From Xiphophorus maculatus (taxonomy: Eukaryota > Chordata > Actinopteri > Cyprinodontiformes > Poeciliidae), in NCBI RefSeq assembly GCF_002775205.1, contig NC_036456.1, positions 13,605,463 through 13,669,462 on the forward strand: DNA of 64,000 bases, written 5' to 3'. The position numbers and the translations under genes are program-made. The notes below the pieces were generated by a model. That model was not told where the DNA came from. It saw only the letters and a program-made list of their open reading frames with translations, and did not search any database. Shown piece after piece: positions 1-64,000 of the stretch (within the stretch, counting starts at the first letter, position 1; each line of letters begins with the position of its first letter).

Positions 1-50
1 CATTTGTTGCGCAAATATTTGATTTTCTTGAATGTATCATTTTGTCTTAC

Positions 51-911
51 CTGTGTTGCTGACAGAAACGGTCGCAGGATCTATGTGAAATTCTGCCATT
101 ACTGAAGGCTGGTTAACCAACGTCTCTGAGACAAGTGTATCATTAGGAGTAGAAGATGACTCAAATTCAAGGTCCACAGAGTTGATGATTGAGCCCGCTC
201 TGGAAAAGTGTAGTATAGTTAGTTAAAGTCTACAAATCTCTTAAGATGATGTTCACGATTTGTTGTGCAAACTACAAAGAAATTACCTGAATGCCACAGC
301 TCCAGTCTTTTGGAATGAAGGGAACACATTTCTGAAAAGTGGGTCAAGCTACATGAAAAAAAGAGAAGGAATTTAATTGTATAGTTTTTGAAAATGTATT
401 TCTCAGAATGCCGTTACTAAAAACATTAGTTCAGTGAATACATTTGGTATTTATTGGTTCAGGTAGAAAATCTAAAGTCTGAATTCTGAGTTTAAAGTCA
501 AAAATTCTGAGATTAATGTCAAAATTCTGAGTTTAATCAAATTCTGACTCAGAATTTGTTTTTTTCTTTTCGGTGGACCTAATCCTCTTCCGTATATTTA
601 AACCCACATTCTAGGTAAGCAGGACTTACAATATAAGGAGTATAAGATTCCTTTGTATATTCTTAGGTTAGAGGAAAATTTATTTCACATTTTTATGCAG
701 AAGAGACACAAAATATCCTTCATAGGCATACAATAGGATTTTAATTTATAATTTTTTTTTTTTTTTATGGAAATTGTTATGGGAGTAAGAAGGGTAAACA
801 TACACTATTCCTTATGTGTCCAGAACGTGTTTGGAATGCTGATGTTGATGGGTCTGCCAAATCTGTGGTGAATACTTCATCAGATTTAAAAATCAGCAGC
901 CTTATTAATGC
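51..911 (-). other. SEA domain 1 of gene D (three exons)
   Basis: Built from the last 36 codons of the PTS exon (804..911) plus exons 287..348 and 51..199. It holds FKSDEVFTTDLADP, then LDPLFRNVFPSFQKTGAVAF, then R-A-G-S-I-I-N-S-V-D-L-E-F. About 107 residues, near the usual SEA length. The G-S-I-I core fits the family's self-cleavage loop. Confidence 0.75.
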
Positions 912-3900
912 TGGAGGTGCAGTGGTTGTGGTTGGAGAATTTGTTGTTGTGGTTGGAGCAGCAGTAATTGTGGTTGTAGCTGCTGTTGTTGTGGTTGCAG
1001 ACGCTGTGGTTGTGGTTGGAGCCACTGTGCTTGTGGTTGGACCCTCTGTAGTTGTGGTTGGAGCCTCTGTAGTTGTGGTTGGAGCCTCTGTAGTTGTGGT
1101 TGGAGCCTCTGTAGTTGTGGTTGGGGCCACTGTGGTTGTGGTTGGAGCAGCTGTAGTCGTGGTTGGAGCAGCTGTTGTCATGGTTGGAGCTGTTGTGGTG
1201 GTGGTTGGAGCAGCTGTAGTCGTGGTTGGAGCAGCTGTTGTCGTGGTTGGAGCTGTTGTGGTTGGAGCTATTGTGGTTGTCGTTGAAGCTGCTGTTGTCG
1301 TGGTTGGAGCTGTTGTGGTTGGAGCTGTTGTGGTTGTCGTTGAAGCCGCTGTTGTTGTGGTTGGAGCAGCTGTCGTGGTTGGAGCAACTCTGATTGTGGT
1401 TGGAGCAGCTGTTGTCGTCGTTGGAGCAGCTGTTGTCGTGGTTGGAGTAGCTGTTGTCGTGGTTGGAGGTGCTGTTGTTGTGGTTGGGGCTGCTGTGGTT
1501 GTGGTTGGAGCTGTTGTGGTTGTCGTTGAAGCCACTGTTGTTGTGGTTGGAGCAGCTGTTGTTGTGGTTGGAGCTGCTGTGGTTGTGGTTGGGGCTGTTG
1601 TGGTTGTGGTTGGAGCTGTTGTGGTTGTGGTTGGAGCCGCTGTTGTTGTGGTGGGAGCTAATGTTGTGGTTTGAGCAACTGTGGTTGTGGTTGGAGCCGC
1701 TGTTGTTGTGGTTGAAGCAACTGTGATTGTGGTTGGAGCTGCTGTGGTTGTGGTTGTAGCAGCTGTTGTTGTGGTTGGAGTCGCTGTTGTTGTGGTTGGA
1801 GCAGCTGTTGTTGTGGATGGAGCTGTTATGGTTGTGGTTGGAACCGCTGTTGTTGTGGTTTGGGCTGCCGTGGATGTGGTTGGAGCAGCTGCTGTCGTGG
1901 TTGAAGCAGCTGTGATTGTGGTTGTGGTCGCTGTTGTTGTGGTTGGAGCAGCTGTTGTGGTTTGAGCAGCTGTGGTTGTGGTTGTAGCTGCTGTTGTGGT
2001 TGGAGCAGCTGTGGTTGTGGTTGGAACTGCTGTTGTTGTTGTTGGAGCAGATGTTGTGGTTGGAGAAGATGTTGTGGTTTGAGCAGCTGTGGTTGTGGTT
2101 GTAGCTGCTGTTGTGGTTGAAGCAGCAATTGTTGTGGTAGGAGGTGCTGTGGTTGTGGTTGGAGCAGCTCTGGTTGCGGGTGTAGCAACTGTTGTTGTGG
2201 TTGGAGCTCCCGTGTTTGTGGTTGGAGCTGCTGTGGTTGTGGTTGGAGCTGCCATGGTTGTGGTTGTAGCTTTTGTGGTTGTCATTGAAGCCGTTGTTGT
2301 GGTTGGAGCAACTGTGATTGTGGTTTGAGCATCTGTTGTCGTGGTTGGAGCAGCTGTTGTCGTGGTTGGAGCAGATGTTGTTGTGGTTGGAGGTGCTGTG
2401 GTTGTGGTTGTGGTTGGAGCCGCTGTTGTAGTCGTTGGAGCAGCTTTTGTTGTGGTTGGAGCTGTTGTGGTTGTGGTCATAGCCGCTGTTGTTGTGGTTG
2501 GAGTAGCTGTTGTTGTGGTTGGAGGTGCTGTGGTTGTAGTTGGAGCAGCTGTTGTTGTGGTTGGAGCTGTTGTGGTTGGAGCTCCTGTTGTTGTGGTTGG
2601 AGCAGCTGGGGTTGTAGTTGGAGTAGCTGTTGTTGTGGTTGGAGCATCTGTGGTTGTGGTTGGAGGTGCTGTGGTTGTAGTTGGAGCAGCTGTTGTTGTG
2701 GTTGGAGCTGTTGTGGTTGAGGTAAGAGCCGCTGTTGTTGTGGTTGGAGCAGCTGTTGTGGCTGGAGCAGCTGTTGTTGTGGTTGGAGCTCCTGTTGTTG
2801 TGGTTGGAGCAGCTGTGGTTGTGGTTGGAGCAGCTGTTGTTGTGGTTGGAGCATCTGTGGTTGTGGTTGGAGGTGCTGTTGTTGTGGTTGTGGTTGGAGC
2901 AGCTGTGGTTGTGGTTGGAGCTGCCGTGGTTGTGGTTGGAGCAGCTGTTGTTGTGGTTGAAGCAGCGCTTCTTGTGGTTGAAACAGCTGTTGTTGTGGTT
3001 GGAGCAGCTGTGGTTGTGGTTGTGGTTATAGCCGCTGTTGTTGTGGCTGGAGCAGCTGTTGTTGTGGTTGTAGCCGCTGTTGTTGTGGTTGGAGCAGCTG
3101 TGGTTGTGGTTGTGGTTATAGCCGCTGTTGTTGTGGCTGGAGCAGCTGTTGTTGTGGTTGGAGCTCCTGTTGTTGTGGTTGTAGCCGCTGTTGTTGTGGC
3201 TGGAGCAGCTGTTGTTGTCGTTGGAGCTCCTGTTGTTGTGGTTGGAGCAGCTGTGGTTGTGGTTGGAGCAGCTGTTGTTGTGGTTGTAGCAGCTGTGGTT
3301 GTGGTTGGAGCAGCTGTTGTTGTGGTTGGAGCAGCTGTTGTTGTGGTTGAAGCTCCTGTTGTTGTGGTTGGAGCAGCTGTGGTTGTGGTTCCAGCAGCTG
3401 TTGTTGTGGTTGGAGCATCTGTGGTTGTGGTTGGAGCAGCTGTTGTGGTTCCAGCAGCTGCTGTTGTGGTTGGAGCTCCTGTTGTTGTGGTTGGAGCAGC
3501 TGTGGTTGTGGTTGGAGCATCTGTTGTTGTGGTTGGAGCAGCTGTGGTTGTGGTTGGAGCATCTGTTGTTGTGGTTGGAGCAGCTGTGGTTGTGGTTGGA
3601 GCAGCTGTTGTTGTGGTTGGAGCAGCTGTTGTTGTGGTTGAAGCAGCTGTTGTTGTGGTTCCAGCAGCTGTGGTTGTGGTTACAGCCGCTGTTGTTGTGG
3701 TCGGAGTAGCTGTTGTTGTGGTTGGAGCTGCTGTGGTTGTGGTTGGAGCTCCTGTTGTTGTGGTTGGAACATCTGTGGTTGTGGTTGGAGCAGCTGTTGT
3801 TGTGGTTGGAGCTTTTGTGGTTGTGGTTGGAGCAGCTGTTGTTGTGGTTGAAGCAGCTGTTGTTGTGGCTGGAGCAGCTGCTGTTGTGGTTGGAGCTCCT

Positions 3901-6900
3901 GTTGTTGTGGTTGGAGCAGCTGTGGTTCTGGTTGGAGCAGCTGTTGTTGTGGTTGGAGCTCCTGTTGTTGTGGTTGGAACAGCTGTTGTTGTGGTTATAT
4001 CCGCTGTTGTTGTGGCTGGAGCTCCTGTTGTTGTGGTTGGAGCAGCTGTTGTTGTGTTTGGAGCATCTGTGGTTGTGGTTGGAGCTGCTGTGGTTGTGGT
4101 TGGAGCAGCTGTTGTTGTGTTTGGAGCATCTGTGGTCGTGGTTGGAGCTGCTGTGGTTGTGGTTGGAGCTCCTGTTGTTGTGGTTGGAGCAGCTGTGGTT
4201 GTGGTTGGAGCAGCTGTTGTTGTGGTTGGAGCATCTGTTGTTGTGGTTGGAGCAGCTGTAGTTGTGGTTGGAGCAGCTGTTGTTGTGGTTGGAGCAGATG
4301 TTGTTGTGGTTGGAGCTGTTGTGGTTGTGGTAGGAGCCGCTGTTGTTGTGGTTGGAGTAGCTGTTGTTGTGGTTGGAGCTGTTGTGGTTGGAACCGCTGT
4401 TGTTGTGGTTGGAGCATCTGTTGTGGTTGGAGCTGCCGTGGTTGTGGTTGGAGCAGCTGTTGTTGTGGTTGGAGATGTTGTGGTTGGAGCTCCTGTTGTT
4501 GTGGTTGGAGCAGCTGGGGTTGTAGTTGGAGTAGCTGTTGTTGTGGTTGGAGCATCTGTGGTTGTGGTTGGAGGTGCTGTGGTTGTAGTTGGAGCAGCTG
4601 TTGTTGTGGTTGGAGCTGTTGTGGTTGAGGTAAGAGCCGCTGTTGTTGTGGTTGGAGCAGCTGTTGTTGTGGCTGGAGCAGCTGTTGTTGTGGTTGGAGC
4701 TCCTGTTGTTGTGGTTGGAGCAGCTGTGGTTGTGGTTGGAGCAGCTGTTGTTGTGGTTGGAGCATCTGTGGTTGTGGTTGGAGGTGCTGTTGTTGTGGTT
4801 GTGGTTGGAGCAGCTGTGGTTGTGGTTGGAGCTGCCGTGGTTGTGGTTGGAGCAGCTGTTGTTGTGGTTGAAGCAGCGCTTCTTGTGGTTGAAGCAGCTG
4901 TTGTTGTGGTTGGAGCAGCTGTGGTTGTGGTTGTGGTTATAGCCGCTGTTGTTGTGGCTGGAGCAGCTGTTGTTGTGGTTGTAGCCGCTGTTGTTGTGGT
5001 TGGAGCAGCTGTTGTTGTGGTTGGAGCTCCTGTTGTTGTGGTTGTAGCCGCTGTTGTGGTTGGAGCAGCTGTTGTTGTGGTTGTGGTTATAGCCGCTGTT
5101 GTTGTGGCTGGAGCAGCTGTTGTTGTGGTTGGAGCTCCTGTTGTTGTGGTTGGAGCAGCTGTGGTTGTGGTTGGAGCAGCTGTTGTTGTGGTTGGAGCAG
5201 CTGTGGTTGTGGTTGGAGCAGCTGTTGTTGTGGTTGGAGCAGCTGTTGTTGTGGTTGAAGCTCCTCTTGTTGTGGTTGGAGCAGCTGTGGTTGTGGTTCC
5301 AGCAGCTGTTGTTGTGGTTGGAGCATCTGTGGTTGTGGTTGGAGCAGCTGTTGTCGTGGTTGGAGCAGCTGTGGTTGTGGTTGGGGCAGCTGTTGTTGTG
5401 GTTGGAGCAGCTGTTGTTGTGGTTGGAGCAGCTGTTGTTGTGGTTCCAGCAGCTGCTGTTGTGGTTGGAGCTCCTGTTGTTGTGGTTGGAGCAGCTGTGG
5501 TTGTGGTTGGAGCATCTGTTGTTGTGGTTGAAGCAGCTGTTGTTGTGGTTCCAGCAGCTGTTGTTGTGGTTGGAGCAGCTGTTGTTGTGGTTGGAGCAGC
5601 TGTTGTTGTGGTTGGAGCAGCTGTTGTTGTGGTTGAAGCAGCTGTTGTTGTGGTTCCAGCAGCTGTTGTTGTGGTTGGAGCAGCTGTTGTGGTTGAAGCA
5701 GCTGTTGTTGTGGTTGGAGCAGCTGTGGTTGTGGTTACAGCCGCTGTTGTTGTGGTCGGAGTAGCTGTTGTTGTGGTTGGAGCTGCTGTGGTTGTGGTTG
5801 GAGGTGCTGTGGTTGTGGTTGGAGCAGCTGTTGTTGTGGTTGGAGCTTTTGTGGTTGTGGTTGGAGCAGCTGTTGTTGTGGTTGAAGCAGCTGTTGTTGT
5901 GGCTGGAGCAGCTGCTGTTGTGGTTGGAGCTCCTGTTGTTGTGGTTGGAGCAGCTGTGGTTCTGGTTGGAGCAGCTGTTGTTGTGGTTGGAGCTCCTGTT
6001 GTTGTGGTTGGAGCAGCTGTTGTTGTGTTTGGAGCATCTGTGGTTGTGGTTGGAGCTGCTGTGGTTGTGGTTGGAGCAGCTGTTGTTGTGTTTGGAGCAT
6101 CTGTGGTTGTGGTTGGAGCTGCTGTGGTTGTGGTTGGAGCAGCTGTTGTTGTGGTTGGAGCAGATGTTGTTGTGGTTGGAGCTGTTGTGGTTGTGGTAGG
6201 AGCCGCTGTTGTTGTGGTTGGAGTAGCTGTTGTTGTGGTTGGAGCTGTTGTGGTTGGAACCGCTGTTGTTGTGGTTGGAGCATCTGTTGTGGTTGGAGCT
6301 GCCGTGGTTGTGGTTGGAGCAGCTGTTGTCGTGGTTGGAGCAGATGTTGTTGTGGTTGGAGCTGTTGTGGTTGTGGTAGGAGCCGCTGTTGTTTTGGTTG
6401 GAGCAGCTGTTGTTGTGGTTGGAGCTGTTGTGGTTGTGGTTGGAACCGCTGTTGTTGTGGTTGGAGCAGCTGTTGTGCTTGGAGCAGCTGTGGTTGTGGT
6501 TTCAGCTGCTTTTGTTGTGGTTAGTCCAGCTGTTGTGGATGTAGCAACTGTAGTGGTTGTTTTTGCATCAGCTGTACTTGATGGTGCTGTGGTTGTTGTT
6601 GGAGTTGCTGTTGTTTTGGATTTGGCTTCTGTGGTTGTTGTGCCACCAACTGTTGTTGTTACATAGAGTGTGGTTGCAGTTGCAGTTGGAACAGCTGTAG
6701 TTTGTACTGGAATAGCTCTGGTAGTTTCTGGAACAACTACAGTTGTTGGGGGAGGTTCTGTAGTTGTGTCTGACGTTGTTGTGGTAACAACTGCTGTTGT
6801 TGTGTCTGGAGTGCCTCTCGTTGTTGCCACTTTGTTTGTTGTTGAATAAGCACTTGTGATGGTTGTAGGATTTGTAGTTGTCTGTGCAGCCATCATCTTC

Positions 6901-7041
6901 TGAGCTGTTTATTTTTTAGAGTGGAAACATTTTAAATAATCAATATTTACATCATATGCTGTTGTATTTAGGCACTGGATTTATAACATCAAACTTACTT
7001 GTTAGTATTAGTAGCAGTGGTAACACTTTTTCAGGACCCAT
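51..7041 (-). CDS. Gene D: SEA-domain mucin-like protein, 3' part missing
   Basis: Coding exons in transcript order are 6999..7041, 804..6904, 287..348 and 51..199; the gene then runs off the left edge. The first exon encodes MGPEKVLPLLLILT, a short hydrophobic signal peptide, and ends in phase 1 at a GTAAGT donor. The 6.1-kb second exon starts at 6904 after an AAACAG acceptor. It encodes about 2,000 residues of Thr/Ala/Pro heptads and then the start of a SEA domain (FKSDEVFTTDLADPSTSAF). The two following exons, 62 and 149 nt, finish that domain and include A-G-S-I-I-N, which resembles the G-S-V-V-V autocleavage site of SEA domains. Exon sizes and phases match genes B and C exactly. By analogy the missing part should hold PTS2, SEA2, PTS3, SEA3 and a GPI signal. 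D is the most diverged of the four copies. The surface-mucin role is inferred from architecture. I did not check every repeat codon for stops by hand. Confidence 0.8.
468..594. mobile_element. MITE-like element with ATTCTGA motifs, copy 1
   Basis: In a gene D intron. Rich in repeated ATTCTGA and AATTCTGAG and ending in GGACCTAATCCTCTTCCGTA, which matches the terminal inverted repeat of the fuller copy at 8634-8783. The left end has decayed. Confidence 0.6.
912..6890 (-). repeat. PTS1 minisatellite of gene D
   Basis: 21-bp coding minisatellite. On the minus strand it encodes heptads such as TTTTAAP, TTTTGAP, TTTTDAP and TTTTTAP, with occasional 18-bp units (TTTAAP). The N-terminal end (about 6520-6890) is less regular and richer in Val, Ser, Glu and Lys. 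A higher-order repeat of about 1.9 kb is visible: the marker AGCAGCGCTT occurs at 2961 and again at 4872. Confidence 0.9.
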
Positions 7042-7247
7042 GCTTTTTCAATCTTAATGCTGTAATTGTAAGCAAAACAAACAACTTATTCAAACATTAG
7101 TGAATCAGAGAAATAATTCATCAATACTTAATGTCATTTAACATAGAGACATTTTGAAATGTGGATATCACAAGGAAATGTGGATGTCCACATTTCATTG
7201 TGGACATCAAATATATATACAGTACAGACGAAAAGTTGAGATTGACG

Positions 7248-7251
<4 letters not shown>

Positions 7252-7330
<79 letters not shown>
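7252..7330. repeat. (TA)n microsatellite
   Basis: Uninterrupted TA repeat of about 79 bp between two ends of the hairpin MITE family. Confidence 0.95.
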
Positions 7331-7333
<3 letters not shown>

Positions 7334-7408
7334 TACGGACCAAAAGTTTGGACACACCTTCCCATTTAATTCAGTGAGAAAGTGTGTCCAAACTTTTGGT
7401 CTGTACTG
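7331..7408. mobile_element. Short hairpin MITE
   Basis: Near-palindrome with arms CAGTACGGACCAAAAGTTTG (7331 on) and its complement ending at 7408. A degenerate end of the same family, CAGTACAGACGAAAAGTT, lies at 7220-7237 on the other side of the TA repeat. This fits a non-autonomous Tc1/mariner-like relic common in fish. Confidence 0.65.
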
Positions 7409-7413
7409 TATAT

Positions 7414-8104
7414 ATACTGTATATATATACAGTATACAGTATTTATATATAGCCGTTCTATAGTAAATTATAAAATTCTCGTTGCACTACAGGCAGACAG
7501 GGGAAAATAAGCAGCTTCAATTTGTCGCTCCTTTCTGAGTCAGCCAGTTGTGCCATCGCTTCTAGAAATAGAAACAACGTCAAGCTGCTGGTACAGCCTT
7601 CGGTTCACTCTCGAATCCACAGATTACCTCTGTGCCCTCTGCGCTCAGCTGTTTCTGCCAGAGGCTTACTGTGCATATTTACTTGTGGAAGTTATCATTA
7701 TACCAGGTCTGAATCTGGTGGTTAATGCTTGGATACTGGTAACATTAATGACTGCACTGTTTCAAAGTTTGCTCTAGCTTGACACGGATACCAGTTTCCT
7801 CCTCACCGCTGCATCTTAAAAATAGGTATGATTGAAATGTAGAGATTGCTGTAAACCCTCAGCTGTGAGAGGAAAGTTCAAAACTAGCTCAAATCTACAC
7901 GTCTAACACCCAGAAGCCTAATATATTAATAATTTGATTCAGAGCCTCATGTATGGAAGGCCACAAGTGTCAGTTTAGTACTTTAAAATGTACAAAATTA
8001 GATTTTTATTTATGTAAAATTGTAATACAACTGGAGACTTGACTGTCAAATTGAAATAATAAATAATTATCTTGCACAAATTATGATTAAAAAAAATTAT
8101 ATTT
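7414..8104. other. Gene D intron 1, no gene seen
   Basis: Mixed-composition DNA. A 75-codon open frame around 7550-7777 has no recognisable domain and is not supported. Confidence 0.6.
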
Positions 8105-8143
<39 letters not shown>

Positions 8144-8345
8144 TGATTTTATTTGTATAGCACATTTCAGCAGCAAAGCATTTCAAAGTGCTTTACATCA
8201 TATCAAACAGAGAAACACAATGCAACATAGAATCAACAATCAAAACACGACATTAGGTCAGGTTCCATCTATAAATTTGTAAATGATTACTTTTCAAATA
8301 CAATCCTAAACAGGTGGGTTTTTAGTCGAGTTTGCATCCATAAAA
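8105..8345 (+). repeat. Interspersed fish repeat with (AATC)n end
   Basis: A (TCAA)n tract (8105-8143) followed by TTTATTTGTATAGCACATTT and CAAAGTGCTTTACATCAT, a sequence type widely dispersed in fish genomes. Family (SINE or LINE 3' end) not assigned. Confidence 0.55.
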
Positions 8346-8633
8346 GGTTTACCTTTTACACTCCTACTGTGTTATACGGAACAAAATACCTATTGCTATT
8401 TTTATTCCCACTTACGCTCACAATCACACAGTTTAAAACGATGTAGGCAGCATTTTAATGGGCTTCTGGGACCAGGCTCTGTACACCTCTTACACGGAAT
8501 TTCGAGCAGGGACTCCGCCGTCCCTCACGGATTTTTGTGCAATTCTATGGTATCTGTTAGTGTCTAGAATTTACAGGGTTTCCGTTACATGCAATGACCC
8601 TCAGTCACTCGCCGTTTTAGGTCTCAAGTAATG

Positions 8634-8783
8634 TATGGAAGAGGATTAGGGCCACCAGAAAACAAAATTCTGACTTTCAAATCAGAATTTTGAGAGAAAT
8701 GTCACGATTCTGACTTTATTCTCAGAATTCTGAGATTAAAGTCAGATTTTGTTTTTTTCCAGTGGCCCTAATTCTGTTCCGTA
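8634..8783. mobile_element. MITE-like element with ATTCTGA motifs, copy 2
   Basis: About 150 bp. Left end TATGGAAGAGGATTAGGGCC and right end GGCCCTAATTCTGTTCCGTA form imperfect terminal inverted repeats. The inside is repeated ATTCTGA-type sequence on both strands. No coding capacity; a non-autonomous DNA transposon is the best reading. Confidence 0.65.
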
Positions 8784-9469
8784 CTTGAGTAATAACTTAA
8801 TGTGTATATTTTTATTCATAGTCATATGCTCCTAAAGTTGAGGAATTTATTTTTTTTCTCCCCATATTACAAATCAGATAAAATAAAATATGAAACATAT
8901 TTTTGTCATTGGCTATTCTGCCACTGAAGTCCTGTGAAGCTGTTAGGATTTAGTAGACAAGGAGCAGTTATAATTGTTCAATAATCTACTTTAGCACAGG
9001 AAGTGAAACATAACTTGGAAAAAAAAATAATAAATGATTTTACCATGCATTTGATTCAAATTTTGCTCTGATTCCAAATTTAATATATTTTTGTGTAATA
9101 AATTACGAAAACAATACTGAATTATTAATTTGATAAATTTCCAGTTTTATTCAAATTATCACATAGGCTATAACACGTATTTAATAACTCAGTAATGCTT
9201 AGGATTTGTCATCGTTAGTAGTCTATAACAGGAATATCCTGTTGAACCTGTTCAGAAGAGGAAAACTAAAACAATTTAAAGTGTTGAGAGGCTGGGAAAG
9301 ACCACAGAACAAAAATGAACCATGTATTTAAATTGTTAAAGAAAAAAACAAAACCTTATATTTCTGCAGTGGTGGGTGGGCAGCTGGCCTGTGTGTAAAT
9401 ATGCAATTTTTGATTAGCGCCGATAATTATTTACAGCCCTTATTTAGGCAGTGTATTAAATTCATTATT
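8784..9469. other. Gene D intron 1, AT-rich, nothing seen
   Basis: AT-rich sequence with no open frame of note, tRNA or repeat I can identify. Confidence 0.6.
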
Positions 9470-9970
9470 ATTTTTTTTTTCAACCAACAGTCTTCGACAA
9501 TAGTGTTGTGGGTCTGAGCAACGCTCTTGCGGTCACAACAAGTGTTCAAATCACAAGAAAGACGCAAAAGCTAAGAGAGCGCTAAAACATGCAGCAACTG
9601 ATTCTTTGGAGACTGGACGTTGTCGGGTAACTTTAAAGACATTTTGCTGAAACCGTTTGACAACAGTGGGGCGTTTTTAATGAAGCGAGTTCATTTAGCC
9701 TAAATAATGCCACGAAACATAACGCATCGCGCAGCTTCTCCGGCGTCCTGTCAGGGTACGCCTTTTTAACAGCGCATTCGGCAATGTTTTGGACAAATGA
9801 AGAAACGTCGTGGGCAACTTTGAACGCGGGAGCAATTAAACAGAACACGGACAAAATAAATATTCCCATCCAGATGGAATTCGACTTTGAACATAATAAA
9901 AGGAATCCGCAGAAACTCAGGGATGTTCTCACCACACACAACACCAAGATCGCCAATTACAGCTGAAATG
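9470..9970 (-). other. CpG-rich island with an open fragment
   Basis: CpG-rich compared with its AT-rich surroundings, inside gene D intron 1. A minus-strand frame from its first ATG (about 9869) to 9633 would encode 78 residues starting MGIFILSVFCLIAPAFKVAH, signal-peptide-like, then a charged helix-like stretch (KKAYPDRTPEKLRDALCF). I do not recognise it. It could be a first exon, a retrocopy remnant or chance. Confidence 0.3.
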
Positions 9971-10201
9971 GACAGAGAGCAGAAGTTGGAAACACTTCTG
10001 GAACCCTGCAGGCAAATTTAGCCAAATTTATTTTTCACTGTCCTGTGTGGGTTTTAGAGAGAAATAATGTCTATTCCAATGTGCAAATACACTTATATCA
10101 GTAAATAGTAATGAACTATATTCTAATTAAATGTTTTTTCCCCTGTTGTAGGCAGATCTTGCCTGCAACACGGATGATTGCAACGCGTTGCGCGTTGTAA
10201 A

Positions 10202-10229
10202 ACCATCAATTCTACCATTTATAATTGAT
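10202..10229. repeat. Small inverted repeat
   Basis: CCATCAATT and AATTGATGG around an 11-nt loop, beside the palindromic CAACGCGTTG. No further context. Confidence 0.4.
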
Positions 10230-11613
10230 GGCGCTACATCAATTCTTTGATTATTGAGTCAAGCCCACAAGGTGGATGTCAGGGCTGAAAGCTGTGGTGT
10301 TCCTATTTTATTTAGGAAAAAACTGATTTAGCGGTAAGAACTTTTTTTTGACAAAAGATGAATTTTGATTGGGTTTTTACACAGTTGGAACTAGAATATT
10401 GTCTGTCTGTTGAGAAAGTAGTTTCTCAAGAAGCTAATTATCTGAAAGTTGTCCATAAAGAATGACAAGACGCTATTTTGGGTTGGCTTATTTCTCAATT
10501 ACACTTGTTAAATTGCATCTACAACGTGGTTTCTAATTTTGCTCTTTTTTTAAAATTTTGCTCCAACTCATCCCATCATGCATTGCATCCTACATACTGG
10601 GGTAGGTTTTAATAAAGGCCACGTCTGTCTTTGACACAAACTCACAAATTCTGTAATCTCCTTATGTGGTTTTCTGTCAGTACTGTTTGTAGTAAACTCG
10701 TGGGGTATTTTGTGAAACAGTTTGAAAGGTCTGTCTTAAAAATTGGAGGTGTTAAATATGCCAAGGCAAAAAGTGTTACAATGTTTCCAGGAGAATGAAC
10801 AAGAATGAAGAAACAGGTATTTTTGGTACTCTGTGATTCTGCCTGTGCTCATCTCTCCAAAGGGATGGATAGCTCAGAAAATGGTCCTGCCTAAGTGGTC
10901 AAATTCAAGTCGACGTTCAACACAAACCCGGAGACACAAAAAAAGAAAAGAAAAGAAAAGAAAGAAATTAAGAGTAAAGCGTCTTTTGCCAATCTGAAAA
11001 TTGCTACTGTACTGACTTCCATATTCAAGATAATACAGATCAGAGAGGGCTGAACTCTGGGATTAAGCGGAACTAAAACGTGAATATAAACTCCATATAT
11101 TAGAATATTGTTGAAATGTTTAGTATCTATTTTAAATAACCTCGCTGTTACTTTAAGATAAACAGACCACAAAATATTTTTTTAAATATATTTTTATAAT
11201 GACTGCTAAAGTAAGAATTTAGCAAAAATGGGAAAACGTACTCATGACTTCTCCTAAACAAAAGCAGTTTTTATGAAAAAGTGAGAAAAAACAAAAAAAA
11301 AATTCCAAATTCTGTAACTTTGATAATATATATAAAAAAAGAACTAAAAGTAAAAATCTGTTTTGATTCTCTTTAATGTGGTGAAACTTTGACATAATTT
11401 TGCCTATTTTACTGATTATATGGAATGCCCTCAAATCAGTGCGAACTAGTTAAATGTTTACAAATTCCTCTATTTAAAACTAGTGTCTAAATATCTAGAA
11501 ACAAATCTGTGTTAATAAATCAGATCTAAAAGGCAAATCTTTCAAAAAAAAGTCAATTTTTAAGGTTCATTGTATTTAAACCTTTAAATCTTAACGCTCA
11601 GAAATGTACTTAC
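10230..11613. other. Gene D intron 1, promoter-proximal part
   Basis: AT-rich intron DNA. Apart from the AAAAG repeat, nothing is recognised. The last bases lead into the non-coding exon at 11614. Confidence 0.6.
10938..10967. repeat. (AAAAG)n microsatellite
   Basis: Short AAAAG repeat in gene D intron 1. Confidence 0.8.
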
Positions 11614-11668
11614 CCAGAGCAGTAAATCAATTCAAAGGTTCCTAAAATCTCTCTTGCTGCTCTTGAAA
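11614..11668 (-). other. Non-coding first exon of gene D
   Basis: Ends at 11614 on a GTAAGTAC donor. The start is estimated about 30 bp below the TATA box. It matches the gene B and C first exons in layout and partly in sequence (AGAGAG near the middle, CTCTGG at the donor). No ATG continues in frame, so it is 5' UTR. It splices to 7059, giving a 4.5-kb first intron. Confidence 0.65.
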
Positions 11669-11694
11669 CTTGCTTTTCTAGAGCTTGCTCAGCC

Positions 11695-11891
11695 TTATAT
11701 ATTAGCTCTAAGTTATTACCAGAATGACGCAGATATGAAATTTCTTTTGAAACAACATAGGTATTTCAGGAATGGCGAGGTAACAAATCCGGCTGTGCTA
11801 CTCCCCTTTTTTTATAAGTTTCTTTCATCTACACCACATTCACAGCTCAGTGATATTTCTTCGTTCCACCCAAGTAAACAATCCAGACGAT
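11695..11891 (-). promoter_or_regulatory. Promoter of gene D
   Basis: On the minus strand TATATAAGG lies at 11693-11701, just above the proposed first exon. Upstream are CTGCGTCAT (11724-11732, CRE/AP-1-like) and TTGTTTACTT (about 11875-11884, a forkhead-type site). All three are kept in genes B and C despite otherwise poor similarity. Confidence 0.6.
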
Positions 11892-12825
11892 TTTGCTTTT
11901 ATTTGTGGATGTGTTGCAGTTTTAAGTATGTCAAAATATAAAGATAAGACTTTGCTGCGAATAAAAACAACGAAAATATATTTTTTGGCTTAGTTTCATT
12001 TTGCTAAGGTACACGGTAAATTTGTTGAATGCAAATTGTGAGTAAGAAAATGCCAGAGGTGTGGCTGTAATACCATCTTTTGTGCAACGCTGACGGCTTT
12101 AGAAAATCCAAATTTAGAATAGATGCACTCTGTTCAGAAATCCATTATTAACTTGTGAAATTCTTAGTTGACAGGTCGGATCAGGCACAAAACAAACCAT
12201 GCTTAGGTTCACAAAAGGGATCACAAGAAGTCCACAGTTTGTGATCCTTAAATGAGAACTTGTTTTTTTGTGTAACGTCTTACAAAAGTTATGTCATAAC
12301 ATGGCAAGAAATGTCTGTTGTGGAGTCACACTGTAACAAAACATATATGAGAATTTCAAAACAATTTGAAATTTATTTTAAAAATATTCTGAGTTAAAAC
12401 AAGTGACATGGTTCCAATGCAACTATAAAATAAATTTGTAAACAAACATTTTACAATAAACTTTATTGTATAATTCTTTAATTACGATGTGTGAAATTAC
12501 AATTCACATGTGTTTGATTTAGACATTTAACTACATAGGAAAATGCTTTAACAAGTACAGTCATTCAACCACAAGGACAATTCGAGAGGAAACTAAAATC
12601 AGTAATTGCATGGCTTTCTTTTGAAATACTTTCTCTATGTGTCATTGGCAGATGAGTCAAATCTTGCCACTTCATAGTTTGCTGCATTAAATAAAAAGAC
12701 TGCTGAGCCTCAGACCAAAGTGACTGATCTATGACTAGCATTATAATTAACAGAAGTAGGATGTTGTTTTTGGTTGTTCCCATTCAAAAGTATGTCAGAT
12801 ACAGTAAATCATTCCTAATGCATTT

Positions 12826-13335
12826 TCCATCCGTTCATCCATCCATCCATCTGTCCATCCTTCCACCAGCATTTCAAGGCCAGCAGAGGCACATAGTCCC
12901 TCCAGCGTGTCTTGGGTCTACTTCTGGGTCTCCTCCCGGTGGGATGTGCCCAGAACACCTCACCAGGGAGGCATGCTAACCACACGGCAGAACCTCCTCC
13001 ACTGGCTCGTGTCAATGTGGAGAAGCAGCAGCTCTACTCTGAGTCCGTCCCGGATGACCGAGCTTCACCCTGTCTCTAAGGGAGAGTCCAGACACCCTGC
13101 GGATGAAACTCTTTCTGGCCACCAGTATCCATGATCTCGTTCTTTCTGTTCCTACCCAGAGCTGATGACTGCAGAGGAGGGTTGGACCGTATCTCAACCA
13201 GTAAATTGTGAGCTTGGCCTTTTGACTCACCTCCCTCTTCACCCCAACATACCGGTACCGAGTCCACATCACTACAGACCCAGAACAATTTAGCGTATCA
13301 ATTACCCCCTCCATTTTTCTCTTCACTCATGAACA
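12826..13335 (-). mobile_element. 5'-truncated Rex3-like (RTE) LINE fragment
   Basis: Minus-strand frames give reverse-transcriptase C-terminal motifs common in fish LINE proteins: LWVGTERTRS, RRVSGLSLRDRVK, then PGEVFWAHPTGRRPRSRPKT and RWRDYVPL in shifted frames. The 3' end is a (GATG)n tail (12827-12860), the hallmark of Rex3. Frames are broken, so it is an old, inactive 5'-truncated copy. Confidence 0.75.
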
Positions 13336-14894
13336 AGAGCCTGGAGCTACTTAAACCTCAGAGAGGAGGTAATTCATTTTCCTCTTAATCAAACGAAAGG
13401 TTTTCAGCTGGTGGAAGATGTCAACACTAAAATCATTCACAGCAGAAAATGGAAACATCTAATTTGAGATTTTGGCAATAGCTTTAACATGTGGCCTTAA
13501 GACACACATTGTAGATTAAAACTAATAAAGACTTCAGATTAGAACGAGTTCATTTGAAATAAATCGGTTATTTGACATTAGGAGAACTGAAGGTCATCGG
13601 CAACTCAAGAAGAATCGGTTTGTTCATCACTAAGACAGAAGATTTTTCTGCTAACAGAATAAAAAGAAGTGAAAACAAATGGAATGAGGAGCAAAAAGAT
13701 ATTTAAAAGTCTTAAGATTCACCTGTTGTTACATAAAGGGGACGAGTCAAAGTGAATGTGTGATAATGAGTCAATTATATTAATTAATTACAAAACGTGC
13801 CCGGATCAAATTTAGTCATATTCAAGAAATTAGAATATGGATTCTGATTAGTCTTGTTTTTCAGATTAAACATATTTGTCATTAGACCCACAATTCTGCA
13901 TTAATATATTTTTTATTGGTCTCATGTAACATTCTAATCTTGAATATCATGTTTCCAATAGCTTTAAACAATAAATCATCATAATTAACTGAAATTGAAG
14001 CTTTAAAACATCAGTCTATTTGTAATTAAACTATATGACGTGTTTTTCTTGTCAGCTGAGTTACTGAAATACTTTATCTTAATATTCTAATGTATTGAAT
14101 GTGACTGTCATTCTGTATTGAGTTTTGCAAGAAATGTACACCAGATGGCACTATTATGAGAAATGTATGCCATAGGACGTGCAAAGCACAAAAATGACAC
14201 GGCAAAGAAACTTAGGCGGTATCCTCACTCCCGAGACTTTGAGATCCAACATTGAATAAGAATATTAATACTGGCTCCATACGTGCTTCTAAAATTTCAA
14301 ATTAATTATTAATTAAACAGAAAAGAAAATTCAACATCAGCTGTGTGCATTATGCTTGAAATGCTCTCCAGTGTATTTACACCAAAATATACAAACATAA
14401 ACCACAAGGAGGCGCCAGAAGACTTCTAGTAGAAGTCTGGGGATTCTGAATTAATGACTGAAGTAAGCATTACAGTCATGGGCAATGCATTCTAGGCTTT
14501 TACACATTTTGCACATATCCCAAGTTTTATTGTTGTACTTGGTTTTTAATAAACTTTTCCGTTTTAGCTGTTTAATGACGATTGATAAAATTCAGGCGGC
14601 GATGTGTGAAACTTTGAACAGCTGATAGTAAACAGAAAATAATTACAGAATGATATTTAGACTCTTATTTAAACTTTATATGTAGATGTGGGTTTTCTTT
14701 TTAAACAAAGAAAAAAAAACAAGTGCAATGGCAGCTGCTTTTCCATTAATCATAAAATTGCGCAAATATAAATATAATCAGCGATAGGAGGTCATGTGCC
14801 CAACAAATACAGAGCAAATGGCGGCATGAGCTAATAACAGATGTAAGATGCAAACTCCAAAATATGCAATCACAGAAAACAAATGCAGGCAAAA
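13336..14894. other. D-C intergenic DNA, nothing recognised
   Basis: AT-rich; no supported gene, and no repeat longer than short A/T runs. Confidence 0.6.
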
Positions 14895-15018
14895 AAAATG
14901 CTGCAATTACAAATAAAATGCTGCAACTACAATCAAAAGGCTGAAATTACAAAATAAAATGCTGTAATCATGAAAAATGCTGCTAACACTAATAAAATGC
15001 TGCAATCACAAGAAAAAG
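14895..15018. repeat. Degenerate tandem repeat (AAAATGCTGCAAT)
   Basis: About six imperfect units of 18-22 bp with the core AAAATGCTG and an ATCACAA/ATTACAA spacer. Followed to about 15150 by an unrelated stretch; may be the end of a hAT-like relic. Confidence 0.6.
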
Positions 15019-15239
15019 GAGCAAGGCAGATAAATGAAGCAAATAGCAAAAACAACTGCAAACTGGTTCCACAAAACGGACGCTCTCCAAACCACTGGGG
15101 GGAGTCGAACAACGAACAAATCAGTAAAAACAAGAAATGTGACCGGTAAATACACACTATGAATTTGCTATAATAAGTTATTGTAAAACGCTTTTAGGCG
15201 AGAAAGTAGTCTTCATGGCTTCATCTATCCACTTAGTTC

Positions 15240-15450
15240 ATCCAACATTAGGCTTCTTTGAAATGTGCTCCGGAGTTTTCGGAGCAGCGTAGCTCCGCTA
15301 ACGGGGCCAGGCCGCTGCAGGCTCCACGGGCGGGTGGACGTGGAGGGTGTTTTCCCACTAACCGCTTTCTGATGTTGAAAGGTCACCCTGTCGTTTTCCG
15401 CTGCCTGTTATCTGCGTGTAGCAGCTGAAAGCGTGAAATGAAATATTTAA
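15240..15450. other. CpG-rich segment, unassigned
   Basis: GC- and CpG-rich patch (CTCCGGAGTTTTCGGAGCAG near the start) in AT-rich intergenic DNA. Could be a remnant promoter or exon. No open frame or known domain seen. Confidence 0.3.
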
Positions 15451-16426
15451 TGTGTTGGTATTTGTGCCGTTTGTAAATTCATAGTAAGAAAACTGTTTTA
15501 AGACATTACCCCTTAATGATCAAACAGAACACTTTTCACTTCTGATTGTGTGTAAGAAATACACACTTCCCTTTGATTGGCTTCTTACATGCAGTGTGGA
15601 CTTTTTTTAAGTTTATTTTTTTATGTTTTCTGTAGGTAACTCTTCAAGAAGAGAGGCCACAGTTTCAGGTTTGGATGCAGGTTCCCAGAATCTCCCAGTG
15701 AGTGATACTCTTCCTCTTCCTGGCCTGCCATTGTCTTCTGTCACTGTCTCTTCGTCTTTTATGTACTGAGATTATTGGAATATTTTCTCCTGATTCCCTG
15801 AAGATGTCGGCTGATTATTTGCTTGTTATTCTAATGGACGCAGTTTCATGAAAACATTTTTGCATGGGTTTAGATGCTGATTACAATAATAATAATAATA
15901 AGTGTAAGTATATAAAGCACTAACTCTTTCCATACACAGACTAAAAAGAGACATGCACATTTGTTCTCACTGTGTGAAGTTAAATCCGACCACACTTTTC
16001 AGGTTTTAACTTGGTGTGTGTGCAAGTGAGGCTTCCTACAAAATGGACTTAGTCCCACCAATTCTGTCATCAGAAGGAATGGGCCAGAACTCCAGCAAAA
16101 TGTTGTGTGAAAACCTGTGGAAGGAAACCCCAAAGGCTTGACACAAATCATGTAGTTTAGTAAATAGAAATAATTTTGGTAATTCTAACTAAGCTAAAAC
16201 AAGATAAGTTTGGTTTGTAACTTCAGACAGGGAGGAGAAAAGAAGATAATTTAATATATAAAAACAATTCCATTGCAAAATTGTGTTTTCATTATCTTTT
16301 ATTAAACTGACAGGTATATTCTTTACAGAATACCTTCTGTTATAAATACAATTAAAAGGAAAAGAAAAACTGGACAATCATACAGGACGTTGCTCAGACA
16401 GCTTATTTTTGGTAAATCCTACAATA
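15451..16426. other. D-C intergenic DNA near gene C 3' end
   Basis: Contains a short AAT tract near 15884-15902. An exon-like stretch on the plus strand at about 15640-15699 lies between a TTTTCTGTAG and a TGAGTGA, but nothing links it to a gene. Confidence 0.5.
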
Positions 16427-16432
16427 TTTATT
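16427..16432 (-). terminator. Candidate polyadenylation signal of gene C
   Basis: Minus-strand AATAAA about 270 bp after the stop codon at 16699. Other AT-rich variants lie below 16300, so the exact end is uncertain. Confidence 0.5.
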
Positions 16433-16698
16433 GAGAGAGAAATCTTCACCAAACTAAATAATCCTTCAAGAAATACCTTCATGATGAATATGATAAGTTA
16501 ATACAATGACACAGAATAATTAGTTTTTCATTAATAAATAAGACAAAATTGACATGAGGAAATGATCAAGTTTCAATAAATGTTTTAAAGTTTAAAATTC
16601 TAAGTGAATCTTGGTCCGGAATTAGAACAACATTCTTGTTCACACAAGCAATAATTGACATTTTCATGCAGATTTTCCTCTGGAAGCCAGCAGAGACG

Positions 16699-19600
16699 TT
16701 ATTGTTGTGTTGAAAGAAGCCATGACAACAGGACCATGCTGAATGCAGTGATGAGGCTGATTTTATGGCTTGCTCCACTCGACGTTTCTGTGTAAAAGAA
16801 GGCAAAAAGAAAAACTTATATCAACAAACTCCTTCGTGAGTTCATAGATCTTGTATGATTAACATGTTAATCTATATTTTCTGTAGTTTGAATGTAATTT
16901 AACTTACGTGTGCCATCCACAAAAATTGAATTGATGTCAATGTTGAAAGCTGTGACGGTTGAATTTGCTTTCACCAAAATATCTGTGATTTGGGTGCTAC
17001 TAGGTTGGGATGCTGTTGCAAATCCAAGGTCAATGTTGTTGATGATTGATCCATTGCTGCAGAGGTAACAACATTTCAGTTATTCTGTGCACATTCATAT
17101 TAAACAGTCTTCAGAATTTATCTGCAACTCATACCTGAATGAAATCACAATGAAACTGCGGTAAGAAGCGAACGCTGCCTGGTAGAGTGGTTCAAGCTGC
17201 AAAAAGACAAAAAAAAGTGAGTTTTCTATTAATGGTGAATTTTAACATTGGGTACTTCAAAATATAATTGCAACAATCAGGCTTGAAGTTTGTGAAAAAG
17301 CAGTAAAGGGAATTCAAAATTTCTCCTGTGATATTGCAAGCTCTTAATATTGGCTTGATAAAACATGTTCAGACCCATTGTTTTTTTTCTTTTTTTCATA
17401 ATTGTTTTTTGATTCGTGCAAAAAAATAAAGATGGAACATGTTTTTGAGTCTGTGTGACATTGCATGGAAATTTTATATTTGCTGCCAAAGCGCACAGAT
17501 ATGAAGAAAGAAAACTTGTATTAGTTCTTTTAGGTAAGATGTTTTAAACACTAATGACTAATGCAAATATTTCACGACCATCTCAAATAATACTTACATG
17601 GGTCTTCAAAAGTACGGCTCGTTTTATGAAAGCTGTAGATGATGTGTCCAGCAACTCAGTGGTAAATATCTCTCCCGCAGACCTAAAAGTCAGTCGCCTT
17701 TTCACTAGTGACTCCACAGTTGTAGTTGTTGTGGTTGGCGTAGTTGTAGTAGTTGTATTGGTGGTTGGCGTAGTTGTAGCATTTGTAGTATTTGTAGTAG
17801 TTGTAGTGGTTGGCGTAGTTGTATTGGTGGTTGGCGTAGTTGTAGTAGTTGTATTGGTGGTTGGCGTAGTTGTAGTATTTGTAGTAGTTGCATTGGTGAT
17901 TGGCGCAGTTGTAGTAGTATTTGTAGTAGTTGCATTGGTGGTTGGCGTAGTTGTAGTATTTGTAGTAGTTGCATTGGTGGTTGGCGCAGTTGTAGTAGTA
18001 TTTGTAGTATCTGTAGCATTTGTAGTGGGAGCAGGGGTTGCCAAAGGTGTGCCTACCAGTAACATAAACAATATAAAATTAGCCATTGCTTGTTGTCAAA
18101 AATGAAGTCCCTGCAGTTTTTCATCAAAATTAAACAGACACATAAACTGGTCAAAAATGCAAATATCAATGCTTCTAAAAAGAGCTTCACTGCTCTGTTC
18201 TTGTGTAGTGTTAAAACTCGTTTACTTACTTATTAAATTAATGGTGTTAGGAATGAATGTAACGTTGAAAGTGGTGCTGTTTATTGCCTCGCGTAAGGTT
18301 TCTTGTACAACTTCATTCTTTGGGAGATTGTCAGAAGTTGTAGTTTTATTAAACTCCAACCCCACTTCTGCTTCAGTAGTAGTCAATCGTTGTGCAGATT
18401 GTGTGGAATTTCTGCAACATAACCATAAATAAAGCAAGTTAAGAAAAAAACAGAAAATAAAAAACCTATAATATTTTGGCTCTTTTTCATCAAATAACAT
18501 AAATCATCATTCAGATCACAAATATGCTTGTAGAAAGAGAAGAAGTACAATTTAAATCTTACCTAAATGCAATGACAAAACTACGAACGAAGAGGATTCC
18601 AAACTTCTTTTTGTAGATTGAGTCATACTGTAGGAAATAACATTGAATGCAACCATAAGAACGAAGAATAAATTTGAATCATTCAAAATAGATGTTTACT
18701 GAATCTTTGCAAATATAAAATAGACATGTCTGTTTGGCACTTACTGTTTCTATGACTTTTTTCTCAAGATCCATAAACAATTTGCTGGATTTGTTTTTAA
18801 GTTGTTCATCATATGGTTCAATAATGGTTGCTGCAAGAACATACACTGGAGCAGGAGGTTCAGTTGTAGTTTTTAAAGTAGTTGTTTCTGTGGGGGCATA
18901 TGTGGGTTCAGAATGGGATCCTGTGGTTGATGTTGGAGCTGCTGTTGAAATGGTCGGAGCAGCTGTTGTGGTTGGAGGTGATGTGGTTGTAGTTGGAGCT
19001 GCTGCTGTGGTTGGATCATCAACAAATGTGATTGGAGTTGGGGTGGTTGTAATTGGAGCAACTGTTGTGTTTGGAGCTGTTGTGTTTGGACCACCTATTG
19101 AGGTTATAGCTGCAGTTAATGTGGTTGAAGCAGCTGTTGGGGTTGTAGCTGCTGTTATTGCGGTTAGTGCAGCTGCTGTGGTTGTAGTTGGAGCCACTGT
19201 TGTTGTGGTTGGAGCAGCTGTGGTTGTGGTTGGAGCAACTGTGGTTGTGGTTGGAGCTGCTGTTGTTGTGGTTGGAGCCAATGTGGTTGTGGTTGGAGCA
19301 GCTGTTGTGGTTGGAGCCGCTGTTGTTGTGGTTGGAGCAGCTGTTGTTGTGGTTGAAGCAGCTGTTGTGGTTGGAGCCGCTGTGGTTGTGGTTGGAGTTG
19401 CTGTTGTTGTGGTTGGAGCAGCTGTTGTTGTGGTTGGAGCCGCTGTGGTTGTGGTTGGAGCAGCTGTTGTTGTGGTTGGAGCCGTTGTGGTTGTGGTTGG
19501 AGCTCCTGTTGTTGTGGTTGTAGCAGCTGTGGTTGTGGTTGTAGCAGCGGTTGTTGTGGTTGTAGCAGCAGCTGTGGTTGGAGCAACTGTGCTTGTGGTT

Positions 19601-22600
19601 GGAGCAGCTGTTGTTGTCGTTGGAGTAGCTGTGGTTGGAGCAGCGGTGGTTGTTGTTGGAGCAGCTGTTGTTGTGGTTGTAGCAGCTGTGGTTGTGGTTG
19701 CAGCAGCTGTTGTTGTGGTTGTAGCAGCTGTTGTTGTGGTTGTAGCAGCTGTGGTTGTGGTTGGAGCAACTGTGGTTGTGGTTGGAGCCGTTGTGGTTGG
19801 AGCTGATGGGGTTGAAGCAGCTGTAGTTGTGGTTGGAGCCGTTGTGGTTGTGGTTGAAGCAGCTGTTGTTGTGGTTGGAGCCGTTGTGGTTGTGCTTGGA
19901 GCCGCTGTTGTTGTGGTTGGAGCCGTTGTGGTTGAAGCAGCTGTAGTTGTGGTTGGAGCTCCTGTTGTTGTGGTTGTAGCAGCTGTGGTTGTGGTTGTAG
20001 CAGCGGTTGTTGCGGTTGTAGCAGCTGTGGTTGGAGCAACTGTGCTTGTGGTTGGAGCAGCTGTTGTTGTTGTTGGAGTAGCTGTGGTTGGAGCAGCGGT
20101 GGTTGTTGTTGGAGCAGCTGTTGTTGTGGTTGGAGCTGCTGTGGTTGTGGTTGGAGCAGCTGTGGTTGTGGTTGTAGCAGCTGTTGTTGTGGTTGTAGCA
20201 GCTGTGGTTGTGGTTGGAGCAACTGTGGTTGTGGTTGGAGCAACTGTGGTTGTGGTTGGAGTAGCTGTGGTTGGAGCAGCGGTGGTTGTTGTTGGAGCAG
20301 CTGTGGTTGTGGTTGTAGCAGCTGTTGTTGTGGTTGTAGCAGCTGTGGTTGTGGTTGTAGCAGCTGTGGTTGTGGTTGGAGCAACTGTGGTTGTGGTTGG
20401 AGCCGCTGTGGTTGTGGTTGGAGCTGATGGGGTTGAAGCAGCTGTAGTTGTGGTTGGAGCCGTTGTGGTTGTGGTTGAAGCAGCTGTTGTTGTGGTTGGA
20501 GCCGTTGTGGTTGTGCTTGGAGCCGCTGTTGTTGTGGTTGGAGCCGTTGTGGTTGAAGCAGCTGTAGTTGTGGTTGGAGCTCCTGTTGTTGTGGTTGTAG
20601 CAGCTGTGGTTGTGGTTGTAGCAGCGGTTGTTGCGGTTGTAGCAGCTGTGGTTGGAGCAACTGTGCTTGTGGTTGGAGCAGCTGTTGTTGTTGTTGGAGT
20701 AGCTGTGGTTGGAGCAGCGGTGGTTGTTGTTGGAGCAGCTGTTGTTGTGGTTGGAGCTGCTGTGGTTGTGGTTGGAGCAGCTGTGGTTGTGGTTGTAGCA
20801 GCTGTTGTTGTGGTTGTAGCAGCTGTGGTTGTGGTTGGAGCAACTGTGGTTGTGGTTGGAGCAACGGTGGTTGTGGTTGGAGCCGTTGTGGTTGGAGCTG
20901 ATGGGGTTGTGGTTGTAGCTTCTGTGGTTGTGGTTGGAGTCACTGTGGTTGTAGTTGGAGCCGCTGTGGTTGTGGTTGGAACAGCTGTGGTTGTGGTTGG
21001 AGCAGCTGTGGTTGTGGTGGGAGCCACTGTGATTGTGGATGGAGGCGCTGTGGTTGTAGTTGGAGCCTCTGTGGTTGTGGTTGGAGCCGCTGTTGTTGTG
21101 GTTGGAGCAGCTGTTGTTGTGGTTGGAGCTGTTGTGGTTGTGGTTGGAGCCGCTGTTGTTGTGGTTGGAGCTGCTGTTGTTGTGGTTGGAGCATCTGTGG
21201 TTGTGGTTGGAGCAGCTGTGGTTGTGGTTGGAGCCGTTGTGGTTGTGGTTGAAGCAGCTGTAGTTGTGGTTGGAGCTCCTGTTGTTGTGGTTGTAGCAGC
21301 TGTGGTTGTAGCAGCGGTTGTTGCGGTTGTAGCAGCTGTGGTTGGAGCAACTGTGCTTGTGGTTGGAGCAGCTGATGTTGTCGTTGGAGTAGCTGTGGTT
21401 AGAGCAGCTGCGGTTGTTGGAGCTGCTGTTGTTGTGGTTGGAGCTGCTGTGGTTGTGGTTGTAGCAGCTGTTGTTGTGGTTGTAGCACCTGTGGTTGTGG
21501 TTGGAGCAACTGTGGTTGTGGTTGTAGCAGCTGTGGTTGTGGTTGGAGCAGCTGTGGTTGTGGTTGGAGCTGATGGGGTTGTGGTTGTAGCTTCTGTGGT
21601 TGTGGTTGGAGTCGCTGTGGTTGTGGTTGGAGCCGCTGTTGTTCTGGTTGGTGCCGCTGTGGTTGTGGTTGGAGCAGCGGTTGTTGCGGTTGTAGCAGCT
21701 GTGGTTGGAGCAACTGTGCTTGTGGTTGGAGCAGCTGATGTTGTCGTTGGAGTAGCTGTGGTTAGAGCAGCTGCGGTTGTTGGAGCTGCTGTTGTTGTGG
21801 TTGGAGCTGCTGTGGTTGTGGTTGTAGCAGCTGTGGTTGTGGTTGGAGCAGCTGTGGTTGTGGTTGGAGCTGATGGGGTTGTGGTTGTAGCTTCTGTGGT
21901 TGTGGTTGGAGCCGCTGTGGTTGTGGTTGGTGCCGCTGTGGTTGTGGTTGTAGCAGCTGTGGTTGTGGTTGGAGCAGCTGTGGTTGTGGTTGGAGCAGCT
22001 GTGGTTGTGGTTGTAGCTTCTGTGGTTGTGGTTGGAGCCGCTGTGGTTGTGGTTGGTGCCGCTGTGGTTGTGGTTGGAGCAGCTGTTGTTGTGGTTGGAG
22101 CTGTTGTGGTTGTGGTTGGAGCCGCTGTTGTTGTGGTTATAGCCGCTGTTGTTGTGGTTTGAGCCGCTGTGGTTGTGGTTGGAGCCGCTGTGGTTGTGGT
22201 TGGAGCCGCTGTGGTTGTGGTTGGAGCCGCTGTTGTTGTGGATGGAGCAGCTGTTGTTGTGGTTGGAGCAGCTGTGGTTGTGGTTGGAGCAGCTGTTGTT
22301 ATGGTTGGAGCCGCTGTGGGTGGAGCCGCTGTTGTTGTGGTTGGAGCCGCTGTGGTTGTGGTTGGAGCCGCTGTTGTTGTGGATGGAGCAGCTGTTGTTG
22401 TGGTTGGAGCAGCTGTGGTTGTGGTTGTAGCAGCTGTTGTTATGGTTGGAGCCGCTGTGGGTGGAGCCGCTGTTGTTGTGGTTGGAGCGGCTGTTGTTGT
22501 GGTGGGAGCCGCTGTTGTTGTGGTTGGAGCAGCTGTGGTTGTGGTGGGAGCCGCTGTTGTTGTGGTTGGAGCAGCTGTGGTTGTGGTTGGAGCAGCTGTG

Positions 22601-25600
22601 GTTGTGGTTGGAGCCGCTGTGGTTGTGGTTGGAGCCACTGTTGTTGTGGTTGGAGCAGCTGTTGTTTTGGTTGAAGCAGTTGTGATTGTGGTTGGAGCCG
22701 CTGTGGTTGTGGTTGGAGCCGCTGTTGTTGTGGTTGGAGCAGCTGTTGTTGTGGTTGGAGCCGCTGTTGTTGTGGTTGGAGCCGCTGTGGTTGTGGTTGG
22801 AGCAGCTGTGGTTGTGGTTGGAGCCGCCGTTGTTGTGGTTGGAGCCGCTGTGGTTGTGGTTGGTGCCGCTGTGGTTGTGGTTGGTGCCGCTGTGGTTGTG
22901 GTCGGAGCCGCTGTTGTTGTTGTTGGAGCAGCTGTGGTTGGAGTTGTTGTGGTTGTGGTTGGAACCATTGTTGTTGTGGTTGCAGGTGCTGTAATATTTA
23001 TTGCATTTACCAAATGTGAACAGCTTAGAAGAACTGAAAAAGGTTTCAGTTCTTCTAAGCTGTTCTCAAAAAGCTTAGAAGTTATAAGTTCTCAAAATGA
23101 TTTTTAGAATATTTTGTTGATCCAACTAATTCCTTCATATTTATTGAACAGTGTTTGTTTTCATTTGTCCTTTGCATAAATATTCAATTTTCTTAAATTA
23201 GTTTATTCCTCTTACCTGGGTCACTAAGAGCAACCGTGTCTGCTAGTACGTTGAATTCCGTGATGTTTGAAGCCTCATTAACCAAAATGTCTTTAATTAG
23301 TGTATCATTAGGAGAAGATGATGACTGAAATTCAAGATCCACAGAGTTGATAATTGATCCAGCCCTGCAAATGTATGAGCATAATTAGTTATTGTCTACA
23401 AGTGCCTTCCTCCAAAAGTTTATAATTTCTTGAGCAAACTACACAGAAATTACCTGAATCTCATGGCTCCAGTCTTTTGGAATGAGGGGAAAGCTCTTCT
23501 GAAAAGTGGGTCAAGCTACGTGGAGAAAATAAGAATGTTAAGTGTACAATTTTAAAAAATTTATTTTTCTGGATATCGCTAGATATAAACATTATTACAA
23601 TTAATATATTTTGTTGTATTGATTTATATAGAAATTCTACATACTCCTCTAAAAGTATATGTTGTGATGTTTGAGGAAAATTAAGACTACATTCTAGGTA
23701 AGAAATACATTTTATAATATTTATAAGATACATTAGTATTTTTTTAATTTAGAATAAAAATGAAGCCTAGGCGCAAATTCAAACTGGAAGACTGTTTTAT
23801 CCCCACCGGGACCCGTTAATTGAAGCGACCTGCCCACAATCGTCGACCTATCAACGCCGGACCAAGCCACGTCACGTCCAATCATCGACCAAGTCCCAGC
23901 TGATAAGGACCTTCATTCATGGCGTCCTTCGCTCTCCAGCCAAGCTCAACCCACCACCACCCCTTCTCCTCCATTCGCCTGGTCCTGAGGCCCGTACCCT
24001 TCTTCAACCTCCACCAGCAGTGCCGGGTCCTGGGGGATGACGTTCCTATCAGCATCGGGGATGCTCATCTGAAGCCTATCGTTAACGCTGCGATAACCGT
24101 TATCCCCAGCATGGGCCCGAGCGCCAAAGACTTTAAATTTTGTTTGTCAATAAACTCTTCTAATTGTCTTCTCATCTCCGTCTGAGTCTCTGAAGATTGA
24201 ACTTAACTCACATCTTCAAGTTGAAGAGATACACAAAATATTTATATTCATATAAAAAGATATTAATTTGTGAAGCAGAACTCATTTTTATAAAAATTAC
24301 AATGGAAAGTGTTATGTGAATAATAACTGTAAACATACTCGATTCATTATATGTCCAGAGCGTGTTTGGAATCCTGATGATGATGGGTCTCCCAAATCTG
24401 AGGTGAATACTTCATCAGACTTGAAAGTCAGTTGTCTTATTAATGCTGGAGCTGCTATAGTTGTGGTTGGAGCAGCTGTTGTGGTTGGAGCTGGTGTGGT
24501 TGTGGTTGGTGCCGCTGTGGTTGTAGTTGGAGCAGCTGTGGTTGTAGTTGTAGCTACTGTTGTTGTGGTAGGAGCTGCTGTGGTTGTGGTTGGAAGAGCT
24601 GTGGTTGTGGTTGGAGTCGATGTGGTTGTTGTTGGAGCCGCTGTGGTTGTAGTTGAAGCTGCTGTGGATGTAATTGGTGCAGCTGTGGTTGTGGTTGGAG
24701 CAGCTGTAGTTGTGGTTGGAGCAGCTGTGGTGGTGGTTGGAGCTGCTGTGGTTGTGGTTGGAGCCACCGTGGTTCTGGATGGAGCAGCTGTTGTTGTGGT
24801 TGTGGTTGGAGCAGCTGTGGTTGTGGTTGGAGCCGTTGTGGTTGTAGCAGCTGTGGTTGTGGTTGTAGCAGCTGTGGTTGTGGTTGGAGCCACTGTGGTT
24901 GTGGATGGAGCAGTTGTGGTTGTAGTTGTAGCTTCTGTGGTTGTGGTTGGAGCAGCTGTGGTTGTGGTTGGAGCCACTGTGGTTGTGAATGCAGCAGCTG
25001 TTGTTGTGGTTGGAGCTGTTGTGGTTGTGGTTGGAGCTGCTGTTGTTGTGGTTGTAGCAGCTGTGGTTGTGGTTGGAGCCGTTGTCGTTGTAGCAGCTGT
25101 GGTTGTGGTTGTAGCAGCTGTGGTTGTGGTTGGAGCAGCTGTTGTTGTGGTCGGAGCGGCTGTGGTTGTGGTCGGAGCCGCTGTGGATGTGGTCGGAGCC
25201 TCTGTGGTTGTGGTCGGAGCCTCTGTTGTTGTGGTTGGAGCAGCTGTTGTGGTTGGAGCAGCTGTGGTTGTGGTTGGAGTCGCTGTGGTTGTGGTTGGAG
25301 CTGCTGTTGTTGTGGTTGGAGCAGCTGTGGTTGTGGTTGGAGCCGCTGTTGTTGTGGTTGGAGCGGTTGTTGTTGTGGTTAGAGCCTCCGTTGTGGTTGG
25401 AACCGCTGTGGTTGTGGTTGGAGCGGCTGTTGTTGTGGTTGGAGCCTCTGTGGTTGTAGTTGGAGCCGCTGTGGTTGACGTTGGAGCAGCTGTGGTTGTG
25501 GTTGGAGCCGCTGTGGTAGTGGTTGGAGCCCCTGTTGTTGTGGTTGGAGCAGCTGTGGTTGTGGTTGGAGCCGCTTTGGATGTGGTCGGAGCAGCTGTTG

Positions 25601-28600
25601 TTGTGGTAGGAGCTGCTGTGGTTGTAGCAGCTGTGGTTGTGGTTGTAGCAGCTGTGGTTGTGGTTGGAGCCACTGTGGTTGTGGATGGAGCCGTTGTGGT
25701 TGTAGTTGTAGCTTCTGTGGTTGTGGTTGGAGCAGCTGTGGTTGTGGTTGGAGCCACTGTGGTTGTGAATGGAGCAGCTGTTGTGGTTGGAGCTGTTGTG
25801 GTTGTGGTTGGAGCTGCTGTTGTTGTGGTTGTAGCCACTGTGGTTGTGAATGGAGCAGCTGTTGTTGTGGTTGGAGCTGTTGTGGTTGTGGTTGGAGCTG
25901 CTGTTGTTGTGGTTGTAGCAGCTGTGGTTGTGGTTGGAGCCGTTGTTGTTGTAGCAGCTGTGGTTGTGGTTGTAGCAGCTGTTGTTGTGGTTGGAGCGGC
26001 TGTGGTTGTGGTCGGAGCCGCTGTGGATGTGGTCGGAGCCTCTGTGGTTGTGGTCGGAGCCTCTGTTGTTGTGGTTGGAGCAGCTGTTGTTGTGGTTGGA
26101 GCAGCTGTGGTTGTGGTTGGAGCCGTTGTGGTTGGAGCTGCTGTTGTTGTGGTTGGAGCCGCTGTTGTTGTGGTTGGAGCGGTTGTTGTTGTGGTTAGAG
26201 GCTCCGTTGTGGTTGGAACCGCTGTGGTTGTGGTTGGAGCGGCTGTTGTTGTGGTTGGAGCCTCTGTGGTTGTAGTTGGAGCCGCTGTGGTTGACGTTGG
26301 AGCAACTGTGGTTGTGGTTGGAGCCGCTGTGGTAGTGGTTGGAGCCCCTGTTGTTGTGGCTGGAGCAGCTGTGGTTGTGGTTGGAGCCGCTGTGGATGTG
26401 GTCGGAGCAGCTGTTGTTGTGGTAGGAGCTGCTGTGGTTGTGGTCGGAGCCCCTGTGGTTGTGGTCGGAGCAGCTGTGGTTGTGGTCGGAGCCTCTGTGG
26501 TTGTGGTCGGAGCCGCTGTGGTTGATGTTGGAGCAGCTGTGGTTGTGGTTAGAGCCACTGTGGTAGTGGTTGGAGCTGCTGTTGTTGTTGTTGGAGCAGC
26601 TGTGGTTGTGGTTGGAACCGCTGTTGTTGTGGTTGGAGCCGCTGTTGATGTGGTTGGAGCCGCTGTTGTTGTGGTTGGAGCAGCTGTGGTTGTTGTTGGA
26701 GCCTCTGTGGTTGTGGTTGGAGCCTCTCTGGTTGTGGTCGGAGCCACTGTGGTTGTGTTTGGAGCAGCTGTGGTTGTGGTTGGAGCCTCTGTTGTTGTGG
26801 ATGGAGCAGCTGTTGTTGTGGTTGGAGCTGTTGTGGTTGTGGTTGGAGCCGCTGTGGTTGTGGATGGAGCAGCTGTTGTTGTGGTTGGAGCTGTTGTTGT
26901 TGTGGTTGGAGCAGCTGTGGTTGTGGTCGGGGCAGCTGTGGTTGTGGTTGGAGCCGCTGTGATTGTGGTTGGAGCCGATGTGGTTGTGGTTGGAGCCTCT
27001 GTGGTTGTTGTCGGAGCAGCTGTGGTTGTGGTTGGAGCCGCTGTTGTTGTGGTCGGAGCAGCTGTGGTTGTGGTCGGAGCCGCTGTGGTTGTGGTCGGAG
27101 CGGCTGTGGTTGTGGTTGGAGACTCTGTTGTTGTGGTTGGAGCTGCTGTTGTTGTGGTTGGAGCAGCTGTGGTTGTGGTTGGAGCCGCTGTTGTTGTGCT
27201 TGGAGCAGCTGTGGTTGTGGTAGGAGCTGCTGTGGTTGTGGTCGGAGCCGCTGTGGTTGTGGTTGGAGCCTCTGTGGTTGTGGTTGGAGCCTCTGTGGTT
27301 GTTGTCGGAGCAGCTGTGGTTGTGGTCGGAGCCGCTGTTGTTGTGGTCGGAGCAGCTGTGGTTGTGGTCGGAGCCTCTGTGGTTGTTGTCGGAGCAGCTG
27401 TGGTTGTGGTTGGAGCCGATGTGGTTGTGGTCGGAGCGGCTGTGGTTGTGGTTGGAGACTCTGTTGTTGTGGTTGGAGCTGCTGTTGTGGTTGGAGCTGC
27501 TGTTGTTGTGGTTGGAGCCGCTGTTGTTGTGGTTGGAGCAGCTGTGGTTGTGGTCGGAGCCTCTGTTGTGGTTGGAGCTGCTGTTGTTGTGGTTGGAGCC
27601 GCTGTGGTTGTGGTCGGAGCCGCTGTGGTTGTGGTCGGAGCAGCTGTGGTTGTGGTCGGAGCCGCTGTGGTTGTGGTCGGAGCGGCTGTGGTTGTGGTTG
27701 GAGACTCTGTTGTTGTGGTTGGAGCTGCTGTTGTTGTGGTTGGAGCAGCTGTGGTTGTGGTTGGAGCCGCTGTTGTTGTGCTTGGAGCAGCTGTGGTTGT
27801 GGTAGGAGCTGCTGTGGTTGTGGTCGGAGCCGCTGTGGTTGTGGTAGGAGCTGCTGTGGTTGTGGTCGGAGCCGCTGTGGTTGTGGTTGGAGCCTCTGTG
27901 GTTGTGGTTGGAGCCTCTGTGGTTGTTGTCGGAGCAGCTGTGGTTGTGGTTGGAGCCGCTGTTGTTGTGGTCGGAGCAGCTGTGGTTGTGGTCGGAGCCG
28001 CTGTGGTTGTGGTCGGAGCGGCTGTGGTTGTGGTTGGAGACTCTGTTGTTGTGGTTGGAGCTGCTGTTGTTGTGGTTGGAGCAGCTGTGGTTGTGGTTGG
28101 AGCCGCTGTTGTTGTGCTTGGAGCAGCTGTGGTTGTGGTAGGAGCTGCTGTGGTTGTGGTCGGAGCCGCTGTGGTTGTGGTTGGAGCCTCTGTGGTTGTG
28201 GTCGTAGCCGTTGTGGTTGGAGCTGCTGTTGTTGTGGTTGGAGCAGCTGTGGTTGTTGTCGGAGCCGCTGTGGTTGTGGTCGGAGCCGCTGTGGTTGTGG
28301 TCGGAGCAGCTGTGGTTGTGGTCGGAGCCGTTGTGGTTGGAGCCGCTGTTGTTGTGGTTGGAGCAGCTGTGGTTGTGGTTGGAGCCGCTGTTGTTGTGGT
28401 TGGAGCAGCTGTGGTTGTGGTTGGAGCCGCTGTTGTTGTGGTTGGAGCCGCTGTGGTAGTGGTTGGAGCCGCTGTTGTTGTGGTTGGAGCAGCTGTGGTT
28501 GTGGTCGGAGCCTCTGTTGTGGTTGGAGCTGCTGTTGTTGTGGTTGGAGCAGCTGTGGTTGTGGTTGGAGCCGCTGTTGTTGTGGTTGGAGCAGCTGTGG

Positions 28601-29812
28601 TTGTGGTCGGAGCCTCTGTTGTGGTTGGAGCTGCTGTTGTTGTGGTTGGAGCAGCTGTGGTTGTGGTTGGAGCCGCTGTTGTTGTGGTTGGAGCAGCTGT
28701 GGTTGTGGTCGGAGCCTCTGTTGTGGTTGGAGCTGCTGTTGTTGTGGTTGGAGCAGCTGTGGTAGTGGTTGGAGCAGCTGTGGTTGTGGTTGGAGCCGCT
28801 GTTGTTGTGCTTGGAGCAGCTGTGGTTGTGGTAGGAGCTGCTGTGGTTGTGGTCGGAGCCGCTGTGGTTGTGGTTGGAGCCTCTGTGGTTGTGGTCGTAG
28901 CCGCTGTGGTTGTGGTTGGAGCTGCTGTTGTTGTGGTTGGAGCAGCTGTGGTTGTTGTCGGAGCCGCTGTGGTTGTGGTCGGAGCCGCTGTGGTTGTGGT
29001 CGGAGCAGCTGTGGTTGTGGTCGGAGCCGTTGTGGTTGGAGCCGCTGTTGTTGTGGTTGGAGCAGCTGTGGTTGTGGTTGGAGCCGCTGTTGTTGTGGTT
29101 GGAGCAGCTGTGGTTGTGGTTGGAGCCGCTGTTGTTGTGGTTGGAGCCGCTGTGGTAGTGGTTGGAGCCGCTGTTGTTGTGGTTGGAGCAGCTGTGGTTG
29201 TGATCGGAGCCTCTGTTGTGGTTGGAGCTGCTGTTGTTGTGGTTGGAGCAGCTGTGGTTGTGGTTGGAGCCGCTGTTGTTGTGGTTGGAGCAGCTGTGGT
29301 TGTGGTCGGAGCCTCTGTTGTGGTTGGAGCTGCTGTTGTTGTGGTTGGAGCAGCTGTGGTAGTGGTTGGAGCAGCTGTGGTAGTGGTTGGAGCAGCTGTT
29401 GTTGTGGTCGGAGCAGCTGTGGTTGTGGTCGGAGCCGCTGTTGTTGTGGTCGGAGCTGCTGTGGTTGTGGTTGGAGCTGCTGTTGTTGTGGTTGGAGCCG
29501 CTGTTGTTGTGCTTGGAGCTGCTGTTGTTGTGGTTGGAGCCGCTGTTGTTGTGCTTGGAGCAGCTGGGGTTGTGGTTGGAGTAGCTGTGGTTGTGGTTGG
29601 TGTAGCTGTGGTTGTGGTTGGAGCAGCTGTGGTTGTTGCCGTTGCAGTCGTCAGCGTTGTACTTGCTGTCGGTTGGAATTTGTTGGTAAAGTTTTTTTAT
29701 TATATTAAACTGTTATTTTACAGTTTCATATTTACACAAATCTTTTAAGTTTTTCCTTTGTGAACTTACCATTTAGCATTAGTAGTATCATCAAGATTCC
29801 TTTAAGTCCCAT
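16699..29812 (-). CDS. Gene C: complete GPI-anchored SEA mucin-like protein
   Basis: Coding exons: 29770..29812, 24339..29665, 23454..23515, 23216..23364, 18745..22988, 18563..18627, 18230..18411, 17598..18052, 17135..17196, 16908..17056 and 16699..16787. They sum to 10,827 nt, or 3,608 residues and a stop. Phases agree at every junction and all introns have GT/AG ends. Domains in order: signal peptide MGLKGILMILLMLN followed by A-S-T-T-L; PTS1 to about residue 1755; SEA1 to 1860; PTS2 to about 3240; SEA2-like to 3357; PTS3 (Asn/Thr-rich) to about 3475; SEA3 to 3579; and a C-terminus with SSGASHK, then a hydrophobic run LITAFSMVLLSWLL, ending STQQ-stop. With no cytoplasmic tail and a small-residue S-S-G cluster, a GPI anchor is more likely than a transmembrane helix. 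Dense Thr points to heavy O-glycosylation. The 5' part is almost identical to gene B; the SEA2-SEA3 part is clearly diverged from it. No specific orthologue is recognised. Confidence 0.85.
16908..17702 (-). other. SEA domain 3 of gene C
   Basis: Segments 17598..17702, 17135..17196 and 16908..17056. Reads RLTFRSAGEIFTTELLD, LEPLYQAAFASYRSFIVISF, S-N-G-S-I-I-N-N-I-D-L-G-F. It keeps a G-S-I-I site and is followed at once by the GPI-signal exon. Confidence 0.75.
17703..18045 (-). repeat. PTS3 Asn/Thr repeat of gene C
   Basis: Short repeat encoding runs such as PTTNATTTNTTTTA on the minus strand. The units give several N-x-T sequons, so N- as well as O-glycosylation is possible. It differs in unit and codons from PTS3 of genes A and B. 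Confidence 0.8.
18230..18846 (-). other. SEA-like domain 2 of gene C
   Basis: Segments 18745..18846, 18563..18627 and 18230..18411. Reads VYVLAATIIEPYDEQL, YDSIYKKKFGILFVRSFVIAF, then E-A-E-V-G-L-E-F-N-K-T. The fold pattern fits SEA, but there is no G-S-hydrophobic cleavage motif before the strand, so self-cleavage is not expected. Confidence 0.65.
18847..22985 (-). repeat. PTS2 minisatellite of gene C
   Basis: About 4.1 kb of the same 21-bp unit, here five times longer than PTS2 of gene B. A 621-bp higher-order repeat is marked by CAGCGGTTGT at 20001 and 20622. Units with AAT in place of AAP are frequent, as are Ala-Thr-Thr-Ala junctions. The end next to SEA2 (18847-19190) is more diverged, with Ile, Ser, Asn and Glu. 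Confidence 0.88.
23018..23065. promoter_or_regulatory. Perfect intronic hairpin before PTS2 acceptor, gene C
   Basis: Two perfectly complementary 22-nt arms (23018-23039 and 23044-23065) around a 4-nt loop. It lies about 30 nt upstream (minus strand) of the PTS2 exon acceptor at 22988, in the branch-point region. Confidence 0.7.
23216..24446 (-). other. SEA domain 1 of gene C
   Basis: Segments 24339..24446, 23454..23515 and 23216..23364. Contains LTFKSDEVFTSDLGDP, LDPLFRRAFPSFQKTGAMRF and R-A-G-S-I-I-N. Nearly identical to gene B SEA1. The first of its introns carries the LTR-like insertion at 23761-24200. Confidence 0.78.
23761..24200 (+). mobile_element. LTR-like insertion, long copy
   Basis: About 440 bp in an intron of gene C. 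It is missing at the matching place in gene B (near 40024), so it arrived after the two split. Begins TGAAGCCTAGGCGC; near its end is an AATAAA signal followed by CTCCGTCTGAGTCTCT, as in the R-U5 part of an LTR. A solo LTR or other non-coding element is likely; family uncertain. Confidence 0.5.
24447..29640 (-). repeat. PTS1 minisatellite of gene C
   Basis: About 5.2 kb of 21-bp units encoding TTTTAAP and variants (EAP, GAP, VAP). Many units carry CGG in place of TGG on the plus strand, which are silent Pro-codon changes (CCA to CCG). Blocks with the marker GGAGACTCTG recur near 27118, 27446, 27700 and 28034, so stretches of a few hundred bp have been re-duplicated. Confidence 0.9.
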
Positions 29813-30909
29813 TTTCAATCTTTGTCCTAAAAAAGTTAACACATCCACACCTGTAAATTTACAGACAATAATTTCTTCTGCCAACTGAATAGATATGTTG
29901 ATTTTCCTTTAAAACAGCCATTTTAAAAACATTAAAAAAGAACATAATTTATAGTTATTTAGGTTAATTGTAAATAATAAATTATAACTAAATTGTAATA
30001 AATTGTATAAATTGTAAATAATCAATTGTAATAAATAATAAACTGTTTAAATAAAGATAAACACATTAAAGCAGCCAACAACTTTCCTCACAAGAATACA
30101 AAGAAAAATATTCAACACAATTTGTGAGTTTCTTACAGTCGATCCTCAAACAATTATCAAAACAGAAAACACATCAAATTGATTTGTTGATTTTCAACTT
30201 CTTATTAGTTTTTAAAAGTTTTTAACAAAAAACACTGTTCTTTAACTACTTGAAATTAAAATAAGCTGTACATATTTCCATATTGATGTAGTTAAAAAAT
30301 CTTTTATTAGAAATTTTTAAAAAAAGAACTAAATGTGTTAACTAAATGTGTGTTAATGTTTCATTTAAAGTTTTGCCAAGGTATTCTGTAGATTATATTT
30401 TGTCATCAAAATTTAGTTCCCAGTGATAATCTACACTTTATTGTTAATTAAAAGTTTTTAAATTGTTTTGACATATTTTAATCTAGCTAAAAGTCTGATT
30501 AAACTTCCCAGTCACCATTTTATCACAATATTGGCAAACTTACATATTTAGTAAGCTTGCCAATATTAAAGACACATAAATACCCGTAAAAGTCCAGTCA
30601 TTCATTACTGTTCACATTTGCATAAAATAGAAATGTATTTCTGACTCTGTCAGTGTTTTTTTACTTCTCTGTCAATGTATAGGAAATTTATTAGCAAAAG
30701 CACGTCACACAGCAGGCTTTTTTGTTTTTAAATTTTGTCTTTTTTTGAGTATGAACGGAGGAGGACATAGTCATTTTAAACAATGACAGTGAGAACCTTA
30801 AACACAAATCACATCAACCTAATTTTTTTAAAGAAAAGCTAAAACCTTAATTTTTCATACACATGTAAATTACAAAACCTGGCATTATTAGACTAAGGAA
30901 TGTACTTAC

Positions 30910-30970
30910 CCAAAGCAGTGGCTGGTTTCAAAAGTTCCTCTAATCCTCTCTTGCTTCTCCTCTAACTCTT
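30910..30970 (-). other. Non-coding first exon of gene C
   Basis: Donor GTAAGTAC just below 30910; the upper end is estimated from the TATA box. Splices to 29826, where GACAAAGATTG precedes the start codon by a few bases. Confidence 0.68.
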
Positions 30971-30996
30971 TGTCAACCAGTCTGAGCTGCTGAACC

Positions 30997-31149
30997 TTAT
31001 ATATTACCCGTCTATTGCAAGTATGACGCAGGTTAAAAAATTCATTTTTGAACTGTTGTTGGTGTCAGAGGAATGAAAACAACTCGCAAAGGTAATTTGG
31101 TTTGCATTCCTATTGTCCTCTCATTCCGTCAAAGTGAACAAACCAGACG
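30997..31149 (-). promoter_or_regulatory. Promoter of gene C
   Basis: Minus-strand TATATAAGG at 30995-31003, CTGCGTCAT at 31023-31031 and TTTGTTCACTT at about 31132-31142. Nearly identical to the gene B promoter. Confidence 0.65.
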
Positions 31150-32085
31150 TCATTATCTTGTTTTGTTTATGCAAAAGGGTGTAACACCTTCTAATAGAAG
31201 AGGGTTTCATAGTTACATAAGGCATTGTACTGAATGACTTGGTCGTTTCAGTAATTTGCAGTTTAATTTGCCCCACAAGTTCTTTTTGTTATTTTTTAAA
31301 GAAATTTGTATGTCTTTTTTTTTAGCACAGATGCTATGAAATCTACATTCTATAAAGCTGAACAGACTGTTTTGTACAAAGGTTTACGTTATAAAGTGTC
31401 TGATGTATTTAAAAACTAACTCAGACAAAAATGCCTGTAGACAGACCTATTGTTAAAGATGGATAGCTTTTAAACCGCATGTGTGTTTTTGTGAGTAGTA
31501 TTCACAAGAGCAAGAATGCAAAGGTGTGGCTGCGACATTATGTTTGTCTCACTTCGAACACTTCATTGTTACAAATAGCATTAAGCTATTAGATATTAAG
31601 ACATCAGCATTAAGACATCATGTTTAGTTTTTTTAAACACTATAAAATTTGTTTATATTAGCTCAAACTTGTTAAATGGAATAAACTTTATATTTAACAA
31701 AGAATTATGTTGTAGATCAACTTCTTGCAATCCTGGAATATATTTTAGAATGCGCATAAGAGTATGGCAATAAAATGTACCGCAATAGTCGAAGACGTTT
31801 CTGTTGTAGATGTTGTTCAAGTTTAAAACAAAAGTTTTTGCTACATTATTTTATTTTATTTTGAGCTATTGCAGTTTTAAACCAGCTGGTTTAAAAAAAC
31901 CCAAAAAGTTCACTGTTCAAAAAGTCCTAAATTTTACATTTTCCACAATATTGGAAGAGTTACACAAACCATTTAACGACAAGGAAGTGAATGAATAAAA
32001 CTTCATAAAGATATTATTTTTCCCAACATTTAAGATAACATGTATACATATGTCTCATGCAGTTAAGATATGTGTGGTGGTTTAA

Positions 32086-32087
<2 letters not shown>
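31150..32087. other. Distal upstream region of gene C
   Basis: AT-rich spacer, nearly identical to 53416-54370 upstream of gene B. No gene seen. Conservation between copies reflects recent duplication, not necessarily function. Confidence 0.6.

Positions 32088-32160
<73 letters not shown>
32088..32160. repeat. (AAT)n microsatellite upstream of gene C
   Basis: About 24 uninterrupted AAT units. The homologous site upstream of gene B (54374-54390) has only about six. Confidence 0.95.
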
Positions 32161-32162
<2 letters not shown>

Positions 32163-32879
32163 GTAATTGTGATAAATATATGTTTAGTGGTAGCAACAAA
32201 CATTTATATCTACTTGTTTTCTCTAATACCAATATGAAAAATTTTACCAGTAATACCCGGTACACTTTAAATCCAAAACCATACAAATTTACATACCAAA
32301 TCTTTGATTTCAAATGTGTCCAAATGTTATCAATAAGTATTTTTTATTTAAGAACGTAACATAGAACTTGCTATTGGGAAATCTCTTCATCCGGATATAT
32401 AAATAGCAGCAAAACTGGCCAAACCACCACAAACATGCAGGAAGGAAGATCATAAAACAAGATAACAGCTTGCTTACGTTAACATCAACTGAGAATTCTA
32501 TAAATACACAAGTTTGTTTTCATTGTTGGTATTAGAGATTTACATTGTATTTGCTTGAGTGCGTGAACAACGTCAGCAGCAAACAAAGGATTCCTTTGGT
32601 CAGAAAAAGCTGAGCAAAAGGTGTCATTTCCTTTTGGACGCCTTCATGACGATTTTAAAAGACTGAGAAAGAAAAACAGCACAACTGAAAGAGTCTTTTA
32701 TTTGACATTGGAAGTTTTAAATTAACTTTTTGAAAACATTGTCTTTTTTTCTCTCACAGTTTGACTTTACATCAGACTAAACTCTAACCAGGTACAAAAA
32801 GAAGTCTTTATTCGTTTTCTATTCATTTAGTACCAGAATATTTATAAAGACATTTTCTAATGATCGTTTTTATTACTTT

Positions 32880-34369
32880 GTTCAATGTCCAAGGGTTTGA
32901 TTTGCTTAATTAAAAAAACAACAAAACATTTATTTAATGTTCTGTATTACAACAAATCGTAAGAAGTCTCTGGTTGACGACACCTTGTCTTTGCTTTGGT
33001 TTTTGTTATTTGTTTGTGAAACATTTTTCCTTTTTACAATGACCTTGAGAGGTTCCAGAAATGTCCCCAGAACAGGGTCAGCCTTCATTTTCAGCGTTAC
33101 CAGCGGCTGAGGTGATTGCGCCCGCACTCTGCTTACAAAGCAGCCCTTCGCTGTACTCAGCATCTCTGACTGTTCGGACGTGTCCTGTGTGGTTTAAGAC
33201 CACCTGGTCAGACACACAACTCGTCAGCACCACAAAGTAAATCATCATAATTATTATTCTTATTATTATTCTTCTTATTATTATCACCACTCTTGCTGGA
33301 GTAAAATTTCTGGATACCCTACCCACTGTGAGTAACTTCACAGAGTGAAGGAAAACAAAATAAAAAAAATGCATGAGGGACAGACACACCTAGTTTAAGG
33401 TAAAGTGAGACTTATTGTTTGTGCACAAGCTTTGTTATTCTGCTGCTATTTTCTACCTGCTTAGCCTGCTGTGACATTTGGTACTTTACTATGTTCTACA
33501 TCATAGTGGGTGATGATCTTAGTCTTTAAAAGGTCTTTAAAGGGCTACTCAAGTACTGAGTACCTGATCAGATTATTTGATTTAATATTTAAAAATGGTG
33601 TCTGTCATTTATAAATACAATGCTATGTACAAATTTGATATTTTAAAACAGCTAGTCTGCCAGACACTGTGATTGCTCACAAAGTTGACATGAAAGCAAT
33701 ATGAAGGGCCCCAAAGAAAAGTCGAGACATTGTGGAAATCAGTGCTTTTTTTAGAATTGCTTACTTTTGCTAAGATATGTCTCATGAAACTGCTTTTTTG
33801 TTTAAGGCATGCACCAAATGAAAGGAAAGCAAGTTCTGCTCAAGTACAGTAATGTTTAAGCTTATTGGCGCGACTAGTAGGGATGTGTAAAATTATTATT
33901 AAAAGTATTAACAGTGTAAATGATGGAGGAAAAGCAGTTTGAAATCAGACCATTTTTAAATGAACTGTTTGATTATGACACAAAAATGACAAATGAAATT
34001 ATGTAACTGTGGCTCTGGTGATTCTAACAAGCTCATATCAAAAGTAAAAATTTTAATGATACTTCTTGCAATATGATGTAAATATGTGATGTTCATAGGA
34101 TGTATGTTACATATTACGAAGAGCACAAGTTATTTTTTTAACTACTTATGGTGCATTTTTAAGCATAAAAAGAAAATGTTCTTTTTCTCTGTATCAAAAA
34201 GAAAGAGAAAACTAGGGTTGACAATAAATCAATTTTATCAATGCATTCATAGATTTAGAAACATTTTTATTTTTTTGGTCTTCCATACTTCAGGGCTATG
34301 TCAGCCCGTCCAAGACCTACCATATTGTTTTACAAACATGCTTTAGAGCTTGTATTTATTTGGACCTTG
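32880..34369. other. 1.49-kb segment unique to the B-C spacer
   Basis: Absent between A and B, where 55357 joins directly to the equivalent of 34370. A minus-strand frame at about 32930-33163 (containing VRAQSPQPLVTLKMKADPVL) is open but unrecognised. Elsewhere AT-rich with no gene seen. Confidence 0.6.
33241..33286. repeat. Compound ATT/CTT microsatellite
   Basis: Imperfect ATT and CTT repeats inside the segment unique to the B-C spacer. Confidence 0.8.
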
Positions 34370-34586
34370 AATTCATATAAATTCCAAGAAGAGATGATTA
34401 AAATAAAAGCATGTCTTTGGAAATGCTTTATGTGATTTGTAATTTCCTTTAAAAAAAAAACAGAAAAGAAAAAGCAAGATAAATTTTTAAAATTTAAATC
34501 AGACATCAGATTTAGTATGAAAAAAATCTGAGATTTTATTTTTCAGCTTTGTCACTCAGCCCAATGAGTAACTGCTCAGTGGTGTA

Positions 34587-34640
34587 TTTATTGCTCAGAA
34601 TAGAATAGAAGCAATACTTTTACATATTAATTTCTTTATT
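34587..34640 (-). terminator. Candidate polyadenylation signals of gene B
   Basis: Two minus-strand AATAAA hexamers, at 34635-34640 and 34587-34592, 750-800 bp after the stop. Both are kept at the matching place in gene A. Confidence 0.5.
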
Positions 34641-35389
34641 GGAAACAGCTACATTGCATTTTATGCCATTTAACACATCTTTCACCCTAAAGATAAATAT
34701 TGCAATAATCTCATATGAATGTAATTTAATGTTCATATTGTATATAATTAAATTTCTTCATTATTTACACGGAAATAAGCTTGCATAACACTTAAGAGCA
34801 TACTGAATACAGAAACAATCGATCTCATTGATATGTTTATATTGAAAAGAAAAACTAAATAATCACAAAGGTTTCAGACGTTCTACATTTCTTTTATCCC
34901 ACAACATTCATTTATAGAGGATTCTGGCATAAATTGTGTCACCCACTCATCAGTCATTCAGGCAATTCCTTCATTAGTATTTCAAATATATATACAGTAT
35001 ATAAATAATGAACACAATAATTAAACTTTCTATAAGAATAAAGTGCAGTTACTTTGAGAGAAAAAGTTTTAAATCCTACATCACTTCTTTAGACAACATA
35101 AATAACTCTCTCAATAGACGCAGGAAGTACACAAGTTGTTTTCTTCATAGACTGGATCCAGGATTTTGCTGCCAAAGTAACAATATCCTACTAACATCCT
35201 CACAAGTAGTACAAATAATAAATGTGGTTTTACCAGTATTTAAGTTTTTGACTGATGATTTGCTGAAACATGCTTGGAAAATGTTGACTAATTATATCTC
35301 TTAAACAAAATGCCCTCTCATGATGTCTTGGGTGGTTTCCACTTAGAATAATGTTTAAGCAGATCATCCACTAGAAATTAGCAGAGATG

Positions 35390-38300
35390 TTAGTGTTGGC
35401 TTGACAGCATCCATGACAACAGGACCATGCAGAAAGCCATGATGAGACTGATCTTGTGGCTTACTCCACTTGACACTTCTGTAAACATTGAGAAAGCAAA
35501 ACACGACGTCAACAAAATGTTTGATAATAAAACGGTTTTTAAATGTATTTTATAATTTTTGTTTATGTAGGTATTTATCTTGATATCTGAATTTATTGTA
35601 GCTTACGTGTGCCATCGACGAAAATACTAGCAGCATCAATGGTGAAGGCAGTGATGTTTGAAGCCGCCTTGACCAAAACTTGTGCAATTTCGGAGCCAGT
35701 AGGAGCAGATGCAGATACAAATCGAAGCTCCATTTCATTGATGATTGAGCCGCTTCTGTACAACAGAAAACATATGATGTGAGTTGAAAGAATTAAAAAA
35801 AAATTTTTTAGAATATTGTAAACGAATTACCTGAAAGACTTCACTGTTAGATCACTGAATGAAGAAAATGATTGCTTGTAGTATGGTTCAAGCTGAAGAA
35901 AGAAGAAAGTTTGAATCAAATCTCGATGCTAAGAGTGTAAATAACAATGCTCAATGTGTAAATAACACAACTAAACAAAGTTGTGTCATTTAGAACATTG
36001 TGGAAATTATTCATACCAAACATACAGAACAAGAAATATATTTAAGTAGAATCTCAATAAAAATGTACATTTATTTTTTGACAAAAAAAAAAGTCTTGCC
36101 ACATTGCTTAACAAGTGTAGAAAATATGTTGTGATCATTTGGCTGTTACAAATTTCAAAGAAAATTACTCACAGTTGACTTTAAAAGTGCAGCTCGGTTT
36201 TTAAATGCTGTTGAGGTCGAGTCGAGTAAATCAGCTGTAAAGGTCTCTCCGGGAGACCTAAAGGTCAGCTGCCTTACTGTTTGCACCACAGTTGTGGTTT
36301 TTGTTGTAATGGTTGTAACTGCTGCAGTTGTTGCTTTGCTGGCAGTTGACGTTCCAGGCTTTGTTGTTGCCACTCCGGTAGTGATGTTTGCAGTAGTTCC
36401 ATTAATTGTAGTTGTTGCATTGCTGGCAGTTGACATTCCAGGTTTTGTTATTGCTACTCCGGTAGTGATGTTTGCAGCAGTTTCATTAGTTGTAGTTGTT
36501 GCATTGCTGGCAGTTGACGTTCCAGGTGTTGTTGTTGCCACTCCGGTAGTGATGTTTGCAGTAGTTCCATTAGTTGTAGTTGTTGTATTTTGCAAAACTA
36601 CTGGGGCTGAAGTTGCAGGTACACCTGCCAAACAAAGACAAGCATTGAAAGCAACGTATTAGTGTGCAGAAAAACAACAAAAAAGTGAAATGTAAAATTG
36701 ATCATTTTTCTTTACCATTACAATACATTAACTAATAATTATTTGGTAAAGTGAAAGCAATAAGTAATCAACTTAATATTTATCACAATAAAAATAAACT
36801 ATGTAGTTAGTGGTTTTTGTTTTTTTAATCAGTCTGTGCATATTTTGGTCATTGAATTTTCTTTTTAGTTACTAATGTGCTGACAAATAAAGACAGGAAT
36901 TGCTTGATTTATTGTTTTAAAATTAAGTCAACTGCTTTTTCTTTATGGTGATAAAAATAACAATGAATGAAATAATTGTTTTTAAATCATATTTTTAAAG
37001 ATAATTAGCGATGACAAAGATTCTCAAAATTTCTCACTCTGCTTGGAAGTTTTCCAGTCATGTTCCACTGGGAGGTTAGCTTGGTAAAAACCAGTCCCCT
37101 GTTCTGTACTCACTTCATACAGAAGGCCTGCTCCCCCGGCTATAGAGTAATGATCGTTTACAGGAAGTGTGGATTGTGTTCAAGTTTGAAACCGCTGGCA
37201 AAGATGTAGTTCCCTAGTCCCCAGGAAGCTTCACTGAACTGGCTCATTACATGGCCAATCGTTAGCGACTCTGTAAAGTCAAATCCAATCTTTTCAAACA
37301 TCAGCAAAATCCACAACTCCTGCAATCAATAATTTCTCAGTAACCCAGGGTCCAGACCCTTTGTATGGAGCAAAGTGTAAAACAAGGGGCTTGTTTTACC
37401 AGGTGTCTTGGAAAATAAAACTTTCGCTTATTTACAGGGAAGAATGAACTGATAATGAAGGTTTCTGAGCAGGTGTTATACTTATGGAACTGATAACGGA
37501 GGTTTCAGGGAAGATGTTTTTTTCTTCCTTGTCCAACCGAAACTCCTTTGAACCGGGTTTGATTTAGGGACAGAGGTACCAATTAACCAGAGATGAGAGA
37601 AACTTAGAGAAGATCCTACAGGAGAGAGATGGGTGGAAGGCACCGTGTACGTGACTGATAAGATATAAAAGGAGAATTGTATGAATCATCTGCCTAATTA
37701 CAAAATTAGAGATACTTAGTGTCATGCTACTCCGCAGAGAATTAGGATAATTAGAAATATAATTATGAAGTAAAATTACTTGAGTAACCTTAAATATATG
37801 GCTTTATGTGTTTCAAACACTTTGTTCTTACTTATTATTTGAATGGAATTCACGTCGAATGTGACATTCAAAGTGATGTTGGGGTTATTCACAGCCTCCT
37901 TCAGTGTTGCTTGAACATCTTCAGCCTTTGGGATTGTCTCAGCTGGTGTGGTTTTATTGAACTCTACGCCAACCTCTGCTTGAGTACCATTCATTCGAAA
38001 TCTGGTGAAGGCTGGTCTGAAAAAAGAGATCAACACTCAAACTGATTTCAAATATTAAAATTCTATGTATGTGGTGGAAATAATAAATTATGTGTAATAT
38101 GTCTTTCAGATTATTTTGTTCCTAGTTGGTCATTACCACTATAAACGTAAATAAAACATACAAGTAGATGAACTTGACTAATAAAGTCAAAAGCTTACAT
38201 ACTTGAAGGAAATGATAAAACTCCGGATGAAGAGAATTCCATATCTTGCGCTGTAGATGATATCATACTGTAGAAGAGAAAACATGTTAAAATTCATTGT

Positions 38301-41300
38301 AAAATAATCCTCAGATTAAACAATTTAAATAATAAAGGATTTTGAATGGACCACTCACCACTGCTATCACTTTTACTTCAAGAGCTTTGAACTGCACACT
38401 ACTTCTGTCATTTAGCTCTTCAACAAATGGTTCAACCACAGTTGCTGCAACAACAAACACTGGAGGAGGAGCTTGAGTTGTTGTAGTCGTAGTCGTCACA
38501 AGAGTAGTTGGTGTTGTTGGAGTAGCCTTTGGTTTGGTTGGAGCAGCTGTTGTTGTAGTTGTAGCTGCTGTAGTTGTAGTTGAAGCAGTTGTAATTGTTG
38601 TTGGAGCTGCTGTAGTTGTAGTTGAAGCAGTCGTTATTGTGGTTGGAGCTACTGTTGTTGTTGTTGTAGCTGCTGTAGTTGTAGTTGCAGCAGTTGTTGT
38701 TGTGGTTGGAGCTACTGTTGTTGTGGTTGTAGCTGCTGTAGTTGTAGTTGAAGCAGTTGTAATTGTTGTTGGAGCTACTGTTGTGGTTGTAGCTGCTGTA
38801 GTTGTAGTTGAAGCAGTTGTTATTGTTGTTGGAGCTACTGTTGTTGTTGTAGCTGCTGTAGTTGTAGTTGAAGCAGTTGTTATTGTGGTTGGAGCTACTG
38901 TTGTTGTGGTTGTAGCTGCTGTAGTTGTAGTTGAAGCAGTTGTAATTGTTGTTGGAGCTACTGTTGTTGTGGCTGGAGCTTCTGTGGTTGTGGTTGGAAC
39001 CACTGTAGTTGTGGATGGAGCAGTTGTTGTGGTTGGAGCCATTGTTGTTGTTGGAGCCGCTGTTGTAGGTGAAGCAGTTGTGGTTGTGGTTGGAGCTTCT
39101 GAGATTGTGGTTGGAGCCGCTGTTGTAGGTGAAGCAGCTGTGGTTGTGGTTGGAGTTGTTGTGGTTGTGGTTGGAACCACTGTAGTTGTGGATGGAGCAG
39201 TTGTTGTGGTTGGAGCCATTGTTGTTGTGGTTGAAGGTGCTGTAATATTTATTGCATTTACCAAATGTGAACAGCTTAGAAGAACTGAAAAAGATTTCAG
39301 TTCTTCTAAGCTGTTCTCAAAAAGCTTAGAAGTTATAAGTTCTCAAAAAGATTTTTAGAATGTTTTGTTGATCCAACTAATTCCTTCATATTTATTGAAC
39401 AGTGTTTGTTTTCATTTGTCCTTTGCATAAATATTCAATTTTCTTAAATTAGTTTATTCCTCTTACCTGGGTCACTAATAGCAACCGTGTCTGCTAGTAC
39501 ATTGAATTCCGTGATGTTTGAAGCCTCATTAACCAAAATGTCTTCAATTAGCGTATCATTAGGAGAAGATGATGACTGAAATTCAAGGTCCACAGAGTTG
39601 ATAATTGATCCAGCACTGCAAATGTATTAGCATAATTAGTTATTGTCTACAAGTGCCTTCCTACAAAGTTTATAATTTCTTGAGCAAACTACAAAGAAAT
39701 TACCTGAATCTCATAGCTCCAGTCTTTTGGAATGAGGGGAAAGCTCTTCTGAAAAGTGGGTCAAGCTATGTGGAGAAATTAAGAATGTTAAGTGTACAAG
39801 TTTAAAAAATGGATTTTTCTGGATATCACTAGATATAAACATTATTATAATTAGTATATTTTGTTGTATTGATTTCAATAGAAATTCTACATACTCCTGT
39901 AAATGAAAAAGAATGAAAGTATATAGTGTGATGTTTGAGGAAAATTAAGACTACATTCTAGGTAAGCAACACATATTATAATATTTATAAGATACATTAG
40001 TATTTTTTTTAATTTAGAATAAAACTTAACTCACATCTTCAAGTTGAAGAGATACACAAAATATTTATATTCATATAAAAAGATATTAATTTATGAAGCA
40101 GAATTCATTTTTATAAAAATTACAATGAACACTGTTAAGTGAATAACAAATGTAAACATACACGATTAATTATGTGTCCAGAGCGTGTTTGGAATCCTGA
40201 TGATGATGGGTCTCCCAAATCAGAGGTGAATACTTCATCAGACTTAAAAGTCAGTTGTCTTATTAATGCTGGAGCTGCTACAGTTGTAGTTAGAGCAGCG
40301 GTAGTTGTGGTTGGAACCGCTGTGGTTGTAGTTGGAGCAGCTGTGGTTGTGGTTGGAGTAGCTGTAGTTGTGGTTGAAGCTTCTGTGGTTGTGGTTGGAG
40401 CTTCTGTGGTTGTGGTCGGAGCCGCTGTGGTTGTAGTTGGAGCAGCTGTGGTTGTAGTTGGAGCTACTGTTGTTGTGGTAGGAGCAGCTGTGGTTGTGGT
40501 TGGAGCCACTGTGGTTGTGGTTGGAGCCGCTGTGGTTGTGGTTGGAGCAGCTGTGGTTGTGGTTGGAGCCTCTGTGGTTGTAGTCGGAGCAGCTGTGGTT
40601 GTGGTTGGAGCAGCTGTGGTTGTGGTTGGAGCTTCTGTTGTTGTAGTTGTAGCTTCTGTGGTTGTGGTTGGGGCTGTTGTGCTTGTGGTTGGAGGTGCTG
40701 TGGTTGTAGCTGGAGACGCTGTATTTGTGGTCGGAGCAGCTGTTGTTGTGGTTGGAGCCTCTGTGGTTGTAGTCGGAGCTGCTGTGGTTGTGGTTGGAGC
40801 AGCTGTGCTTGTGGTTGGAGCTTCTGTGGTTGTGGTTGGAGGAGCTGTGGTTGTGGTTGGAGCAGCTGTGGATGTAGGTGGAGCCGCTGTGGTTGTGGTC
40901 GGAGCTGCTGTGGTTGTGGTTGGAGCAGCTGTGGTTGTGGTTGGAGCTTCTGTGGTTGTGGTTGGAGCCACTGTGGTTGTAGTTGGAGCCGCTGTGGTTG
41001 TGGTTGGAGCCTCTGTAGTTGTGGTTGGAGCCTCTGTGGTTGTGGTTACAGCAGCTGTTGTTGTGGTTGGCGCTGCTGTGGTTGTGGTTGGAGACTCTGT
41101 GGTTGTAGTTGGAGCAGCTGTTGTTGTGGTTGGAGCTGCTGTGGGTGTAGTTGTAGCTGCTGTGGTTGTTGTTGTAGCTGTTGTGGTTGTGGCTGGAGCT
41201 GCTGCTGTTGTGGTTGGAGCTGCTGTGGTTGTGGTTGGAGCAGCTGTTTTTGTGGTTGGAGGAACTGTGGTTGTGGTTGGAGCCGCTGTGGTTGTTGTTG

Positions 41301-44300
41301 GAGTCGTTGTGGTTGGAGAAGCTGTGGTTGTTGTTGGAGCAGCTGTGGTTGTTGTTGGAGCCGCTGTGGTTGTGGTTGGAGCAGCTGTGGTTGTAGGTGT
41401 CGCTACTGTGGTTGTGGTTGGAGCAGCTGTGGTTGTAGTTGTAGCTACTGTGGTTGTGGTTGGACCCGCTGTGGTTGTTGTAGGTGCCACTGTGGTTGTA
41501 GTTGTTGCTGCTGTGGTTGTGGCTGGAGCCGCTGTGGTTGTGGTTGGAGCAGCTGTGGTTGTAGTTGGAGCAGCTGTGGTTGTGGTTGGAGAAGCTGTGG
41601 TTGTTGTGGGAGCAGCTGTGGTTGTTGTTGGAGCCGCTGTGGTTGTGGTTGTAGCTACTGTGGTTGTGGTTGGAGACGTTGTGGTTGGAGCCGCTGTGGT
41701 TGTGATTGTAGCTGCTGTGGTTGTTGTTTGAGCCGCTGTGGTTGTGGTTGGAGCAGCTGTGGTTGTGGTTGGAGCCTCTGTTGTTGTAGTTAGAACACTT
41801 GTGGTTGTGGTTGGAGAAGCTGTGGTTGTTGTTGGAGCAGCTGTGGTTCTGGTTGTAGCTACTGTGGTTGTGGTTGGAGCAGCTGTGGTTGTAGTTGTAG
41901 CTACTGTGGTTGTGGTTGGAGGAGCTGTGGTTGTAGTTGTAGCTACTGTGGTTGTGGTTGGAGCCGCAGTGGTTATGGTTGTTGTTTTGGCTGCTGTGGT
42001 TATTGTTGGAGCCACTGTTGTTGTGGTTGGAGCAGCTGTAGTTGTAGTTGGAGCCTCTGTTGTTGTAGTTGGAGCAGCTGTGGTTGTGGTTATAGCTGCT
42101 GTGGTTGTGGTTGGAGCAGCTGTCGTTGTGGTTGTAGCTGCTGTGGTTGTTGTTGGAGCAGCTGTGGCTGTGGTTGGAGCAGCTGTGGTTGTAGTTGGAG
42201 CAGCTGTGGCTGTGGTTGTAGCTACTGTGGTTGTGGTTGTAGCTGTTGTGGTTGTGGTTGGAGCCGCTGTGGTTGTGGTCGGAGCCGCTGTGGTTGTAGT
42301 TGGAGCAGCTGTGGTTGTAGTTGGAGCTACTGTTGTTGTGGTAGGAGCAGCTGTGGTTGTGGTTGGAGCCACTGTGGTTGTGGTTGGAGCCGCTGTGGTT
42401 GTGGTTGGAGCAGCTGTGGTTGTGGTTGGAGCCTCTGTGGTTGTAGTCGGAGCAGCTGTGGTTGTGGTTGGAGCAGCTGTGGTTGTGGTTGGAGCTTCTG
42501 TTGTTGTAGTTGTAGCTTCTGTGGTTGTGGTTGGGGCTGTTGTGCTTGTGGTTGGAGGTGCTGTGGTTGTAGCTGGAGACGCTGGATTTGTGGTCGGAGC
42601 AGCTGTTGTTTTGGTTGGAGCCTCTGTGGTTGTAGTCGGAGCTGCTGTGCTTGTGGTTGGAGCTTCTGTGGTTGTGGTTGGAGCCACTGTGGTTGTAGTT
42701 GGAGCCGCTGTGGTTGTGGTTGGAGCCTCTGTAGTTGTGGTTGGAGCCTCTGTGGTTGTGGTTACAGCAGCTGTTGTTGTGGTTGGCGCTGCTGTGGTTG
42801 TGGTTGGAGACTCTGTGGTTGTAGTTGGAGCAGCTGTTGTTGTGGTTGGAGCTGCTGTGGGTGTAGTTGTAGCTGCTGTGGTTGTTGTTGTAGCTGTTGT
42901 GGTTGTGGTTGGAGCTGCTGCTGTTGTGGTTGGAGCTGCTGTGGTTGTGGTTGGAGCAGCTGTTTTTGTGGTTGGAGGAACTGTGGTTGTGGTTGGAGCC
43001 GCTGTGGTTGTTGTTGGAGTCGTTGTGGTTGGAGAAGCTGTGGTTGTTGTTGGAGCAGCTGTGGTTGTTGTTGGAGCCGCCGTGGTTGTGGTTGGAGCAG
43101 CTGTGGTTGTAGGTGTCGCTACTGTGGTTGTGGTTGGAGCAGCTGTGGTTGTAGTTTTAGCTACTGTGGTTGTGGTTGGACCCGCTGTGGTTGTTGTAGG
43201 TGCCACTGTGGTTGTAGTTGTTGCTGCTGTGGTTGTGGCTGGAGCCGCTGTGGTTGTGGTTGTAGCCGCTGTGGTTGTGGTTGGAGCAGCTGTGGTTGTA
43301 GTTGGAGCAGCTGTGGTTGTGGTTGGAGAAGCTGTGGTTGTTGTGGGAGCAGCTGTGGTTGTTGTTGGAGCCGTTGTGGTTGTAGCTACTGTGGTTGTGG
43401 TTGGAGACGTTGTGGTTGGAGCCGCTGTGGTTGTGATTGTAGCTGCTGTGGTTGTTGTTTGAGCCGCTGTGGTTGTGGTCGGAGCAGCTGTGGTTGTGGT
43501 TGGAGCCTCTGTTGTTGTAGTTAGAACACTTGTGGTTGTGGTTGGAGAAGCTGTGGTTGTTGTTGGAGCAGCTGTGGTTCTGGTTGTAGCTACTGTGGTT
43601 GTGGTTGGAGCAGCTGTGGTTGTAGTTGTAGCTACTGTGGTTGTGGTTGGAGCAGCTGTGGTTGTAGTTGTAGCTACTGTGGTTGTGGTTGGAGCCGCAG
43701 TGGTTATGGTTGTTGTTTTGGCTGCTGTGGTTGTTGTAGGAGCCACTGTTGTTGTGGTTGGAGCAGCTGTAGTTGTAGTTGGAGCCTCTGTTGTTGTAGT
43801 TGGAGCAGCTGTGGTTGTGGTTGTAGCTGCTGTGGTTGTGGTTGGAGCAGCTGTCGTTGTGGTTGTAGCTGCTGTGGTTGTTGTTGGAGCAGCTGTGGCT
43901 GTGGTTGGAGCAGCTGTGGTTGTAGTTGGACCAGCTGTGGCTGTGGTTGTAGCTACTGTGGTTGTGGTTGTAGCTGTTGTGGTTGTGGTTGGAGCCGCTG
44001 TGGTTGTGGTTGGAGCCACTGTGGTTGTAGTTGTTGCTGCTGTGGTTGTGGTTGGAGCCGTTGTGGTTGGAGCCGCTGTGGTTGTGGTTGGAGCAGCTGT
44101 GGTTGTAGATGGAGCAGCTGTGGTTGTGGTTGGAGCAGCTGTGGTTGTTGTTGGCGCCGCTGTGGTTGTAGTTGTAGCTGCTGTGGTTGTGGTTGTAGCT
44201 GCTGTTGTTGTAGTTGTAGCTGCTGTGGTTGTGGTTGGAGCCGCTGTGGATGTGGTTGGAGCAGCTGTGGTTGTGGTTGGAGCCGCTGTGGTTGTGGTTG

Positions 44301-47300
44301 TAGCTTCTGTGGTTGTGGTTGGAGTCGCTGTCATTGTGGTTGTAGCTGCTGTGGTTGTTGTTGGAGCCGCTGTGGTTGTGGTTGTTGCTGCTGTGGTCGT
44401 GGTTGTAGCCACTGTGGTTGTGGTTGGAGCCGCTGTGGTTGTGGTTGTAGCTGCTGTGGTTGTGGTTGGAGCAGCTGTGGTTGTGATTGGAGCCGCTGTG
44501 GTTGTGGTTGTAGCTACTGTGGTTGTGGTTGGAGCAGCTGTGGTTGTTGTTGGAGCCGCTGTGGTTGTGGTTGTAGCTTCTGTGGTTGTGGTTGGAGTCG
44601 CTGTCATTGTGGTTGTAGCTGTTGTGGTTGTTGTTGGAGCCGTTGTGGTTGTAGCTACTGTGGTTGTGGTTGTAGCTGCTGTGGTTGTGGTTGGAGCCGC
44701 TGTGGTTGTTGTAGGATCCGCTGTGGTTGTAGTTGTTGCTACTGTGGTTGTGGTTGGAGCCGCTGTGGTTGTGGTTGTAGCTGCTGTGGTTGTGGTTGGA
44801 GGCCCTGTGGTTGTGGTTGGAGCTGCTGTTGTTGTGGTTGGAGCACCTGTTGTTGTGGTATGAACTGCTGTGGTTGTGGTTGGAGCCGCTGTGGTTGTTG
44901 TTGGAGAAGCTGTGGTTGTTGTTGGAGCCGCTGTGGTTGTGGTTGTAGCTGCTGTGGTTGTGGTTGTAGCTGCTGTGGTTGTAGTTGTAGCAGCTGTGGT
45001 TGTTGGAGCCGCTGTGGTTGTGGTTGTAGCTGCTGTGGTTGTGGCTGTAGCTGCTGTGGTTGTAGTTGTAGCTGCTGTGGTTGTGGTTGGAGCCGCTGTG
45101 GATGTGGTTGGAGCAGCTGTGGTTGTGGTTGTTGTTGGAGCCACTGTGGTTGTAGTTGGAGAAGCTGTGGTTGTTGTTGGAGCAGCTGTGGTTGTGGTTG
45201 TAGCTACTGTGGTTGTGGTTGGAGCAGCTGTGGTTGTAGTTGTAGCTGCTGTTGTTGTGGTTGGAGCAGCTGTGGTTGTAGTTGTAGCTGCTGTGGTTGT
45301 GGTTTTGGCTGCTGTGGTTGTGGTTGGAGCAGCTGTAGTTGTAGTTGGAGCCTCTGTTGTCCTAGTTGGAGCCGCTGTGGTTGTTGTAGGAGCCGCTGTG
45401 GTTGTAGTTGTTGCTACTGTGGTTGTGGTTGGAGCAGCTGTGGTTGTAGTTGTAGCTGCTGTGGTTGTGGTTGGAGCCACTGTGGATGTGGTTGGAGCAG
45501 CTGTGGTTGTGGTTGGAGCCGCTGTGGTTGTGGTTGGAGTCGCTGTCGTTGTGGTTGTAGCTGCTGTGGTTGTTGTTGGAGCCGCTGTGGTTGTGATTGT
45601 AACTGCTGTGGTTGTGGTTGTAGCTGCTGTGGTTATAGTTGCAGCTGCTGTGGTTGTGGTTGGAGCCGCTGTGGATGTGGTGGGAGCAGCTGTGGTTGTG
45701 GTATGAGCAGCTGTGTTTGTTGTTGGAGCCGCTGTGGTTGTGGTTGTAGCTGCTGTGGTTGTGGTTGTAGCCGCTCTGGTTGTAGTTTGAGAAGCTGTGG
45801 TTGTTGTTGGAGCAGCTGTGGTTGTGGTTGTAGCTGCTGTGGTTGTGGTTGGAGCAGCTGTGGTTGTAGTTGTAGCTGCTGTGGTTGTTGTTGGAGCAGC
45901 TGTGGTTGTGGTTGGAGCCTCTGTTGTTGTAGTTGGAGCAGCTGTGGTTGTGGTTGTAGCTGCTGTGGTTGTGGTTGTAGCTGCTGTGGTTGTAGTTGTA
46001 GCTGCTGTGGTTGTGGTTGGAGCCGCTGTGGTTGTTGTTGGAGCCACTGTGGTTGTAGTTGTTGCTGCTGTGGTAGTGGTTGGAGCTGCTGTGGTTGTGG
46101 TTGTAGCCGCTGTGGTTGTAGTTGGAGAAGCTGTGGTTGTTGTTGGAGCAGCTGTGGTTGTGGTTGTAGCTGCTGTGGTTGTGGTTGGAGCAGCTGTGGT
46201 TGTAGTTGTAGCTGCTGTGGTTGTTGTTGGAGCAGCTGTGGTTGTGGTTGGAGCAGCTGTGGTTGTGGTTGTAGCTGCTGTGGTTGTGGTTGTAGCTGCT
46301 GTGGTTGTAGTTGTAGCTGCTGTGGTTGTGGTTGGAGCCGCTGTGGTTGTCGTTGGAGCCACTGTGGTTGTAGTTGTTGCTGCTGTGGTAGTGGTTCGAG
46401 CCGTTGTGGTTGGAGCCGCTGTGGTTGTGGTTGGAGCCGTTGTGGTTGGAGCCGTTGTGGTTGGAGCAGCTGTGGTTGTAGTTGTAGCTGCTGTGGTTGT
46501 GGTTGGATCAGCTGTGGTTGTGGTTGGAGCCTCTGTTGTTGTAGTTGGAGCAGCTGTGGTTGTTGTTGGAGCCGCTGTGGTTGTGGTTGTAGCTACTGTG
46601 GTTGTGGTTGTAGCTACTGTGGTTGTGGTTGGAGCAGCTGTGGTTGTGGTTGTAGCTACTGTGGTTGTTGTTGGAGCAGCTGTGGTTGTTATTGGAGCAG
46701 CTGTGGTTGTGGTTGGAGCCGCTGTTGTTGTGGTTGGAGCCGCTGTGGTTGTGGTTGTGGCTGCTGTGGTTGTTGTTGGAGCCGCTGTCGTTGTGGTTGG
46801 AGCAGCTGTAGTTGTGGTTGTAGCTGCTGTGGTTGTGGTTGGAGCAGCTGTGGTTGTAGTTGTAGCTGCTGTGGTTGTTGTTGGAGCAGCTGTGGTTGTG
46901 GTTGGAGCAGCTGTGGTTGTGGTTGTAGCTGCTGTGGTTGTGGTTGTAGCTGCTGTGGTTGTAGTTGTAGCTGCTGTGGTTGTGGTTGGAGCCGCTGTGG
47001 TTGTCGTTGGAGCCACTGTGGTTGTAGTTGTTGCTGCTGTGGTAGTGGTTCGAGCCGTTGTGGTTGGAGCCGCTGTGGTTGTGGTTGGAGCCGTTGTGGT
47101 TGGAGCCGTTGTGGTTGGAGCAGCTGTGGTTGTAGTTGTAGCTGCTGTGGTTGTGGTTGGATCAGCTGTGGTTGTGGTTGGAGCCTCTGTTGTTGTAGTT
47201 GGAGCAGCTGTGGTTGTTGTTGGAGCCGCTGTGGTTGTGGTTGTAGCTACTGTGGTTGTGGTTGTAGCTACTGTGGTTGTGGTTGGAGCAGCTGTGGTTG

Positions 47301-50300
47301 TGGTTGTAGCTACTGTGGTTGTTGTTGGAGCAGCTGTGGTTGTTATGGGAGCAGCTGTGGTTGTGGTTGGAGCCGCTGTTGTTGTGGTTGGAGCCGCTGT
47401 GGTTGTGGTTGTGGCTGCTGTGGTTGTTGTTGGAGCCGCTGTCGTTGTGGTTGGAGCAGCTGTAGTTGTAGTTGGAGCTTCTGTTGTTGTAGTTGGAGCA
47501 GCTGTGGTTGTGGTTGTAGCTACTGTGGTTGTGGTTGTAGCTGCTGTGGTTGTGGTTGGAGCCGCTGTGTTTGTGGTTGGAGCATCTGTGGTTGTAGTTG
47601 TTGCTGCTGTGGTTATGGTTGGAGCCTCTGTTGTTGTAGTTGGAGCAGCTGTGGTTGTGGTTGTAGCTGCTGTGGTTGTGGTTGTAGCTGCTGTGGTTGT
47701 AGTTGTAGATGCTGTTGTTGTGGTTGGAGTCGCTGTGGTTGTTGTTGGAGCCACTGTGGTTGTAGTTATTGCTGCTGTGGTAGTGGTTGGAGCCGTTGTG
47801 GTTGGAGCCGCTGTGGTTGTGTTTGGAGAAGCTGTGGTTGTAGTTGGAGCAGCTGTGGTTGTGGTTGGAGCAGCTGTCGTTGTGGTTGTAGCTGCTGTGG
47901 TTGTAGTTGTAGCTGCTGTGGTTGTGGTTGGAGCCGCTGTGGTTGTTGTTGGAGCCACTGTGGTTGTAGTTGTTGCTGCTGTGGTACTGGTTGGAGCCGT
48001 TGTGGTTGGAGCAGCTGTGGTTGTAGTTGTAGCTGCTGTGGTTGTGGTTGGAGCAGCTGTGGTTGTGGTTGGAGCCTCTGTTGTTGTAGTTGGAGCAGCT
48101 GTGGTTGTGGTTGGAGAGGCTGTGGTTGTTATTGGACCAGCTGTGGTTGTTGTTGGAGCCACTGTGGTTGTGGTTGTAGCTACTGTGGTTGTGGTTGTAG
48201 CTGCTGTGGTTGTGGTTGGAGCAGCTGTGGTTGTGGTTGTAGCTACTGTGGTTGTTGTTGGAGCAGCTGTGGTTGTTGTTGGAGCAGCTGTGGTTGTGGT
48301 TGGACCCGCTGTGGTTGTGGTTGGAGCCGCTGTGGTTGTGGTTGTGGCTGCTGTGGTTGTTGTTGGAGCCGCTGTGGTTGTGGTTGGAGCAGCTGTAGTT
48401 GTAGTTGGAGCCTCTGTTGTTGTAGTTGGAGCAGCTGTGGTTGTGGTTGTAGCTACTGTGGTTGTGGTTGTAGCTGCGGTGGTTGTGGTTGGAGCCGCTG
48501 TGGTTGTGGTTGGAGCATCTGTGGTTGTAGTTGGAGCAGCTGTGGTTGTGGTTGGAGCAGCTGTCGTTGTTGTTGGAGCCGCTGTGGTTGTAGTTGTAGC
48601 TGCTGTGGTTGTGGTTGTAGCTGCTGTGGTTGTAGTTGTAGCTGCTGTGGTTGTGGTTGGAGCCGCTGTGGTTGTTGTTGGAGCCACTGTGGTTGTAGTT
48701 GTTGCTGCTGTTGTAGTGGTTGGAGCCGTTGTGGTTGGAGCCGCTGTGGTTGTGGTTGTAGCTGCTGTGGTTGTAGTTGTAGCTGCTGTGGTTGTGGTTG
48801 GAGCCGCTGTGGATGTGGTAGGAGCAGCTGTTGTTGTGGTTGGAGCAGCTGTGGTTGTGGTTTGAGCCGCTGTGGTTGTGGTTAGTGCAGCTGTGGTTGT
48901 GGTTGGAGCCGCTGTTGTTGTGGTTGTAGCCGCTGTGTTTGTGGTTGGAGCAGCTGTGGTTGTGGTTGCTGTAGCTGTGGTTGTGGTTGGAGCAGCTGTG
49001 GTTGTGGTTGGAGCAACTGTGGTTGTTGTTGGAGCAGCTGTTGTTGTGGTTGGAGCAGCTGTGGTTGTGGTTGGAGCAGCTGTGGTTGTAGTTGGTGTAG
49101 CTGTGGTTGTGGTTGCTGTAGGTGTGGTTGTGGTTGGAGCTGTTGTTGTTGTGGTTGGAGCAGCTGTGGTTGTGGTTGGTGTAGCTGTGGTTGTGGTTGG
49201 AGCTGCTGTTGTTGTGGTTGGAGCCTCTGTGGTTGTGGTTGGAGCTGCTGTTGTTGTGGTTGGAGCAGCTGTGGTTGTGGTTGGAGCAGTTGTTGTTGTG
49301 GTTGGAGCCGCTGTGGTTGTGGTTAGTGCAGCTGTGGTTGTGGTTGGAGCCGCTGTGGTTGTGGTTGGAGCCGCTGTGGTTGTGGTTGGAGCCGATGTGG
49401 TTGTGGTTGGTGCAGCCGTTGTTGTGGTTGGAGCAGCCGTTGTTGTGGTTGGAGCCGCTGTGGTTGTGGTTGGAGCCGCTGTGGTTGTGGTGGGACCACC
49501 TGTGGTTGTGGTTGGTGTAGCTGTGGTTGTTGTTGGTGTATCTGTGGTTGTGGTTGGAGCTGCTGTTGTTGTGGTTGGAGCAGCTGTGGTTGTGGTTGGA
49601 GCTGCTGTGGTTGTGGTTGGAGCTGCTGTTGTTGTGGTTGGAGCAGCTGTGGTTGTGGTTGGAGCAGCTGTTGTTGTGGTCGGAGCCTCTGTGGTTGTGG
49701 TTGGAGCTGCTGTTGTTGTGGTCGGTGCAGCTGTGGTTGTGGTTGGAGCCGCTGTGGTTGTGGTTAGTGCAGCTGTGGTTGTGGTTGGAGCAGCTGTGGT
49801 TGTGGTTGGAGCAGCTGTGGTTGTAGTTGGTGTAGCTGTGGTTGTGGTTGCTGTAGGTGTGGTTGTGGTTGGAGCTGCTGTTGTTGTGGTTGGAGCAGCT
49901 GTGGTTGTGGTTGGTGTAGCTGTGTTTGTGGTTGCAGCTGCTGTTGTTGTGGTTGGAGCCTCTGTGGTTGTGGTTGGAGCTGCTGTTGTTGTGGTTGGAG
50001 CAGCTGTGGTTGAGGTTGGAGCAGTTGTTGTTGTGGTTGGAGCCGCTGTGGTTGTGGTTAGTGCAGCTGTGGTTGTAGTTGGAGCCGCTGTGGTTGTGGT
50101 TGGAGCCAATGTGGTTGTGGTTGGTGCAGCTGTTGTTGTGGTTGGAGCAGCCGTTGTTGTGGTTGGAGCCGCTGTGGTTGTGGTTAGTGCAGCTGTGGTT
50201 GTGGTTGGAGCCGCTGTGGTTGTGGTGGGAGCACCTGTGGTTGTGCTTGGTGTAGCTGTGGTTGTTGTTGGTGTATCTGTGGTTGTGGTTGGAGCTGCTG

Positions 50301-52114
50301 TTGTTGTGGTTGGAGCAGCTGTGGTTGTGGTTGGAGCTGCTGTTGTTGTGGTTGGTGCAGCTGTGGTTGTGGTTGGAGCCGCTGTGGTTGTGGTTAGTGC
50401 AGCTGTGGTTGTGGTTGGAGCAGCTGTGGTTGTGGTTGGAGCAACTGTGGTTGTGGTTGGAGCAGCTGTTGTTGTGGTTGGAGCAGCTGTGGTTGTGGTT
50501 GGAGCAGCTGTGGTTGTAGTTGGTGTAGCTGTGGTTGTGGTTGCTGTAGGTGTGGTTGTGGTTGGAGCTGCTGTTGTTGTGGTTGGAGCAGCTGTGGTTG
50601 TGGTTGGAGCCTCTGTGGTTGTGGTTGGAGCTGCTGTTGTTGTGGTTGGAGCAGCTGTGGTTGTGGTTGGAGCAGCTGTTGTTGTGGTTGGAGCCGCTGT
50701 GGTTGTGGTTAGTGCAGCTGTGGTTGGAGCCGCTGTGGTTGTAGTGGGAGCTGCTGTGGTTGTGGTTGGTGTAGCTGTGGTTGTGGTTGGAGCTGCTGTT
50801 GTTGTGGTTGGAGCAGCTGTTATTGTGGTTGGAACAGCTGTTGTTGTGGTCGGAGCCTCTGTGGTTGTGGTTGGAGCTGCTGTTGTTGTGGTTGGTGCAG
50901 CTGTGGTTGTGGTTGGAGCCGCTGTGGTTGTGGTCAGTGCAGCTGTGGTTGTGGTTGGAGCAGCTGTGGTTGTGGTTGGAGCAACTCTGGTTGTGGTTGG
51001 AGCAGCTGTTGTTGTGGTTGGAGCAGCTGTGGTTGTGGTTGGAGCAGCTGTGGTTGTAGTTGGTGTAGCTGTGGTAGTGGTTGCTGTAGGTGTGGTTGTG
51101 GTTGGAGCTGCTGTTGTTGTGGTTGGAGCAGCTGTGGTTGTGGTTGGAGCCTCTGTGGTTGTGGTTGGAGCTGCTGTTGTTGTGGTTGGAGCAGCTGTGG
51201 TTGTGGTTGGAGCAGCTGTTGTTGTGGTTGGAGCCGCTGTGGTTGTGGTTAGTGCAGCTGTGGTTGTGGTTGGAGCCGCTGTGGTTGTAGTGGGAGCAGC
51301 TGTGGTTGTGGTTGGTGTAGCTGTGGTTGTGGTTGGTGTAGCTGTGGTTGTGGTTGGAGTTGCTGTTGTTGTGGTTGGAGCAGCTGTGGTTGTGGTTGGT
51401 GTAGCTGTGGTTGTGGTTGGAGCTGCTGTGGTTGTGGTTGGAGCCACTGTGGTTGTGGTTGGAGCAGCTGTTGTTGTGGTTGGAGCCTCTGTGGTTGTGG
51501 TTGGAGCTGCTGTTGTTGTGGTTGGTGCAGCTGTGGTTGTGGTTGGAGCCGCTGTGGTTGTGGTTGGAGCAGCTGTTGTTGTGGTTGGTGCAGCTGTGGT
51601 TGTGGTTGGAGCCGCTGTGGTTGTGGTTGGAGCCGCTGTGGTTGTGGTTGGAGCAGCTGTGGTTGTGGTTGGTGTAGCTGTGGTTGTGGTTGGAGCAGCT
51701 GTTGTTGTGGTTGGAGCCTCTGTGGTTGTGGTTGGAGCTGCTGTTGTTGTGGTTGGTGCAGCTGTGGTTGTGGTTGGAGCCGCTGTGGTTGTGGTTGGAG
51801 CAGCTGTTGTTGTGCTTGGTGTAGCTGTGGTTGTGGTTGGAGCAGCTGTGGTTGTGGTTGGTGTAGCTGTGGTTGTGGTTGGTGTAGCTGTGGTTGTGGT
51901 TGGAGCTGCTGTGGTTGTGGTTGGAGCAGCTGTGGTTGATGACTGTGCAGTCGTCAGCGTTGTACTTGCTGTCGGTTGGAATTTGTTGGTAAAGTTTTTT
52001 ATTATATTAAACTGTTATTTTACAGTTTCATATTTACACAAATCTTTTAAGTTTTTCCTTTGTGAACTTACCATTTAGCATTAGTAGTATCATCAAGATT
52101 CCTTTAAGTCCCAT
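35390..52114 (-). CDS. Gene B: complete giant GPI-anchored SEA mucin-like protein
   Basis: Coding exons: 52072..52114, 40162..51968, 39704..39765, 39467..39615, 38359..39239, 38203..38267, 37832..38016, 36173..36624, 35831..35892, 35607..35755 and 35390..35478. They sum to 13,944 nt, exactly 4,647 residues and a stop, with consistent phases throughout. Domains: signal peptide MGLKGILMILLMLN; PTS1 to residue 3914; SEA1 3915-4020 with A-G-S-I-I-N near 3973; PTS2 to 4279; SEA2-like to 4397; PTS3 (84-bp repeats with N-x-T sequons) to 4515; SEA3 to 4618 with S-G-S-I-I-N; C-terminus SSGVSHK then LIMAFCMVLLSWML and SSQH-stop, a GPI-signal pattern. The 11.8-kb PTS1 exon is by far the largest in the window. 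Likely a secreted-pathway, cell-surface mucin; tissue and ligand cannot be told from sequence. It has the same order and exon sizes as C. Its tail is nearly identical to gene A's. Confidence 0.86.
35607..36274 (-). other. SEA domain 3 of gene B
   Basis: Segments 36173..36274, 35831..35892 and 35607..35755. Reads LTFRSPGETFTADLLD, LEPYYKQSFSSFSDLTVKSF, R-S-G-S-I-I-N-E-M-E-L-R-F. Cleavage-type G-S-I-I retained; next to the GPI-signal exon. Confidence 0.75.
36275..36600 (-). repeat. PTS3 84-bp repeat of gene B
   Basis: Three copies of an 84-bp, 28-residue unit; GTTCCAGG-type starts lie 84 bp apart (36351, 36435). Each unit contains N-G/E-T, N-I-T and N-A-T, so about three N-glycosylation sequons per copy. 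The exon begins S-V-P-A-T-S-A-P-V-V-L-Q-N-T. Confidence 0.85.
37020..37720. other. Intronic segment of distinct composition, gene B
   Basis: About 0.7 kb of more GC-rich sequence within the intron between SEA2 and PTS3. It recurs twice in gene A (58010-58710 and 60150-60850). No coding frame identified. Gene C lacks it, as its matching intron (18053-18229) is only 177 bp. Probably an old insertion in the A/B lineage. Confidence 0.5.
37832..38463 (-). other. SEA-like domain 2 of gene B
   Basis: Segments 38359..38463, 38203..38267 and 37832..38016. Reads VFVVAATVVEPFVEEL, YDIIYSARYGILFIRSFIIS, then R-M-N-G-T-Q-A-E-V-G-V-E-F. N-G-T-Q-A sits where SEA1 and SEA3 have G-S-I-I, so cleavage is unlikely. 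Confidence 0.68.
38464..39236 (-). repeat. PTS2 repeat of gene B
   Basis: Compact Thr-rich repeat encoding cassettes such as VAPTTITTASTTTTAATTTT (about 63 bp). It starts A-P-S-T-T-T-T-M-A-P directly after the acceptor and ends in APTKPKATPTTPTT before SEA2. Its first residues resemble those of gene C PTS2; the rest resembles gene A. Confidence 0.85.
39269..39316. promoter_or_regulatory. Perfect intronic hairpin before PTS2 acceptor, gene B
   Basis: Same structure as in gene C: arms 39269-39290 and 39295-39316. Only the loop differs (AAGA against AAGG), so both arms are unchanged since the duplication. Confidence 0.7.
39467..40269 (-). other. SEA domain 1 of gene B
   Basis: Segments 40162..40269, 39704..39765 and 39467..39615. 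Reads LTFKSDEVFTSDLGDPSSSG, LDPLFRRAFPSFQKTGAMRF, S-A-G-S-I-I-N-S-V-D-L-E-F. Contains one N-I-T sequon in the last strand region. Confidence 0.78.
40270..51950 (-). repeat. PTS1 minisatellite of gene B (11.7 kb)
   Basis: The largest repeat in the window, about 3,900 residues. Three zones can be told apart. The N-terminal zone (about 48.9-51.9 kb) has longer cassettes with a TPTATTTTATP signature. The middle zone (about 43.9-48.8 kb) is dominated by AATTTTT heptads. The C-terminal zone (40.3-43.9 kb) is rich in TEAP and TVAP. Higher-order repeats of about 1,731 bp, 654 bp and 540-735 bp sit in the different zones. Confidence 0.9.
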
Positions 52115-53161
52115 TTTCAATCTTTGTCCTAAAAAAGTTAACACAACACCTGTAAATTTACAGACAAGAGTTACTTCCACCAACTAAATAGATAAATTGA
52201 ATCTCCTTTAAAACAGCCATTTTAAAAACATAAAAAAAGAACTTAATTGATAGTTATTTAGGTTAATTGTAAATAATAAATTATAACTAAGTTGTATAAA
52301 TTGTAAATAATCAATTGTAATAAATAATGAACTGTTCAAGTAAAGATAAACACATTAAAGCAACCAACAACTTTCCTCACAAGAAGACAAAGAAAAATAT
52401 TCAACACAATTTGTGAGTTTCTTACAGTCGATCCTCAAACAATTATCAAAACAGGAAACACATCAAATTGATTTATTGATTTTCAACTTCTTCTTATTAG
52501 TTTTTTAAAGGTTTTTAACAAAAAACACTGTTCTTTAACTACTTGAAATTAAAATAAGCTGTACATATTTCCATTTTGTTGTAGTTAAAAAATCTTTTAT
52601 TAGAATTTTTTTTAAAAAGAATTAATGTGTTAACTAAACGTGTGTTAATGTTTCATTTAAAGTTTTGCCAAGGTATTCTGTAGATTATATTTTGTCATCA
52701 AAATTTAGTTTTTAAATTGTTTTGACATATTTTAATCTAGCTAAAAGTCTGATTAAACTTCCCAGTCACCATTTTATCACAATATTGGCAAACTTACATA
52801 TTTAGTAAGCTTGCCAATATTAAAGACACATAAATACGCGTAAAAGTCCAGTCATTTATTCCAATTCACATTTGCATAAAAAAGAAATGTATTTCTGACT
52901 CTATCAGTGTTTTTTACTTCTCTGTCAATGTATAGGAAATTTATTAGCAAAAGCACGTCACACAGCAGGCTTTTTTGTTTTTAAATTTTGTCTTTTAGGG
53001 GGATGAACGGAGGAGGACATAGTCATTTTAAACAATGACAGTGAGAACCTTAAACACAAATCACATCAACATAATTTTTTAAAAGAAAATCTAAAACCTT
53101 AATTTTTCATACACATGTAAATTACAAAACCTGGCATTATTAGACTAAGGAATGTACTTAC

Positions 53162-53220
53162 CCAAAGCAGTGGCTGGTTTAAAAAGTTCCTCTAACCCTC
53201 TCTTGCTTCTCCTCTAACTC
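53162..53220 (-). other. Non-coding first exon of gene B
   Basis: Donor GTAAGTAC just below 53162, TATA box about 30 bp above the estimated start. Splices to the acceptor before 52128. Only small differences from gene C. Confidence 0.68.
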
Positions 53221-53246
53221 TTGATCAACCAGTCTGCTGCTGAACC

Positions 53247-53415
53247 TTATATATTACCCTTATCTATTGCACCTTATCTATTGCAAGTATGACGCAGGTT
53301 AAAAAATTCATTTTTGAACTGTTGTTGGTGTCAGAGGAATGAAAACAACTCGCAAAGGTGATTTGGTTTGCATTCCTATTGTCCTCTCATTCCGTCAAAG
53401 TGAACAAACCAGACG
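53247..53415 (-). promoter_or_regulatory. Promoter of gene B
   Basis: Minus-strand TATATAAGG at 53245-53253, CTGCGTCAT at 53289-53297 and TTTGTTCACTT at about 53398-53408. It has a short extra duplication around the CTTATCTATTGCA motif compared with gene C. Confidence 0.65.
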
Positions 53416-54373
53416 CCATTATCTTGTTTTGTGTATGCAAAATGGTGCCTTCTAAACCTTCTAATAGAAGAGGGTTTCATAGTTACATAAGGCATTGTAC
53501 TGAATGACTTGGTCGTTTCAGTAATTTACAGTTTAATTTGCCCCACAAGTTCTTTTTTTTTTTTAAAGAAATTTGTATGTCTCTTTTTTTTAGCACAGAT
53601 GCTATGAAATCTACATTCTATAAAGCTGAACAGACTGTTTTGTACAAAGGTTTACGTTATAAAGTGTCTGATGTATTTAAAAACTAACTCAGACAAAAAT
53701 GCCTGTAGACAGACCTATTGTTAAAGATGAATAGCTTTTAAACTGCATGTGTGTTTTTGTGAGTAGTATTCACAAGAGCAAGAATGCAAAGGTGTGGCTG
53801 CGACATTATGTTTGTCTCACTTCGAACACTTCATTGTTACAAATAGCATTAAGCTATTAGACATTAAGACATCAGCATTAAGACATCATGTTTAGTTTTT
53901 TTAAACACTATAAAATTTGTTTATATATTGGCTCAAACTTGTTAAATGGAATAAACTTTATATTTAACAAAGAATTACGTTGTAGATCAACTTCTTGCAA
54001 TCCTGGAATATATTTTAGAATGCGCATAAGAGTATGGCAATAAAATGTACCGCAATAGTCGAAGATGTTTCTGTTGTAGATGTTGTTCAAGTTTAAAACA
54101 AAAGTTTTTGCTACATTATTTTATTTTATTTTGAGCTATTGCAGTTTTAAACCAGCTGGTTTAAAAAGAAACAAAAAGTTCACTGTTCAAAAAGTCCTAA
54201 ATTTTACATTTTCCACATTATTGGAAGAGTTACACAAACCATTTAACGACAAGTCAAAGCACAAATAAGGAAGTGAATGAATAAAATTTCATAAAGATAT
54301 TATTTTTCCCAACATTTAAGATAACATGTATACATATGCCTCATGTAGTTAAGATATGTGTGGTGGTTAAAAT

Positions 54374-54390
54374 ATAATAATAATAATAAT
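54374..54390. repeat. Short (AAT)n tract upstream of gene B
   Basis: Homologue of the long tract at 32088-32160. Confidence 0.85.
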
Positions 54391-54734
54391 AGTAACAGTA
54401 ATTGTGATAAATATATGTTTAGTGGTAGCAACAAACATTTATATCTACTTGTTTTCTCTAATACTAATATGAAAAATTTTACCAGTAATATCCGGTACAC
54501 TTTAAATCCAAAACCATACAAATTTACATACCAAATCTTTGATTTCAAATGTGTCCAAATGTTATCAATAAGTATTTTTTATTTAAGAACGTAATAACAT
54601 AGAACTTGCTATTGGGAAATCTCTTCATCCGGATATATAAATAGCAGCAAAACTGGCCAAACCACCACAAACATGCAGGAAGGAAGATCATAAAACAAGA
54701 TAACAGCTTGCTTACGTTAACATCAACTGAGAAA

Positions 54735-54970
54735 TGAAGCCTAGGCGCAAATTCAAACTGGAAGACTCTTTTATCCCCACTGAAGCGACCTGCCCACAAT
54801 CGCCGACCTATCAACGCCGGACCAAGCCACGTCACGTCCAATCATCGACCAAGTCCCAGCTGATAAGGACCTTCATTCATGGTGTCCTTCGCTCTCCAGC
54901 CGAGCTGTTCTGTCTGTTAGTAAACTCTTCTAATTGTCTTCTTATCTCCGTCTGAGTCTCTCCAGATTGA
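54735..54970 (+). mobile_element. LTR-like insertion, short copy
   Basis: About 235 bp, same family as 23761-24200 but shorter. It lies upstream of gene B and is absent from the matching place upstream of gene C (near 32492), so it is also a post-duplication insertion. A fossil. Confidence 0.5.
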
Positions 54971-55578
54971 ATTCTATAAATACACAAGTTTGTTTTCATT
55001 GTTGGTATTAGAGATTTACATTGTATTTGCTTGAGTGCGTGAACGACGTCAGCAGCAAACAAAGGATTCCTTTGGTCAGAAAAAGCTGAGAAAAAGGTGT
55101 CATTTCCTATTGGACGCCTTCATGACGATTTTAAAATGACTTAGATAAAAAAACAGCACAACTGAAAGAGTCTTTTATTTGACATTGGAAGATTTAAATT
55201 AACTTTTTGAAAACATTGTTTTTTTTTCTCTCACAGTTTGACTTTACATCAGACTAAACTCTAACCAGGTACGAAAAGAATTCTTCATTCGTTTTCAATT
55301 CAGTTAGTGCCAGAACATTTATAAAGACATTTTCTAATGATCATTTTTATTACTTCATTTAAATTCATTTAAATTCCAAGAAGGAATGATTAAAATAAAA
55401 GCATGTCTTTGGAAATGCTTTATGTGATTTGTAATTTCCTTTAAAAAATAAACAGAAAATAAAAAGCGAGATAAATTTTTAAAATTTAAATCAGACATCA
55501 GATTTAGTATGAAAAAAATCTGAGATTTTATTTTTCAGCTCTGTCACTCAGCCCAATGAGTAACTGCTCAGTGGTGTA

Positions 55579-55632
55579 TTTATTGCTCAGAATAGAATAG
55601 AAGCAATACTTTTACATATTAATTTCTTTATT
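55579..55632 (-). terminator. Candidate polyadenylation signals of gene A
   Basis: Minus-strand AATAAA at 55627-55632 and 55579-55584, homologous to those of gene B. Confidence 0.5.
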
Positions 55633-56378
55633 GGAAACAGCTACATTGCATTTTATACCCTTTAACACATCTTTCACCCTAAAGATAAATATTGCAATAA
55701 TCTCATATGAATGTAATTTAATGTTCATATTGTATATAATTAAATTTCTTCATTAGTTACACGGAAATAAGCTTGCATAACACTTAAGAGCATACTGAAT
55801 ACAGAACCAATCGATCTCATTGATATGTTTATATTGAAAAGAAAAACAAAATAATCACAAAGGTTTCAGACGTTCTACATTTCTTTTATCCCACAACATT
55901 CATTTATAGAGGATTCTGGCATAAATTGTGTCACCCACTCATCAGTCATTCAGGCAATTCCTTCATTAGTATTTCAAATATATGTATATATAAATAATGA
56001 ACACAATAATTAAACTTTGTATAAGAATAAAGTGCAGTTACTTTGAGAGAAAAAGTTTTAAATCCTACATCACTTCTTTAGACAACATAAATAACTCTCT
56101 CAATAGACGCAGGCAGTACACAAGTTGTTTTCTTCATAGACTGGATCCAGGATTTTGCTGCCAAAGTAACAATATCCTACTAACATCTTCACAAGTAGTA
56201 CAAATAATAAATGTGGTTTTACCAGCATTTCAGTTTTTGACTGATGATTTGCTGAAACATGCTTGGAAAATGTTGACTAATTATATCTCTTAAACAAAAT
56301 GCCCTCTCATGATGTCTTGGGTGGTTTCCACTTAGAATAATTTTTAAGCAGATCATCCACTAGAAATTAGCAGAGATG

Positions 56379-59300
56379 TTAGTGTTGGCTTGACAGCATC
56401 CATGACAACAGGACCATGCAGAAAGCCATGATGAGACTGATCTTGTGGCTTACTCCACTTGACACTTCTGTAAACATTGAGAAAGCAAAACACGACGTCA
56501 ACAAAATGTTTGATAATAAAACGGTTTTTAAATGTATTTTATGATTTTTGTTTATGTAGATAATTATCTTGATATCTGAATTTATTGTAGCTTACGTGTG
56601 CCATCGACGAAAATACTAGCAGCATCAATGGTGAAGGCAGTGATGTTTGAAGCCGCCTTGACCAAAACTTGTGCAATTTCGGAGCCAGTAGGAGCAGATG
56701 CAGATACAAATCGAAGCTCCATTTCATTGATGATTGAGCCGCTTCTGTACAACAGAAAACATATGATGTGAGTTGAAAGAATTAAAAAAAATTTTTTTAG
56801 AATATTGTAAACGAATTACCTGAAAGACTTCACTGTTAGATCACTGAATGAAGAAAATGATTGCTTGTAGAATGGTTCAAGCTGAAGAAAGAAGAAAGTT
56901 TGAATCAAATCTCGATGCTAAGAGTGTAAATAAACAATGCTCAATGTGTAAATAACACAACTAAACAAAGTTGTGTCATTTAGAACATTGTGGAAATTAT
57001 TCATACCAAACATACAGAACAAGAAATATATTTAAGTAGAATCTCAATAAAAATGTACATTTATTTTTTGACAAAAAAAAAAGTCTTGCCACATTGCTTA
57101 ACAAGTGTAGAAAATATGTTGTGATCATTTGGCTGTTACAAATTTCAAAGAAAATTACTCACAGTTGACTTTAAAAGTGCAGCTCGGTTTTTAAATGCTG
57201 TTGAGGTCGAGTCGAGTAAATCAGCTGTAAAGGTCTCTCCGGGAGACCTAAAGGTCAGCTGCCTTACTGTTTGCACCACAGTTGTGGTTTTTGTTGTAAT
57301 GGTTGTAACTGCTGCAGTTGTTGCTTTACTGGCAGTTGACGTTCCAGGTTTTGTTGTTGCCACTCCGGTAGTGATGTTTGCAGCAGTTTCATTAGTTGTA
57401 GTTGTTGCATTGCTGGCAGTTGATGTTCCAGGTGTTGTTGTTGCCACTCCGGTAGTGATGTTTGCAGCAGTTTCATTAGTTGCAGTTGTTGCATTGCTGG
57501 CAGTTGACGTTCCAGGTGTTGTTGTTGCCACTCCGGTAGTGATGTTTGCAGCAGTTCCATTAGTTGTAGTTGTTGTATTTTGCAAAACTACTGGGGCTGA
57601 AGTTGCAGGTACACCTGCCAAACAAAGACAAGCATTGAAAGCAACATATTAGTGTGCAGAAAAACAACCAAAAAGTGAAATGTAAAATTGATCATTTTTC
57701 TTTACCATTACAATACATGAACTAATACTTATTTGGTAAAGTGAAAGCAATAAGTAATCAACTTAATATTTATCACAATAAAAATAAACTATGTAGTTAG
57801 TGGTTTTTTTTTTTTTAATCAGTCTGTGCATATTTTGGTCATTGAATTTTCTTTTTAGTTACTAATGTGCTGACAAATAAAGACAGGAATTGCTTGATTT
57901 ATTGTTTTAAAATTAACCTGAAAGTCAACTGCTTTTTCTTTATGGTGATAAAAATAACAATGAATGAAATAATTGTTTTTAAATCATATTTTAAAAGATA
58001 ATTAGCGATGACAAAGATTCTCAAAATTTCTCACTCTGCTTGGAAGTTTTCCAGTCATGTTCCACTGGGAGGTTAGCTTGGTAAAAACCAGTCCCCTGTT
58101 CTGTACTCACTTCATACAGAAGGCCTGCTCCCCCGGCTATAGAGTAATGATCGTTTACAGGAAGTGTGGATTGTGTTCAAGTTTGAAACCGCTGGCAAAG
58201 ATGTAGTTCCCTACTCCCCAGGAAGCTTCACTGAGCTGGCTCATTACATGGCCAATCGTTAGCGACTCTGTAAAGTCAAATCCAATCTTTTCAAACATCA
58301 GCAAAATCCACAACTCCTGCAATCAATAATTTCTCAGTAACCCAGGGTCCAGACCCTTTGTATGGAGCAAAGTGTAAAACAAGGGGCTTGTTTTACCAGG
58401 TGTCTTGGAAAATAAAACTTTCGCCTATTTACTGGGAAGAATGAACTGATAATGAAGGTTTCTGAGCAGGTGTTATACTTATGGAACTGATAACGGAGGT
58501 TTCAGGGAAGATGTTTTTCTCTTCCTTGTCCAACCGAAACTCCTTTGAACCGGGTTTGATTTAGGGACAGAGGTACCAATTAACCAGAGATGAGAGAAAC
58601 TTAGAGAAGATCCTACAGGAGAGAGATGGGTGGAAGGCACCGTGTACGTGACTGACAAGATATAAAAGGAGAATTGTATGAATCATCTGCCTAATTACAA
58701 AATTAGAGATACTTAGTGTCTTGCTACTCCGCAGAGAATTAGGATAATTAGAAATATAATTATGAAGTAAAATTACTTGAGTAACCTTAAATATATGGCT
58801 TTATGTGTTTCAAACACTTTGTTCTTACTTATTATTTGAATGGAATTCACGTCGAATGTGACATTCAAAGTGATGTTGGGGTTATTCACAGCCTCCTTCA
58901 GTGTTGCTTGAACATCTTCAGCCTTTGGGATTGTCTCAGCTGGTGTGGTTTTATTGAACTCTACGCCAACCTCTGCTTGAGTACCATTCATTCGAAATCT
59001 GGTGAAGGCTGGTCTGAAAAAAGAGATCAACACTCAAACTGATTTCAAATATTAAAATTCTATGTATGTGGTGGAAATAATAAATTATGTGTAATATGTC
59101 TTTCAGATTATTTTGTTCCTAGTTGGTCATTACCACTATAAATGTAAATAAAACATACAAGTAGATGAACTTGACTAATAAAGTCAAAAGCTTACATACT
59201 TGAAGGAAACGATAAAACTCCGGATGAAGAGAATTCCATATCTTGACCTGTAGATGATATCATACTGTAGAAGAGAAAACATGTTAAAATTCATTGTAAA

Positions 59301-62300
59301 ATAATCCTCAGATTAAACAATTTAAATAATAAAGGATTTTGAATGGACCACTCACCACTGCTATCACTTTTACTTCAAGAGCTTTGAACTGCACACTACT
59401 TCTGTTATTTAGCTCTTCAACAAATGGTTCAACCACAGTTGCTGCAACAACAAACACTGGAGGAGGAGCTTGAGTTGTTGTTGTTGTAGTCGTCACAAGA
59501 GTAGTTAGTGTTGTTGGAGTAGTCTTTGGTTTGGTTGGAGCAGCTGTTGTTGTAGTTGTAGCTGCTGTAGTTGTAGTTGAAGCAGTTGTTATTGTTGTTG
59601 GAGCTACTGTAGTTGTGGTTGTTGCATTGCTGGCAGTTGACGTTACAGGTGTTGTTGTTGCTACTCCGGTAGTGATGTTTGCAGTAGTTTCATTAGTTGT
59701 AGTTGTTGTATTTTGCAAAACTACTGGGGCTGAAGTTGCAGGTACACCTGCCAAACAAAGACAAGCATTGAAAGTAACATATTAGTGTGCAGAAAAACAA
59801 CAAAAAAGTGAAATGTAAAATTGATCATTTTTCTTTACCATTACAATACATGAACTAATACTTATTTGGTGGAGTGAAAGCAATAAGTAATCAACTTAAT
59901 ATTTATCACAATAAAAATAAACTATGTAGTTAGTGTTTTTTTGTTTTTTTTTAATCAGTCTGTGCATATTTTGGTCATTGAATTTTCTTTAGAGTTACTA
60001 ATGTGCTGACAAATAAAGACAGGAATTGCTTGATTTATTGTTTTAAAATTAACCTGAAAGTCAACTGCTTTTTCTTTATGGTGATAAAAATAACAATGAA
60101 TGAAATAATTGTTTTTAAATCATATTTTAAAAGATAATTAGCGATGACAAAGATTCTCAAAATTTCTCACTCTGCTTGGAAGTTTTCCAGTCATGTTCCA
60201 CTGGGAGGTTAGCTTGGTAAAAACCAGTCCCCTGTTCTGTACTCACTTCATACAGAAGGCCTGCTCCCCCGGCTATAGAGTAATGATCGTTTACAGGAAG
60301 TGTGGATTGTGTTCAAGTTCGAAACCGCTGGCAAAGATGTAGTTCCCTACTCCCCAGGAAGCTTCACTGAGCTGGCTCATTACATGGCCAATCGTTAGCG
60401 ACTCTGTAAAGTCAAATCCAATCTTTTCAAACATCAGCAAAATCCACAACTCCTGCAATCAATAATTTCTCAGTAACCCAGGGTCCAGACCCTTTGTATG
60501 GAGCAAAGTGTAAAACAAGGGGCTTGTTTTACCAGGTGTCTTGGAAAATAAAACTTTCGCTTATTTACTGGGAAGAATGAACTGATAATGAAGGTTTCTG
60601 AGCAGGCGTTATACTTATGGAACTGATAACGGAGGTTTCAGGGAAGATGTTTTTTTCTTCCTTGTCCAACCAAAACTTCTTTGAACCGGGTTTGATTTAG
60701 GGACAGAGGTACCAATTAACCAGAGATGAGAGAAACTTAGAGAAGATCCTACAGGAGAGAGATGGGTGGAAGGCACCGTGTACGTGACTGATAAGATATA
60801 AAAGGAGAATTGTATGAATCATCTGCCTAATTACAAAATTAGAGATACTTAGTGTCATGCTACTCCGCAGAGAATTAGGATAATTAGAAATATAATTATG
60901 GAGTAAAATTACTTGAGTAACCTTAAATATATGGCTTTATGTGTTTCAAACACTTTGTTCTTACTTATTATTTGAATGGAATTCACGTCGAATGTGACAT
61001 TCAAAGTGGAGTTGGGGTTATTCACAGCCTCCTTCAGTGTTGCTTGAACATCTTCAGCCTTTGGGATTGTCTCAGCTGGTGTGGTTTTATTGAACTCTAC
61101 GCCAACCTCTGCTTGAGTACCATTCATTCGAAATCTGGTGAAGGCTGGTCTGAAAAAAAAGATCAACACTCAAACTGATTTCAAATATTAAAATTCTATG
61201 TTTGTGGTGGAAATAATAAATTATGTGTAATATGTCTTTCAGATTATGTTATTCCTAGTTGGTCATTACCACTATAAACGTAAATAAAACATACAAGTAG
61301 ATGAACTTGACTAATAAAGTCAAAAGCTAACATACTTGAAGGAAATGATAAAACTCCGGATGAAGAGAATTCCATATCTTGCGCTGTAGATGATATCATA
61401 CTGTAGAACAGAAAACATGTTAAAATTCATTGTAAAATAATCCTCAGATTAAACAATTTAAATAATAAAGGATTTTGAATGAACCACTCACCACTGCTAT
61501 CACTTTTACTTCAAGTGCTTTGAACTGCACACTCTGTCTGTCATTTAGCTCTTCAACAAATGGTTCAACCACAGTTGCTGCAACAACAAACACTGGAGGA
61601 GGAGCTTGAGTTGTTGTTGTTGTAGTCGTCACAAGAGTAGTTGGTGTTGTTGGAGTAGTCTTTGGTTTGGTGGGAGCAGCTGTTGTTGTAGTTGTAGCTG
61701 CTGCAGTTGTAGTTGAAGCAGTTGTTATTGTGGTTGGCGCTACTGTTGTTGTGGTTGTAGCTGCTGTAGTTGTAGTGGAAGCAGTTGTAATTGTTGTTGG
61801 AGCTATTGTTGTTGTGGTTGTAGGTGCTGTAGTTGTAGTTGAAGCAGTTGTTATTGTTGTTAGAGCTACTGTTGTTGTGGTTGTAGGTGCTGTAGTTGTA
61901 GTTGAAGCAGTTGTTGTTGTTGGAGCTACTGTTGTTGTGGTTGTAGGTGCTGTAGTTGTAGTTGAAGCAGTTGTTATTGTTGTTGGAGCTACTGTTGTTG
62001 TGGTTGTAGGTGCTGTAGTTGTAGTTGAAGCAGTTGTTATTGTTGTTGGAGCTACTGTTGTTGTGGTTGGAGCTTCTATGGTTGTGGTTGGAGCCGCTGT
62101 TGTAGTTGGAGAAGCTGTGGTTGTGGTTGGAGTAGCTGTGGTTGTAGTTGGAGCTGCTGTTGTTGCGCTTGGAGCAGCTGTGGTTGTTGTTGTAGCTACT
62201 GTGGTTGTGGTTGTAGCTGCTGTGGTTGTGGTTGTAGCTGCTGTGGTTGTGGTTGGAGCCGCTGTGGTTGTGGTTGGAGCAGCTGTTGTTGTTGGAGCCG

Positions 62301-64000
62301 CTGTGGTTGTGGTTGTAGCTACTGTGCTTGTTGTTGGAGCAGCTGTGGTTGTGGTTGGAGCCTCTGTTGTTGTGGTTGGAGCAGCTGTGGTTGTGGTTGT
62401 AGCTACTGTGGTTGTGGTTGGAGCAGCTGTGGTTGTTGTTGGAGCCGCTGTGGTTGTAGCTACTGTGGTTGTGGTTGTAGCCGCTGTGGTTGTGGTTGGG
62501 GAGGCTGTGGTTGTTGTTGGAGCAGCTGTGGTTGTAGCTACTGTGGTTGTGGTTGGAGCAGCTGTGGTTGTTGTTGGAGCCGCTGTGGTTTTAGCTACTG
62601 TGGTTGTGGTTGTAGCCGCTGTGGTTGTGGTTGGAGCCGCTGTGGTTGTGGTTGGAGCCGCTGTGGTTGTGGTTGTAGCTGCTGTGGTTGTTGTTGGAGC
62701 CGCTGTGGTTGAGGTTGGAGCAGCTGTGGTTGTGGTTGGAGCCTCTGTTGTTGTAGTTGGAGCAACTGTGGTTGTGGTTGTAGCTGCTGTGGTTGTGGTT
62801 GGAGCAGCTGTGGTTGTGGTTGGAGCAGCTGTGGTTGTAGTTGTAGCTACTGTGATTGTGGTTGTAGCCGCTGTGGTTGTGGTTGGAGCAGCTGTGGTTG
62901 TGGTTGGAGCCTCTGTTGTAGTTGGAGCAGCTGTGGTTGTAGCTACTGTGGTTGTGGTTGGAGCCGCTGTGGTTTTAGCTACTGTGGTTGTGGTTGTAGC
63001 AGCTGTGGTTGTGGTTGGAGCCTCTGTTGTTGTGGTTGGAGCCGCTGTGGTTGTGGTTGGAGCCTCTGTTGTTGTGGTTGGAGCCGCTGTGGTTGTGGTT
63101 GTAGCTGCTGTGGTTGTTGTTGGAGCCGCTGTGGTTGAGGTTGGAGCAGCTGTGGTTGTGGTTGGAGCCTCTGTTGTTGTAGTTGGAGCAACTGTGGTTG
63201 TGGTTGTAGCTGCTGTGGTTGTGGTTGGAGCAGTTGTGGTTGTGGTTGGAGCAGCTGTGGTTGTGGTTGGAGCCTCTGTTGTTGTAGTTGGAGCAACTGT
63301 GGTTGTGGTTGTAGCTGCTGTGGTTGTGGTTGGAGCAGTTGTGGTTGTGGTTGGAGCAGCTGTGGTTGTTGTAGGAGCAGCTGTGGTTGTTGTTGGAGCA
63401 GCTGTGGTTGTGGTTGGAGCCTCTGTTGTTGTGGTTGGAGCAGCTGTGGTTGTGGTTGTAGCTACTGTGGTTGTGGTTGGAGCAGCTGTGGTTGTTGTTG
63501 TAGCCGCTGTGGTTGTGGTTGGGGAGGCTGTGGTTGTTGTTGGAGCAGCTGTGGTTGTAGCTACTGTGGTTGTGGTTGGAGCAGCTGTGGTTGTTGTTGG
63601 AGCCGCTGTGGTTTTAGCTACTGTGGTTGTGGTTGTAGCCGCTGTGGTTGTGGTTGGAGCCGCTGTGGTTGTGGTTGTAGCTGCTGTGGTTGTTGTTGGA
63701 GCCGCTGTGGTTGAGGTTGGAGCAGCTGTGGTTGTGGTTGGAGCCTCTGTTGTTGTAGTTGGAGCAACTGTGGTTGTGGTTGTAGCTGCTGTGGTTGTGG
63801 TTGGAGCAGTTGTGGTTGTGGTTGGAGCAGCTGTGGTTGTTGTAGGAGCAGCTGTGGTTGTGGTTGGAGCAGCTGTGGTTGTAGTTGTAGCTACTGTGAT
63901 TGTGGTTGTAGCCGCTGTGGTTGTGGTTGGAGCAGCTGTGGTTGTGGTTGGAGCCTCTGTTGTAGTTGGAGCAGCTGTGGTTGTAGCTACTGTGGTTGTG
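56379..64000 (-). CDS. Gene A: GPI-anchored SEA mucin-like protein, 5' part missing
   Basis: Coding exons visible: 61492..64000 (continues right), 61336..61400, 60965..61149, 59356..59747, 59200..59264, 58829..59013, 57163..57614, 56820..56881, 56596..56744 and 56379..56467. The part seen encodes a Thr/Ala/Pro repeat, a SEA2-type domain, a short chimeric PTS, a second nearly identical SEA2-type domain, PTS3, SEA3 and a GPI-type C-terminus (SSGVSHK, hydrophobic run, SSQH-stop). It therefore has one more PTS+SEA2 module than B or C, from a 2,136-bp tandem duplication. The frame stays open through all junctions because every PTS exon begins in phase 1 and ends in phase 0. Exons 57163..57614 to 56379..56467 align with gene B at a constant spacing of about 20.99 kb. 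The signal peptide, PTS1 and SEA1 are presumed to lie beyond 64000. Confidence 0.82.
56596..57264 (-). other. SEA domain 3 of gene A
   Basis: Segments 57163..57264, 56820..56881 and 56596..56744. Nearly identical to gene B SEA3, including R-S-G-S-I-I-N. Confidence 0.75.
57265..57600 (-). repeat. PTS3 84-bp repeat of gene A
   Basis: Three 28-residue units homologous to gene B 36275-36600, with NETAANITTG- and SNATT-type sequons. The three units are more alike than in gene B, which suggests recent homogenisation. Confidence 0.85.
58829..59460 (-). other. SEA-like domain 2b of gene A
   Basis: Segments 59356..59460, 59200..59264 and 58829..59013. Differs from 2a by only a few residues (for example YRSRYG against YSARYG). 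Confidence 0.7.
59461..59747 (-). repeat. Chimeric PTS3/PTS2 repeat of gene A
   Basis: Starts like PTS3 (S-V-P-A-T-S-A-P-V-V-L-Q-N-T, N-E-T, N-I-T) and switches near 59610-59630 to the PTS2 cassette (VAPTTITTASTTTT), ending APTKPKTTPTT. It is a recombination product between the two exon types. Confidence 0.85.
60965..61596 (-). other. SEA-like domain 2a of gene A
   Basis: Segments 61492..61596, 61336..61400 and 60965..61149. Same sequence type as gene B SEA2 (VFVVAATVVEPFVEEL, RYGILFIRSFIIS). One half of the 2,136-bp duplication. Confidence 0.7.
61597..64000 (-). repeat. PTS minisatellite of gene A (continues right)
   Basis: From about 62060 to the right edge it is the 21-bp heptad repeat (AAP, EAP, VAT and VAK units). 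From 61.65 to 62.06 kb it carries the VAPTTITTASTTTT cassette type seen in gene B PTS2. The frame is continuous with the SEA exon ending at 61492. Confidence 0.85.

Follow-up and report, generated by a model that had tools for sequence, protein, structure and literature searches.

Membrane mucins are normally described as combining a SEA domain with a transmembrane (TM) helix and a cytoplasmic tail. In MUC1, MUC13-type mucins, and the fish I-Muc, a PTS tract is followed by one membrane-adjacent SEA domain, a TM helix, and a cytoplasmic tail (PMC3680472; PMC4456727), and fish membrane mucins with all three features are already in print (PMC3680472). Human MUC16 (CA125) is built from repeats of a SEA domain plus a P/S/T-rich linker; the revised model counts 19 SEA repeats (PMC10829539). 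It carries a TM helix and a 32-aa tail (PMC4456727). The motif of self-cleaving SEA domains has been published as GSxxV, and only one of the two SEA domains in IMPG1 and IMPG2 has a self-cleavage motif (PMC9478142); for ADGRF1 and ADGRF5, self-cleavage is attributed to a motif GSVVV or GSIVA (PMC6954182).

In the window analysed here (the whole stretch of DNA, 64,000 nt), exon models yielded four paralogous mucin genes, A to D, in tandem and all on the minus strand. As in MUC16, several SEA domains are separated by P/S/T-rich linkers, and the alternation of SEA domains and PTS tracts is thus not unique to the array. What makes the array unusual is that the TM helix and tail are apparently lost: unlike MUC16 with its 19 SEA domains, TM helix, and tail, the array genes have three or four SEA domains and a GPI-type end. 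The arrangement of a PTS tract followed by a membrane-adjacent SEA domain is shared with MUC1, MUC13-type mucins, and I-Muc, and G-S stands at the self-cleavage position both in MUC1 (GSVVV; PMC4456727) and in the array (GSIIN), but those mucins have a single SEA domain and the TM helix and tail. The restriction of the cleavage motif to some SEA domains recalls IMPG1 and IMPG2, which differ in being retinal proteoglycans and are likened here by description, not by sequence. By their predicted domains and PTS tracts, the array genes belong to the SEA mucins, while failing the classical tail feature.

We favor, at a probability of about 0.6, the reading that this is a tandem cluster of giant, GPI-held, multi-SEA surface mucins in which SEA1 and SEA3 are cut and which has grown by crossing-over. 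That these genes form a separate class of membrane mucins is a more tentative proposal, to which we give somewhat less than even odds; in such a class, the TM helix and tail would have been given up for a lipid anchor, several SEA joints (some cut, one uncut) would divide the chain, and genes would be born in one step, with the frame kept, by crossing-over within repeats. If so, a tail-less, lipid-held, multi-SEA mucin would separate the barrier role from signalling by the tail, and there would be two release routes, SEA separation or anchor cleavage. Among the matches listed from the open-licence PMC literature, none described a GPI-anchored SEA mucin. These matches included, by title, two papers on matriptase/prostasin and one on trypsin-like proteases, as well as a 2026 paper on atypical mucins in Drosophila in which "GPI-anchored" occurs once (PMC13373891).

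Gene Structure of the Tandem Array

The exon models were built from splice consensus and reading frame. Because the 32 splice pairs were picked by eye for GT-AG consensus and frame, the GT-AG ends of all 32 lend the models no independent support. The agreement of exon lengths between copies, on the other hand, is independent support. The first coding exon measures 43 nt in B, C, and D, and the last exon 89 nt in A, B, and C, while the b and c exons of the SEA domains measure 62 and 149 nt in SEA1 (B, C, and D) and SEA3 (A, B, and C), and 65 and 182-185 nt in the four SEA2 copies. For every SEA domain, part a is the end of a PTS exon, and the three junctions have phases 0, 2, and 1, which gives each PTS+SEA module a phase-1 boundary at both ends. 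The SEA domains of MUC16 are also split by introns at like places.

Genes B and C are both complete, with the order putative signal peptide, PTS1, SEA1, PTS2, SEA2, PTS3, SEA3, and a short hydrophobic end. Gene B (35390-52114, minus strand) has 11 coding exons encoding 4,647 aa, with no internal stops and a terminal stop codon. Its first coding exon, for the putative signal peptide (52072-52114), ends in phase 1 and is followed by the PTS1 exon with SEA1 part a at its end (40162-51968; 11,807 nt, heptads mostly TTTTAAP), the SEA1 b (39704-39765, 62 nt) and c (39467-39615, 149 nt) exons, the PTS2 exon with SEA2 part a (38359-39239), the SEA2 b (38203-38267, 65 nt) and c (37832-38016, 185 nt) exons, the PTS3 exon with SEA3 part a (36173-36624; 84-nt repeats), the SEA3 b (35831-35892, 62 nt) and c (35607-35755, 149 nt) exons, and the last exon (35390-35478), which holds SSG, a spacer, the hydrophobic stretch, and the stop. 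Gene C (16699-29812, minus strand) follows the same plan, with 11 coding exons, 3,608 aa, and no internal stops; it includes the first coding exon (29770-29812), the PTS1 exon with SEA1 part a (24339-29665; 5,327 nt), the PTS2 exon with SEA2 part a (18745-22988; 4,244 nt), the SEA2 b and c exons (18230-18627; 65 and 182 nt), the SEA3 b and c exons (16908-17196; 62 and 149 nt), and the last exon (16699-16787).

The two outer genes are partial. Gene D (51-7041, minus strand) is cut by the window start and shows its 5' part only, namely the first four coding exons with putative signal peptide, PTS1, and SEA1 (2,118 aa visible, no stops): the first coding exon (6999-7041), the PTS1 exon with SEA1 part a (804-6904; 6,101 nt), and the SEA1 b (287-348) and c (51-199) exons. 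An alternative first acceptor in D was rejected as it brought in 12 stops; an AG five bases upstream opens the frame. Gene A (56379-64000, minus strand) is cut by the window end and shows its 3' part only, from PTS2 to the stop, with the last 10 coding exons (1,383 aa visible, no internal stops) in the order PTS2, SEA2, hybrid PTS, second SEA2, PTS3, SEA3, and end. The preliminary description had reported exact frame closure in B and C, and we recovered the same two lengths. It had also given all four paralogues one strand and one exon plan; the common strand stands for all four and the plan for the complete B and C, while D and A are partial and A has an extra SEA2. The plus strand of the window is GT-rich, which is the complement of Thr-rich coding sequence and accords with mucin genes running on the minus strand.

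Three SEA Positions and Candidate Cleavage Sites

The Pfam SEA profile (PF01390; gathering score 26.4 bits) was run against eight of the ten SEA copies, the second SEA2 of A and SEA3 of B being left out, and five of the eight scored above the cut-off and three just below it (23.2-25.3 bits). Scores were 35.7 (B), 35.6 (C), and 36.5 (D) bits for SEA1, 23.5 (first copy of A), 23.2 (B), and 36.9 (C) bits for SEA2, and 33.9 (A) and 25.3 (C) bits for SEA3; SEA3 of B differs from that of A by one residue. Each of the three positions thus has a copy above the cut-off, and the sequence evidence supports SEA domains at all three, including the one that the preliminary description had called only "SEA2-like," where the copy in C exceeds the cut-off. 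A profile of all ten copies searched against the PDB matched 1ivz at E 7.8e-5, the SEA domain of the murine MUC16 homologue (figure legend and references of PMC10829539), and the SEA domain of ADGRF1 (GPR110) at 8.2e-5 and 4e-4, the former alignment extending across RFRxGSI, although ADGRF1 is a seven-helix receptor and not a mucin. With the same profile, agrin (0.31) and MUC1 (0.64) did not stand out from unrelated chains, whose E values began at 0.32, and SEA1 of D as a single query reached 1ivz at E 0.011 only. These matches bear out the initial assignment to SEA mucins with three SEA-type domains. Identity to SEA1 of B is 39-41% for SEA3 and 19-21% for SEA2.

The motif GSIIN occupies the self-cleavage position in all six SEA1 and SEA3 copies and in none of the four SEA2 copies, and GSxxV is likewise absent from that position in the four SEA2 copies. 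SEA1 and SEA3 are probably self-cleaving, with some uncertainty because GSIIN fits the first four positions of GSxxV (V or I at x) but has N, not V, at the fifth. The cut would fall between G and S, leaving the halves held together non-covalently, so that SEA1 and SEA3 could act as breakable joints at which the outer rod is shed under strain, and SEA2, without a cleavage site, may serve as an uncut spacer.

The presence of GSIIN in two SEA domains would also suit mucins that are shed or secreted, with the C-terminal peptide or the SEA sites processed, the product mostly in mucus, and membrane attachment transient. A GPI anchor is itself releasable, which counts in the same direction. We consider this quite improbable, since the conservation of the hydrophobic end points to a membrane-attached stage and the visible parts contain 0 or 1 Cys. 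The whole chains of B and C have one and no Cys, respectively, and the visible parts of A and D likewise one and none; these are too few for the Cys-rich domains of gel-forming mucins (VWD, C8, CysD, and cystine-knot domains), whose absence is judged by this count.

Purifying Selection on SEA Exons

Purifying selection is evident between B and C in their SEA exons, with dN/dS 0.38 in SEA2 (dS 0.96) and 0.37 in SEA3 (dS 0.83), whereas introns 5 to 10 of the same two genes, at only 45-64% identity, can no longer be aligned. Conserved SEA exons among diverged introns are the strongest evidence that the array is more than chance. For SEA1 of D, dN/dS is 0.47 against B and 0.38 against C. Between A and B, the SEA domains differ by 0-1.3 synonymous and 1-4.7 non-synonymous changes, too few for selection to be read. 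Within A, about 10 changes separate the two SEA2 copies, 1.3 of them synonymous and 8.7 non-synonymous (dN/dS 1.97), and the first copy gives dN/dS 1.05 against SEA2 of B on about 6 changes. Both ratios weigh against the favored reading; that of 1.97 could reflect relaxed constraint after duplication.

PTS Tracts and the Coding Frame

The visible chains of A to D consist of 43-55% T, 8-12% P, and only 2-5% S, and the repeat unit of the PTS exons, which reach 3,935 codons, is 21 nt; the large Pro/Thr/Ser-rich tandem-repeat tract expected of membrane mucins is therefore present. In the proposed mechanism, the Thr/Ala/Pro heptad tracts (TTTTAAP) would become densely O-glycosylated rods with the SEA domains between them.

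Such tracts call for caution, because Thr-rich repeats rarely mutate to stops, and the array might then be partly dead, with repeat noise passing for coding sequence and some copies being pseudogenes. At least two changes separate the codons ACN, GCN, and CCN from a stop, so that an open PTS frame is by itself weak evidence; PTS1 of C indeed has one stop-free frame among the three of the opposite strand, and A and B are too alike for selection to be read. The coding frame is nevertheless free of stops in all six long PTS exons examined (PTS1 of B, C, and D; PTS2 of A, B, and C), against 2 to 64 stops in each of the other two frames of the coding strand; PTS1 of B has none in the coding frame and 64 and 9 in the other two. 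Duplication shifts are stronger evidence than the open frame: in a diagonal scan of four PTS exons, long, near-identical internal duplications occur at 23 shifts, all of them multiples of 3, although these do not represent 23 independent events, and 14 of the 16 listed shifts are not multiples of the 21-nt unit. A megablast comparison for internal duplications of 300 bases or more had given none. Together with the B/C dN/dS of about 0.37 outside the repeats, in the SEA exons, and a promoter element common to B, C, and D, these counts make the dead-array explanation very improbable. On the frame counts, the B/C SEA selection, and the in-frame duplication shifts, we rejected repeat noise, in agreement with the initial judgement that the array was hard to dismiss as such.

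Chain Ends and Proposed Membrane Attachment

Each mucin chain would start with a signal peptide. The N-terminus is hydrophobic in B, C, and D by Kyte-Doolittle hydropathy only, and the putative signal peptide is short in all three; that of D is less hydrophobic.

At the other end, B terminates in DGTQVSSGVSHKISLIMAFCMVLLSWMLSSQH and C in DGTQTSSGASHKISLITAFSMVLLSWLLSTQQ. The layout in A, B, and C comprises small residues (SSG), a polar spacer, a hydrophobic stretch of 12-16 residues (by our own segment rule on hydropathy), and 4-8 further residues without K or R, as expected from the tail-less end claimed at the outset. The stop position is the same in A, B, and C. A and B are identical at the C-terminus, and B and C agree at 22 of 29 residues and end at the same point, against 47-60% identity in the flank after the stop. 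The TM helix followed by a cytoplasmic tail that marks classical transmembrane mucins is absent from A, B, and C, judging from hydropathy only.

According to PredGPI's authors, a GPI signal consists of small residues at the attachment site, a spacer, and a hydrophobic tail reaching to the end (PMC2571997), and the tail-less end of the array genes plausibly fits this layout. Under a home-made rule with an initial tail-hydropathy threshold of 1.2, A and B pass (SSG-VSHKISL-tail; tail 1.35), and C, with a tail of 1.10, fails and passes only at 1.0, a threshold set post hoc after C was seen to fail; among 241 ends of unrelated ORFs, four pass, whichever threshold is used. The GPI anchor of the preliminary description is plausible, with the layout and the result for A and B on its side and C and the passing controls against it. 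If the signal is functional, the C-terminal hydrophobic peptide would be exchanged for a GPI lipid, so that the mucin would sit on the outer leaflet and lack a cytoplasmic tail.

The same end could also be read as a short TM segment with a tail of 4-8 residues, or as one splice form beside a TM and tail exon used alternatively. A stretch of 12-16 residues may stay uncleaved, and in gilthead sea bream, I-Muc and Muc13 have the SEA domain beside a TM segment, with tails of 26-52 aa (PMC3680472). This reading is unlikely in our view, given the SSG and polar spacer upstream, the lack of basic stop-transfer residues after the stretch, and the exact stop position kept in diverged copies. It also finds no counterpart downstream: a crude scan for hydrophobic segments of 20 residues with basic residues after them returned none in 35606-31100 (B), 56595-53400 (A), and 16907-11800 (C), and an alternative 3' exon with TM and tail was rejected on this result.

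Mosaic Structure and Proposed Growth of the Array

Gene B is a mosaic. Its 5' half resembles C, with introns 1, 3, and 4 being 100, 96.6, and 98.7% identical, intron 2 lower at 83.5% with an insertion in C, and SEA1 at dS 0.11, while its 3' half resembles A, with introns 97-100% identical. Homology to C extends up to base 39200 and homology to A begins from 38534 on; since the repeats between these points were masked, the switch is bracketed to the PTS2 exon of B but not located within it. Homology is seen between the genes as well: the A-B and B-C intergenic regions match at 92-96% (29643-32878 vs. 51946-55355).

Gene B therefore looks like the product of a crossover, C-like in its 5' part and A-like in its 3' part. 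One unequal crossover between the PTS2 tracts of neighboring A and C genes would yield both the observed gene order of A, hybrid, and C and the observed copying of an intergenic stretch. No single date fits, in that the 3' part is 98.3% identical and the 5' and intergenic parts are 92-96% identical; the unequal identities of the two halves call for later conversion or a second event.

Gene A has in addition gained a module. A 2.03-kb stretch is doubled in frame (57477-59506 and 59610-61642; 97.9% over 2,033 columns), adding a second SEA2 module (57477-59506) between SEA2 and PTS3 and leaving a hybrid exon with PTS3 at its start and PTS2/SEA2 at its end. We suggest that the cluster expands via unequal crossing-over within the mucin repeats; the phase-1 boundaries on both sides of every PTS+SEA module would then preserve the frame. 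The array thus suggests that repeat tracts can seed gene birth.

Putative Promoters and Intergenic DNA

Beyond the mucin genes, a search of Rfam gave no matches at gathering score, and ten intergenic ORFs had four weak matches in Pfam, all short of the gathering score (E 0.0088 to 0.079). The SEA alignment, compared with viral contigs, gave 18 pattern matches and no relatives.

Upstream of the coding exons, the TATA element TAATATATAAGG is identical in B, C, and D, as is a donor, GGGTAAGTACATT, 91-97 bp downstream of it. The shared TATA element and donor imply a non-coding first exon in all three genes, predicted on the minus strand at 53162-53256 in B (TATA at 53256, donor GT at 53161), 30910-31006 in C (TATA at 31006, donor GT at 30909), and 11614-11704 in D (TATA at 11704, donor GT at 11613). 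The distance from the end of this exon to the ATG downstream is 1.0-1.1 kb in B and C, and 4.6 kb in D. Because B and C are recent duplicates in that region, it is D that makes the promoter comparison informative.

Sequence identity across the array

Among the tandem paralogous SEA mucin genes A–D, gene B has been proposed as a crossover product, with a C-like 5′ half and an A-like 3′ half. Across 29643–59531, however, the duplicated 5′ and intergenic parts are 92–96% identical, compared with 98.3% for the 3′ gene parts, and judging from this unevenness a single crossover cannot be a sufficient explanation, as it does not account for 5′/intergenic identity lower than that of the 3′ parts.

Repeats and other sequence features

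PTS3, the membrane-near Thr-rich segment, is built from 84-nt (28-aa) units in both B (36173–36624) and A (57163–57614), in contrast to the TTTTAAP heptads of PTS1; the repeats of C PTS3 (17598–18052) also differ from these units. As the 84-nt units are rich in N-X-T sites, this stretch of A and B may bear N-glycans as well.

Intron 2 spans 823 nt in C versus 396 nt in B, and C carries an insertion of ~430 bp there (23758–24201). The insertion ends match the A–B intergenic region (54732–54971) at 89–90.5%, and in this the insertion resembles a dispersed element.

Two minus-strand ORFs at 12818–13326 gave the impression of a broken retrotransposon reverse transcriptase; neither matched Pfam up to an E-value of 0.1. 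Directly upstream of the D ATG exon lies a long AT dinucleotide run (7250–7400), whose adjoining sequence presumably resembles a fish Tc1-type transposon end.
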